64,000 bases of DNA from Periplaneta americana. Lineage: Eukaryota > Arthropoda > Insecta > Blattodea > Blattidae. The stretch is from the NCBI RefSeq assembly GCF_040183065.1, contig NC_091120.1:7501-71500 (forward strand), written 5' to 3'. The position numbers and the translations under genes were made by a program. Below, in pieces: positions 1-64,000 of this stretch. Each line of letters opens with the position of its first letter. Positions within the stretch are counted from its first letter, which is position 1. Below the pieces are notes generated by a model, which ran no database searches, was not told the origin of the DNA, and was given only the letters and a program-made list of their open reading frames with translations.

Positions 1-3000
1 AACCTAACCTAACCTAACCTAACCTAACCTAACCTAACCTAACCTAACCTAACCTAACCTAACCTAACCTAACCTAACCTAACCTAACCTAACCTAACCT
101 AACCTAACCTAACCTAACCTAACCTAACCTAACCTAACCTAACCTAACCTAACCTAACCTAACCTAACCTAACCTAACCTAACCTAACCTAACCTAACCT
201 AACCTAACCTAACCTAACCTAACCTAACCTAACCTAACCTAACCTAACCTAACCTAACCTAACCTAACCTAACCTAACCTAACCTAACCTAACCTAACCT
301 AACCTAACCTAACCTAACCTAACCTAACCTAACCTAACCTAACCTAACCTAACCTAACCTAACCTAACCTAACCTAACCTAACCTAACCTAACCTAACCT
401 AACCTAACCTAACCTAACCTAACCTAACCTAACCTAACCTAACCTAACCTAACCTAACCTAACCTAACCTAACCTAACCTAACCTAACCTAACCTAACCT
501 AACCTAACCTAACCTAACCTAACCTAACCTAACCTAACCTAACCTAACCTAACCTAACCTAACCTAACCTAACCTAACCTAACCTAACCTAACCTAACCT
601 AACCTAACCTAACCTAACCTAACCTAACCTAACCTAACCTAACCTAACCTAACCTAACCTAACCTAACCTAACCTAACCTAACCTAACCTAACCTAACCT
701 AACCTAACCTAACCTAACCTAACCTAACCTAACCTAACCTAACCTAACCTAACCTAACCTAACCTAACCTAACCTAACCTAACCTAACCTAACCTAACCT
801 AACCTAACCTAACCTAACCTAACCTAACCTAACCTAACCTAACCTAACCTAACCTAACCTAACCTAACCTAACCTAACCTAACCTAACCTAACCTAACCT
901 AACCTAACCTAACCTAACCTAACCTAACCTAACCTAACCTAACCTAACCTAACCTAACCTAACCTAACCTAACCTAACCTAACCTAACCTAACCTAACCT
1001 AACCTAACCTAACCTAACCTAACCTAACCTAACCTAACCTAACCTAACCTAACCTAACCTAACCTAACCTAACCTAACCTAACCTAACCTAACCTAACCT
1101 AACCTAACCTAACCTAACCTAACCTAACCTAACCTAACCTAACCTAACCTAACCTAACCTAACCTAACCTAACCTAACCTAACCTAACCTAACCTAACCT
1201 AACCTAACCTAACCTAACCTAACCTAACCTAACCTAACCTAACCTAACCTAACCTAACCTAACCTAACCTAACCTAACCTAACCTAACCTAACCTAACCT
1301 AACCTAACCTAACCTAACCTAACCTAACCTAACCTAACCTAACCTAACCTAACCTAACCTAACCTAACCTAACCTAACCTAACCTAACCTAACCTAACCT
1401 AACCTAACCTAACCTAACCTAACCTAACCTAACCTAACCTAACCTAACCTAACCTAACCTAACCTAACCTAACCTAACCTAACCTAACCTAACCTAACCT
1501 AACCTAACCTAACCTAACCTAACCTAACCTAACCTAACCTAACCTAACCTAACCTAACCTAACCTAACCTAACCTAACCTAACCTAACCTAACCTAACCT
1601 AACCTAACCTAACCTAACCTAACCTAACCTAACCTAACCTAACCTAACCTAACCTAACCTAACCTAACCTAACCTAACCTAACCTAACCTAACCTAACCT
1701 AACCTAACCTAACCTAACCTAACCTAACCTAACCTAACCTAACCTAACCTAACCTAACCTAACCTAACCTAACCTAACCTAACCTAACCTAACCTAACCT
1801 AACCTAACCTAACCTAACCTAACCTAACCTAACCTAACCTAACCTAACCTAACCTAACCTAACCTAACCTAACCTAACCTAACCTAACCTAACCTAACCT
1901 AACCTAACCTAACCTAACCTAACCTAACCTAACCTAACCTAACCTAACCTAACCTAACCTAACCTAACCTAACCTAACCTAACCTAACCTAACCTAACCT
2001 AACCTAACCTAACCTAACCTAACCTAACCTAACCTAACCTAACCTAACCTAACCTAACCTAACCTAACCTAACCTAACCTAACCTAACCTAACCTAACCT
2101 AACCTAACCTAACCTAACCTAACCTAACCTAACCTAACCTAACCTAACCTAACCTAACCTAACCTAACCTAACCTAACCTAACCTAACCTAACCTAACCT
2201 AACCTAACCTAACCTAACCTAACCTAACCTAACCTAACCTAACCTAACCTAACCTAACCTAACCTAACCTAACCTAACCTAACCTAACCTAACCTAACCT
2301 AACCTAACCTAACCTAACCTAACCTAACCTAACCTAACCTAACCTAACCTAACCTAACCTAACCTAACCTAACCTAACCTAACCTAACCTAACCTAACCT
2401 AACCTAACCTAACCTAACCTAACCTAACCTAACCTAACCTAACCTAACCTAACCTAACCTAACCTAACCTAACCTAACCTAACCTAACCTAACCTAACCT
2501 AACCTAACCTAACCTAACCTAACCTAACCTAACCTAACCTAACCTAACCTAACCTAACCTAACCTAACCTAACCTAACCTAACCTAACCTAACCTAACCT
2601 AACCTAACCTAACCTAACCTAACCTAACCTAACCTAACCTAACCTAACCTAACCTAACCTAACCTAACCTAACCTAACCTAACCTAACCTAACCTAACCT
2701 AACCTAACCTAACCTAACCTAACCTAACCTAACCTAACCTAACCTAACCTAACCTAACCTAACCTAACCTAACCTAACCTAACCTAACCTAACCTAACCT
2801 AACCTAACCTAACCTAACCTAACCTAACCTAACCTAACCTAACCTAACCTAACCTAACCTAACCTAACCTAACCTAACCTAACCTAACCTAACCTAACCT
2901 AACCTAACCTAACCTAACCTAACCTAACCTAACCTAACCTAACCTAACCTAACCTAACCTAACCTAACCTAACCTAACCTAACCTAACCTAACCTAACCT

Positions 3001-6000
3001 AACCTAACCTAACCTAACCTAACCTAACCTAACCTAACCTAACCTAACCTAACCTAACCTAACCTAACCTAACCTAACCTAACCTAACCTAACCTAACCT
3101 AACCTAACCTAACCTAACCTAACCTAACCTAACCTAACCTAACCTAACCTAACCTAACCTAACCTAACCTAACCTAACCTAACCTAACCTAACCTAACCT
3201 AACCTAACCTAACCTAACCTAACCTAACCTAACCTAACCTAACCTAACCTAACCTAACCTAACCTAACCTAACCTAACCTAACCTAACCTAACCTAACCT
3301 AACCTAACCTAACCTAACCTAACCTAACCTAACCTAACCTAACCTAACCTAACCTAACCTAACCTAACCTAACCTAACCTAACCTAACCTAACCTAACCT
3401 AACCTAACCTAACCTAACCTAACCTAACCTAACCTAACCTAACCTAACCTAACCTAACCTAACCTAACCTAACCTAACCTAACCTAACCTAACCTAACCT
3501 AACCTAACCTAACCTAACCTAACCTAACCTAACCTAACCTAACCTAACCTAACCTAACCTAACCTAACCTAACCTAACCTAACCTAACCTAACCTAACCT
3601 AACCTAACCTAACCTAACCTAACCTAACCTAACCTAACCTAACCTAACCTAACCTAACCTAACCTAACCTAACCTAACCTAACCTAACCTAACCTAACCT
3701 AACCTAACCTAACCTAACCTAACCTAACCTAACCTAACCTAACCTAACCTAACCTAACCTAACCTAACCTAACCTAACCTAACCTAACCTAACCTAACCT
3801 AACCTAACCTAACCTAACCTAACCTAACCTAACCTAACCTAACCTAACCTAACCTAACCTAACCTAACCTAACCTAACCTAACCTAACCTAACCTAACCT
3901 AACCTAACCTAACCTAACCTAACCTAACCTAACCTAACCTAACCTAACCTAACCTAACCTAACCTAACCTAACCTAACCTAACCTAACCTAACCTAACCT
4001 AACCTAACCTAACCTAACCTAACCTAACCTAACCTAACCTAACCTAACCTAACCTAACCTAACCTAACCTAACCTAACCTAACCTAACCTAACCTAACCT
4101 AACCTAACCTAACCTAACCTAACCTAACCTAACCTAACCTAACCTAACCTAACCTAACCTAACCTAACCTAACCTAACCTAACCTAACCTAACCTAACCT
4201 AACCTAACCTAACCTAACCTAACCTAACCTAACCTAACCTAACCTAACCTAACCTAACCTAACCTAACCTAACCTAACCTAACCTAACCTAACCTAACCT
4301 AACCTAACCTAACCTAACCTAACCTAACCTAACCTAACCTAACCTAACCTAACCTAACCTAACCTAACCTAACCTAACCTAACCTAACCTAACCTAACCT
4401 AACCTAACCTAACCTAACCTAACCTAACCTAACCTAACCTAACCTAACCTAACCTAACCTAACCTAACCTAACCTAACCTAACCTAACCTAACCTAACCT
4501 AACCTAACCTAACCTAACCTAACCTAACCTAACCTAACCTAACCTAACCTAACCTAACCTAACCTAACCTAACCTAACCTAACCTAACCTAACCTAACCT
4601 AACCTAACCTAACCTAACCTAACCTAACCTAACCTAACCTAACCTAACCTAACCTAACCTAACCTAACCTAACCTAACCTAACCTAACCTAACCTAACCT
4701 AACCTAACCTAACCTAACCTAACCTAACCTAACCTAACCTAACCTAACCTAACCTAACCTAACCTAACCTAACCTAACCTAACCTAACCTAACCTAACCT
4801 AACCTAACCTAACCTAACCTAACCTAACCTAACCTAACCTAACCTAACCTAACCTAACCTAACCTAACCTAACCTAACCTAACCTAACCTAACCTAACCT
4901 AACCTAACCTAACCTAACCTAACCTAACCTAACCTAACCTAACCTAACCTAACCTAACCTAACCTAACCTAACCTAACCTAACCTAACCTAACCTAACCT
5001 AACCTAACCTAACCTAACCTAACCTAACCTAACCTAACCTAACCTAACCTAACCTAACCTAACCTAACCTAACCTAACCTAACCTAACCTAACCTAACCT
5101 AACCTAACCTAACCTAACCTAACCTAACCTAACCTAACCTAACCTAACCTAACCTAACCTAACCTAACCTAACCTAACCTAACCTAACCTAACCTAACCT
5201 AACCTAACCTAACCTAACCTAACCTAACCTAACCTAACCTAACCTAACCTAACCTAACCTAACCTAACCTAACCTAACCTAACCTAACCTAACCTAACCT
5301 AACCTAACCTAACCTAACCTAACCTAACCTAACCTAACCTAACCTAACCTAACCTAACCTAACCTAACCTAACCTAACCTAACCTAACCTAACCTAACCT
5401 AACCTAACCTAACCTAACCTAACCTAACCTAACCTAACCTAACCTAACCTAACCTAACCTAACCTAACCTAACCTAACCTAACCTAACCTAACCTAACCT
5501 AACCTAACCTAACCTAACCTAACCTAACCTAACCTAACCTAACCTAACCTAACCTAACCTAACCTAACCTAACCTAACCTAACCTAACCTAACCTAACCT
5601 AACCTAACCTAACCTAACCTAACCTAACCTAACCTAACCTAACCTAACCTAACCTAACCTAACCTAACCTAACCTAACCTAACCTAACCTAACCTAACCT
5701 AACCTAACCTAACCTAACCTAACCTAACCTAACCTAACCTAACCTAACCTAACCTAACCTAACCTAACCTAACCTAACCTAACCTAACCTAACCTAACCT
5801 AACCTAACCTAACCTAACCTAACCTAACCTAACCTAACCTAACCTAACCTAACCTAACCTAACCTAACCTAACCTAACCTAACCTAACCTAACCTAACCT
5901 AACCTAACCTAACCTAACCTAACCTAACCTAACCTAACCTAACCTAACCTAACCTAACCTAACCTAACCTAACCTAACCTAACCTAACCTAACCTAACCT

Positions 6001-9000
6001 AACCTAACCTAACCTAACCTAACCTAACCTAACCTAACCTAACCTAACCTAACCTAACCTAACCTAACCTAACCTAACCTAACCTAACCTAACCTAACCT
6101 AACCTAACCTAACCTAACCTAACCTAACCTAACCTAACCTAACCTAACCTAACCTAACCTAACCTAACCTAACCTAACCTAACCTAACCTAACCTAACCT
6201 AACCTAACCTAACCTAACCTAACCTAACCTAACCTAACCTAACCTAACCTAACCTAACCTAACCTAACCTAACCTAACCTAACCTAACCTAACCTAACCT
6301 AACCTAACCTAACCTAACCTAACCTAACCTAACCTAACCTAACCTAACCTAACCTAACCTAACCTAACCTAACCTAACCTAACCTAACCTAACCTAACCT
6401 AACCTAACCTAACCTAACCTAACCTAACCTAACCTAACCTAACCTAACCTAACCTAACCTAACCTAACCTAACCTAACCTAACCTAACCTAACCTAACCT
6501 AACCTAACCTAACCTAACCTAACCTAACCTAACCTAACCTAACCTAACCTAACCTAACCTAACCTAACCTAACCTAACCTAACCTAACCTAACCTAACCT
6601 AACCTAACCTAACCTAACCTAACCTAACCTAACCTAACCTAACCTAACCTAACCTAACCTAACCTAACCTAACCTAACCTAACCTAACCTAACCTAACCT
6701 AACCTAACCTAACCTAACCTAACCTAACCTAACCTAACCTAACCTAACCTAACCTAACCTAACCTAACCTAACCTAACCTAACCTAACCTAACCTAACCT
6801 AACCTAACCTAACCTAACCTAACCTAACCTAACCTAACCTAACCTAACCTAACCTAACCTAACCTAACCTAACCTAACCTAACCTAACCTAACCTAACCT
6901 AACCTAACCTAACCTAACCTAACCTAACCTAACCTAACCTAACCTAACCTAACCTAACCTAACCTAACCTAACCTAACCTAACCTAACCTAACCTAACCT
7001 AACCTAACCTAACCTAACCTAACCTAACCTAACCTAACCTAACCTAACCTAACCTAACCTAACCTAACCTAACCTAACCTAACCTAACCTAACCTAACCT
7101 AACCTAACCTAACCTAACCTAACCTAACCTAACCTAACCTAACCTAACCTAACCTAACCTAACCTAACCTAACCTAACCTAACCTAACCTAACCTAACCT
7201 AACCTAACCTAACCTAACCTAACCTAACCTAACCTAACCTAACCTAACCTAACCTAACCTAACCTAACCTAACCTAACCTAACCTAACCTAACCTAACCT
7301 AACCTAACCTAACCTAACCTAACCTAACCTAACCTAACCTAACCTAACCTAACCTAACCTAACCTAACCTAACCTAACCTAACCTAACCTAACCTAACCT
7401 AACCTAACCTAACCTAACCTAACCTAACCTAACCTAACCTAACCTAACCTAACCTAACCTAACCTAACCTAACCTAACCTAACCTAACCTAACCTAACCT
7501 AACCTAACCTAACCTAACCTAACCTAACCTAACCTAACCTAACCTAACCTAACCTAACCTAACCTAACCTAACCTAACCTAACCTAACCTAACCTAACCT
7601 AACCTAACCTAACCTAACCTAACCTAACCTAACCTAACCTAACCTAACCTAACCTAACCTAACCTAACCTAACCTAACCTAACCTAACCTAACCTAACCT
7701 AACCTAACCTAACCTAACCTAACCTAACCTAACCTAACCTAACCTAACCTAACCTAACCTAACCTAACCTAACCTAACCTAACCTAACCTAACCTAACCT
7801 AACCTAACCTAACCTAACCTAACCTAACCTAACCTAACCTAACCTAACCTAACCTAACCTAACCTAACCTAACCTAACCTAACCTAACCTAACCTAACCT
7901 AACCTAACCTAACCTAACCTAACCTAACCTAACCTAACCTAACCTAACCTAACCTAACCTAACCTAACCTAACCTAACCTAACCTAACCTAACCTAACCT
8001 AACCTAACCTAACCTAACCTAACCTAACCTAACCTAACCTAACCTAACCTAACCTAACCTAACCTAACCTAACCTAACCTAACCTAACCTAACCTAACCT
8101 AACCTAACCTAACCTAACCTAACCTAACCTAACCTAACCTAACCTAACCTAACCTAACCTAACCTAACCTAACCTAACCTAACCTAACCTAACCTAACCT
8201 AACCTAACCTAACCTAACCTAACCTAACCTAACCTAACCTAACCTAACCTAACCTAACCTAACCTAACCTAACCTAACCTAACCTAACCTAACCTAACCT
8301 AACCTAACCTAACCTAACCTAACCTAACCTAACCTAACCTAACCTAACCTAACCTAACCTAACCTAACCTAACCTAACCTAACCTAACCTAACCTAACCT
8401 AACCTAACCTAACCTAACCTAACCTAACCTAACCTAACCTAACCTAACCTAACCTAACCTAACCTAACCTAACCTAACCTAACCTAACCTAACCTAACCT
8501 AACCTAACCTAACCTAACCTAACCTAACCTAACCTAACCTAACCTAACCTAACCTAACCTAACCTAACCTAACCTAACCTAACCTAACCTAACCTAACCT
8601 AACCTAACCTAACCTAACCTAACCTAACCTAACCTAACCTAACCTAACCTAACCTAACCTAACCTAACCTAACCTAACCTAACCTAACCTAACCTAACCT
8701 AACCTAACCTAACCTAACCTAACCTAACCTAACCTAACCTAACCTAACCTAACCTAACCTAACCTAACCTAACCTAACCTAACCTAACCTAACCTAACCT
8801 AACCTAACCTAACCTAACCTAACCTAACCTAACCTAACCTAACCTAACCTAACCTAACCTAACCTAACCTAACCTAACCTAACCTAACCTAACCTAACCT
8901 AACCTAACCTAACCTAACCTAACCTAACCTAACCTAACCTAACCTAACCTAACCTAACCTAACCTAACCTAACCTAACCTAACCTAACCTAACCTAACCT

Positions 9001-10014
9001 AACCTAACCTAACCTAACCTAACCTAACCTAACCTAACCTAACCTAACCTAACCTAACCTAACCTAACCTAACCTAACCTAACCTAACCTAACCTAACCT
9101 AACCTAACCTAACCTAACCTAACCTAACCTAACCTAACCTAACCTAACCTAACCTAACCTAACCTAACCTAACCTAACCTAACCTAACCTAACCTAACCT
9201 AACCTAACCTAACCTAACCTAACCTAACCTAACCTAACCTAACCTAACCTAACCTAACCTAACCTAACCTAACCTAACCTAACCTAACCTAACCTAACCT
9301 AACCTAACCTAACCTAACCTAACCTAACCTAACCTAACCTAACCTAACCTAACCTAACCTAACCTAACCTAACCTAACCTAACCTAACCTAACCTAACCT
9401 AACCTAACCTAACCTAACCTAACCTAACCTAACCTAACCTAACCTAACCTAACCTAACCTAACCTAACCTAACCTAACCTAACCTAACCTAACCTAACCT
9501 AACCTAACCTAACCTAACCTAACCTAACCTAACCTAACCTAACCTAACCTAACCTAACCTAACCTAACCTAACCTAACCTAACCTAACCTAACCTAACCT
9601 AACCTAACCTAACCTAACCTAACCTAACCTAACCTAACCTAACCTAACCTAACCTAACCTAACCTAACCTAACCTAACCTAACCTAACCTAACCTAACCT
9701 AACCTAACCTAACCTAACCTAACCTAACCTAACCTAACCTAACCTAACCTAACCTAACCTAACCTAACCTAACCTAACCTAACCTAACCTAACCTAACCT
9801 AACCTAACCTAACCTAACCTAACCTAACCTAACCTAACCTAACCTAACCTAACCTAACCTAACCTAACCTAACCTAACCTAACCTAACCTAACCTAACCT
9901 AACCTAACCTAACCTAACCTAACCTAACCTAACCTAACCTAACCTAACCTAACCTAACCTAACCTAACCTAACCTAACCTAACCTAACCTAACCTAACCT
10001 AACCTAACCTAACC
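1..10014. repeat. Telomeric (AACCT)n array, C-rich strand
   Basis: About 2,002 consecutive AACCT units fill the first 10,010 bases and the array breaks at about 10,014. This is the complement of TTAGG, the ancestral arthropod telomere repeat that telomerase adds to the G-rich 3' end. On this strand the chromosome tip lies at position 1 and the interior to the right. I see no variant unit, no TTAGGG-like change and no inserted element. Many insects, Bombyx for example, carry SART or TRAS non-LTR retrotransposons inside TTAGG arrays; none is seen here. The call is secure from sequence alone. The true length beyond position 1 cannot be known. Confidence 0.99.
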
Positions 10015-10140
10015 CAAGACCCAGACCCAGACCCGGACACAGACCCCCGGCCCCGACCAGACCCATACCCAGACCCGACCCGGACCCCGACCCCGACCAG
10101 ACCTAACCTCACCTGGCCAGGCCCGGCCCGACTGCACTGT
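10015..10140. repeat. C-rich degenerate junction between telomere and subtelomere
   Basis: About 125 bases of strongly C-biased, G-poor sequence follow the perfect array. It is built from variants of CCAGAC, CCCGAC and CCCGGA, and it contains one more telomere-like stretch (AGACCTAACCTCACCT) near 10,100. It keeps the strand asymmetry of the telomere but not its period. It looks like a decayed or slipped proximal telomere segment. Immediately after it the sequence becomes AT-rich. Confidence 0.8.
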
Positions 10141-11025
10141 TGCAGTTATTAACTAATTACATATATTAATACTAAGTATATACTATAATACGTTAAAAGG
10201 ATTTGCAATAGATTTGGGATCCTCCACTTTATTATCTTCGGTTTTTATGAGACAATTTCATAGGATGTCTACAAGTTTAACTTTAATAATATTACGAATA
10301 GGTTTAATTGCATTATCTGAATTTTGTACTTTTCTATTCAAATATATTCCATTTACCAATTTTTTATAAATTACACTGTGCTTCCTGCAGTATTTATTAA
10401 CATGAGGATCTTTACATTGCAACTCATTACATATAGTCTCTTCTTTTTACTACACGAGATTTTGAATGTCCCTGCGTTATCTACATGTTTTTACTTTTCA
10501 ATTTTTTTCACAACATTGAGTGGAGAACATCCACTGAAATGATTATGAAATTAACTGATAAATGCAATACATTTACTCTTAATATCAGTAATACTAGTAT
10601 CATATATATTTTTCCAACATTCATTTTGTAGACATTAATGTAAATAATCACTAGATACAGCTTTTATGATCCTTTCTTAGTTTTTAAATTAATATTTTGA
10701 AATTGTTCAGTGATATTGGGAACACTTAGGATTTGTTTATCATGTTCTGACAAGCCATTGATTATAGGTTCTGTCGAATAGGAATTCAGTCTAATTCTGT
10801 GTACAAAACATTTTTCATTGGCTGTGCTACTTCAGCTTAGATTTAATTTGATTAGTTCCGCAACTATCTGCCTTCCTATTATATCCTGTTATTTAGATAT
10901 TTAATTTAGGGTTGATTTATTAATTCTTACTATGGAAGATACCTCTTATTTCAATTATACTATATCACGTTAAATAGCCATTGTCTACACTGAAGTATTA
11001 TCGTCATCCCTCACTTCTCATCGTA
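10141..11025. other. AT-rich subtelomeric stretch, nothing recognised
   Basis: No repeat, RNA gene or recognisable coding sequence is seen. A 72-codon open frame at 10324-10542 is rich in F, I, Y and L as expected of AT-rich DNA, resembles no family I know, and is not supported. The missing left arm of the Tc1-like copy to the right would be expected here, but I cannot find its terminal repeat. Confidence 0.6.
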
Positions 11026-12010
11026 ATGGCGAACCGACGTGGCATGAGACAGCGAGTTATAGCTTTAGTTGAGCTGGACATGGGGCTACATCTCCTGGCC
11101 GTTTGGTCAGTGTTCCTGGAAGTACAGCCGCGAGGTAGGTTCGTTACCAAAATTTAGGGGAGGTCGAAAATCGCCCTATTCCTGGGCGTCCGCGGATTTC
11201 TTCATTGGAAGAGGATGCTCTCTTATTCCAGACAGTTCGATACGACCCCTTTCTGACTGCTAACGCAATAATAACAGCATCTAACTTTTCCGACTCTTCA
11301 CAGACTCTGATCAGCAGGTTTAGGAACCGCAGTATTAGGTGCCGGAGGGCTGTGCAAATGGAAATATTGGGGGAGGCATAAGCTGTCGACCGTCTCGCCT
11401 TTGCTACAAATCGAGTAGATTTCGATTGGACGAAACTACCATCTCGATTGATTACGAAGGTCCTGTCCGTGTCTATCGCGAGGATGGTCTCCGACATGAC
11501 CAGCGCTATGTGCACCGACGTGTAAGATCGGGGCGCTTTACCATATCGTGTTGGGGGTGGATGTCTTACGATGGACCTAGCGTTATAGAACGCATCGATG
11601 GCCGGTTTAATGCGGGAACTTACGAGCACATTCTGGAAAATATATTCCTTCCCTCAGCCAGGCAACGTTTTCCCCAATGAACATTGCAGTTCCAGCAGGA
11701 TTACCATCCCGTGCACTATACTGCAAGCATTCAATAATGGTTTCAAAGGAGACCCGAGATCCAAGTCATTAATTAACCTCCAAAGTCACCTGATTTGAAT
11801 GTCATCGAAAATTTATGGGCGGAATTGACAAAGAGAAGGATAGTCACCTATGCCCACCGACGCCATCGAAATCGAGACGAATTGTGGCATCAAGTTGACA
11901 CCTGGGAAGATCTCGCCGGGGATCAGAACTTATTCAACAATCTCGTGACATCCATGCCGGATCGACTTAGAGCTGTAATAGAAGCTGATGGCATGTGGAC
12001 AAGATTTTAA
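11026..12010 (+). pseudogene. Tc1/mariner-like DD34E transposase, broken
   Basis: The probable start is the ATG at 11026 (MANRRGMRQRVIALVEL). The reading frame changes several times. Recognisable blocks in order are: an N-terminal paired-type helix-turn-helix, much decayed; VYREDGLRHDQRYVHRR at about 11,470-11,520; a conserved SGRFTISCWGWMSYDGPSV block; FNAGTYEHILENIFLPSARQ; QFQQDYHP, holding the second catalytic Asp, near 11,690; and SPDLNVIENLW, holding the catalytic Glu, near 11,800-11,820. The C-terminus ends ADGMWTRF before the TAA at 12008. The spacing between QQD and IENLW fits DD34E. The same block order is seen in the copies at 16220, 32350 and 57153. At least three frame changes make it non-functional. 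Confidence 0.85.
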
Positions 12011-12138
12011 GTTAACAGGTCTCTCTGTTTCTTATGATTTTTGTCAGAAATTGGGCATAAATTATTCCATATTTTTTCGACAAATTAGACAGTCGAGGAA
12101 ATCTGAACTAATTAATGACACCTCAATAAAAAAAAAGT

Positions 12139-12209
12139 TTTACCCGGGATCGAACACGAGACGTTTCGGTTATACAGTGGATCCAACACGCTGCTATATG
12201 ATCTACAGA
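12139..12209 (-). repeat. tRNA-like module inside the right arm of TLE-1
   Basis: Reading the minus strand, an A-box-like GTAGATCATATAGCAGCG is followed at tRNA spacing by a B-box GTGTTCGATCCCGGG. A run of nine T (plus-strand A-run at 12128-12136) then supplies an RNA polymerase III-type terminator. The cloverleaf is imperfect, so this is a tRNA-derived sequence and not a working tRNA gene. It points inward, towards the transposase, as do the modules of the other copies. Confidence 0.6.
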
Positions 12210-12482
12210 GACAGGACAGTGACAGCAGCAGTCCAGAATGTAGATCCCTTAGCAGGCATTTCCCATTCAGTACAGTTAAGCAATGATATTTTGTGACTCG
12301 AGCTATGTTGTGAAATCCTGGTCTTAAATGGCAGTCTTCTTCGTGATCCTTATTCTGGTCCTTGTAAGAATTCTTGACTATTTGTCATGGTATGTATCGT
12401 TACGTCGATATCGAGTGTACCGCACTGTAGAACTTTAACTTCCAACGACCAAGAATCATCTCATTCTTTTTAGGGGTAACTG

Positions 12483-13337
12483 TACATCTTGTAATTTAAT
12501 TTATATTCGAATATTTTTTACCCCTTGACCCCTGTTCGCCTGTTTATATCACAATAAGTTTTTTAAATATGACTTTAGAAATTGTATCTCAGAAATTAAG
12601 AACATATTATATTATATCTTATTTTGGATACAATATGATACAATATATAAATTCCCAATAAGTCACTTTTTAACATATAATAATATTGTGGGATACATAT
12701 ATTTTTGAAAATAAGACATTGTTCTTTCCTCAATGCTTAATTGATTGGCAACGTGATTTTATAGTTAGAATCTCGCAGTAACACATTTTCGGACATGAAC
12801 AACAATATTTATGGAGACCTATAATTTAGAATTATTACAATTTTATTTTCACTGGGCTTACGTACATTCACATACTACCATTAGTAACATAACAAAAATA
12901 TCACTGAGTTGCTTTTTGGTATGTGTAAAATGCTTTGTTTTCCCCTCCTTTGCATAAATATATGTATATAAAATATGTATAGGTGTGCCCACTCGAAGGC
13001 AAGCTGCATAGTTGGGAATGTGAAAAACACGGAGTTGAGCAACTGTCCCTAAGCTTTGTTTTAATACGGCCATTACAAATGCTAGTACCACTGAAATAAA
13101 ATAGCAGTTGCAAGTTAGTAGGTATCATAGGAATATGTGAAGTAAAAACATCTTTTGTTTTACCACTTAATATTGTCACATATTACTTTTTTTTTCTCGC
13201 ACCAATTCTTGTTCCATTGCATAATTTTGGCATGTAAATATTTTGCAATAATTCCGGTACTATTGGTGATTCAATTTTTAGTAGGCTATTAAATTATGTG
13301 GTTTCAAAGAATTCAAGAATTCATTTGGATAAAATAC
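12483..13337. other. AT-rich spacer, nothing recognised
   Basis: Sequence between the right end of TLE-1 and the 56-bp satellite. It is AT-rich with a few short inverted words, and no coding signal, repeat end or RNA gene that I can name. Short open frames on the minus strand between 12858 and 13179 overlap one another and have no recognisable product. Confidence 0.55.
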
Positions 13338-14712
13338 AGCTTGCTCACTATCTACAACTGTTTATTTAGAATAAAATAGCACTATTCACTAGTGTTTCTC
13401 ACTGTATCCACCGATGCTTATTTACAATCAAATTCACTACAGTTTCTCACTGTATCCACTGATCTTTATTTAGATTAATATAGCACTATTCACTGCTGTT
13501 TCTCACTGTATCCACTGATGCTTATTTCGAATAAAATAGCACTATTCACTACAGTTTCTCACTGTATCCACTGATCTTTATTTAGATTAAAATAGCACTA
13601 TTCACTGGTGTTTCTCACTGTATCCACTGATGCTTATTTCGAATAAAATAGCACTATTCACTATAGTTTCTCACTGTATCCACTGATCTTTATTTACAAT
13701 AAAATAGCACTATTCACTGGTGTTTCTCACTGTATCCACTGATGTTTATTTCGTATAATATAGCACTATTCACTATAGTTTCTCACTGTATCCACTGATC
13801 TTTATTTAGAATAAAATAGCACTATTCACTGGTGTTTCTCACTGTATCCACTGATGGTTATTTAGAATAAAATAGCACTATTCAATATAGTTTCTCACTG
13901 TATCCTCTGATGCTTATTTACAATAAAATAGCACTATTCACTATAGTTTCTCACTGTATCCACTGATGTTTATTTAGAATAATATAGCACTATTCACTGG
14001 TGTTTCTCACTGTATCCACTGATCTTTATTTTGTATAAAATAGAACTATTCACTATAGTTTCTCACTGTATCCACTGATCTTTATTTACAATAAAATAGC
14101 ACTATTCCCTGGTGTTTCTCACTGTATCCACTGATGTTTATTTAGAATAAAATATCACTATTCACTATAGTTTCTCACTGTATCCACTGATCTTTATTTA
14201 GATTAAAATAGCACTATTCACTGCTGTTTCTCACTGTATCCACTGATGCTTATTTCGAATAAAATAGCACTATTCACTATAGTTTCTCACTGTATCCACT
14301 GATCTTTATTTAGAATAAAATAGCACTATTCACTGGTGTTTCTCACTGTATCCACTGATGTTTATTTCGTATAATATAGCACTATTCACTATAGTTTCTC
14401 ACTGTATCCACTGATCTTTATTTAGAATAAAATAGCACTATTCACTGGTGTTTCTCACTGTATCCACTGATGGTTATTTAGAATAAAATAGCACTATTCA
14501 ATATAGTTTCTCACTGTATCCTCTGATGCTTATTTACAATAAAATAGCACTATTCACTATAGTTTCTCACTGTAATCCACTTATGCTTATTTAGAATGAA
14601 ATGGCACTATGCACTATAATATACCACTGTTTCCACTGATGCTTATTTACAATCAAATAGCAATATTCACCATAACATCTCACTGTATCACTGATGCTTA
14701 TGTAGAATCTAC
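13338..14712. repeat. 56-bp satellite array with higher-order structure
   Basis: About 24 tandem copies of a 56-bp unit. The unit reads TTTCTCACTGTATCCACTGA, then a variable TCTTTATTTA/TGCTTATTTC segment, then AATAAAATAGCACTATTCAC, then a six-base linker. The linkers mostly alternate between CTGGTG and CTATAG, giving a 112-bp dimer. Rare variants recur at a fixed distance: TATCCTCTGA at 13901 and 14517, and the TTTCGTATAATATAG variant near 13748 and 14364, both 616 bp apart (11 units). Units at both edges are degenerate (for example near 13,340-13,430 and 14,580-14,700), as expected if unequal exchange homogenises the middle. Confidence 0.95.
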
Positions 14713-14959
14713 TGATACATTAACAAGAAATTAGATAGGCTCCAAAACTAGACACGATTAGGATTTTACAGCTTGGAGAGCACAGCAGCCTACTTTTTTT
14801 TAACTTGGAACACTTGCAATGGGTTTCATTCTTAACCTTCAGTGCCTGCTTTTCATTTTGGACCTTTAGTAATTATTAATGAATATGTTGGCCAATACCT
14901 TGCTGCTAATAACTCATACTCCTTGTAAGGTTTCAACTTTCGTAGGAAAACTTAATTAA
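14713..14959. other. Spacer, nothing recognised
   Basis: Short AT-rich interval between the satellite and the duplicated segment at 14960. No feature is supported. Confidence 0.5.
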
Positions 14960-15088
14960 TTTGGAAATGAAAATGGAAATTTAGGCTATCTTCTCTGATA
15001 ACGAAATAACAACGACTTTGTTTGGTGGGGTCAAATGTTCACGGTGGATGCTTCTTGTCCACTTACAGTATATCTTAAATCTTTATCT
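14960..15088. repeat. Duplicated segment S, copy 1
   Basis: About 125 bases shared with 34955-35083. Shared words include TTTAGGCTATCTTCTCTGAT, ATGTTCACGGTGGATG and TCCACTTA, ending at a similar TATCTTAAANCTTTATC. The second copy has a small extra block of about 26 bases in the middle. Copy 1 lies next to the left end of TLE-2, copy 2 next to the duplicated unit R. It is an interspersed repeat fragment or a small segmental duplication of unknown origin. Confidence 0.8.
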
Positions 15089-15244
15089 TTCGGAAAAAAA
15101 CAATACATGTACAGTTGTAAAAAAAAAAAGTGGCCACACTCGTGAACAGCGAATATTTTCTAAGTCCACTTCGGGTCACGGTGATGTTACACGATGCATG
15201 TGCTTTTAGAAGCAGTTCCGGAACTATGAAATCATTCCATATCT

Positions 15245-15310
15245 GCGCCTTGTAGACCAGCGGTAGAGAGTTCGCTTAATGATTTGAAGGTTGTGAGTTC
15301 GGGCCTTGTT
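15245..15310 (+). repeat. tRNA-like module in the left arm of TLE-2
   Basis: A-box TAGACCAGCGGTAGAG and B-box-like GTGAGTTCGGGCC lie at normal tRNA spacing, with the segment starting about 135 bases inside the transposon end. The anticodon arm is not convincing and the 3' half of the acceptor stem is absent. T-rich sequence follows. The phrase GGTTGTGAGTTCG is also found in the module at 58614-58684. It is tRNA-derived, inward-facing and unlikely to make a tRNA. Confidence 0.6.
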
Positions 15311-15332
15311 CTGGTTTTCATTTTATTTTTAA

Positions 15333-15560
15333 TTGTTCTTTAGCGATAGGTATAAATACTGCATTATTCAAATTATCATTTATATTCTGTTATCGTTCTT
15401 TATCGATATCAATAATATTCAAGTTATTTATATTTTTTCGTTCCTTTAGCGATATATATAATATTCAAGTTATATTTTGTTATATTGTTATCGTTCTTTA
15501 GCGACGTGAATAATATTCAAATTATCATTTGTATTCTGTTATCGTTCGTTAGTGATATAA
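15333..15560. repeat. Minisatellite, about 50-57 bp unit, 4-5 copies
   Basis: The core ATCGTTCTTTAGCGATAT recurs near 15,336, 15,393, 15,439, 15,491 and 15,541. Each copy is followed by AATAATATTCAAATTATCATTT-type sequence with small length changes. It lies inside TLE-2 between the left tRNA-like module and the transposase. No such array is seen at the same place in the other Tc1-like copies. Confidence 0.8.
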
Positions 15561-16219
15561 TATAAATTTAATGTTAGGTTTAGAACAATACAGCTGCCTA
15601 ATACGAGTGTTAGTTTTTTCTTCTTATACCGTTATATTATTACTTTATACTATCCTGTAACATAATAAATTGGAAAGGTGTCACGAGCCTGATACGTTGA
15701 CATTTCAATTCCCAATTTCGCGACGTCCGACATTCCTACGTTCTTCTGACTGGGCTATATCATTTACCTGGTATTAACGTAATTCAGCGCATTGTCAGAA
15801 ACACTACAACTGAACATTCATTTAGATTATATTCTGAATATTTAATAATGATATGAAAAGATTACGTTTGTGACAATAATATTTGTAGTTGTAATACCAA
15901 CTGCAACAGCAGCAGTGTTAACAGCAGCAATGATTAAGGACGTATTGCGTGGATACAGTTCAATACAGATTTTTCGAAAACAAATTACGCCCCTGAGGTC
16001 GAGATTATAAAATAATTATATTCTTCTTAACTCTGTGGACTTCATGTTTGAAAATGATACAGTTATTAATAAGACTAACAAGTATTTATATTTTTATTTC
16101 CTAATTGAAGAATATATATTTTTAGTATAATGAATGTTTTGCTGTTATTTTAAGACCTAGGTAGACGCTAATTCTCTGAGGAAACCACGACGCCATTTCA
16201 GCCTGCGACTTTGACTGAC

Positions 16220-17113
16220 ATGACTCCACATAGAGGTGCAGGAACGAATGAAAGTATAATACGTGCTGTGGTTCATCTTGGTTTTTCGGCATCCGAGACA
16301 GGTAGGCGTTTCAACGTTTCAGAAAGGACAGCCCGGAGATGGGTGCAAAATTATTAACGCTCGGCAATTTTTGGCCGAAAAGCTGGAAGTGGTAGAACGA
16401 AAATTTCAACACCACAACAGGACGCCTGATTAGTGGCAGAGCTTGAAAGGAATCCCTGTCATACCGCTGCTATTTTGAAGGCAGTTGTTAATTTCCCTGG
16501 CCACGACCAGACCGTGAGAAATCGTTTAAGGGCCGCCAATTTGAGATCTCGACATGCCATTCCTACGAAAGTTCATAAGGAAGAGGATATAGGGGAGCGT
16601 TTAGTCTTTGCAGTGGGAAATGGTGATCGTGATTGGAAAAGAGTAATCTTTTCTGATGAAGTCACCTTTTCTACTGCAAAGGAAGGACCCACTCTTGTAT
16701 ATCGTACTCCTGGTATCCGATTCGACCACAGATACACTGCTACGCGTGCCCGCAATGGTAGAGTATCTGTGTCATGTTGGAATTCTTCAGTTTCAGCAGG
16801 ATAATCATCCAGTCCACACATCTCATTTGATTCGGGACTAGTTTGCGAGGAGACAGGATATTGAATTGATAGACTGGCCTCGTCGTTCTCCGAACTTGAA
16901 CCCTTTAGAGTATATGTGGGGTCAAGTAAAGAAGCATATGCGGAAAAATTGGCCCAATCCCCCTCCAAGAATCCCTGATGATTTGTGGAAACTCGTCCGT
17001 GGTCCCTGGGATGCCTTGTCTGAGAACAGTCGTATTTGAAAACTCTAGTCGATTCCATACCCACTTAACTGCAAGATGTGATCGAGATGGGAGGAAGATG
17101 GACTAAATACTGA
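16220..17113 (+). pseudogene. Tc1-like DD34E transposase with internal deletion
   Basis: The ATG at 16220 opens MTPHRGAGTNESIIRAVVHL, followed by GFSASETGRRFNVSERTARR, a paired-like helix-turn-helix. A stop interrupts soon after WVQNY, and a second one precedes VAELERNPCHTAA. The HTH2-like part NFPGHDQTVRNRLRA and the catalytic block RVIFSDEVTFS (first Asp) are intact in frame 16433-16804. The conserved SGHVSVPCWGWMSSDG region of the copy at 32350 is cut after RVSVSCW: about 60 residues are missing. The gene resumes at FQQDNHPVHT (second Asp) and SPNLNPLEYMW (Glu). The C-terminus ends GGRWTKY at 17110. Non-functional. Confidence 0.85.
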
Positions 17114-17202
17114 TTCGTGGCTTTTTTTTTAAGGCAGATGCCTGTAAGTTTGTTTTGTTTATGCCACGAAAGATATTTTTGTTGAGAATATAATCTTTCT
17201 TT

Positions 17203-18482
17203 CAGTGGCGGCTCCTGCATATTTCTTAAGACGAGGAAAGAAATTAACAGCACTAAATGACACCTTCTTGAATGAAACATGCTACAAATTAGTCTACATG
17301 CATACATGTAAGACCAGATAGAGTTGGGGTTGGCCTTCCCTTCTTTATAGCAATAATCTGTTGTTGTAAACTGAGTTTCCTAAATTGTTCAAAATATATT
17401 ATGATTTCACTTCCATTCATTGTTGAATAATTGCACAAATTAACAATTACAAGGAAATTCACAACCTCGTAGCATTTTTCGAGCACACTACAGCATCACA
17501 CGTGTTGGAAGAGACTAGCTACTAACTCATAACCGGAACCGTTTTACAGAAATGGATATGGGAAATAATCTGAGGAAAGTAAGAACATCGCACCCACCCA
17601 CGTGGTCTGTGTTGCCACATGTGCATTTTACAAGTTCAGTATCACATGCTTTTGAAGAATGTCAGTTCTTGTAAAGTCATACTATCATTATTGTTCAAAG
17701 CTGCCAGTGGCCGATTAATTTTTTAAGTTAAAAATAATGTAGTTTGGAGTACCTACTTTCAGTTTCAAATATATTTGTACAAAACTGACAACTTGGCTGT
17801 TGCCCTGTCTAGTAAACAATGAATATAAGTGAATTTCAGGGGCCAACTACGTAAAACTATTTCCTCTTTGCCTTACATAAACCCGATTAACTTTCAAATA
17901 TCCACGATAGTTTCAAACCATGAATAGTAGCCTATATAAAGTGCAATGAATAATATTTTTTATTTTTAATTTTAAAAAAAGTTTACTTGGTGTCTTTCAT
18001 AGCATTGCATTAAAACTGTTTTTGTTGTGCCTCCTCCTAGATGTGTTATAGTCCAGTTGAATGCAACATCGTTAGGTGGCAGTGGTAGCGAGCTTGCTGC
18101 ACAACCAGTCAGTTTCTATTTCCCGCCCATGACTGATTCAGAGGAGGATCTCCTCCCTCTCCGTTCATTTACTTGCTTTAAAACTCAGCTTCCTTCTCTC
18201 GCCGCTAGTGCGCTGTTGTCTGTGTGTGTTAACTGCAGTAGAGGAGGAATGGAGTGCCTTTCCTCCACACAGACAATCTCGCTTCTTTCTCAGTTTTCTA
18301 GCGGCACATGAGTGCGCGTCGTTTAAAACTCAATCAACCGAGTTTTTCTTATAGCTCTGAACTTAAAAATTATCGAATCTTCCTCGAATTTCAAGGCACA
18401 TATTTTATTTGGTATTTACTTTCAAAAGAAGAAAATGTGAGGAGGACGTTCCTCCCTTCCCTCCCCCGAGGAACCGCCACTG
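17203..18482. mobile_element. Non-autonomous hAT element inserted in TLE-2
   Basis: The ends are inverted repeats: CAGTGGCGGCTCCT on the left and AGGAACCGCCACTG on the right. The element is flanked by a perfect 8-bp target duplication CTTTCTTT (17195-17202 and 18483-18490), which is the hAT signature. It is 1,280 bp long. An internal open frame at 18027-18311 has no resemblance to a transposase, so the copy is probably non-autonomous. It lies between the transposase and the right arm of TLE-2 and is therefore younger than TLE-2. Confidence 0.9.
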
Positions 18483-18634
18483 CTTTCTTTCCATTTGCAG
18501 CCATAATGTCATAATAAATAATGACAGAGTCATGGCATAATACATTCATGAACCTGATGTTAATTACTAAAACAAGTCATAACAGAAACAGAAACAATTA
18601 TATTTTCTCCTCTCCTAAACAAAACAAAGAGCAT

Positions 18635-18704
18635 TAGGTTGTGTTGGAACGCATGACCTTACAAACACTTGCTGAAAACGCTTCCATTACGCTACAGATT
18701 AACA
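18635..18704 (-). repeat. tRNA-like module in the right arm of TLE-2
   Basis: On the minus strand, A-box TGTAGCGTAATGGAAGCG is followed at tRNA spacing by the B-box-like GTCATGCGTTCCAACAC. It starts about 140 bases from the right terminus (18844), which mirrors the left-arm module at 15245. Its sequence differs from that module, so the two arms do not carry identical tRNA-like units. The fold is imperfect. Confidence 0.55.
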
Positions 18705-18846
18705 CGCATAATCTTTCATTCTGACTGTAGATATCAGGCCACGTGGTCCAACAACATGTAACATCACCTATCTCCGAATTGTAGCAGAGATACCCGAAGG
18801 GAACTTTGTTTCTAGAGAGCGGCCACTTTTTCTTTTGACAACTGTA

Positions 18847-19519
18847 CCAACGGACTTTCTTAATGATAATTCCATTTACAATCTGGGACATTACACGTCC
18901 GAAGCATTTCAATGTTTAGTCTAGTAATAACATAACTCTTTCTTCACTACCAAAAACAATAATACCAAATATAAGGTTGCAATTCTGTTATTATATGCTA
19001 ACTTATAAACCTCTCAACAATTACACTAGAAGTCAATGATACAAGAAACAAACAGTTACATCAAGTAAACATGCCTCCACAATTATTGCGATACCTGCTA
19101 CACTGTCAAACATTCTAATCACTTCCGCTTCCAGTAGCAGTTCCGGTACTATTTAGAAGGTCCTGCTATCACCATCCTGTCAAGATCTGTTAACCTTAGC
19201 GAATAAAAAATATTTTGCACTGTAAAAGCACAAACCATTATTTGTATGTAAGACTGCTAGAAAACGAAATGTGAAAAAATCTGTAATTACTGAAGAAAAA
19301 TATTTTTTATGGACCCAATAGTGAATAAAAATTAACTATCCAAAAAATTAAATTATGCAACAAAAATATTGACATTACAACTCTATTTCGTTGTCTCTTA
19401 TCTGGCAGAATATAATTTTTGAACATAAATAGAGTTTTTAATAGAGTTTAAGTTTGCAAAAACGAATAAGACATGTAGATAACGCATTTTCCAAATACAT
19501 GGTGATACTTTAAACCTTG
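18847..19519. other. AT-rich spacer, nothing recognised
   Basis: Interval between TLE-2 and the hAT element. AT-rich, with no supported gene, repeat end or RNA. Confidence 0.5.
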
Positions 19520-19527
19520 ATTATTAC

Positions 19528-22378
19528 CAGACATCGGATTCTAGGGCAAATGCCTATTTTGTTTCTTTAGGAGAAAAGTAAAAATAATTATTAATATTTG
19601 TGTTTCATGGAAATTGCAGGGTATTCAAAGAGTTTTATAGTGCCCTAAAATGCCCTAAAACGGTTATTAGAGCCTAATTTATTAATATTCGCCTAAAAAT
19701 GCCTAACTCACTGTAAAGTTTCGCATTTTACTCTTACTTTTTATAATTTATACATGCATTCACTGCGAAATTTAAGGCATTTAAAAAGTGGAAAGTTTGC
19801 TTCACACCGGCCATGAAACCATTGATAAAGGAAACAAAATGTTTTGAATCTCACGACACTCGCAATAGATTTCACCGAATTTAACATGTTTGGAGGCATA
19901 AATGCCGACAAAGAACCAACCTTATTTTTGAAGCAGGCAACAATCACAACATGTGCTGCTACTGATTCAGAGATATACTATACTATAAAAATGACTGTTT
20001 TCCGTCTGAAACCGATTAGCTGTACTGCCCTTCAGAGTCTCATAAAATCACAATTTTTGGAGGAAGAGTGTTTTTGAAATATTTATGAATAGTCATAAAA
20101 CTGCGAATTAGTAGGGTAAACCGTTACAAATTATATTTAAAAGAATGGCCCTCCTAGTGTTAACACTACCAGGAAATGCAACAATAAGTGGAACTTTGTA
20201 TTTTTGTCCAATTGAATCTCAATAACAACGGTTCATATGAATGCTCGTTAACAGTTGCTCTTTCCCTCACCTTATTTGTGTTGAGAAGTTTTGAGCGGTA
20301 GGACGTTTTCCTGTGAAGTTTAACGCGATAATGCGGAAAAATATAAGTGCAAAATCTACATTGATCCGGCAATGGCTAACAGAATATTCAGAATTCACTT
20401 ATGATGGAAAAATAATATTCTGCAAGATTTGTAGCATACAGGTATGTAACAATAGTTGAAATATATAAATTCTATTAATTTCAATGAGTAGGCCTATAAT
20501 ATTTATACATTGACTGAGCTATCCTGAGGTATAATTCTTTTTAAGACCACTACACTTTAACCTCTTAAATTCCGATAGTTAAAGTATTTGCAGGTCATTA
20601 AAATTTTGATTGTTCGAACCCACTAACTTTGTGATAGAAATACGGCAATACAACAATTAGGATTTTATTTTAATTCAGTTTACTTCACATTTTTAGATTT
20701 CGCAAGAAACGAAGTGCCACCTAAAGCAGCATGTGCAAGGAGCGGCTCATAAGGCTAAAGCTCAGCAGAAAAATCAACTGCAACAAACTTTACTAACACA
20801 GCCTACTTCATCCAATCTCAGCAGCAATTTCTATGCTGATTTAACCAGAGCGTTTGTTGCTGCTAACATTCCCTGGAATGCAATTGAAAATCCGGTTTTA
20901 AGACAGTTTTTACAAAAATACTGCAAACAAAATATCCCATCTGAGTCGACCCTAAGAAAAAATTACTTACACAGAATATACAATGAAACTTTAGCTTCCA
21001 TTCGGGAGGATATAGGTGATTCTTACATATGGGTCTCTGTGGATGAAACCTCAGATCCTATGAATAGGTATATAGCAAATATGGTAGTAGGAAAACTTAG
21101 TCCAGATGGACCTTCGATTCCAACCTCGTATGTGTTAAGGAACTTTCGAAAGTGAATAGCCAAGCCATTGCTTATTTTGTAAATAAAGGCCTACAGTCTT
21201 TATACTCAGGTAATATAGACGATTCTAAAGTTCTTTTGTTTTGTACTGATGCTGCCTCATACATGGTTGCTGCAGCTCCACTTCTTAAAACATTTTATCC
21301 TAACCTCACGCATGTAACCTGTCTAGCACATGGCCTTCACAGGGTTTCTGAAACAATCCGGAATGAATTTCCTCTTGTCAATTCGTTTATTTCTAACACA
21401 AAAAAATGTTTTGTAAAGCCCCATCCAGGATTTCAATATTCAGAGAGAACTTTCCAGATATCCCACTCCCACCTCAGCCGGTTGTTACACGATGGGGAAC
21501 CTGGATTCAGTCAGTGGTGTATTATTCTAAGTACTTTAAAGAAGTGGTCACAGTTATTGATAAATTACCTGAAACTGATAGTGCAGCGTGTGTGAAAGCA
21601 GTGAAAGATTGTCTGAATGACTCACGAGTGAAAAACGATATTGCCTACATAACATCAAACTTTTCTTTCATACCTGCAAGCATTGAACAATTAGAACGTG
21701 AAAAACAATCTCTTTGTAGCCAAATAGCAATAGTAAAGGAAGCTCAAGTGAACATACATTCTGCTTTGGGCGAAACTGGGAAAAAAGTTAAAAATAAGTG
21801 GGACAACGTATTAAATAAGAATGTAGGATTTTCATTGTTGGAAAAAGTATCAAGAGTGATATCGGGGGAAAGTGTAAATGTTCCAGTAAGTATTGATGTT
21901 TCTATTGTACCTAATTTAAAATTTGCGCCTCTCACATCAGTTTCGGTTGAAAGAAGTTTTTCTGCTTTCAAAATGATTCTCAGTGACAAAAGGCAAAGGT
22001 TAACTGTGGAGAATTTAGAAAAAATTCTGGTGGTGTACTGTGCAGATAATTATAATAAAGTCTGAGCATGGAACTGAATTTCAATAACTTAGAATGAGTA
22101 ATCTTGATATCAATAATCATTATTTCATTAGTTTCAATATATTAAATTTGTGCAGCTCTGTTTATAAATATAATACAGTATTCTTTTTTAATGTTTAAAC
22201 ATACTTTTTTGTGCGTATTTTAGTGTATAACTAAAAATTTCAGTGAAAGAAATAAGTATGATACCTTGATGTGCCTAAAATGCCTATTTTCATTAAAATA
22301 GAGCCTAATTTTACAAATTTTAAGCTTATTTTAGGTGCCTAAAACTGCAATTTTTTGAGCCTAAAAATCCGATGTCTA
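19528..22378 (+). mobile_element. hAT transposon, near full length, 2.85 kb
   Basis: The left end begins CAGACATCGGATTC and the right end finishes AATCCGATGTCTA. A perfect 8-bp target duplication ATTATTAC lies at 19520-19527 and 22379-22386. Subterminal regions on both sides are crowded with TGCCTAAAA / TGCCCTAAAA words (near 19,640-19,710 and 22,265-22,360), the kind of repeated subterminal motif that hAT transposases bind. The element holds one spliced transposase gene at 20331-22065. The ends are complete; only the coding frame is damaged. Confidence 0.93.
20331..22065 (+). pseudogene. hAT transposase (CGGBP1-like class), one intron, frame-damaged
   Basis: Exon 1 (20331-20441, 37 codons) encodes a BED-type finger start, ending IIFCKICSIQ before a GTATGT donor. 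Exon 2 starts at 20697 after a TTTTAG acceptor with ISQETKCHLKQHVQGAAHKA, which supplies the second half of the finger (C-x2-C then H residues). The catalytic-core blocks are WVSVDETSDPMNRYIANMV (first Asp), LFCTDAASYMVAAAPLL (second Asp), THVTCLAHGLHRV and PVVTRWGTW. The C-terminal dimerisation block is SVSVERSFSAFKMILSDKRQ followed by RLTVENLEKILVVY (catalytic Glu in VERSFS). Frame changes near 21,128 and 21,400 break it. It otherwise looks fairly young. The resemblance to CGGBP1-type proteins is from memory. Confidence 0.88.
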
Positions 22379-22445
22379 ATTATTACTAAAGGTAATTCTT
22401 ATTCACAACAATGATAAATGCATTCGGTCAAAACTCATAACTGCC

Positions 22446-23547
22446 ATGTCACGCTTGAACAACTACATCTCTCTGGTCAATTGTGGACTCCTCCATACCT
22501 GAACTTGTTGAAAGGTTGTGTGGTCCAGGGGTAGGTGTGCAGCTACAGCATGCAATCCTCCGTGACAGAGGCGTGGCTATTTATGCAGAGCACAGCCTGC
22601 AGGTTCGATGCGGAGGCCAGCCCCAGTCACGCAGCAACCACTTCAAACGGATGCACCTCATGTTCCCCAGGTAGAAGCTCTGAAGCTTGCTTCGGCAATC
22701 TGGATGGCTTGGAGCAGTCGCGTTCCTCCTGCTAGGGCAACGGACATACGTAAGGGTCTAGGCACCAGAGAATATACTAAACCCAATGTAGGAGTCAATG
22801 GGCTCTAATAAATGAACGGAAGAAAGACATCTATAAACTCCAGTTTAACTGAACATAGTGGGCTGCGAGTTCATAAGGGCTCTTTCAACAAAGTGACTAG
22901 AATAATAATGTCCTGCGAGATGTCTTTAATACTGTTAATTGCATCTTATCCATACATTTCAAGCTTGGAAGAGTCTTTGCATAAAGAAGTGTACATTAGG
23001 TACATCTATAAATTTTGAAAATGAGTTAAGCGATGATAGTTCAGATTCTGAACCAACAGCTGTAATGGTTATGTTTCTTAGTCCGAATTGTCTATAATTT
23101 CAATATTATGTCTACTTCATTTTAATTCGTATCCTTAATTGGTATTTATTATTTCAATTCACTAATTTATAATTGTAACACTTTACTATTTCAAGATTTG
23201 GTGAAACTAGCATTGAGCGGCTTCCGCCGATTTTGGAAGTCACCGACGCACTTGAACTCCCAACATAGAAAACAAAAAGTCACACTCAATCGCTTTCACC
23301 TTCATCTTGACGGGATAATAAAAGCCTAAACTAACCTAACCTAAGTGTGTCGGTGTCTATTCCAAAATCGGCAGAAGTCGCTCAACACTCGTTTAACCCT
23401 AAATTTTACTTTAGCCCCAACCTCTACCATTTCTTACATATTAAAAACTAACCTTTTTGCTTCACACAATTGAACTTCGGCAATTCTGACATCCATCGTT
23501 ATTGTCTATTTCAATAAACAGATGCATTAGTCCCTCTAGCCCCTGCC
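22446..23547. repeat. Duplicated unit R, copy 1 (carries a MITE)
   Basis: Matches 35084-35980 almost base for base apart from small indels. Shared landmarks are TACATCTCTCTGGTCAATTG, CCTGAACTTGTTGAAAGG, CCTCATGTTCCCCAGGTAGA, GGGTCTAGGCACCAGAGAAT and CCTTAATTGGTATTTATTAT. Copy 1 contains one extra block, the MITE at 23208-23402, and ends where the hAT-like element A1 is inserted. The right flank resumes at 26488. I could not assign R to a gene or transposon family. Its short open frames differ between copies, so coding is not supported. Confidence 0.85.
23208..23402. mobile_element. MITE with about 45-bp inverted repeats
   Basis: The left end contains TTGAGCGGCTTCCGCCGATT then TTGGAA and CACCGACGCACTT. 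The right end, reversed, contains TTGAGCGACTTCTGCCGATT then TTGGAA and CACCGACACACTT. The block is absent from the other copy of unit R (the sequence runs AAGATTTGACGTTAGCCCC at 35,843-35,866), which gives an empty-site comparison. The centre has a short telomere-like run, CTAACCTAACCTAAG. The target duplication is unclear, so the superfamily is not assigned. Confidence 0.8.
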
Positions 23548-23679
23548 ATCGTGATCTAGACCAGGCCGTAATGCAGGATGTGTGACGTCACTCGATAGGT
23601 CGGGCTTTTCTATTTGAGTATACGGAGCTGAGTGAAATATATTACTTTAATGCGTGTCGGTGCTCAATTTTATTTAGTG

Positions 23680-24295
23680 TAAAGTGTGTATAAGATATCT
23701 TCATTTCTTATTGCATAATATGTTGCAGAAATTATTACAAAACTGTGTTATTTTAATGTGAACGGAGTTTTACATGTTAACATAACCTGTTTGCATCAAC
23801 ATTTTAAGTTTGGAATGGAAGCTATTTTGAGATTTAATAAAGAAGAATTATTTATATTGTGATTTTAATTTAGCACCTCTATCTTCCTTACTTGTAGGTA
23901 GAAAAATTTACCACAGTCCCTCCTATGACATTAGTGTAGGTACGTACAGTTGTGTGTTACTTCATCTGGTAGGTTAGATAAATAGAATTAAATACGACCC
24001 AGTATAGTAGGGAACAAATAAATAAAACAATTAAATTGTTATTCAATGTAATGTGTGCATAAGTTCCATTTATTTGTTGTATAATGTGGCAGGATTATAA
24101 AACTGTGTTATTTTTATGTGAAGAGAATTCAGCATGTTAACATAACCTATTTGCGTCAACATTTTAAGTTGAGAACGAAAGCTATTTTGAGATTTAATAA
24201 AGAAGAATACATTTAGGATAAACTTCAGAACACGGTTATCTTCCTTACTTAAGAGTAGAAAATTCACCACACTCCTTCCTATGAAATGTACATAC
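23680..24295. repeat. Internal direct duplication within A1
   Basis: About 260 bases are present twice, at about 23682-23945 and 24046-24292. Both contain AAAACTGTGTTATTTTNATGTG, ATGTTAACATAACCT, TTGAGATTTAATAAAGAAGA and ATCTTCCTTACTT. The copies differ by many substitutions and small indels, so the duplication is old and probably happened in an ancestor of the element. Confidence 0.8.
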
Positions 24296-24611
24296 GGTTA
24301 TATTACTTACTAGCGCTGAGGTATAGTTCCGGTAATTTCTGAACTGAAAACAGTTGAATTTATTTTTTGTGGAGATGCATTTAATCCTCTAAGCAAGGCA
24401 TAATAAAATCATGAACTAACCGAACTAATTAGTATATGCAAGGTGTATGAATACGAAGGGAACTACCTCAGCGCTAGTTCAGGCCTGGTAACATATTAAA
24501 CTAATCAGACTGGAGTACCGTATGAAACGAATAAACACAATTGAAATGTAGACAAATTGCATTTACAAGTTATACGTAGTGTTATGCTTAATTATGATGC
24601 ATAATTGCGAA

Positions 24612-25704
24612 TCTATATTAATAATAAATCTGTAGCCGAAATTTTTCTGGTAATTTTCGATTTTCCAAAAATAATTGGTCCTAACATATATAATTAACCA
24701 CCCTGAAGCCGAAAATCGCATTTTTTTAATTTTTGTTTGTATGTCTGTCTGTTACCTTTTCAGGCGATAATGGCTGGACCGATTTATATGAGAATTGGAA
24801 TATAAATTAAGTTCGTTGTAACTTAGATTTTAGGCTATATGGCATTCAAAATACTTTATTTAAAAGGGGGGGTTATAAGGGGGCCTGAATTAAATAAATC
24901 GAAATATCTCGCTTATTATTGATTTTTGTGAAAAATGTTACATAACAAAAGTTTCTTTAAAAATGATTTCCGATATGTTTTATTCTTTACAAAATTTTGA
25001 TAGGACTGATATTTAATGAGATAAATGAGTTTTAAAATTAAAATAACGCCATCTGAGATAGTGCAATGAATTAAGAACAAATGACTTCGTCTATAAGGGG
25101 CCTTGGACAAAAACAATCGAAACAGGGGCCTTGGACATCAACAATCGAAAGCTATTAAACATAGCCTACAGAGAATGTTTCTGTGTTTGTATGAAGTAAT
25201 ATCAGAAGTTAAATTAACCGATTTGTATAGTTAATTATTATTTCGCCATTGGAAAGTGTAGTTTCTCTAGATGGACATAATGTTATTACAGTAACGTTTG
25301 AGTATATCAAGGACATGTAAGATTAAAATAGTTTCTTATGCACAAAAAATTTGATAGGCAATTTTGTACATTCGTTTTCTGTATTTCTTAAAATAATATT
25401 TATGTACACTCATTTTAATCTCAGAGAATTAACAAACAACGAGAGTATATTGATTTAGTATGCAGTAATAGTACGTTAGCTTAGCAATCCATTATTTTAT
25501 AATTCAAATTTTAACTATGCTCAATTGAAACGTGTTAAAATACATATGCAATAAATGCAATGCAAAAAAAATTGGGTAATGAGCGACACAGATTATCTTG
25601 CGCTGTTGTAAAAGTTGTTCCCTGGATCAAACATCCTATTTTAATTATGTATTTACTTTATATTTATTTCTAACAGGTGCAGCGGAGCGCACGGGCACGG
25701 CTAG
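24612..25704 (+). mobile_element. Non-autonomous Helitron, 1.09 kb
   Basis: The left end is TCTATATTAATAATAAATCT (starting TC after an A at 24611). The right end is GTGCAGCGGAGCGCACGGGC then ACGGCTAG, followed by T at 25705. This is the Helitron rule: 5'-TC, 3'-CTAG preceded by a short GC-rich hairpin (GTGC/GCAC stem), inserted between A and T, no target duplication and no inverted ends. No Rep/helicase coding sequence is seen, so movement would have depended on another copy. It lies inside the hAT-like element A1 and so is younger than that insertion or travelled with it. Confidence 0.9.
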
Positions 25705-26487
25705 TATAGAAATAAGGAAAGTACTGATAGAGTAAACATAACCTATATTTTCAACACATCAAAATATGCGTGCGATGCAACTGAAAATTGTTGAAACATG
25801 CTTAAATGAATGTGCAAGAATTTCGTTATGAAGTGAGCATGCTTTAGTTCAATTAATTACAATACTAGATACTGTAACAATAATGAAAACTATAAAGTAT
25901 AATTTTTCACAATATACTGTATGTATCTCGCTTTTAGTTCAAATTGTGTATATTATCTAACTTCGTATTATTTATAATGTAGATTATTTACACATAAAAA
26001 GGGCGCTATAATTTAAATTTAATAAAACAAATACGGTAAACTAACAATAATGGATTAGACCGACGAGAGTAACATCAGTAACGCTGCACTTGTACTTAGG
26101 CCTAATCATAATTTACTTTACATCCGAGTCAATGTTTCACTTTCACGTGTATATTATTACACTTATTTACTAACACCAAAAATTCACTTAACCACATAAG
26201 GGCGCAATGTTTAATCGAAATAAAGGCAGGTATTACACATACGAACTTTGCCTGCAACAACGTAATTTTTACTCCAAAAATAATATTATACCTTACGTTG
26301 CAAATGAATTGTGTCTCACAATCACTGTTTAAAATTTTACTGACGCAATTACACGCATTTCAGAGAAATATATGTTATTTTTCATGTACTGCAACTAATT
26401 GACATGGTTGAAAGACCACCCTTCGTGATCAGCTGTTAAGCGAGTCACGTGGTCTGCCTTACGGCCTGTATTAGATCACGATGGCAG

Positions 26488-26757
26488 TGCTCTAGCACAC
26501 ATGAAACAGTTGACTCTAATCTGAGGACGTTGAGAAAGCGATCAAATTTGCAGTACACTCAAAGACAGCATTTTCAAATCCAGTGTTGCCAATTGCATGT
26601 TGCATAAATATTACAAGTTTCCAATACATTACACGCAAAATGAACGTGTTTTATGAAAGCAACAATTTTGTCTCAAGTTTACTTTATTACATTCTAGATG
26701 GCACTCCAATGTGCATGCGATTATCGACATTAAAATTGATGCACAAAAACTATTCCA
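26488..26757. repeat. Right part of unit R copy 1 (segment B)
   Basis: Matches 35983-36236: CTCTAGCACACATGAAACAG, TATTACAAGTTTCCAATA, ACACGCAAAATGAACGT, AAGTTTACTTTATTACATTC and TGCATGCGATTATCGAC are shared. It continues unit R across the A1 insertion. At its end the two copies diverge completely. Confidence 0.85.
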
Positions 26758-27173
26758 CTTCTGCAATAGGACTAATATATTTCGTATCCTTGAAGAAAAA
26801 AAAAAAAAGCAAACATCGCAATCCAGAATACCTTGTAAAACTTCGGAACAACTCTGATCCATTGAGCTAATGTTGAGATCACTTCTCCGATCTAAACAAT
26901 GGCTCCATCTATCAGAGTCTTTAGACATCATTACGCTCGCTATAGTAGCGCCGCCAGTCCATCTATTCCGAATTTGGCCAGGTAATTTATGCTCGGAACA
27001 GTAAAATAAATTCAGGAAAACTATCTCACAAGAATATATTTTTCCATTTCAATAATTAGTTTCTTCCTTTTGAAGTCTTGCGAATAATTTTTAAATGTTA
27101 CAATTATTCGTGAGGTGAAATTGGTTACATCACTACACTTCCATATACATCTTTTGAGCAATCTCCAGCGACT
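26758..27173. other. Unassigned stretch before tRNA-like module
   Basis: AT-rich apart from a GC-richer patch near 26,930-26,990. On the minus strand at about 26,805-26,880 there is a weak A-box-like TTAGCTCAATGGATCAGAG followed by a T-run, but the B-box is poor. I do not call a feature. Confidence 0.4.
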
Positions 27174-27245
27174 CGCAGGTTGGTTCAGTTGGTTGCGGCG
27201 CTGTACTACTAATCCCAACTTCGCAGGTTCGAATCTCGCCCAGGT
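27174..27245 (+). repeat. tRNA-like sequence
   Basis: TTGGTTCAGTTGGTTGCGGC (A-box-like) and GCAGGTTCGAATCTCGCCCA (strong B-box) lie at tRNA spacing, with a plausible anticodon-loop region around TACTACTAATCCC. The acceptor stem does not close well. I do not find the Tc1-like terminus upstream, so this one may be the head of a SINE or an isolated tRNA pseudogene. Confidence 0.55.
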
Positions 27246-29160
27246 AAGGTATTAAAATTAATTCAATAAATGTACAACAATTGTAGTAGTAGAAAATATA
27301 GAATAAAGAAAGCCCAAGGGCAAATTATATAGAGTGTTTATGCGGGGCGGGATATGGGGGGGTAAACAAATCACATAGGGGAGAGAATCGCAATTTTTAC
27401 GTCAACCGAACTCACTCTCTTCATGCATAAAAAATGAGAAGGAAGCGTAGACGGTATGATTCTATTTTAGAAGCAAACTTTCAAAACCTGATTTGTACAT
27501 TTTCAGAAGATTCTACAAATTCTCTAAAAATTGACAGGTTTTCAAAGTTTGCCCCTCACACGAATGCTTCCTTCACTATTAAGGGTGTACAGTCAACATC
27601 CAATTAATTATTTCACTGTTTAACATAATAAGAATTGGAAATTTTTCGTTCTTAAGAGTGGAAAAATTCAAATATCAACAATAACATATAAATGACACTC
27701 GAGAGGAAATTAGACGCAAAATAAATATGGGATACATTAAAAAGAAATACATGTCTTATACCAATAACGTATGTCTCCATGCCCGCCTCTAGATATTCCG
27801 TTAAAGGTAAACCAACATATCAGTTCTTACAATCAATCGTTCTAATAGAAAAAAAAAGTTAAGAATAGAACATGGGTCATTCCATAGTGACACACGTAAC
27901 ATTTTTAAGGACCTAACTATCATCTTCACAGGATATTTAATTAAATACTTAGTAAGTCATGAAAAAGACATTACTGTCTTTTAACATAAGTATTCCTAAA
28001 TATAAACAAAAATTCTTAATGAAAAAGGAATAATTAATAATGCAAAAAATATTAAATATTGTATGGTGTGACACACGAACATTTTCTTGCCACTAGATTT
28101 ATTACCAAAATGGAAAATGTTCATATTATTGTGCCAAATGACATTAATGCATTCAGTTGTTTTCCAAATAATTAAGACACTTGTGTAGTACGTGTAACTG
28201 CTAAATCACGAACTTAAAAAAAAATTAACAGTGCCATTAGGAAACAAAATATTGAAAATGTGTTGTGACACACGAACATTTCTGTCATGTTGGTTACTAA
28301 TTGTTTTAAATGCACTATAAATACATCACTTCTTGTGGAAGACATACACTATGCCTACAGTTCTTACAATACATAAAACCACTAAAATACACTTTTAAAT
28401 TTAAAATATCCACGGTTGTTTACAACCATATGTGGTGATATTTTCTGTGTAATGTCATGTGACGAATATGCCAATATGTCAACCATTCCCTTCCTTGGAC
28501 ATCACAGATACTTTAAATTCTTCGCTATCACAAGATTTTGTAACTTCATATGTAGCCTATATTTGACATCTTTTTTTTACTTGGTCATTTAACGACACTG
28601 TATCAACCACTAGGTTATTTAGTGTCAATGGGATTGGTGATAGCGAAATGGTATTTGGCGAGATGAGGCCGAGAATTCGCCATAGATTACCTGACATTCG
28701 CCTTATGGTTGGAGAAAACCTCGGAAAAAACCCAACCAAGGAATCAGCCCAACTCAAATTCTTGAAAATACTATCAAAAAATGTTCAAAATGTATTAATA
28801 TTTATATCAATAGAAAAACTAATATAGATTTTAAAAGGCCTAACTTTTAGAATTGCTACATGATACCTAGGGTATATTAATTAATGTTATTAAATAAAAT
28901 TATTTTAAATTAATATCAGAAATTTAGTACCATTTACCTAATGTGCAACTAATTACACCAATTTATTTATACACAGCTCTAGTATGGTGGCTACCTGTTT
29001 ACGATATAAATGTACTGCATAAGCTTGTTTTTAATATGAAATAAATTAACATAAACCAATTTTTTAAGTTTTTAATTCAAGGAATTAAAAAAATAATAAA
29101 TATTTTATACGAACTTCAGGCATAAATTGTCTTATGCTAATTTTAGACCTACACACTATA
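27246..29160. other. AT-rich region with a recurring TGACACACGAAC motif
   Basis: The 12-mer TGACACACGAAC starts at 28069, 28266, 29499 and 29705, and occurs reversed at 29522-29533. A variant TGACACACGTAAC lies at 27888. The forward copies at 28069 and 28266 are followed by ATTT. The copies at 29499 and 29522 form a hairpin-like pair. The region codes for nothing I recognise and is interrupted by a SINE-like repeat at 28572-28755. The motif spacing is irregular, so this is not a tandem array. Positions are read directly. Confidence 0.6.
28572..28755. repeat. Interspersed SINE-like repeat
   Basis: Contains CATTTAACGACACTGTATCA, ATGGTATTTGGCGAGATGAG, GAATTCGCCATAGATTACCT and GGTTGGAGAAAACCTCGGAA, ending in AACCCAACCAAGGAATCAGCCC. 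I recognise this as a very common Blattodea-type repeat, from memory. The TTTAACGAC block is shared with the SINE at 42015-42235. Similar GGAAAAACCCCGAAAAA wording appears at 44904-45020. Confidence 0.65.
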
Positions 29161-29170
29161 TTTTTACAAC

Positions 29171-29300
29171 AGTTGTTGTTTAGTCTGTCCAAAGACAGGT
29201 GTCAACCTCACAATTGATACCAAGAAGGCACCACTTATGAGGCAACTAGGCCAGGAGATAATGGAATAGCGTGGCCAGTTCCTTTCCACCTTATAACAGT
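29171..29300 (-). repeat. Interspersed repeat family C, copy 1
   Basis: On the minus strand it reads GGAAAGGAACTGGCCACGCT, ATTATCTCCTGGCCTAGTTG, CCTCATAAGTGGTGCCTT and CTGTCTTTGGACAGACTAAA, then CAACAAC. The same order of blocks is found on the plus strand at 51926-52170 and 61851-62070. It ends in a short A-rich tail, which suggests a retroposed 3' end, but no reverse transcriptase or tRNA head is attached. Confidence 0.75.
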
Positions 29301-30516
29301 GTTATGGAACACATATTTTCAAGAGTGTTTAACTTACAGTTTATTTACATTGAAAAAAACGTATACAGGTGCGTGTGCACGCACACACAATTATCTAAAT
29401 CAACAATAAGTATTTGAAATTCCACTACTAATTATGTTTAAGCGTAAAAACTTCCAATAATAACAAAATTTGTAACTGGATTTTAGGATAAACTTCAGTG
29501 ACACACGAACATAACATTTTTGTTCGTGTGTCACAGTCATTGTGTTACATGTGTCATGTTTTTTTCTTGTAGAATACGTACATAAATCAAAATGTTGTCC
29601 ATATAAGAAGTTGATTGTTATGTGATTTTTCTCACTTTTACATTTATGAAACATGAAAAAATTAAATGGTTTTGAAGAAATATAAACAAATGTCCATTTG
29701 AGCGTGACACACGAACTCTCAACCTTTCCTTGTTATAATTGCAATCAAGCACGAAATAATCATTGTATTACGGTTTCTATGCATTGTAATTATTAACAAA
29801 GGTCCGCACTTCATTATTAATTGCATTTAACATACCGAAGTAATGATTTATTTGCCTTAAAAATTCAAATATGTGATTTCTAATAGGTAATTTCGCGCTC
29901 TTAAACCACAGAGTTCTTGGTGCTTTTTCTCCCACATACGTGTTGTTACACAATCAGTGTTATCAGATTCAAAAAATTCGGATCATAACGAAAAAAATTA
30001 CATATAACAAGCAGAGTTTCGTGAGATTTTTATTTTTCGTGAAAATGTCGCATTTTCGTGGAATTACCCACATGCAATAACTAAAACATTTCTACACAAT
30101 GGTTAGTACAATAATCAAGTTAAACAAATCAATCTAGAGAATATTAAAACTCTACTGCGATTTAATTGATTATTACACGATTAGAAGACAGTATGCTGGC
30201 ATAAAGAGCACCTTCACCAAAACGTTTCAACGGAGCCGCCATATTCAGTTGGCAGTCTATGCTCTAAACAAATAACGATCCCAAAGCATGTTTTATAGTA
30301 CCGTAAGGAATTTGCAGTTTAAAATTTTGGCAAAAGAAAAACAAGGCTAGGTCAGTGATCAATTAAACAAATGCTAGGGAAGTGATAAAATTATGCGATA
30401 TAACGTCTATTAAACTATAAGTCGGCTTCACTTCAAATTGGGTATAACTGAGTCAATTTACCACAGAATGACAGACATCAAATATATGAATTTTAATACT
30501 TGTGCAGCCCTGTATA

Positions 30517-30800
30517 CCTGAACTTGTTGAAGGGCTCTATGCTCCAGAGGCAGCACGCAGTGATGGAGGCAGGTCAGAGCAGAGCACGCAGCTTCCACTT
30601 CAGACGGATTGCACCTCATCAAGCCCAGATAGAAGCTCTGGGCCGACTGAACATGATGGAGCACTCCTGTTCGTCCTGCGAGGCAAATAGATACAGGTAC
30701 TCACTCAATAAGGGTCTAGGTGCCGAAGAATATATTAAACTCAAAACAGGAGTCAATGGGCTCTGAAAAATTAAAGGGATAAAAGACATCTAAAAATACA
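30517..30800. repeat. Unit R, diverged third copy
   Basis: Begins at TACCTGAACTTGTTGAAGGG. It shares with 22446 and 35084 the words CACTTCAGACGGAT, CACCTCAT, TAGAAGCTCTG, AAGGGTCTAGG, GGAGTCAATGGGCTCT and AGACATCTA. It is far more diverged than the other two copies are from each other and covers only their left half. Three copies of different age show that R is a dispersed family and not only a local duplication. Confidence 0.8.
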
Positions 30801-32176
30801 GTACCATAGAACCTGGTTTATACCTAATTGCAGTTTTACAGAACATTGTAGGCTGGGAACCCAAAAGGGCTCTTTTAACTCGTCTAAATTCGTTTTAAGC
30901 ATTACAAAGTGACTATCGAAGAATGTTATTTCCTTTTGGAGTTTTTTAGTTTTATTAGGCCTAGTTGTTTCTGAAGTGGAATAACTATGTGCATATAGGT
31001 TTGGTCCTTCGATAATATTCAACAAATTTCAACTGTCGATATAAATTCATCGTTTCATGTAGGCTAACAGAGTTTTATTACTTCAAAACAGCACATTGGC
31101 AATTCAATGAAGACAGCAAATCAGATATAAGAAGAGTACTAAACTTAACATTACCTATATTTGTGTATTAATGCTTTCTCTACCTGCAAAGACGATAGCC
31201 ATTGATATGGCCGGCGGTTTATAGCGGGAGGCAAACCCTCCGCTGCCTCCCCAAAATACCTTCGCCATAACCTTTCTACATTATTCCTGAACTGTCAAAA
31301 ACCAGCATAATGTATGTATAACAAACATGATAACAGTATCAGAGTTAACAGTAATGCCTACGTGATGTAAGAGTACTTAAAAAGTGGCAATATGAACAGC
31401 TGGCGTCTTCTGCGCAATTACCATACCCCCGCTCCGGTGTTGTGCACGCCGAAAACAGAACTACCGGTATTATAGATACAGTGATAATTCAGGTCTACAA
31501 TTTTCTTGATCTCTGTCAGTCTCGCAAATGTCGGGTTTAACGTCAGTGCGATCCAAAGAAGTTTTATAGTTTAACGATCTAAGGCTAGACTACAGTGTGT
31601 TTACGAATAGTACAATACAACATACTTACGGAATTACGGAATCTATGTAGCAAACACCGGTAGGCCTACATGGAATCCATCAGTTTGCGCTAAGATCCCA
31701 AAGCTCTGATCTGTTATATAGACTACATGTTGATTAAATAGAGAATTAATAGTGTCTTCCGAATGTTTCCTGCATTTCAATAAATGGCCTTTAATTGTGC
31801 AATTTATTTTGAGGGAATGTGCGTAACTGTATTAAAGTTTACTTGTTGCATTGTGAGATAATTTCAGTGTAGTTAATGCTATTTCAGGGGTATGTGTGGA
31901 GACTTCTTTCTTATTAACATTATCTTTATTCCAATTCCCATTTTTTTCAAAAGATGTATTAGATTAAGTCAGATTTGAATTATTTAGTTCTAAGCACGCC
32001 ATTATTCTTTCAGACGCCAGAGACAAAACTCCCCGTGGAAACGAGCTCGTGAAGGTAAACTATTAAAGAAAAGTGTTTGTTGTCAGTATTTATATAGCAC
32101 AAAATGAAGAAAAATTAACGGAAATCGGAAGTTATAATTACCTATATCAACTTACGTTCACCAGGTCTTGATGCGT
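30801..32176. other. No recognised feature
   Basis: Mixed-composition DNA with GC-richer patches near 31,200-31,250 and 31,390-31,460. No coding family, repeat end or RNA gene is recognised. Confidence 0.5.
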
Positions 32177-32302
32177 CTATAGAACACGTCCAACTCATGT
32201 GACGCTACATTTCAAATGACGGAGTGACGCCTGTATCCGGTAACGTCTGCAATCTACAACGGTCGTCTTCTAATGACGTAATTTGGGCGTGTTCTAAAGA
32301 TG
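32177..32302. repeat. Short inverted repeat, possible MITE
   Basis: TCTATAGAACACGTCCAA at 32177 is mirrored by TTGGGCGTGTTCTAAAGA ending at about 32302, with about 90 bases between. It could fold as a hairpin or be a small MITE. A target duplication is not clear. It lies just beyond the truncated end of the Tc1-like copy 3. Confidence 0.5.
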
Positions 32303-32349
32303 ACCGATACATCTCAATCTGATAAGCGAGGGCTTGATGTCAAAGAACA

Positions 32350-33144
32350 CTAACTCCATTCTATCAGTCTGACATATGGCCTCTCTGTAAACCAACTCAT
32401 GACCTCGGCACATGTGTGAACACAACGATTATCCTGTTGGGATACGATCTCAGCATCATCAGGATATATCATCCGTACAGAGGGAAGCAAAACATTTTCC
32501 AATACGATCTTATATTGTTGGGCATTAAGATTTCCGTCGAGTCGCCATAGAACACCCAGGCCATCACTGGACATCCAGCCCCAACATGGAACAGATACAT
32601 GGCCACTGCAAATGTGAGTTGCCACATGCATAGGATCGTATCGGGATCCCCATGAACGGTAGACTATTTGCCGCCCATACTTGACAGAGGAAAAAGTAAC
32701 TTCGTCTGAACATATTACCTTATTCCAATCGAAATTAACATTTTCTTCTGCAAATGCAAGGCGGAATAATCTGTGATCATCAGTAATGCACCCTTTCATT
32801 GTTGCCACTCTTGGATAACGTCCTACGTCCCGTAGACGCCTTATGACAGTGCGAGAAGATCCAGGGAAACGGGCATTTGCTTTAATTGAAGAAGCAGATT
32901 GATGCGGGTTTGCTTCTACTTCTGCAACTAAAGCAGCGTCCTGTGCAGGAGTTGAAATACGTATTCTACCAGAACCTGGTTGACGATGTTCAATTCCTTC
33001 CCTGGATAATCTCACCCATCTTCTAGCTGTGGAATCGTGCACTCCTAGTCGCCTACCTGCCTCAGTAGCAGAAAATCCGGCCTCCCTCACAAGAGAAAGA
33101 AGAGCTTGGCTACACGTATCTGGCCTATGTCTTCTGTCAACCAT
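32350..33144 (-). pseudogene. Tc1-like transposase, longest intact frame, C-terminus missing
   Basis: The best-preserved transposase in the window: 264 uninterrupted codons from MVDRRHRPDTCSQALL. An in-frame Met 25 codons upstream (33219) lies beyond the MITE boundary and is unlikely to be the native start. GFSATEAGRRLGVHDSTARR (about residues 22-41) is the first helix-turn-helix. GSGRIRISTPAQDAALVAEV and NARFPGSSRTVIRRLRDVG form the second DNA-binding part. VICSDEVTFSSVKYGRQIV holds the first catalytic Asp; VSVPCWGWMSSDG follows; VSQQDNRCVHT holds the second Asp. The frame ends at RLIEWS, where the SPDLNPIENLW Glu block should follow. About 80 residues are absent, so it is inactive. Confidence 0.88.
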
Positions 33145-33165
33145 GTTACCCCTGATAATGACAAG

Positions 33166-33386
33166 CAGTGTTGCCAACTCCATTGTTAAAAACTCGCTAT
33201 GAGACCGTGCAGAAACCACTAAATTGCTATTTTATCAATGTAAAATTAGATTATTTTGCCGCTTTGAGTGCTAAAAATGCCCGCTAAATCCCTATATCAG
33301 CAATATAAATTTCATAAATTTTACCCGCTAAACTAACACTGAAAAACGCTAGATCTAGCGGAAAAACCGCTGAATTGGCAACACTG
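33166..33386. mobile_element. hAT-type MITE, 221 bp
   Basis: Left end CAGTGTTGCCAACTC, right end GAATTGGCAACACTG, with a perfect 8-bp target duplication ATGACAAG at 33158-33165 and 33387-33394. It is too short to code. It was inserted 21 bases upstream of the probable transposase start codon of TLE-3, so it separates the coding region from its 5' arm. Confidence 0.92.
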
Positions 33387-33672
33387 ATGACAAGAGAGAA
33401 TGGTTGTTTCATGTTTAATATGCGCAGTTATATGTGCGCAGAACTATGTTTTCAGTTCCAGATGTCTCTGAATAAAATACACATCAATATAGAAATAAAC
33501 ATCTGACGTCCTTATGGGGTACACGACCTTGAATCGCCTAGACAAGAAGCAAGGTTGTTACATAGCAGAGCAGATATGTAACGGCACTATTTAGGAGTGT
33601 AGCCTATATCTGGAAATCACTGGTCTCGTCTTTAACATTATTCATCTCGTTTTTGCAACACTATTAAAATTA

Positions 33673-33686
33673 TGATGATGATGATG

Positions 33687-33733
<47 letters not shown>

Positions 33734-33760
33734 TGCTACTACTACTACTACTACTACTAA
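33673..33760. repeat. Trinucleotide microsatellite
   Basis: (ATG)n grades into (ATT)n and then (TAC)n. On the minus strand it would read as poly-His, poly-Asn and poly-Ser, but the surrounding frame has no protein-like character. It is a simple repeat in the 5' arm of TLE-3. Confidence 0.95.
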
Positions 33761-33975
33761 TACTAATTTTAGTAACTGAACAATACTCCTTATGGAGAAG
33801 GGAAAAGATCCAAGAACTGAGCATCTATTTTAATTGAATGGTAATTAGGAAGAAGTCTCCGATATTACTGAATGTTTTTATTTAATTTTTCAACTAATCC
33901 AAACTCCTGTGCACGTTAATAAATGTATCATTTTTTATAGCTAGAGAAAAAATAAAACGAAACAAATATATAAGA

Positions 33976-34040
33976 AGGCAGATAGGAACCCGGGTTTTCT
34001 GCGTGCGAAGCAGAGTTTTACCACGGAGCTATGACACACA
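33976..34040 (-). repeat. tRNA-Ala(CGC)-like module in the arm of TLE-3
   Basis: On the minus strand: ATAGCTCCGTGGTAAAAC (A-box-like), then a 5-bp stem TCTGC/GCAGA closing a 7-base loop TTCGCAC (anticodon position CGC), then CCCGGGTTCCTATC (B-box-like with weak T stem). It starts about 160 bases inside the outer end at 34202 and faces the transposase. Of the modules here it has the best anticodon arm. The acceptor and T stems are damaged, so it is tRNA-derived and not a confident tRNA gene. Confidence 0.6.
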
Positions 34041-34204
34041 CACAGTTCAAACCGTTGTTTGTCGATATAAGAGTATGTTCTTGGATCTCGCTGGTTTCGT
34101 CCTTACTATTCTGACTTTAGTCTTTGTATCAGGTGCACAGCCGAACGGAACTTAGACAAATTTACGCTTCAAGAGTTCGGTCATTTTTTTTGTCTAAGAA
34201 TGTA

Positions 34205-34615
34205 CTAATTTATTTTGAAAATTTTTAGATTTATAAAAAAATTGTAATTTTGAATTTTTTTTTAATTTTTGAGAAATTTTGAAGTTTTTTTAAGTTTTTG
34301 AAAATTTTTAAGTTTGTTAAAATTTTTTTTAATTTTACATTTTTTTTAATTTTGCAAAATTTTAAAAATAATTTAATTTTCTTTTAATGTTGAAGAATTT
34401 TGAAAAAATTTGAAAATTTGAAAATTTTTTTTTAATTTTGAAAAATATTGAAACTTTTGAAAATTTTGAAAAATGTTGAAATTCTTTTGAATTAAAAAAA
34501 TTCAAAATGTTGAAATTTTTGGATTTTAAGGATTTTTTTAAATTTTGATAGTTTTTGAATTTTGAAAAATTTTGAAATTTTTTTGAATCTTGAAAATTTT
34601 TAAATCTTTTGTTTT
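34205..34615. repeat. AT-rich cryptic simple repeat
   Basis: About 400 bases made almost only of TTTTGAAAATTTTTAA-type words in shifting phase, with very few C. It starts directly outside the end of TLE-3. The period is irregular (about 12-16 bases), which suggests slippage rather than unequal exchange. Confidence 0.85.
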
Positions 34616-34933
34616 GTTTGGGTTGTTAAAGATTTAACCGTCAAAAACAGCATCCAGTCTCAGACGCTGTGTTTTATGCCATTTATGAGAAATAAATAAA
34701 CCCTGTCTTACTTCAGAAGGCAGGTCAAAAATTCAGTGGGAAAAGCTACATAACTCACACTTGTATGAGACTCGGAAGGTTCCAGTCTTTACACGACTAT
34801 CCTGCCGCATCAAATAATTTCAAGACTGCCTAATCACATGGCACATGATTTGAACACTATCGTAGTTTATTTATTTATATTTTTCGATCGGTTGCCTTTT
34901 TTCGGTAGACTCAGTCTCGAAGTCTCCCCTAAC

Positions 34934-34945
34934 GCTACGCCACTG
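34934..34945. repeat. Orphan hAT-type end
   Basis: GCTACGCCACTG is the reverse of CAGTGGCGTAGC, a terminus type shared with the end at 52601-52620. No matching left end or target duplication is found nearby, so only one end of an element is claimed. Confidence 0.4.
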
Positions 34946-34954
34946 GTTCCTACA

Positions 34955-35083
34955 TGGATATTTAGGCTATCTTCTCTGATAACGAAATCATGATCAAAAT
35001 ATTTTATACAAAACAACGAACTTGTTTGGTGCGGTAAAATGTTCACGGTGGATGTTTCTTATCCACTTATATCTTAAACCTTT
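34955..35083. repeat. Duplicated segment S, copy 2
   Basis: The partner of 14960-15088; see there. Here it runs straight into unit R with no transposon in between. Confidence 0.8.
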
Positions 35084-36236
35084 ATCACGCTTGTACAATT
35101 ACATCTCTCTGGTCAATTGTGGAGTCCTCCATACCTGAACTTGTTGAAAGGCTGTGTGGTCCAGGGGTAGGTGAGCAGCTACAGCATGACTCCTCCGTGA
35201 TAGAAGCGTGGCCACTCAGGCAGAGTAGAGCCTGCGAGTTCGATGCGGAGCCCAGCCCCCAGTCACGCAGCAACCACTTCAGACGGATGCACCTCATGTT
35301 CCCCAGGTAGAAGCTCTGAAGCTTGCTTCGGCAATCTGGATGGCTTGGAGCAGTCGCGTTCCTCCTGCTAGGGCAACGGACATACGTAAGGGTCTAGGCA
35401 CCAGAGAATATACTAAACCCAATGTAGGAGTCATTGGGCTCTAATAAGTAAACGGAAGAAAGACATCTAACAACTCCAGTTTAACTCAACATAGTGGGCT
35501 GGGAGCTCATAAGGGCTCTTTCAACAAAGTGACTAGAATATTAATGGCTCGCGAGTAGACTAATCAAGATGTCTTTAATACTGTTAATTGCATCTGATTC
35601 ATACATTTCAAGCATGGAACAATCTTTGCATAAAGAAGTGTACATTAGGTACATCTATAGGCCTAATTTTGAAAATGAGTTAAGCGATGATAGTTCAGAT
35701 TCTGACTGACAACTGTAATGGTTGTTTCTTAGTCCGAATTGTCTATGATTTCAACATTGTCTACTTCATTGTAATTCGTATCCTTAATTGGTATTTATTA
35801 TTTCAATTCACTCATTTATAATTGTAACACTTACTATTTCAAGATTTGACGTTAGCCCCAATCTCTACCATTACTTATATATTAAAACTAACCTTTTTGC
35901 TTCGTACAATTGAACTTCGGCAATTCTGACATCCGTCGTCATTGTATATTTCAATAAACAGATACATTAGTCCCCTTGCCTCTAGCACACATGAAACAGT
36001 TGACTGTAATCTGAGGGCTTTCAGAAAGCGATCAAATTCGAAAGCATTTTCAAATGCACTGTTGCCAATAGCATATATGTCATGTTGCATAAATATTACA
36101 AGTTTCCAATATATTACACGCAAAATGAACGTTCTTATGAAAGCAACATTTTTGTCTCAAGTTTACTTTATTACATTCTAGATGGCACTGAAATGTGCAT
36201 GCGATTATCGACTTCTACATTGAAATTGTTGCACAA
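35084..36236. repeat. Duplicated unit R, copy 2 (uninterrupted R plus B)
   Basis: This copy lacks both the MITE and the 2.9-kb A1 insertion found in copy 1, so it preserves the two empty sites (near 35,855 and 35,980). It ends at TTGCACAAAAG where another A-type end begins at 36240. No coding function is assigned. Confidence 0.85.
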
Positions 36237-36239
36237 AAG

Positions 36240-36566
36240 CACTGCCATCGTGATCTAATACAGGCCGTAAGGTAGACCACGTGACCTGCTTAACAGCTGA
36301 TCGCGAAGGGCGGCCTTTCAACCATATGAATTAGTTGGAGTGCATGAAGAATAACATATATTTCTCTGAAATGTAGTGTAATTGCATCAGTAAAATTTTA
36401 AACAGTGATTGTAAGACACTTGAGACATAATTCACTTGCAACTTAAGGTATAATATTATTTTTGGTGTAAAAATTACGTTGTTCCAGGCAAAGTTCGTAT
36501 GTGTAATACCTGCCTTTATTTCGATTAAATATTGCGCCCTTTGTGGTTAAGTGAATTTTTGGTGGT
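36240..36566. mobile_element. hAT-like element A2, one end only
   Basis: CACTGCCATCGTGATCTAAT followed by ACAGGCCGTAAGG starts an inverted copy of the right 320 bases of A1 (26,160-26,487 reversed). Matching words include ATATTTCTCTGAAATG, GTAAAATTTTAAACAGTGAT and TAATACCTGCCTTTATTTCG. The match stops near 36,566, and the second terminus is not found, so the copy is truncated or internally rearranged. Confidence 0.75.
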
Positions 36567-37370
36567 ATTTTTGTGAAATTAATATTATTTTCTCCCTCCT
36601 AGTTTTCAATAAATTTTCACATCGGAGATGTGTATTCGACAAAACATGTTTCTAAAAATAGTTTCACACGACGTAATGTGTATGTTACAATGTTGCCTAA
36701 ATGTTTAATGATATATTACCAATGAATCGGACTACAGATCTGAAAACTAATAAAAACAGCTTATAATCAAAATTGCAGTTACATCAGTGTTCCACTCACA
36801 GTTTCTGATGCGCATTTTCCCGGCACAAAATACCCTTTCCTACTTATATATGGCTTCCCAGCATTCCTTAAGGCTTTATTCTTATTATACTTCCATTCAT
36901 GAATGTTTATTTTGCGCTTCCGGCCGTTATTTAATTGTTTTTAGCACTAATACTCACAGCTTGTTTCACTACTTCACTTCCGGGTTAACGACACTTCTGC
37001 CTACTTAAAAGGCTACTGTGTCATAATTTCAATATAAAATAGCTCCTAGTTTAATATCGTAGTGCTTAATACTATTGAAAATATTTAAATACTTAAAAAT
37101 TCCTAACAGTATTGTTAAAAGTATAATAAATTGAAAATAATCTAATGTAGTATTGTTCCCCACCCGCACTTCACCGAAACGGACAAGGGAATGGTTTCAC
37201 TACTTGCGCCATTTTAGAACAAATAGATCACTATTCGCCGGAATACCAATATTGAAACAAAAAAAACTAGCCTTTGAGAGAGAAATTATGTCACTTTACG
37301 TCCGCTAGGCGGTGACATTTCTTCGATAGATCACTATTCCACTAAGAACTCAACTTTCGATTTTTTGTTG
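36567..37370. other. No recognised feature
   Basis: AT-rich with a GC-richer patch near 37,150-37,200. Nothing is supported. Confidence 0.5.
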
Positions 37371-37964
37371 GTTAGATCCAAAGAGTTTGTAATATATAAC
37401 TAGAGACACCAACGGCGCTAGTTTCGCGTACAAAATTGAACCGCTCTTCGGCCGCCATTAAAGGGAGTTGATGCTTCGCCGGGAGTGCAAGCAGTTCATG
37501 CTTATTGAGGAGTACGAATAAATATAAGTACACTTGAAGGGAAATAATAAGAAAATGGTGAAATACTGCGCCGCAAATATTTGTTCGAACATAGCTATTA
37601 TTATAGGATGCCCAGGAAAGCATGCATATCTTAATATTTGGAAGAATGTTCCAAATGCAGTTCCTCCTTTGAATGTGTTTACAGAATGTCGGAATATTTC
37701 ATGGATAAAAGTTTTTCCAGAAACACATTAATCAGGTTTATAAGACTGATTTCAACAATGTATGTAAGGGTTAGGTGCCATCACATTACAGTGGATTATA
37801 ATAGCAGAGTGCATAAGAAAATCCACACACTATATCTGTCTAAAACTGTTTTGTTTCACAATAAATTAATTAATCATGTAATTTCCGTTTTGTACAGCAT
37901 GTACTTCTAATTTTTGGTTATATTAAGTGCAAAGAAATTAGTAAAAATATAGCTGATGGCCTAG

Positions 37965-38690
37965 CTAGGCCTATTATTACCACTGCTACTAGGTCTACTA
38001 TGGCCACTAATAGGCCTACTATTACCACTACTACTAGGTCTATTATTACCACTAGCACTGACTAGGTCTCACTACTACTAGGCCTACTATTACCACTACT
38101 ACTAGGCCTATTATTACGACTACTACTAGGCCTACTATCCTTGCGTTTTTTTTAAAGCGCTGCAGTAAAGTGCTTCATGCCTTTGCTGCAGCAAAATGAG
38201 GGTCGAAAAAAAACGTAAGTAGGTCAACTGGCTGCAAAATGGTGGACATTTAATATTGGCTTCTATTTCTGCCGTAATAAATTTAACCCTAAAAGAACCG
38301 AACATGTTAAATAATTTCGACTTCCATGATAATGACATGGAATTATTATTACTAGACGATTTTGACAATAATAAACGTTGCAAAAGACCAAAACACACAT
38401 TCCGCCATGATCGATCGTGCAGCAAACTCGGAAAGCGAAGTTTTGATTTGCTGCACGCTTGCTACAGCGCTGCTGCAGCGACGGTGAAGCAAATGTAATA
38501 AAAGAACGGTCTTGCTGCAGCGCTTTACGTCTTGCTTTAAAAAAAACGCACGGTATTACCACAAAAACTAAGCCTACTACTACCACTAATACTAGGCCTA
38601 CTATTACTACCACTACTACTAGGTATATTATTACCACTACTACTAGGCCTACTATTACCGCTACTAATTGTATTAAAAAGTCTGTACTGA
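37965..38690. repeat. TACTACTAGGCCTACTATTACCAC-type simple repeat, interrupted
   Basis: An irregular array of ACTACTAGGCCTACTATTAC words occupies 37965-38138 and 38554-38690. The two halves are separated by the 415-bp insertion at 38139-38553. It lies within the P-like element. Confidence 0.85.
38139..38553. mobile_element. MITE inserted into the microsatellite, 415 bp
   Basis: Left end CCTTGCGTTTTTTTTAAAGC, right end (reversed) CCGTGCGTTTTTTTTAAAGC, then GCGCTGCAG words on both sides. TAT flanks each end (38136-38138, 38554-38556), and joining the flanks restores the repeat unit CTACTATTACC. The centre holds a short frame, MLNNFDFHDNDMELLLLDDF followed by a basic stretch. An acidic/leucine run before a basic run reminds me of PIF/Harbinger N-termini, but a TAT duplication is not the usual TWA, so the superfamily is left open. 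Confidence 0.75.
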
Positions 38691-39240
38691 CCTCTAACTT
38701 GGTGGTCATCAATTACACAATGAATAGATTGTTTTATGATAAAATTTATTCTCATATTTTAAATCAGTTTCCAGAATTTTTATGACCTCATGTTTCACCA
38801 CTAAATATTTTCTAGATCATATAGATATTTATTACAGTAAATATCCATTATTATGTCTTTAAAACAATACTAGTAATACTGAAAATTAATGTTGACATTG
38901 CTATTATTCAATATTTCACATACTTATCCCGAGTGTATATGGTGATTTAATTTATTTTTTAGAATATCGCCATTATAATACTTTGATAAATATAGCGCTC
39001 CTCTGCCATTCACGTTTATTTCAACACAACTCGTCCTTTGTAAAAGATGTTTAAAACAGTGTCTATCACCAGGCTACGTCAATGTATTGTGGTACTGTTT
39101 TAGAATTTCGCACCGCAAACACTCCCTTTAATGGCGGAAGCTAGCCGGTTCAATTTGTGACATTTTTCTTGCCTGCCACTCACAGGTATGTGTCTCTAGT
39201 AAGTATTACAAACTCTTTGGTTAGATCTCTTTTCGGGGTA

Positions 39241-39459
39241 ATTATTTATTTATTTATTTATTTATTCATTTATACAATCTTTCAGTGTTCCCACGGAAAT
39301 GTCTCATGGACAAAGCATAACTATAAACAGAGCAAAAATAAAATTAAAGATGAGAACGGAAAAGATCACGAAAGAGAAACATACATAATAAAATATAATA
39401 AACATAGTAAACAAACAGATTTAAAATGCAAACCAAAGCTTTTCCAGGACACAAAGTAT

Positions 39460-39494
<35 letters not shown>
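39241..39494. repeat. Simple repeats (TTTA)n and T32
   Basis: (TTTA)n-type repeat at 39241-39266 and an uninterrupted run of about 32 T ending at 39494. Between them is a 0.2-kb AT-rich piece of unknown origin. The T-run could be the reverse of a retroposed poly-A tail, but no element is recognised. Confidence 0.7.
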
Positions 39495-39497
<3 letters not shown>

Positions 39498-39521
39498 TGG
39501 GACATGACCACCAGAGGACCA

Positions 39522-39552
39522 ACGAGTAATACTTATTACAAACTCTTTGCTG
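39522..39552. repeat. Second copy of the P-like right terminus
   Basis: AGTAATACTTATTACAAACT followed by CTTTG repeats the right end found at 39195-39219. No left partner preceded by the flanking CTGTCAGC is found in the window. It may be the remains of a second element of the same family. Confidence 0.65.
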
Positions 39553-39777
39553 TCAGCTGATGGAAGCTGATACCAACACCACCTACAAAGAAAGCGTTGC
39601 AACAAAATCTGACTATGTTGTGACGTCATGCTGTTTGGGATTTGGCCTAGTGTTTAAAGCTCAGGCGGGAAGCTGGCATTTTCCACATGATTTTAGTTGA
39701 GATTATTTTATGTTTTAAATGAATGTGCATGTAAAATTACATTAAAGTGGTGCAATATTAACACATTATAAGGCATA

Positions 39778-41650
39778 ATGCCTCAAAAGTGCAGTGTGCC
39801 GAACTGTAGAGGCAATTACTTGAATGGACCGAAAGTGAGTGTGTTTTCTCTTTTCCCACCAAGGAAGACCAAAGTTTAAAATGGATTAGAGCTATTCATC
39901 GGAAAGATTTTATTCTTACGAAAAACTCCAAGGTATGTGTAATGTTAGCTTACTGGTACCGAATTCTTTTCATACTAAAATAACATTAAAGGATAAGAGC
40001 ATATTTTGCAAACGTAACCTAACCTCTCCTTTCATTGGTCATTCACGGTCCAGTTTGAATTGTCTTGTAGGTGTGTGAACTTCATTTTAGAGAACATGAG
40101 ATTGAAAGAACTACATGCCTGTTTGATGAAAAGATTGGAAAGTTACTCACTGCACCTTTGTCAAACCCAAGATTGATAAAAGGTTAATTCTATATTTCAT
40201 TTCTAGATAGGGCAGGTCTGCAATGCTGTAAATAAATAGCCTATTCATTAATTATTCATTTATTAATAGAATATTAATTACAAAATTTTAAAAAATTTAG
40301 ATGCAGTTCCATCACAGTTCCCAAACTGCCCTGAATATCTCTTTGACACCACTGCTATCTGCCGTGAAGATCCAGAAGACAAGAGACGTAGAATAGAAAA
40401 CCAGTGTTTAGCAAAGGCAATTGCTAACAGTTTATGTACATACAATGAACATATTGAGGCAATTACATTTAAAGATTTTGATGAATTGAAGTTGAAACTG
40501 GATGGCAATAGGCTTAATAGTGAATGGGACTTGATAAAAAAAAGAAACATGCATGTATTTCATTCTAATGAACGAGGATCCTAACCCTCATATTTCTTGC
40601 TGTGTTAGAATAACACAAGATTTGTATGCTTCATTATTTGTCAATAATGTAGAAATCAAATGCTGTAAAGAGATGTCATTACCAAAGCATGTTAATACTC
40701 TTACAGAAATTGAAACATTGATACATAATGCACATTCTGTATATGCGTCTTCCACCATGTATAACAGCAAAGATATTGATGAAACTTTGGCGGTTCTTGA
40801 TGGTTTGTTCCAACATTTAGAGAGTGTTTCCTGAGAAGAATCGTATGTTGAGCTTCTTAAAAGAACAGCTACATTTGCTAACTAAGAAAAGGGTAAAAAA
40901 CTATTCCTGGGAATTATTGATCTTCTCTTCATTGGTTCATTCGATATCTCCCCACTGTTACAAATTCACACGTGGGTCCAGTAACTTAACTCTTCCTGCT
41001 CCACGTACTTTGAAAATAGTGTGTTCAAACCCTCTGCAGGAGCAAAATGACAATTTTCTGCAGTATGTGACAAGTAGGCTAAATTTTCATTGCTCTCTCC
41101 AGAAGACAAGTTAGTTCTATTGTCAATGGATGAGGTCCACATTAAACCCCAATTGGATTTTAAGCAGGACAGGGTAGTAGGTACTGCAATGAACAGTGAT
41201 GAATGTGCCACAAGTGCATATGTTCTCATGATTCACAGTGTACTTTCACATTATAAAGATGTTGTCCATATTCTGCCTGTCAGTAATATTCATGGTGATG
41301 CATTATTCATCATTCTGAAAAATGTAATTCTTGAATTACAAGAAATTGGTTTTGAAGTAACAACACTTATTTCAGATAACAGCGATCCACCTGAACTGAA
41401 GCAAGACAAGACTAGAAAGCTCTTTTTCATTATAGACAGTCCACATTTTGAACTGTATCCGAAATAACTGGCTAAATGTAAGGAACAAGCAGTTGTATTT
41501 CCCAGACATGGTTGAGTGTGAGAGAATGCATGTTGCATCATTTAATGTACTGAAAGACCTACACTTGCTAGAAAAATATGGTTTCTCTCTCACATTGAAA
41601 GCATTGTATCCAACAAATATGGAACGTCAAAATGTTTCTTTGGCATAATT
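39778..41650 (+). pseudogene. P-element-like (THAP) transposase, introns kept, broken
   Basis: The ATG at 39778 opens MPQKCSVPNCRGNYLNGPKV, a THAP C2CH zinc finger. Its second half lies across a 138-base intron (GTATGT donor at 39933, TTGTAG acceptor at 40070) as VCELHFREHEIERTTCLFD (Cys-x2-His). A second intron occupies 40183-40300. Exon 3 holds LFVNNVEIKCCKEMSLPKHV, then the RNase-H-like core LVLLSMDEVHIKPQLDFK (catalytic Asp), DECATSAYVLMIHSVLSHYK, DVVHILPVSN, TLISDNS and LFFIIDSPH, then KCIRNNWLN-like wording. These are hallmark P-element/THAP9 blocks. There are frame changes near 39,855, 40,550, 40,830, 41,080 and 41,460. The gene stops at QNVSLA where a LINE fragment begins, so the GTP-binding insertion and last acidic residues are missing. 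Confidence 0.88.
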
Positions 41651-41933
41651 AGAAACATTAAATCCAGACGTTTGAGATGGGCAAGACATGTAGGACTTAT
41701 GGGCGAATCCAGAAATGTATATAGACTGTTAGTTGGGATGCTGGAGGGAAAAGACCTTTGGGGAAGCCGAGACATTGATGGGAGGGTAATATTAAAATGG
41801 ATTTGAAGGAGGTGGGATATGATTACTGTAGAGACTGGATTAATCTTGCTCAGGATAGGGACCGTTGGCAGGCTTATGTGAGGGCGGCAGTGAACCTCCA
41901 GGTTTCTTAAAAGTCGTAAGTAAGTAAGTAAGA
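41651..41933 (+). mobile_element. 5'-truncated LINE 3' end with (TAAG)n tail
   Basis: Encodes a typical non-LTR retrotransposon C-terminus: LRWARHVGLMGESRNVYRLL, then EGKxPLGKPRH, IKMDLKEVGYDYCRDWINLA and QDRDRWQAYVRAAVNLQVS, followed by a stop and a GTAAGTAAGTAAGTAAG tail. One stop and small changes are visible. Tetranucleotide tails are known in RTE-like and related clades, but the clade is not certain. It sits at the broken end of the P-like transposase; TTTCTTTGGC on the left and TTTCTCTTTTGCC on the right could be a decayed target duplication. Confidence 0.8.
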
Positions 41934-42014
41934 CATTTCTCTTTTGCCTCTTAATCGCAACAAACAACCACTGACCTTATTATCTCCCTCTCCTTACTGT
42001 GTACGCTATATTAA

Positions 42015-42235
42015 AATTAAATTATGGTTTATTTAACGACGCTCGCAACTGCAGAGGTTATATCAGCGTTGCCGGTTTGCCGGAATTTTGTCCCGCAGGA
42101 GTACTTTTACATGCCAGTAAATCTACTGACATGAGCTTGTCGCCATCGACCTCGGCCGGGATCGAACCAGCAATCTCGAGTGTAGAAGGCGGATATAACC
42201 TTGTTGCATCTCGTATTACTACCGGCCATTGCATA
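42015..42235 (-). mobile_element. tRNA-headed SINE (Blattodea-type)
   Basis: On the minus strand: a degenerate tRNA-like head with a B-box GCTGGTTCGATCCCGGCC (near 42,155-42,172), then GCTCATGTCAGTAGATTTAC, TGCGGGACAAAATTCCGGCA, and a 3' part GCGAGCGTCGTTAAATAAAC. The ACGACGCT / TTTAACGAC block links it to the repeat at 28572. I recognise this body as a very abundant cockroach repeat from memory. It contains no coding function; the open frames crossing it are incidental. Confidence 0.75.
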
Positions 42236-42471
42236 AATATGTCTTCACAGAACGCAAAATTACTGTAAGTACAGATCACACTAAGCAAGTAAATGTATTT
42301 TACCCGCCTCGTAGACCATCCTTCCCTCCCCTGCCCCTCTACACCCCGCGCCACTCTTTTAGCTGCCCAGATAAGTTGCGCGGACAGTAGATGAACATAA
42401 GCTAATTATTATGCAAAGCTGGTATTAATGTAGACTACTTATATAGGCCTACGTGATTTATTTAAACTTAC

Positions 42472-42718
42472 CTGTAGGCTTTAACATTCTCGGTCGTTTC
42501 GGCTTTATTTTCATTAAAGCTTCTCGAAAAATCTGTATCAAAATCGTCATCTTTAAATTGATCAAAGCATAATCTGCTTGTATAAGGATTGAATCTATCC
42601 TGGTTTTTGCACACAATTACCCATTTTTTCTAATTCCTAAATCTTTAGGAATGATAAAGAAAGACAACTCTTTATTTTCATCGTTGCATACCGCAACAGC
42701 ACACCTTTGACCTGGCAT
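42472..42718 (-). pseudogene. THAP-domain exon, second P-like gene piece
   Basis: On the minus strand an ATG at 42718 opens MPGQRCAVAVCNDENKELSF then FIIPKDLGIRKK, a THAP finger start (Cys-x4-Cys). After one frame change it continues WVIVCKNQDRFNPYTSRLCF and DQFKDDDFDTDF. The usual Cys-x2-His is Cys-x2-Gln here, so a zinc ligand seems lost. The exon ends AYR before a GTAAGT donor at 42471. It faces the P-like transposase at 39778. It may be the first exon of another P-like element or a THAP-domain gene fragment. No later exon is recognised, and the SINE lies in the downstream region. Confidence 0.7.
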
Positions 42719-43149
42719 AATGCAATCAAAACAACATAAACAAGAAAAAACCACGAGATACTGCTTTGAAGCATTTTAGCTTTGGCGCCCTCAGCTATCT
42801 TGTGACGTCAGAATCGCTCTCTTTTCTCCCTCGATCCCTCGCCAACAAGTTCGATACTAATGCAATCTAGGGCTGCCATTTACCAATGTCGTTTACGTTG
42901 CTCGGTCGTTTACGTCTTCCCGCTTTATATTCAAATCGATTCAGTACTTCAGTAGAGAGTAAATTGTTGCGAACTTGAGTACGTTAGGGATATACTGTAC
43001 GTAGTTTCAGTTCTTGTGTTAACAGCCGGGAAAAATGTACATATTGTGCATTATGACCATAGTTTTAAGTTGATATTTTTAAGTGCCTGTTTATTTTCTT
43101 AGTTTTAAATTACTGATATTTTTAAGCGTGTGTTTATTTTATTGGTACA
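42719..43149. other. Spacer between THAP exon and hAT remnant
   Basis: Contains a TGTGACGTCAGAATCGC segment like the TTGTGACGTCATG upstream of the P-like gene near 39,620. No other feature is supported. Confidence 0.4.
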
Positions 43150-43315
43150 ATGAGTTATCCTGAAGAAGGACAGTTCACGCCGAAAAAAAACGTGAAATCA
43201 GGAAAGAGTTATCTAAAAGTGAAAAATCTTGGCGGAAACAATCATTCGTTGAATCATGGTTCGAGGAACCTCATTTTAAAGGTTGGTTGGCTAAATCTAA
43301 TGATCCCTATAAAAT

Positions 43316-43353
<38 letters not shown>

Positions 43354-44070
43354 AAATAGGAACTATCGGTCGGTAAAAGTGAATTAGGAAGACACAGCTC
43401 CACGCTCTCTCATAAAAAATGCTTTACAGTTGGAAAATGTCCCCAGAATTACCATTCTTTTTTACAAGAAAGCCATCTGATGATAAAGTAAAAGTTCAGA
43501 TTACGATGTTTGGAGTTCTATCAAGTACCTTTCAATGAATCCTTGAAAAGATTGCCCCTTCAACAAGATGTTATAAGTATTCGTAATTTGACTTCTAGAT
43601 CCAAAAATTGCATTAGGTGTCAGTAAGATTGTAGAAAGGTCTAGTATCACACTTACGTCACTAGTCGATAAATATAAGACAAAAGTAAACCAAGAATTGG
43701 TATTAAATGGAGTCTTTTACTCAATTACTTCTCTTCTGAAGAGAAAACTGCTTATCTAAATTTTCCTGTACTAGAATTTTGGAAGCAAATAGAAGAATGT
43801 CACAATTTCAATTCTGAATTTTTGTTAAAAAATTTAGGAAAACTATCCAAAATTTGCCTTTCTTTGCCTCATTCTAATGCAGCTGTAGAGTGCATAAGTT
43901 ATTTTCAATGGTTAGTGATATAAAAACGAATAAAAGAAAAACTATCAGCAAAACAGTGTTGTCTCTAGTGCGGGTGAAACTTGACATGAGCAACATGAAC
44001 AAAAAGTGTTACAACTGTCCAATCATCGACGAAATATTGATACTGTTCAATGAAAATATGTACCGGTAGC
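43150..44070 (+). pseudogene. hAT-family transposase remnant, BED finger plus C-terminal block
   Basis: The ATG at 43150 opens MSYPEEGQFTPKK. In a shifted frame SWRKQSFVESWFEEPHFKGW and LAKSNDPYKI precede a T-run of about 31 bases, then VGKSELGRHSSTLSHKKC, the back half of a BED-type finger. The catalytic middle is missing. The end contains YLNFPVLEFWKQIEECHN, LGKLSKICLSLPHSNAAVE and a ...FSMVSDIKT-like block in another frame, which is the hAT C-terminal dimerisation region (the SNAAVER Glu). Several frame changes are present. Termini were not found. Confidence 0.75.
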
Positions 44071-44903
44071 TTACAACAAGGGTTCAAGAGACAAAATATC
44101 TGGGCTGCTGGTTGCGGAAGAAGAATGTGAACAGAATCAGCAATAATATGCCGATCTGAGGGTGAGTACCGTACTCTGTTGCACTGTAATATTTATTAGG
44201 AACATTGTCTTGTTCTAATTTATTATTTTAATTCGTTTTTAAAATGTGTATTTCGGAGTTTAGACCATACCACCCCAAGGGGGATTGTTTCTAAATATGG
44301 GGGATTTTTCACCCCATCTGATGCTCTATGCATTTTCATTCAGTAACCTGTTCCCACTGTGAAGTGTTGCCTCTATTTTTTCATGCTGAATAGGTTATCT
44401 TACCTGATTGTCCATGCACCTCAAACTTGCAGGTCAATGACGAATGTTGCACTCTAATAACAAAGGTACGCTATTGAAGTTTGAATTACCAATATAAATA
44501 TAATTACAATAATTCATATTACAAAGTGATATATTCCTGACAGGCCAACTCATCACACACAACATAGCATTAATTCACTGTTATCCACGAGAATGTTTTG
44601 TAAAGGAACAATGCATTGTTCAAATAACTTATTAACCTACAGGTGTGAGTGTTGGTAATTTAAATTTAGGACATGAATTATTATTTCTTACCTATAGGCC
44701 CCATAACTTTGTACTGTAATGAGAAATAATTTACACTTTTAAATAAAGACATCTCAGAAGATGTTATGAACTTTTTCGAGGTATTGTCTAAACAATTCAC
44801 AATAAGGAGAACGATCAAATATGCCCGAACTAGACAATTAAACAGTGGTATTAGATTATGTTTTTAGAAATAAACCTACTTTTTTTTATGATGATATGTG
44901 AAT
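44071..44903. other. No recognised feature
   Basis: AT-rich. A small imperfect inverted pair around CCACCCCAAGGGGGA (near 44,270) is the only structure seen. Confidence 0.45.
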
Positions 44904-45020
44904 AAATGATGGCGAAGTGAGTCCTAGGTCCAACACCGAAGTTACCCAGCAATTCTGCTTCAATTGGTTTAGGGAAAAACCCCGAAAAAAAATTCCAACC
45001 AGTTAACTTGTCCCAACCAG
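44904..45020. repeat. Interspersed SINE-body-like repeat
   Basis: CGAAGTGAGTCCTAGGTCCA, CCCAGCAATTCTGCTTCAAT, GGTTTAGGGAAAAACCCCGA and CAACCAG resemble the 3' part of the repeat at 28572-28755 and a general insect GGAAAACCCCGAAAAAACC body. Short and unassigned. Confidence 0.55.
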
Positions 45021-45079
45021 GATAGTTTTATATGTATTTACTCCTCAAAGTTCTAAATTGGATTTTATAAAGTCCTAAA

Positions 45080-46287
45080 TCTCTATCTTTTTAGGTTAGG
45101 GTTCCATCTTAGGACTTTTCTTATTCCTAATTATTGTAAATGATTTAAGTTACAACATTATGGCCAAATCAAGATTATATGCAGATGACAATTCTTTCAT
45201 AACATGTTCGACTACTGCAGTAGAACTGCGTCAGCTAACCTCAAATACAGTTGTGGAAGCAGCAGAATGGTTCAGAGCAAATAAGTTAATTTTAAACGAG
45301 GAGAAGACTCAAAAATTAATTTTGACATTGAAAAAAGAAGAAAAGACAGTAAAATTACTTGGTATCCATCTTGGTACAAAACTAACCTGGGATTGCCACA
45401 TTGAATATATCTCTCGGAGACTGTCCAGAGTCCTGTACCTCTTAAGAGTAATTAGAGACAAAATACCCGGGCAGTGCCTAAGAAGTGTTTATTTTGCTTT
45501 TTTTCATAGCATATTAAAGTATGCAATCCTGGTGTGGGGAAACAGTCCTACTGATTCAGAAGAAAGCAATAAGAATTATCACAGAAGTACCAAGCAAATC
45601 ACATTCTAACTACTGTTCATACAGGAGTCCATCTTAACAGTTGTTAATGAATATATTCTGGAACTTCTTCTTTACATCAAGAAAAAATCTTTATGGCTTC
45701 ACCAGTAGGATGGATAAACATGAGTATAATACTCGTAATAAAGAAAAACTGGACATACCATTTTGCAGACTATCCAAAGTTAAAAGTAGTGCTAACATGT
45801 TGGGCTGTAGGATGTTCAACATGTTATCACAGGAAGTGTCACTAGACATATTCAAAGTCAAAGTGAAAACGTGGCTTCTTAGAAACCCATTCTATTCTGT
45901 GCAAGAATATTTTGAGTTAGAAAATCAAATTGTAGATATTTTTTAGGATTCTTTCTCTGAGTTTTATTATTATTTTGTAATATATTATGAAATTATCATA
46001 AATTGTTAAGTTAGACCCTAATTCTTATTTTATTATATATAGACAGAGCTTATGAAATAATATTTGTGATCAGTGTGTTACATTTTTCATCTAGATATTA
46101 ACCTATTTTTGGTAATCTTGACTCTCAATTGTAAAATCTAAGGAGTATTTGTGATCATTTTGTTTTATCTTTAGTGTTGTAATAGAATATTTTTCATTTT
46201 AGTACGATAATTTCATACTTGTAATTTGGCAATGTCATTAGCTTTTACTATAACGACAGCTAATAAATACTATACTATACTACTGTA
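45080..46287 (+). mobile_element. 5'-truncated non-LTR retrotransposon (LINE), RT C-terminal half
   Basis: The frame opens within the reverse transcriptase: GSILGLFLFLIIVNDLSYNI (motif with GS-LG) and LYADDNSFITCS, with the catalytic YADD at about 45,178. AAEWFRANKLILNEEKTQKL, VKLLGIHLGTKLTWDCHIEY and YFAFFHSILKYAILVWGNS follow. A frame change near 45,610 leads to EYNTRNKEKLDIPFCRLSKV and NMLGCRMFNMLSQEV, ending VQEYFELENQIVDIF at 45944. The 3' part ends AATAAATACTATACTATACTAC, a short repeated tail. Block wording fits the CR1/Jockey group; clade uncertain. No 5' half is present, the usual outcome of incomplete reverse transcription. Confidence 0.85.
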
Positions 46288-46304
46288 CACCTAGAAATCC
46301 GTTC

Positions 46305-46805
46305 CCTAGTCATTAAAAATAAAGCTTGGATTCCTTCTTTAAAAGAGAGGTTAGTGAAGTGTGCTTGCCCGCCATCAGTGGAAAAGCCTATCGAGTTTTC
46401 TTTACAGGGGTGCTGTTAGCATTAAAGCACTTTATTACGCCCTCGTAAAGATTAACAGAATTAACTTCTCTAACTGGAATAAGATCTAAAAATGCAGCAA
46501 CTATTTTTCCTTGCCCTGATTCTATCCTAACAACAATGTCCAGTTGTATTGTTTGTCATCTATCGATTCATTTATGGTCACTGAAAATTTCTTTTCACGA
46601 AGCAATTCACATACCCTTCGTTAGCTTTACTGCTCCAGATAAAAATGAAGTTAAGGCTTTCCGACCCACTACCCTTTTAGAACATTGCAAATCTGTTTAC
46701 GTTTCTACATGTCTTTCTAATGTGGTTTTCCTTCCCAACGAAATGTTTGTCACAGCCACACGTTCACAAAAAGCAAAATTAGCACCTTTTTTACCTGGTT
46801 GCAAC
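46305..46805 (-). pseudogene. hAT-family transposase remnant, DUF4371/ZBED-like
   Basis: On the minus strand FAFCERVAVTNISLGRKTTL followed by ERHVET looks like the back of a zinc finger and GKALTSFLSGAVKL like the region after it. Further in, IVAAFLDLIPVREVNSVNLY and EGVIKCFNANSTPVKKT match the catalytic core wording (LDL/IIPV...NLY...FN...PVKK) of DUF4371-type hAT proteins, followed by FSTDGG-like residues in another frame. At least four stops or frame changes occur. The plus-strand open frame 46536-46808 is a shadow of it. Its left side is cut by the LINE tail. Confidence 0.65.
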
Positions 46806-47272
46806 TAGACTTAAATTTGTTCACAGAAGTTAAAAACTTCGAAATCAAAAATTAAATATTACTCTAGCCTACGTCTAATATTAATATAAGTACAGTAACA
46901 ATATCTGCAAGTACACATAGCACTTACTGCCTTCAGTGTTGGCTAGACTAACAGAAATAACTGAACTGATTATTGTAACAGACAGATTGCAATGATTTGA
47001 AATCGGATACACAACACTTGTTTCCAATTTCAACATGAAATGTCTGCAGGTGGTGATATTAATCAAATTAATACTTGTACATGAGTGACGATGAAACTCC
47101 TCATCTAAGTTAATTGAACGACTGTGCAGTTCTGTTTTGGATTCAAGTCCCAATTATAACAAAAAAAAAAAAAAAACGTGAAAGTGAAAAAGATGAGATT
47201 ATACAAATTATTATACTTTTAGCTCAAGGACAGTAGATTTAAAAAAAAAAAAAGGAGATATTTGCAAAACTA

Positions 47273-47290
47273 GGAGATCTGGCAACACTG
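47273..47290 (-). repeat. Probable 5' terminus of the minus-strand hAT remnant
   Basis: Reversed it reads CAGTGTTGCCAGATCTCC, a hAT-type end resembling that of the MITE at 33166. It lies about 0.5 kb upstream of the DUF4371-like coding remnant and in the right orientation. No partner or target duplication is identified. Confidence 0.55.
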
Positions 47291-47720
47291 GGTGAGCAGT
47301 GAAATGTTTTCGTTATGCATAACATAATATATTTTCCAGATTTATAACAATACATCTATTCATATAATACGGTACTCTATTGCAGTCAATATTTTCAGTG
47401 TCCATACAATAATTACCCATGTGTTGGTCACATTATTGTCGTTTTCCTTTTCACACGGAACACAGTAACAAGCTTAATATACACATTTGTTAACAGCAGA
47501 GGAATTGCCAGTGATGTTTTCTTATATCTACTGTTCTGAAATTTAAATTGTCGCACTTCCAATATGCATACAGCAGTGATATGTTTCCTGTCGAACTGAA
47601 TTAAGAGTCTTCAACTTTACATTACAGGACCTTCATTAAGAAAAACTCTAAACTCCTACACATGCATAATTTTCACCAAATTGAACCAATTTACTTTATG
47701 TACTTGTCTGAAAATTTACT

Positions 47721-47804
47721 TAAGCAAATTATTTCGCGTCGATAATTCAAGTAAAATGGATATAAGCAAATTATTTCGCGTCGATAATTCAAGTAAAATG
47801 GATA
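47721..47804. repeat. Perfect 42-bp tandem duplication
   Basis: Two identical 42-base units starting TAAGCAAATTATTTCGCGTC lie head to tail. No change separates them, so the event is recent or recently homogenised. Confidence 0.95.
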
Positions 47805-50744
47805 TTTCACAGAGTGGAAAAGTAACAAATCAGATAATATTAAGGTAATCTTCAAAATGTTAATTAAGTAAATATCTTGCAGGTTCTTCATCAGTTATCT
47901 TTCAAATTGTCTGAACTTAATTTAAATTTATCTGGAGTAAAATACCTTCGCTGTGTGCTGGCAGTGCTAATACATAATTACTCAGGCATCGCCTGAATCT
48001 TCTGTGGGTTCTGTATGACAGTGGCTTAAGATAGCATCAGGTTTCAGAGTTCAGATTCCTTTAAAATTGACATAGAAGAGTCCATACAGTTCCAAACCTG
48101 CTACGTTTACATTCTTACGGATGCAAAAGCTGCCAGCTTCACAACCTGGTAGGCACCATATAAGAATACATATCATATTATTAGACTCCTCTCTGTCAAA
48201 AAAAAATTACACCGGTGCTTTGATATCTATTTCAGTAGGGATACTTCATCGGCTATAAATAGACTGTGAAATTCTATCTCCAGTTCTCTCACTCTTGCGG
48301 CTGCCACATTGTAGGGATGCCATTACCCTACTTTCTTCTTCAAGGACCTCGTAACATTGGAAAGATCGGAGTAGTTTCCTTTCTAGGAAAATATTCATTC
48401 ATCTCGCCATATCACATATTATGAACAGAAAGCAAGAGAGAGTTCAACATTCTGTGCCATTGGGAACTGGAAAGAGTATTTGAAAGTTATGAAGAGAGAT
48501 AAACCAGGAACACATCTAAGAGAAAACTCTCATGTGAAAGACTGGAAGACTTATTCCAGTGTTGCCATTTTCAATTTCAGAAAGCGAAGGAAATTGTAAT
48601 CACTCAAAGCAATGGCATAAATGTATTTCAGCTAGAGACTTTTAATACAATTTTGAAGCTGGCGAACCAAACATTTGTGCAAGATGAGGCAAATTTCAAG
48701 AATGTTTACCATCCCTGATACTTGAAGAGAGATGTGGAACCGAGATAAGATATGGCAAAGGATTTCCTAAGGAAACATGGGGCAGAAATTAAGCAAAAAA
48801 TTGAATGTATTTGAAGAAGTGAACCCTGCTCCTTCAGATTTAAATGGAGGAAGGCTTGTTAAACTGCAGGTTTCAATGTATGGTTCACTTCTTTTTTTAT
48901 ATATATATATATAAGAATTTATTGTTAATTTCATTCATAATCCAGATGAAATAAATGGAAAATTTGATATTATTAAAAAAATGCTCTATTTCATCTATAA
49001 AATAAAAAACTGCACACAAAAATTGCTTACGATATTGATACAGCTGTTTTTGCAAACGAAAATGAAATCCAAATAGCTGCCATCAGGATTACAAAACGTA
49101 AATTTCAACAGTACATTTGCAAAACCTGCTACCTGCAAAGAAAATATCATCAGAACTTACTTTCTACTATCGCAACAAGATTTACAATCATTCACAGTGT
49201 TACAACTCTTATTTTGTCTGTGTACAAGAAGTAGGCTAGCCCTTGAGCTATGAAACAGCAGTCATGGCGTGTGCATATCCATTTATTATTTGTTAGGAAT
49301 ATCTGACGCCGAAAATATCCATAATGGAGACAGAGATCCGTGTTTTCTTAATCTTGGCACTACAATGAGGTTATGTACCAGTAGTCAGCATTGCACTCTG
49401 ATCGCTTTTTACGCAAGCTGAGTGGACCTCGGGATCATTCTGGAATTTGAGGATGTGGGGTACATGTGCGGTTGTAAGTATTAAATGTATTATTAATGTG
49501 ACTAAATACATCACACGACCTATGACATCCGTCATCTTGCTGCTGACTTCTTAAAATGCTACTTTGCTGTTAATCAAAATATTGTCCTGCAGCACGTGTT
49601 ACATTCAGTTGGAAGGGTTACCTTAGTCCTACTCAGCTTGACATTGATGTTATAAAAATAATTGCTGAAACTGTTAAAGTTGTCGGTACATTAAGAAAGG
49701 TTAAAATATTCTAATTCTTCTATGTAAGAAATGTATTTCTGAAATCTCGGTTCATAATTCTATAATTTTAGTTAACTATGTCTATGTTAGGTAGTACGAA
49801 AGTGGCCCCTTGTTTGTTGCAGTCTCAAAGAGAAAATTATGATTTCTAAAAATTCAGGAAGTACCTATAAAATGCAATGTCAACACAATTTTCACTGTAA
49901 CACAACACAAAAACATAATTACGGGTTCAGAGAAACTCGTAACAGTCATCCTTAAATATCTGACATAAATTACAACCCTATGGTCCTTGTAAATGTTACA
50001 GAATATTGCTTGCTACATACAACAAAGCTTCTCAAAATGGCTGTACACTCAGTCGATTGCTATTGTATTGCATACATTCTTGTATGTGCAGTTTATAAAT
50101 TATAATCACGCCTCCCATGCAATTTTCTTTCTGCCATACAGATTATTTGATTGTAAAATGCAAGTCATAATAAGTTTAATGTGCTGGTGGCAGATTTCAG
50201 TCAAAGTTAAGCCAATTAGTAGGAGACTCATAGCATCCCTAGTTACACAGTTGGCTTAGCTTTGACCTCTTGTAACACACGAGGTTCGTATACATACAAA
50301 TATTACTGCATATACTCCACAATTTATAAAAAGAAACACATTCGTTCTCGTGACTCCAAATGTGAACTTCTGCTTGAACAGTATGTGGGTACCAGTATGC
50401 AGGTGGGCTGATTGGAGTAAACGTTTTTCTTTACGTCTTAAAAATAAAGGTCCCTTCAAATAAATGACTGAAAATTAAAACAGTACGTGATGAACTTGAT
50501 GATGCTGAATATTATATTATTATTATTAATATTGCTGTTAAATTTGAGTCGAGCCCACTGAAAATATTCCTCCTAGAATCCCATCAAGCCACGATTGTTT
50601 CATTGTTCTGTCGATGTTATGTAATTGCAACAGTAAACGAACAAGACTGTCAAAATATAATGTTGGAAAGAAAAAAGTCTGATCTTCAGTCAAAACTAAA
50701 TCTTTTATCCAATTATGCCGCCCGTTTATAGTTACAGTAGTAAT
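47805..50744. other. No recognised feature apart from a (TA)n run
   Basis: About 2.9 kb of AT-rich DNA. A (TA)n run lies at 48899-48913. Around 48,420-48,860 the composition is less AT-rich and has short coding-like stretches, but no family was recognised. Confidence 0.5.
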
Positions 50745-50770
50745 CAGTGGCATGCGGTGCAAATTTATGT
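50745..50770. repeat. Orphan hAT-type end
   Basis: CAGTGGCATGCGGTGCAAAT followed by TTATGTGAGGGTAGCG resembles the start of a hAT-type element. It does not pair convincingly with the end at 52601-52620. Confidence 0.4.
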
Positions 50771-51925
50771 GAGGGTAGCGATAATACAAATTTTTATATG
50801 TGTATTACAAAACTGATAGCAGCCAATCGCCTAAATATATTTTAAGACCAAAGCAATTCTCCTCTCTTTAGCAGCAAAATCATTGATGACCTGGGCATAG
50901 ATATCCTCATTACTGTGAATGGTTTCCAGTAATTTCTTCTCAATAGAATATGAATAACGAATCTGTCTTGACCAGGACAGAATTGTGGCATTTTAAGATT
51001 AGAGAATTTATAGTTCTCACAATTAAAATACAATTTCTGTGATAAATTTCTTTTTTGCTTTGTGAACAGGGGAATCAATTCTGTATTTGAGACTGTAAAA
51101 GCTTGTTCCTTATTGACTCTATACAGGACATATAAAATCCTGTATTTACGGACTAGTAAAAGAATAAAAATAATGTCCATTTTTCATTCTCTTTTAATAT
51201 TCCATATCTACAGATATCTTGTACCAGTATGTCGAATCATCGCATTACAGATAAAATGAAAGAATATCAAGTGACAAGTACTGCACATGGCATTGTTTCT
51301 GGATTTCAGTTAGAAAAATGAGTGCAGGGAAGAAAGGAACAGATTTTCCACAGATCTTACAAAGTTGAGTCCAAGTTAACTTGAATTTTACCATTCATTT
51401 TATATTAATTATGACAGATTCAACTTTGCTAGCTAATGCTAAAAAGGAAACGAAATATAAATAATCACAAGATACTTTGTACTATACAGTAACGTCATAA
51501 ATTCAGCTTGTAAAAGTATGGTTTTCATTAGAAATCAGCAATTTTATTGAATAATTTAGTACCACAAATTATTTTCAATATACTGGTAACCTGCTCATTA
51601 TTAATTCAGTGTGAGTGTTTTGGATGCAGTGATATGGTATGGTATGCTTAGGGGCTTCTCTGAAATCACGTGAATTTCTTTCCGATAAACATCACACCTT
51701 GAGGCTCGACCTCATCCCATCTCATATTCCGAAAAAACCTGGTAACCTTAATCACTGATCTATTGTTGTCGGTTTATAATATTGTATTCCTCTTTTAGCT
51801 ACTGAAAATTAAAAGCTAATAAATGCAGAGATTGGAAAATGATCGTGGAAATAGCATTCACCATCACCATTGCTCAAGTAGTACTGATTTTAACATATAG
51901 CGGTATCTTACCTATGATTAAGGTT
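50771..51925. other. No recognised feature
   Basis: AT-rich. A stretch at 51,645-51,780 with CTTTCCGATAAACATCACAC reads like an interspersed repeat I have seen in cockroach sequence, but this is not firm. Confidence 0.4.
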
Positions 51926-52170
51926 CTGGCTGATATGTACATCTGTTATCACTTGACGATATGCGTCAGAGGAAGAACAATTGTTTGTATGCATCTGAAG
52001 TCTGATTAGTGTAATACATACCTAGTCAGCGATGTATGTAATGGAGAGGGAAAGGAACTGGTTACACTACCCCATTATCTCCTGGCTTAGTTGTCTCATG
52101 AGTGATGCCTTATTGGTGTCATTTATAAGGTTCATACCTGTCTTCGGACAGTTGGCTAAACAACAATACC
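51926..52170 (+). repeat. Interspersed repeat family C, most complete copy
   Basis: Begins CTGGCTGATATGTACATCTG, then CACTTGACGATATGCGTCAG, AGGAAGAACAATTG, GAAGTCTGATTAGTGTAATA, GGAAAGGAACTGGTTACACT and CTCATGAGTGATGCCTTATT, ending GGCTAAACAACAATAC. It serves as the reference for the copies at 29171 (partial, minus) and 60755/61851 (interrupted). Nature unknown; a retroposed origin is likely from the A-rich end. Confidence 0.8.
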
Positions 52171-52600
52171 GGTACCGTTATCTAATATCAAATTATTCAT
52201 GACATTGATTGATTAGATTGAAAATGTGTTTATAAATTTTAAAATCCACCAGTGAAGGGATTTTAAGCAATTCAAAGACAGTCGGGTCATGAGTATTTGT
52301 AGGGTAAATGTCCATTTATTCTGAAGAAATTCTTTTTAGTGAAATACATGTGTGGCACCAATATTCTACAGCAGCAGTTCCTTGGACATAGTGCTTAGGA
52401 CTTCACAAGAAAGACATGATCATTTAAAGTGAAATACAGTAATTGCTGTGTAAACAGGAAATGAACAGAAATCAAACCTGTTCAGAGTGTTATTTTCTAG
52501 AATGCATTTTTGACTTCTTACCTTAATGCTATCGACTGTAACGATTGCTCTTGTTCCAAGATTTAGTTTTAATGTTATTTTGCATAAAGGACTTGGGCCC

Positions 52601-52620
52601 ACCCGCTGGCTACGCCACTG
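52601..52620. repeat. Orphan hAT-type end
   Basis: GCTGGCTACGCCACTG is the reverse of CAGTGGCGTAGCCAGC, like the end at 34934. The other terminus is not identified. Confidence 0.4.
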
Positions 52621-54035
52621 AAGTAAAACAATACCGGCACTTAAATTATATACTAGGTCTGTTGTGTTCTTTTCTCTGTCACCTCTTGCAGTGTATGCAG
52701 CCTCTGTGATTCCTGCTCTTCTTTAAGTATATTTCGGCCAGTTTATAATGTGCCTGAGTATAGGCCTACAGTTACTCATACTGTAGTCCGCAAAATGAAG
52801 TATGATTTTAGAACATGCAAGAACGAAGACGTCAGTCATTACAAATGTTTAGCGGATATACTTTAATACTAAGCTGTGTACTAAAATATGCAGAAGTTCC
52901 TTCATCTACCAACTTACAACAATATTTTGAACAAGAATTTTTCAATGTCGAATACATTTCTTTTTCATGAACTACTACCAACTTTGGATGTTAGAAATAC
53001 GTCTGGAAAGTATAACTCTGCCATATAAGTTTTTTACAAGGACTGCATGAATAGCCATTTTAAAGAGAGAACATTGTTATACACATAAGTGCATTATGTT
53101 ACTTTAAATTTGGAAACTTCTTCTTCTTCTTTCTCTTCACTCCTACAGAATAAAAAAAAATGAAATGATGTTCGACATAAACCAGATTACTCAGTTCAAT
53201 GTGCGACATTCTCAGTCTTTCAAAATGTGCAAGGATCTAGACTAGTTAAAATCAATTTCATTTAATTTTTATATACTAATGTGAGAGCTCTATTTCATGT
53301 TTGTATCAATTTCAGATTACCTATATTGCACTTGAATAGACATTATTTGTGATTTATGCAAAATGTTAAGATGTTATTCACAATTCTGAAACTATTAGCA
53401 TAATAAAATAAAACATGTTCCAGGATTTAAAGCAGTGTTGAATTTTTAATTTCCTTTTCACATTTGTATCTCCAGAAAGCCTTTGTCGAATATTTCACCA
53501 TTTGAGTAAATTAACTTAGATGATTAACTCAGTTTTAATAATTTCTGTGAAGATGATTACATTGCACAGTTAAATTTAAAAAAATGTACTTTGTAAGATG
53601 ATGAAGTTAGTGACAGTCCACAAAATGATGCACACCGCGAAGTGGATGAAACTCACTCTAGTGGAGAAATTCTATTCATGGATGTTGGTAGGCTGACTTA
53701 CTTATCCTCGATTTCATATTTATAGGGAAGAAAAGAGAACTTAACCTTCTTGTGAAAAGCAGATCAATATCACTGCAAGGGAACATTACAAGGACCCCAT
53801 AGGGAATATTACAACAGATGGAATCAGTCCTTTGGTCCATTTCCTCTTGAAATTGATAGAACATGTGCTAAATGCAAGAAATTCTTCCAGGTACTTTCCT
53901 GTTAAAAGTACTTTACAATGTTTTCGGACAGATTGATACGTTGCCTCCTGCACTTGTGGAAAAAGATTGTTAGGTACAGACATACTGAAATTACGGCAGG
54001 AAAAAAGGAAGCTTCTCACTGGAAATCCATGTGCT
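52621..54035. other. No recognised feature
   Basis: AT-rich; nothing supported. The short minus-strand open frames at 53676-54040 have no recognisable product. Confidence 0.45.
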
Positions 54036-54104
54036 TTCACCGAAATTTGAATCTGAACTCTTTATCATGGAAAGTGGATGCTCTAACCATTTGACCACTC
54101 TCAT
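54036..54104 (-). repeat. tRNA-like sequence
   Basis: On the minus strand GAGAGTGGTCAAATGGTTAG is an A-box-like start, with AGAGCATCC following, and AGATTCAAATTTCGGTG a B-box-like end at tRNA spacing. I could not find the Tc1-like terminus outside it, so its context differs from the modules of the TLE copies. Confidence 0.5.
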
Positions 54105-56308
54105 AAACTTATTTTTATCATTTCAGCTTACTGTTCTGTTGATACAGAATTGTTCAAAACGAAATATCTTTTCTTTCTTCTCCCACAACTTCATGAAACG
54201 TAGTACCTGCAATGCTTATTATGTAAAATGACTGCAGTTGTTTAACACACTAATATTTTAACATGTCTACCAAGTAACTCCAGTTCCATCGAACCCACCC
54301 AATGTGTACCATACAGCTAGTCTTCCGACAATGAGAGACATAACCTCGAAACTAGTCAGCCAGGTATTTTTATAATATTAACATTGTAAAGAAATTATTT
54401 TTAATCACTGTTAAAAGAGTGTACCAGATAATGAAAAAATCGTCATTTACGCAAAAAAGCAAGAACCTGTCCGCAAAGAACACCTTAGCTTCTTCATGCA
54501 GGCAGTGACCACTTTGGTTTGGGAGCTCTCGACTGCCATACCATCATTACAGTGAAATCAAAATTATTCCCCAGCCATTCTGTCATAGCTGCAGCCTCAC
54601 ATTACTGGAGCAATGAATGTCAGAACACTCATTGATCTATTTATCCCTTATACTTGCAGGTTCTTTTGGAATATTTTCAATCCGACAATTTATAATAATT
54701 TGGTTAGAGACTGTGATCTTAATTGAGAGAAGTATTGACCAGTGTAAACAGTGGGTAGGCTGAAAAAATCTGCTTACTCTTGTATCTTTTTATACCTACA
54801 ACATGTCTCTCGGTTTTTGTGATACAGACCCACAAGAAGATGATGACATTAATTTTCACCCCCAAACACAATACAGGTATAACAATATAACTTATTTGTT
54901 AGGCAAAGATACTCGTATTTCTCATACCACGACAATTGAAAATTTCTATTTCGTCTTCCTCCATCCACTATTTTAATATGTAAATGTGGTGTTTATCTCC
55001 TATCTTTGTAAGCACATTTTGTTTCATACATCCAACTTGAAAATGGTTCCTTAATATTACTGTATTTCAATAATTTCTTGATGATTTTTAAGTAATGTAA
55101 ATACTGTTTATTATTCTCCGTCAAAATTACGTATTATTATGATGAAACTGTACATAATCTGTGGCTGATATGTCCTTATTTTACCGAAAAAAATTAATGT
55201 ATACTGTTATTTAGTATAAATGAGGGGCGGGAACAGGGAGTTCAGCTTCTCCCGCTGTCTTACGTTGATTGCAGCTATTCCTGCTGACTGCTCTGTTCCC
55301 AGTCTCTGGTATAATCAGTTTTAAATAGAAGAATAAAATAGACCCAATTTAAAAATTCGACATTTCTGGTCATATTTACAAAAAAAATGTAATTATGCAA
55401 ACAGCAATTCTAAATATTGTATTCCATGTTTATATTCTGGATGTCACAAACACTGTTTCAATAGTTGTGCTGTAAGAATAGGTTAAAATGCACATTCCTA
55501 AATCAGATCCTTAAAACCTTAAATAATTCACAATAAGGTTTTCATACACACTTTTGAGAAGTGAAATAATTATTGTTAATATCAGTGCGTCAAAAATAGT
55601 TGGCAATGACAACAGATCCACCAAGGTGGTTTCTGTATAATATGGGGCATTGTGTTACCCTCGTGGTTTATTGTTCCAATGTAATTACTGACACTGAAGC
55701 TTCTTCCCAGCCGAACTTATGAACTTACAATCATCACCACATTAAGAATAAAATTTATCTTGGTACCAGTATTTATGTTTTTGTTTTTGTGTAGTACACA
55801 GCTCTTTACGAAAGCCACCCTTAAACAGAAGCCCTTTATAAGCTTCATAAACATCAAATAACTATAACATGAGTTTCAAAGCAGCTTCTTTCACAGCTCC
55901 TGCCATCATTAGGTGAGTGTCTGCCTTCATATCGATTTTTAAACCCAACAAATATTTCTGTTAACATATTGGATACAATCTGTTACCCCATACTCCGAAA
56001 AACAACTATCTGTGTAAACTGCAACCTGGCTCTTGATAAATGTGGGAATATATAACGAAAATAATTACAGGGAAATGAATAAAATTAGAACTAAACGTGT
56101 TAAAAATATACTGTAGATATTCAAGATATGATAAAATCAATGGCTCTTGCATGTATAAAAGATGAAAAATTTTCTCGTTCTCTCATTTCAAAGTCTGCTT
56201 TAAGATGTAACCAATGCCAAGAAAGATATGAGAAAATGAGAAAGAGATTTTTAAATCCTCAAAAGATAACCAAAAAAGACAGAATGCCAGAGGCATGAAA
56301 ATATATAC
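54105..56308. other. No recognised feature
   Basis: About 2.2 kb of AT-rich DNA. No coding family, repeat terminus or RNA gene is recognised. Confidence 0.45.
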
Positions 56309-56900
56309 CAGTGGCGCAGCCAGAATTTGACTGTGAGGGAGGGAGGGTTTGAAATTTTATTAAAAAACTGACTATAAAACAAACACTACATAATATAAGA
56401 TATTAAAAAAAATCAGAATGGACAAATACGTAAGGAACTATTCATCTTGAACCAGTATGAACAATACATTTCGAACAAGACATCCTGTTAAAATAAAATA
56501 AAGTGAAAGTGAGATGAAATGACCGACATCCCTTCTGCATTTCTTAGCTACTTCCTTGAGCACATTACTTTCATTCAAAGGAACTTTCTCATGTAGACCT
56601 ATGAATGTACCCTTAACGGAAAAAAGAATGGGCCACCGACAATTTCTAAGTTCCAGATACATAACATTGCACATGCTCATCTCGTCAAAGCCGTAGTTCA
56701 CCAGGTAACACATAATTAAACCATTTAAATTTGCTGCATTTTGTTTAAGAGTCTAAAATATGTTATAAAATCGAATAGAGAGTTAATTCTAGATACATCA
56801 GGACTTCTGAAGAGTAAAATAATAATAAAATTGATAAATACAAAATCAACCGAAGTGAATATGAACAGGAAAACCTCATATTATGCCGAAACGATATTAA

Positions 56901-56978
56901 CGGTCTCAGTAGCGTAAGTCGTTACAGCATTGGTCTATTGAACGAGTTAATAGTAGCTCAAGGTTCGAATCTCCCACA
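56901..56978 (+). repeat. tRNA-like module in the left arm of TLE-4
   Basis: TCAGTAGCGTAAGTCGTTAC (A-box region) and CTCAAGGTTCGAATCTCCCA (strong B-box) are separated by more than usual, as in class II tRNAs with a long variable arm. A T-run at 56983-56992 provides a polymerase III-type terminator. tRNA-derived, not a confident gene. Confidence 0.6.
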
Positions 56979-57152
56979 ATATTTTTTTTTTTAATAACAA
57001 TTTTGACATCATATATGTCTCGCAAAGCTGCATTTATATCGCGATATCTCTTAGAAAATGCCCAAACTCTAATAAATAATAAACCTCCTACTCTCTTTGA
57101 AGCAATATTCCTGTCAGTAATAAAACGTTCTGTCTCATCATTACGCTTGAAG

Positions 57153-58118
57153 ATGGCAGAGAGACAACTCCGTCAACAAGGCCCTGGTTTGCGTAGGTTA
57201 TTCTGCATCGATGGCAGCCAGAGAGATTGGAGTCCCATTGTCAACTGCTAAGCAGTGGGCTAAATTTTTTTATTGAGAATGGTGAAGTTGTGAATTGTCC
57301 CATTCCTGGTCGACCACGCATCTTTACAAAGGAAGAGGATCCCATGTTATTGAGAGAAGTTGAGAACTACCCCTTTAGAACTGCCTCTCAACTCAAGATG
57401 GCGTCCAACTTTACAGGTTTCCCACACACCGTGAGGAGACGTTTTAGAGAGCATAGCATACAGCATCATCGAGCTGTGAGAAGAGAAAATTTTGACGATG
57501 GAGCATGCCGTGGACCTTCTAGGGTACGCTACTCTCCAACAGGACTTCGATTGGAGAAATGTCATTTTCTCCGACAAGGTAAATGTCCTGCCCTAGTTTA
57601 TCATAAGGATGGCCACTGATACGATGAACACTTTGTGAGACGACTTAACAGGTCGGGTCGCGTCGCGTGTTGGGGGTGGATGTCATACGTTGGGGCAGGA
57701 TTTCTGGAATGCATCCACGGTCGGTTTACGGCAGAAGTCTGCGAACACATTTAGGCAAATATGATCCATTCTGCCGGAGAACAATATCCAGAAGAAACAC
57801 TTTTCTTCCAGCAGAATAATCACCAGGTACACAGCGCCAACCGGATTCAAAGATAGTTAATGACAAGGCGGTCGACTGGCCTCTAAAATCACCAGATATG
57901 AATCTGATTGAAAATTTGTGGGCTACAGTCAAATGGATCCTAAGTTCTAATTTGGCAGAACAACCACCCGCTCGGACAGCTGACGAATTGTGGGACAGAG
58001 TTCTAGATACGTGGGAGGAGGTGGCCATGAATTTCACCTGTTCCATAATCTTGTGGACTCCATGCCGCGCAGAATGAGGGCAGTTGTCGACACAGGTGGT
58101 TTGTGGACGAGATATTAG
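57153..58118 (+). pseudogene. Tc1-like DD34E transposase, broken
   Basis: The ATG at 57153 opens MAERQLRQQG. After a frame change the helix-turn-helix reads VGYSASMAAREIGVPLSTAK. IPGRPRIFTKEEDPMLLREV, NYPFRTASQLKMASNFTGFP and HTVRRRFREHSIQHHRAV follow. FSDK marks the first catalytic Asp near 57,570. SGRVACWGWMSYVGAG is present. The second catalytic motif reads FFQQNNHQVHS, so Asp is replaced by Asn. SPDMNLIENLW gives the Glu near 57,900-57,920. The C-terminus ends GGLWTRY at 58115. Several frame changes and stops confirm it is dead. Confidence 0.85.
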
Positions 58119-58613
58119 TCCCCACCACAGGCCTTTTATTTTTGTTAATATTAATAAATTGTTTGTTTTTTGTTTATTTAATTATTTATTTATGTTTGAT
58201 ATGCATCCGGTTTTTTTAGGGTGTGAAACAAGTATTTTTGTTTATACAGGCCAGGTCTCGCCTATTAATACCCCACAATTGATGGGCAATAATATTTTTT
58301 TCATTACCATCAATCACTCAATCTTCTTAATGTATCCAGCTGTTTGCTGACAACATAAAGTCCACTGTAGCCTATTCATTTGTTGTTTTTCACGAGAAAT
58401 GAGGTGTATTTTGATCGGTGTTCATTATAGATGCCTGTTGCTAGTAGCCAGAGTTGGGGTGTAGTCAATATATACTGCAGGGCTGTGTCTTCTGCAACTG
58501 GTACTGATGATTTTAATTTACTTCTTTTGTGGTTTTATTATTATGAACAAATGCCATATCACATTTAAACTAATAAATTCATTACAAACCAAAATTTAAA
58601 AAATAATAATTTT

Positions 58614-58684
58614 ACCATACCGGGAGACGAACTCACAACCTCTGGTACGTATGTCAGACATCCTACCACTGAGCCACACATAGC
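58614..58684 (-). repeat. tRNA-like module in the right arm of TLE-4
   Basis: On the minus strand TGTGGCTCAGTGGTAGGATG is a near-perfect A-box, and GGTTGTGAGTTCGTCTCCCG carries the B-box. The anticodon region contains TACGT but the stem is not clean. T/A-rich sequence follows. It begins about 140 bases from the terminus at 58823, the same spacing as in TLE-2. Confidence 0.65.
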
Positions 58685-59044
58685 TCATAAGGTTGACAAC
58701 ATTGTAGACAGACGACACCACAGCAGTGCTTTGAAGTGCAGTTTGTTTACACAAGTGAACCACGCGATAGAACTTAGCATTTCTATCGACCAAGAGTCGG
58801 CCCATTCTTTTTGCCATTAAGTGTACGTTATGGCGCACGTTATGTGCACGTTACATTTCCTTACTACGAGTAGTTACAAAGAGAGTTGCCATTATTGTGA
58901 GCAGGTTGTGTATTACTGGAAGTAAGTCACTGTTACAATGTTGCAGAGTTTCAACAGCATTTCTTTCTTTTTTTTTTTTTTTCCTGAGGGCTTTGAGGAG
59001 GTTTTTACCACCAAAATCCCCTCTCGCTGCGCCAGTGTATATAC

Positions 59045-59668
59045 AAAATAAGCAGAAGAGAATTACAGTCCATGGTTTAGGCTTGTGAGATATTTAGCAC
59101 TTTGGTCCTGCATTCTGTAGTGGAATGAGCATTTGACTAGGTAATTCATGAGTCCACACTTAAATTAGACACCATCAGAATTCCCTGCTATATACCAGTA
59201 GTAATTTGTGTCAGAACGACCCAATTTAATTCCTAGATTGCTATCTGACCTAATTTCTCTAATTAAGAACTGAAGGTTCAAATAATGTATTTGTTACCGT
59301 ATTATATTAGTTATTCATATATATTATAAATTTTAACACAAATTTACTACTAATTTTAACACGTGAAAGAAATACAGTATATATTCCGAAATATAAATAA
59401 TCTTTCCTAATATCTGTATCGGGAACTCCTTGTAGGCCTACACAGTGAGTTTGTTAATAAAATTCCAATTCTTTGTCAGCAACAACTGAACTAATCATCT
59501 TTCTAACGTGAAAACATTTTAAAGTAATGCCAAAGCACGACAGTAGGCATTCCTTTGTTCTGAATTACAAGTAATAGAGAAAAGGCAGAAATATGTTGAC
59601 ACCAGCCAGTAACATAATGCACATGTCTGTAGAGGACATTATAATTGATTGTAGGTACAGTATTTTGG
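59045..59668. other. No recognised feature
   Basis: Short AT-rich spacer between two hAT-like elements. Confidence 0.45.
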
Positions 59669-59874
59669 GGTATATCTAGGATTGCCAACTCTGATAAATA
59701 AAATTACCGGCCATTTTACACATCGCACCTTGCAAGAAGACTGTAACTTAAAAAATTCCATTTTGAGATTTTCACATATTTTTAAGCTAATAGTGTCACT
59801 TATCGGCAGAAACAGAGTTTCATTTGTAGCAAAATTGCACTGTTGTGTCTGTGAGTGTTTCTTGAAAAAATAGC

Positions 59875-59980
59875 CGCGCAAGATTGCTTAGAGATCCCTG
59901 GTTCAAACCTCTGGCTGGCCAGCTGACTGGTGCTTTTCATGGTTTCTCTCAGTCACAAAGGCAAATATTGATTCATCAGT
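59875..59980 (+). repeat. Possible SINE fragment
   Basis: CCCTGGTTCAAACCTCTGG is B-box-like, followed by CAGCTGACTGGTGCTTTTCA and TGGTTTCTCTCAGTCACAAA. The A-box upstream is weak. Probably a diverged SINE piece inside the 4.2-kb hAT-like element. Confidence 0.35.
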
Positions 59981-60194
59981 GTCTTACATATAAAATAAGA
60001 ATGCAAGCCATCTACAAAACACAATAGAAATAGGAACTCAACAATAGTAGAAATGGCCCACTGATATACGGTACCCAAAGATCCTACACATACGATATGA
60101 CCACAGATGTTAAAGCATGTATAAATAAACTTAAAATAAATAATAACGAGAAAATATCGCATTGGTGTAGGTCAGGAAGAGTCTTGGTATTAGC

Positions 60195-60360
60195 ACAGTC
60201 ACGAAGCTCAATATGTAGGAAATATACAACCATAGATAGTTTCTAGCCACTAGGATCGCTACTATCGCCTCATCACAGACAATGTGAAATAGTACCTGCA
60301 CAGTCTATTGTTTCTAGTACCCTCATCAACTTAAGCTTCGTGACTGTATATACTAGACTG
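60195..60360. mobile_element. MITE, 166 bp, with 10-bp flanking duplication
   Basis: Internal inverted ends ACAGTCACGAAGCTCAA (60195) and TTAAGCTTCGTGACTGT (ending about 60347). TGGTATTAGC occurs directly outside on both sides (60185-60194 and 60361-60370). A duplication of about 10 bases points to a Mutator-like mechanism and not to Tc1/mariner, which would give only TA. The right inverted end lies 13 bases inside the duplicated flank, so the boundary is not fully settled. Confidence 0.75.
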
Positions 60361-60754
60361 TGGTATTAGCCTCAACATCTCACCATCTAACTTATTTATT
60401 GCTCATACTTAATAATAATTCTTAAAGTGTATAATAAATAACTCAAGTTTGCTTGCTTCTGACATTCGACATAGGCCTGCTGGACAAAAAATGTGTAATT
60501 GTGTGTGTTTGTGCTGATTTTAAAGATTTCACAAATCTCGTTAACATCTTTAATGTTATGCTCTAATAATATAAACTATTTAAGTTTAAATTATTAATAT
60601 AAATAATATTACATTATTGACCCTATAAAAACAAAAATTTGAGAGAAACTGAATGGATAAGTTAAAAAAAAAAGCTTTAAAGAAAAGTAGCCTATATGTT
60701 TCAAAATGGTAAGACTGTCCACTGGAGAGAGATCATGGAACACAGGATTGAGAT

Positions 60755-62070
60755 GCTGGCTGATATGTACATACATCTATTATCAGGCAGTACATCCACT
60801 TGCAGCAGTGGCCGGTGAGGCCAGTTTAAGTGCCTCCGATAGAAAATGTTTATTTATATTAATTGTTATTGTTATTATATTATTATTATTATTATTATTA
60901 TTATTACTAGTAATGAAAAATAATAATTTCACTCACCAAATAAGCTGTTATGCTGCGAGTTTCAGTGATTGTTTCAGTGTGATAAAGCAACCCACATTAT
61001 GTGTTGAAATTTCCCTTTCTTTCTTTTCTTTTTATTTTTTTCTTTGACAGCAACAAACAAGGCCAACAGAGAAGTTTATTTTGCACCACATTACCACTTA
61101 ACCATTTATGTTGCCCATACCAGGATGCAATAGAAACTCGCGTTTTAAGATTATCTGTCAGAAAAATTGTCAGCGATGTCGTAGGTATCTCGGTAGGCTC
61201 TCTCTTTATTTAAAACTTCCTTTCTTTCAATGTTATTTCTTCTCGAAAAAGGACACTCTGACAATGAATTAACTGCACCAGCATTATTTCTCGTATTTGT
61301 TTCTGTTTATATTTTCCCGAAATACATAACAGCATTGGTCCAGATTCACTACTGTACTACGAAGTACAATAGTACAACGCCTCACTTAAGTCATAAACTA
61401 AGACATAAGGGGAGAGAATAGTGTGGGTCTCTGCCTGCCAAAGAGGTGGAATTTTTGTTATATGTGACCTATTTAAGAAGACAAGTCACCACTGCTATTC
61501 CCACCCCACTCTACCCTTGAGGCCGGCCCATGGATGGGAGGAGTGAAACCTGACCAGGCCACGAGGCCAGACGAATTGTGCCTCAGCTACAACGTTTTAA
61601 GTGCAAGCTCAAAAGCCAGTGAAGACACACGAAATGCAGAAGCAGACCGGGCCTGAGCAATCCTGGCCTTAGGAACAAATTTTACTGCAAAACAGGTCTA
61701 TCTACATCACAAAGTTTTCAAATGCTTTTACAGCGATATATGCCTCATTCAGATAACTTATACATCACATAAAAACACAAAATTTGATTTCAGTTAAGCC
61801 AAGTGACTGAGGCCCGGCCTCACTTGCCTCAGTCAATCAGCCGCCACTGCTCACTTGACAATATGTGTCAGAGGAAGAACAATATTGTTTTTATGCAACT
61901 GAAGTCTGATTAGTGTAATATGTAACTAATCCGTGATGTATACAATGGAGGGGGAAAGGAACTGGCCACCCTACCTCATTTTCTGGTCTAGTTGCCTCAT
62001 AAGTGATGCCTTGTTGGTCTCACGTGTGAGCTTCAGACCTGTTTCTGGACTGACTAAAGAACACCAACAC
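60755..62070 (+). repeat. Repeat family C copy, split by an insertion
   Basis: CTGGCTGATATGTACAT at 60755 matches the start of the copy at 51926. The rest of the repeat resumes only at 61851 with TCACTTGACAATATGTGTCA and runs to 62070. Comparing with 51926-52170, where the two parts are contiguous (TGTTATCACTTGACGATATG), shows that about 1.05 kb was inserted. Confidence 0.8.
60806..61849. mobile_element. Probable hAT-like insertion inside repeat C
   Basis: Left CAGTGGCCGGTGAGGCC; right end reversed CAGTGGCGGCTGATTGACTG, with a GTGAGGCC block further in. The first seven bases match, and they also match the hAT element at 17203. CACTTG occurs near both outer borders, and the unoccupied site at 51,951 reads CACTTGAC, but the duplication is not clean and about 13 extra bases sit on the left. 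The interior has an (ATT)n microsatellite (60873-60906) and no transposase. Confidence 0.6.
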
Positions 62071-63227
62071 AAGATGGGTAAGGTTTTCTATAAAATAATA
62101 CGGATTTGATTATGATTTCTCTATTCTAAACACAGAAGAACGCAACAGAGGGCGTCATTCAGTGCTTTCTTTCAATTACAGCAGACTTCCGGGTATAGCG
62201 TCAAATAAAAAGAAAAATCTGATGTCTCTGTGTGAATAGCACCTCATCCTTGTACTTCACAATGTCTGTTCAGCTCTTCTATAATGGTGATAATATGATG
62301 ATATAAAAAGAATTGTTTGCCGAACATACTGAGTTACATTATTTCGTGTAGCAGTGGTCTAAGTAAATTGTTTAACAAACTCATTGAGTTAGTTACAACA
62401 GTTTTCAAATTATTTTGTTTAATACAGACAAAAAAGTTCGTACCTTGCTCTTGTTAGTTATTGCTTATTATAAATGTTAATTTTTCTTAGCATATATTGA
62501 TTACTTAATATCATTTAGGCTATAATGGACTAAATAGTAGGCTGTATCATTTTGATAATATTTTTTGGCAGCTATATTCATTTTGGATTTTCTCTCTGTG
62601 CAAAATATTGAATACCTACATTATAATTACTTAATAATATAATAAGATTATTTTTATTTGTATTTCCTTCCCGTTCTGTTCCAACTCAAATTTTTGTTCA
62701 TATTATTTCCTAGAACACCGAAATAACTAAAAGTACGCTATAAAATTGGAAAATTACCAGAATCAGAATATACAGCTTCATTGTACATTTAATTTTAAGT
62801 AACTAACGGTTCACATTTTCTTCTGTGATTTATTTATGAGTAGTCAACTGTAGTCAAAACTTTGAAGCATGTTTTTTCCGAAACTAGGTTTTTGAGTTGT
62901 TTCAGTCGTCTCGCCAAAATGCGACATGCAAGTTTGGTTGAAACAATATGTACCAGTATGCAGAATATGCTAAGGGAACAGTTCCTTTTCATTGAAATGT
63001 ATGCATATGGACGACATTTGGCATGAGCAATAAAACGGTTTGACAAATGGCAATTTTGCTTTAGTATTCCAAATTAGTTTTTTAATTAGTGTTTGAATAT
63101 TCATTTCAAAACTTTAAGAGCTATTTTCTACTGTAAACTGATAAAATTCTGCACAACTAAATTAAAGGTTTTCCCTGATACAAAGTTCAGCTTTTACTAT
63201 CTCCACACTTAAACGATTCCTCTCATA

Positions 63228-63443
63228 GTCGCCACAGTGGCCTAGTGGCTAAAGTGCTGGACTTCCAATCCTGTGGACCTAGGTTTGATCCGAGCATACC
63301 CGATTTATAACTTGTGTTGGACAAACCCATGGTCCAGGTTTTTCTCCAGGATTTCCAGTTCCCTGTGGCATCGCATCTTGTGTGCACCCTGAGCAGTAAA
63401 TTGGTCTTTACAACAGGCCAACAATGTGGCCATTGGAAACCAA
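63228..63443 (+). mobile_element. tRNA-Gly(TCC)-headed SINE, 216 bp
   Basis: Flanked by a perfect 17-bp target duplication AAACGATTCCTCTCATA (63211-63227 and 63444-63460). The head has A-box AGTGGCCTAGTGGC, anticodon region GGACTTCCAATCC (TCC at the anticodon position) and B-box CTAGGTTTGATCCGAGC. The body contains CCATGGTCCAGGTTTTTCTC, CAGGATTTCCAGTTCCCTGT and CCAACAATGTGGCCATTGGA, ending in a short A-rich tail. It was inserted by LINE machinery into the 4.2-kb hAT-like element. The perfect duplication shows a rather young event. Confidence 0.93.
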
Positions 63444-63884
63444 AAACGATTCCTCTCATAATTCCATAAGATATTCGTAATATACTATACTCTCTCCAAG
63501 AAGCACTGCTTGGAGAAATAGCAAACACATGTTAAACTACCATCTCATTTGCGGAGGTTTCTCCGAGGCACCTTTATCCTGAAAATATTTACACCGTTTC
63601 CAACACTTGTCAAATGTTCATGTTTGACTAGAAAGAAGCCACTTCATTTAATAAGCACAGTCATCATAGAGTCTGCTGGGAGTCCTAGTTTTTGTCAGTA
63701 CTTAAATTTCTTATAGCCTATTTGATGAAAGCTCTTACACAAGTCCTTAAACTCATTTGATAAAATTACAGGTCACAAACAGAGCTGTACGGAGTGGATA
63801 CTGGCCATCAGTTTTATGTTGAGACCACCGAAATATCTGGCCAGGTTAATGTAATACCGGCTAGTTGGCAACCCTAGGTATATC

Positions 63885-64000
63885 TGGAATTGACAGATAT
63901 CAATAACATGCTGTATATGTATGAGCATAAACTTGTAATAACAAAATGGACATTCAACTTTATTACAATAATTAGGCCTGTATCGAAATAATAATACTTA
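63885..64000. other. End of window, nothing recognised
   Basis: AT-rich sequence outside the 4.2-kb hAT-like element. No feature is supported. Confidence 0.5.

Follow-up and report, generated by a model that had tools for sequence, protein, structure and literature searches.

The window, by which we mean the whole stretch of 64,000 nucleotides analysed here, lies at a chromosome end of a 3.23 Gb genome, that of the cockroach Periplaneta americana, and contains four Tc1-like transposon copies, referred to as E1 to E4 (Table 1). A telomeric array of (AACCT)n fills positions 1-10010, beside the truncated copy E1, which by BLAST begins at about position 850 of its 3808-bp family consensus, near the telomeric repeats. 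A decayed transposase is found in this copy from about 11026, the position that had been predicted as the start of the element; an element is indeed present there, while its actual start lies at about 10134, its left part being cut off near the telomeric array. E2 is flanked by TA at 15110-15111 and 18845-18846, and E3 retains a transposase frame of 264 aa (32350-33144) whose C-terminus is lost.

Table 1. Coordinates of the Tc1-like copies in the window and of the A-box/B-box modules in their arms.
Feature	Position	Strand	Remarks
E1 Tc1-like copy	10134..12484	+	5' part gone; bounds by family-consensus BLAST
E1 right-arm module	12128..12205	-	inward; A box 12194-12205; B box 12146-12156
E2 Tc1-like copy	15110..18846	+	both termini present; transposase broken
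E2 left-arm module	15253..15333	+	inward; A box 15253-15263; B box 15296-15306
E2 right-arm module	18641..18694	-	inward; A box 18684-18694; B box 18641-18651
E3 Tc1-like copy	32350..34204	-	left arm missing
E3 right-arm module	33980..34031	-	inward; A box 34021-34031; B box 33980-33990
E4 Tc1-like copy	56608..58825	+	both termini present; transposase broken
E4 left-arm module	56910..56992	+	inward; A box 56910-56920; B box 56962-56972; T run 56982-56992
E4 right-arm module	58623..58676	-	inward; A box 58666-58676; B box 58623-58633

The E1 consensus transposase scores above the cut-off for both PF13358 (DDE_3) and PF01498 (HTH), and the truncated E3 copy (P0001) above that for PF01498. The catalytic residues of the E1 consensus are D143, D233 and E269, a DD35E spacing that was measured for E1 only, and the transposases of the four families are 42-61% identical. 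TA is seen at both ends in E1, E2 and E4 and in copies of the E3 family, and the termini are inverted, with a left-right terminus alignment at p 0.003 in all four families. The outer design originally described, consisting of TA, CA/CC, an A-rich tract, a GGCC/GACC-like block and a CTAAGTTC-like word, recurs in all six surviving window arms, and genome-wide the terminus pattern has 3399 matches vs 2 for the reversed pattern. In each of the four family searches at most 40 places were scored, window copies included and many of them partial. An open frame is present in 103 of 119 scored transposase matches. Outside this genome, the terminus pattern has at least 114 matches among GTDB contigs and 42 among viral contigs, which are taken for chance, and scans of both contig sets with the transposase yielded no confirmed relative in other hosts.

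An A-box/B-box module directed inward is present in each of the six surviving window arms, as the original prediction had stated. The left arms of E1 and E3 (E1L and E3L; the other arms are abbreviated likewise), which are absent from the window, were recovered from other copies and both hold a module, so that all eight arms of the four families are positive. In the window copies of E2 the A box lies 143 bp (E2L) and 153 bp (E2R) from the terminus, and in the consensuses of the other families this distance amounts to 165 (E4R), 178 (E3R), 195 (E3L), 299 (E1R), 303 (E4L) and 305 bp (E1L); a usual distance of 135-160 bp, as first proposed, thus applies to some arms and not to the set as a whole. 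The spacing between the chosen boxes, for which 37-71 was allowed, is 42-44 in six of nine modules, as in a tRNA gene, the exceptions being E4L (55), E1R (49) and E3L (39). In line with the remark that modules are often closed by a T-run, runs of 6-10 T occur no more than 45 nt from the B box in six of the eight arms (shuffle p<=0.016). The E1R window module has a run of 9 T (A on the + strand) at 12128-12136, the T-rich stretch behind the E2L window module was counted as a weak T-run, and in E2R a 9-T run of the consensus has decayed in the window copy. Apart from these exceptions, the modules show the sequence features of a type-2 polymerase III promoter, namely an A box, a B box at tRNA spacing and a T-run. 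An extra reversed tRNA-like unit inside E1 was considered as a buried right arm and rejected, as it matches none of the eight arms (p 0.08-0.87).

Measured against 420 background windows, inward A/B scores are high in all eight consensus arms (p 0.014-0.052 each, Fisher 5e-7), with values of 0.014 for E4R, 0.019 for E2R and E3R, 0.021 for E4L and, with a neighbouring A box, for E1R, and 0.052 for E2L; outward scores are high in none of them (p 0.24-0.89, combined 0.94). The E3R window copy alone gives p 0.071. For E1R and E3L, the top-scoring A box differs from the one used in the alignments, and in copy L087 the E1R pair used there reaches 22.5 (p 0.05). The weakest arms are E2L and E3L at p 0.05, joined by E1R when its alignment A box is taken. 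Chance is a very improbable explanation; A/B-like words would then simply have been singled out by eye in the AT-rich arms of elements whose genome abounds in tRNA-derived sequence. A score of at least 22.5 is indeed reached in 5% of background windows, and the whole window holds 18 A/B pairs vs 12 in Markov shuffles; however, all eight arms are positive inward and none outward, E1L and E3L were looked up only after the claim had been made and both proved positive, and seven of nine modules show a resemblance to a panel of 10 tRNA sequences that extends outside the boxes (p<=0.05, boxes held fixed). The A/B consensus and the isotype labels of this panel are provisional.

The modules are conserved family-wide. 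Other copies were examined for tRNA-like modules in both arms, the check that had been suggested at the outset, and most of them carry the modules. In E1, the module is found in 20 of 20 right arms and 8 of 8 left arms, and in E4 the box columns are ungapped in 21 of 21 copies on the left and 20 of 21 on the right. By alignment, the E3R module is retained in six of seven copies, with changed boxes in some, while the E3L terminus is reached in two of four fetched rows (L059 and L061), both with a module; the E3L "consensus" is a four-row alignment in which the arm is held only by these two, and all E3L tests rest on them. Among the seven rows of E2R, the terminus is present in six and the module in five, and among the 11 rows of E2L the A box alone is in place in 11, the A+B pair in nine, and p 0.05 is reached in six; the E2 arms entered the tRNA-panel, T-run, arm-alignment, pair-similarity and spacing tests as single window copies. 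Three E2-type copies were compared, and the two with open transposase frames have the best right-arm module (score 26, p 0.002), while the third, E6, whose frame contains one stop, falls behind them, with 22.0 (p 0.071) on the right and 22.5 (p 0.05) on the left. The left terminus was not found within ~1.5 kb for two of the three.

Twenty termini were sampled, picked for variety and not at random among the first 100 of the 3399 pattern matches; 12 carry a module at p<=0.05 and eight do not. By eye, L090 and L095 derive from longer elements by internal deletion, a deletion affects the A box of L083, and the module of L093 is weak, and in L096 and L097, which show repeat expansion, no module lies within about 875-885 bp. 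The eight also include L082 and L091, to which no defect was assigned. L095 is short and looks like two termini joined together, with no module, and the module may therefore not be needed in cis for movement.

Most modules resemble tRNA without being tRNA genes. As intact tRNA genes they were rejected: the proposed run of a tRNA finder on the arms yielded no gene with ARAGORN at default settings, and the Rfam tRNA model gave no match up to E=10 either in three arms scanned singly or at the modules of 15 loci. At 85%, ARAGORN reports seven window hits, two of them on the two E4 modules, and 5-10 in shuffles. The label "Ala-CGC" given to one module came from a single decayed copy; the E3R consensus reads differently there. 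Within the panel, E1R is matched best by a SINE head, and E1L, E4R and L092 by tRNAs of a bacterial-looking contig. SINE insertion at a preferred spot, one of the explanations first offered, is disfavoured by the constant inward orientation and by the absence of any visible SINE body or target duplication, the longest word common to both sides of the nine modules being 6-9 bp; SINE capture, judged by such duplications, was rejected at all nine. Two genuine tRNA-derived SINE-like units are found at window 63237-63295 and L049:9058-9129; in both, Rfam still recognises the tRNA head, and direct repeats can be made out by eye on either side.

A conserved RNA fold was rejected as well: eight of nine modules fold no better than shuffles (z -1.2 to +1.6), the exception being E1L (z -2.3). 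A functional small RNA produced from the modules, for example a transposase regulator or a silencing decoy, would agree with the E1L fold and with the T-runs behind most modules, but the remaining eight modules argue against it, as does the pattern of change among E4 copies, in which the stretch between the boxes alone diverges faster (0.092-0.100); this alternative is quite unlikely. Divergence of the E4 boxes (0.054-0.069) is about equal to that of the rest of the arm (0.040-0.069).

Across families, the arms align at the outer 90 bp, often at the module, and never in the spacers. Modules are similar to one another across families: p<=0.05 is reached by 18 of 36 module pairs vs 4 of 72 length-matched flank pairs, and the other 18 module pairs, including E1L/E4L (0.19) and E1R/E4R (0.34), lie above 0.05. 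Since modules were chosen as good A/B pairs in each arm, the box similarity is partly a product of this choice, and the pair test was therefore repeated with box letters fixed and the T-run omitted, which left 14 of 36 at p<=0.05. The early observation that the modules differ in sequence was borne out: left and right modules are not recognisable as copies of each other in E1, E2 and E3 (p 0.10-0.19), and only weakly so in E4 (0.013, T-run included).

Two alternatives bear on how this similarity arose. Left-right module pairs are similar in 11 of 20 cases vs 7 of 16 for same-arm pairs, which weakens inheritance and makes it likelier that the families separately took in tRNA genes or SINE heads, although such left-right likeness is what any set of tRNA-derived pieces would show. 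Repeated capture is also consistent with matches to different panel members, among them the SINE head for E1R, and with a genome rich in tRNA-like sequence (644128 first-look candidates). Nevertheless, we consider it unlikely, and the suggestion of repeated insertion beside tRNA genes followed by capture gives way to inheritance: orientation is identical in eight of eight arms, target duplications were not found at the modules, E4R and L092 have the module and upstream flank in common (p 0.002 each), as have E1L and E3L the module (0.002) and downstream flank (0.03), and E1L and E4L lie at near-equal distance from the terminus. The shared flanks and this distance are counted for inheritance. 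The modules could also be neutral passengers, in which case an ancestral element gained tRNA-derived arm sequence, perhaps within long inverted repeats, that remains functionless. The lack of a cloverleaf by Rfam or default ARAGORN and the E4 boxes, which are no better conserved than the rest of the arm, fit such passengers, as do E2L and E2R, whose 50 gapless aligned columns and common upstream sequence (p 0.004) look like a decayed long inverted repeat. This reading is possible but doubtful, as the A box, the B box and mostly the T-run persist between families with unalignable spacers, and the top scores are found in two copies with open transposase frames.

Judged from sequence, the modules are probably tRNA-derived type-2 polymerase III promoters, one per arm, old and inherited. 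We infer that they have long belonged to the lineage and that selection has maintained the promoter and not a folded RNA, because no fold, cloverleaf or other, has been kept. The original prediction had included a lineage that recruits tRNA genes as boundaries or polymerase III promoters; this is the option that the data favour, in the form of a lineage whose arms carry putative tRNA-derived promoters or boundaries. We assign a probability of about one half to a Tc1-like lineage (DD35E in E1) with an inward tRNA-derived polymerase III promoter in each arm, kept by selection and shielding the element through TFIIIC. In the mechanism that we consider most likely, each arm presents a tRNA-derived A box, a B box and mostly a T-run, internal to the ~90-bp terminus and facing the transposase gene. 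TFIIIC and polymerase III would assemble on both arms and hold them open, and the docked arms may protect the termini and the transposase gene against silent chromatin on either side. Short RNAs that stop at the T-run, roughly 90-110 nt long, are a predicted by-product. The fuller picture of a self-insulating transposon, in which two inward polymerase III/TFIIIC docks keep termini and transposase open at any insertion site and tRNA mimicry evades silencing, is put forward tentatively.

Should the modules bind TFIIIC, a DNA transposon would bring along two chromatin boundaries of its own, derived from a type of host gene whose silencing cells cannot afford. Such elements would also provide thousands of dispersed A/B-box sites, from which new boundaries or small RNA genes could plausibly arise. 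With its 103 of 119 open frames and 3399 terminus-pattern matches, the cockroach genome is a good test bed. The titles and abstract openings listed in searches of the openly accessible literature contained no Tc1/mariner element with this arm layout, and within that literature paired inward tRNA-derived modules in Tc1/mariner arms appear to be a new arrangement. A Tc2-type repeat of C. elegans has been linked to TFIIIC. A term search of the accessible text of PMC6950938 did not find that link.

The cockroach elements are like DD34E Tc1 and DD35E Traveler in their TA target, CAGT/CACT-like termini and 336-aa HTH + DDE_3 transposase, with DD35E in E1 (PMC7093834). According to the accessible part of its description, Traveler occurs only in ray-finned fish, frogs and squamates, measures about 1.5 kb and has inverted repeats of 13-68 bp; the term "tRNA" has no occurrence in the main text available (PMC7093834). 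Compared with Traveler as described there, the cockroach elements differ in host range, in their long arms and in the tRNA-derived module in each (PMC7093834). They share A and B boxes of tRNA origin with tRNA-derived SINEs, but no SINE body or target duplication was seen, and the modules keep one orientation, within a DNA transposon and in each of its two arms. Dada transposons, which in the available text insert into tRNA and snRNA genes, are likewise DNA transposons tied to tRNA sequence; in Dada, however, the tRNA gene is an external target, whereas the cockroach modules belong to the element itself and are 143-305 bp away from its TA target (PMC3706591). A/B-box units of mobile origin (tRNA-gene/TFIIIC, B2-SINE) act, or have been proposed to act, as chromatin boundaries, in the portion of that work accessible to us (PMC8136502). 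Unlike the B2-SINE/TFIIIC boundaries, which are single SINE loci, the modules described here form a pair within one cut-and-paste element, with a putative boundary role (PMC8136502).

The original prediction held that Tc1-like arms carry inward-facing tRNA-like modules, and the six arms present in the window (L and R, left and right arms of families E1 to E4) bear this out, each starting with TA and common outer words and containing an A-box/B-box pair further in, toward the transposase; the module coordinates had been given correctly. The start of E1 had been placed too late, the copy being cut near the telomeric array. Copies from elsewhere in the genome (3.23 Gb, 91 contigs) supply the two arms missing from the window, and modules are present in both: in E1L as TAGCTCAGACGG ... 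AGTTCGATTCT followed by nine T in the family consensus (3808 bp), and in E3L in two of four copies fetched.

Tc1-like copies in the window
Copy	Position	Strand	Remark
E1	10134-12484		truncated near telomeric array
E2	15110-18846
E3	32350-34204	minus
E4	56608-58825

The window begins in a perfect (AACCT)n array (10010 bp, 1-10010) and is therefore a chromosome end. Next come about 120 bp of degenerate, GC-rich DNA, then E1, cut at family consensus position 850; in window 1-10134 a chromosome end has been joined to a transposon or has healed within one. A 56-bp unit is tandemly repeated between E1 and E2 (13320-14683).

Chance was assessed by fixed scoring on the usual A-box and B-box consensus, with the first 450 bp per arm set against 420 background windows of the same DNA outside the elements, both strands counted. 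Inward modules gave p values of 0.014, 0.052, 0.052 and 0.021 for E1L to E4L and 0.021, 0.019, 0.019 and 0.014 for E1R to E4R (combined, 5e-7), and outward modules in the same eight arms gave no signal (0.24-0.89; combined, 0.94). In E1R and E3L the A box that scores best lies next to the one used in alignments. Decayed single copies score worse, e.g., E3R of the window (p 0.071); the top score among arms, 26 (p 0.002), comes from two E2-type copies whose transposase frame is open, in the right arm of each, and a third with a stop in frame reaches 22.0 (p 0.071).

Among the best 40 of 2359-4235 first-look candidates scored per family, window copies included, the module recurs in 20/20 copies for E1R, 8/8 for E1L and 6/7 for E3R (a TA repeat takes its place in the remaining one), and the E4 box columns are free of gaps in 21/21 (E4L) and 20/21 (E4R). 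E2R has it in five of seven rows; of the other two, one has no terminus and one no module. In E2L both boxes are correctly placed in 9/11 rows, and 6/11 rows reach p 0.05. The terminus pattern TACASTTNNNNNNAAAAAGAATG has 3399 genome-wide matches vs two for its reversal, and an inward module reaches p<=0.05 in 12 of 20 matching termini picked for variety among the matches listed. A pair of E1 left termini seems to stand head to head at L055:5121-5238. Stop-free open frames, mostly of ~352 aa, make up 103 of the 119 scored matches to a related transposase, and several on contig C1 adjoin E1-type termini of this pattern; that family therefore looks young.

Transposase identity to E1 is 61% for E4 and about 42% for E3 and E2; the closest named proteins to the E3 transposase are from Periplaneta americana (<=86% identity over part of the query). 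Among 11 arm pairs, the outer 90 bp are alignable at p<=0.05 in ten and the module with its T-run in seven (cross-family pairs, 6/7), the spacer in none (p 0.08-0.97) and the stretch behind the module in none (0.07-0.94). For nine modules, locus L092 supplying the ninth, length-matched comparison excluding T-runs gave 18/36 module pairs vs 4/72 flank pairs at p<=0.05, and 14/36 module pairs with box letters additionally fixed, which indicates that the module either persists longer than the sequence around it or is renewed. Split by arm, the 18 similar pairs are 7/16 same-arm and 11/20 left-right pairs, so the similarity is that of tRNA-derived pieces generally and does not by itself prove descent. 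Descent is argued for by E4R/L092 and E1L/E3L, each pair sharing one flank besides the module, and by the E1L and E4L modules lying equally far from the terminus; repeated capture of the modules seems less likely. Within the E4 family, the boxes (0.054-0.069 substitutions/site) evolve no slower than the remaining arm, only the inter-box stretch being faster (0.092-0.100), rates that count against strong constraint. One ~176 bp locus (L095) consists of two joined termini with modules absent by eye, and this single copy suggests that modules are dispensable in cis for movement. That the modules are passengers appears somewhat doubtful.

Against 10 tRNA-like sequences of the same assembly, a panel too small for isotype names, seven of nine modules are tRNA-like at p<=0.05 with box letters held fixed; E4L (0.16) and E4R (0.10) show no significant resemblance. 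The best match of E1R is a SINE head, and those of E1L (55 columns aligned, one gap), E4R and L092 are tRNAs on a contig of bacterial look. A-B spacing is 42-44 in 6/9 modules. Neither default ARAGORN nor Rfam recognises the modules scanned as tRNA genes, and only E1L among the nine folds better than shuffles. T-runs up to 45 nt from the B box measure 9 (E1L, E1R), 10 (E4L, E4R), 7 (E3L) and 6 (E3R; all shuffle p<=0.016); they are 5 and 4 in the window E2 arms (p 0.23, 0.28) and nine in the E2R consensus. The E1 consensus holds an extra tRNA-like A/B unit (1921-1963, minus) upstream of the transposase and directed away, in a ~390 bp stretch absent from the window copy. Outside E1-E4, a strong tRNA-like A/B pair, TGGTTCAGTTG ... 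GGTTCGAATCT (window 27181-27236), lies near a dispersed repeat at 26198-26739 with a related stretch at 35980-36541.

We take these facts to mean that each arm contains a candidate type-2 polymerase III promoter. TFIIIC and polymerase III bound at arm DNA, rather than folded RNA, would do the work, a role favoured because the boxes and mostly the terminator persist and the folded RNA does not; the outcome would be an open, insulated element. This boundary role is inferred; such a role is discussed for other systems in the excerpted text of PMC8136502.

Domains and termini place the elements in Tc1/mariner, an otherwise known kind, within which we call built-in inward tRNA-like modules new, since a literature search by titles and abstract openings gave no element of this layout. 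A useful contrast to the arm modules is a tRNA-derived SINE-like unit (window 63211-63465) flanked by the direct repeat AAACGATTCCTCTCATA, whose segment 63237-63295 scores 24.5 bits as Rfam tRNA, under the gathering score. At L049:9058-9129 (minus), a 50-bit tRNA-like unit lies between TTTCACTGTTGTTG repeats, ~105 bp beyond the right end of an E1 element, and by eye shares its head with L076, a tRNA-like genome match. The E1 transposase is DD35E, as in Traveler, for which the excerpted text of PMC7093834 gives vertebrate hosts and short inverted repeats and leaves tRNA unmentioned. Dada differs in that its tRNA gene, according to the excerpt of PMC3706591, is a target approached from outside.
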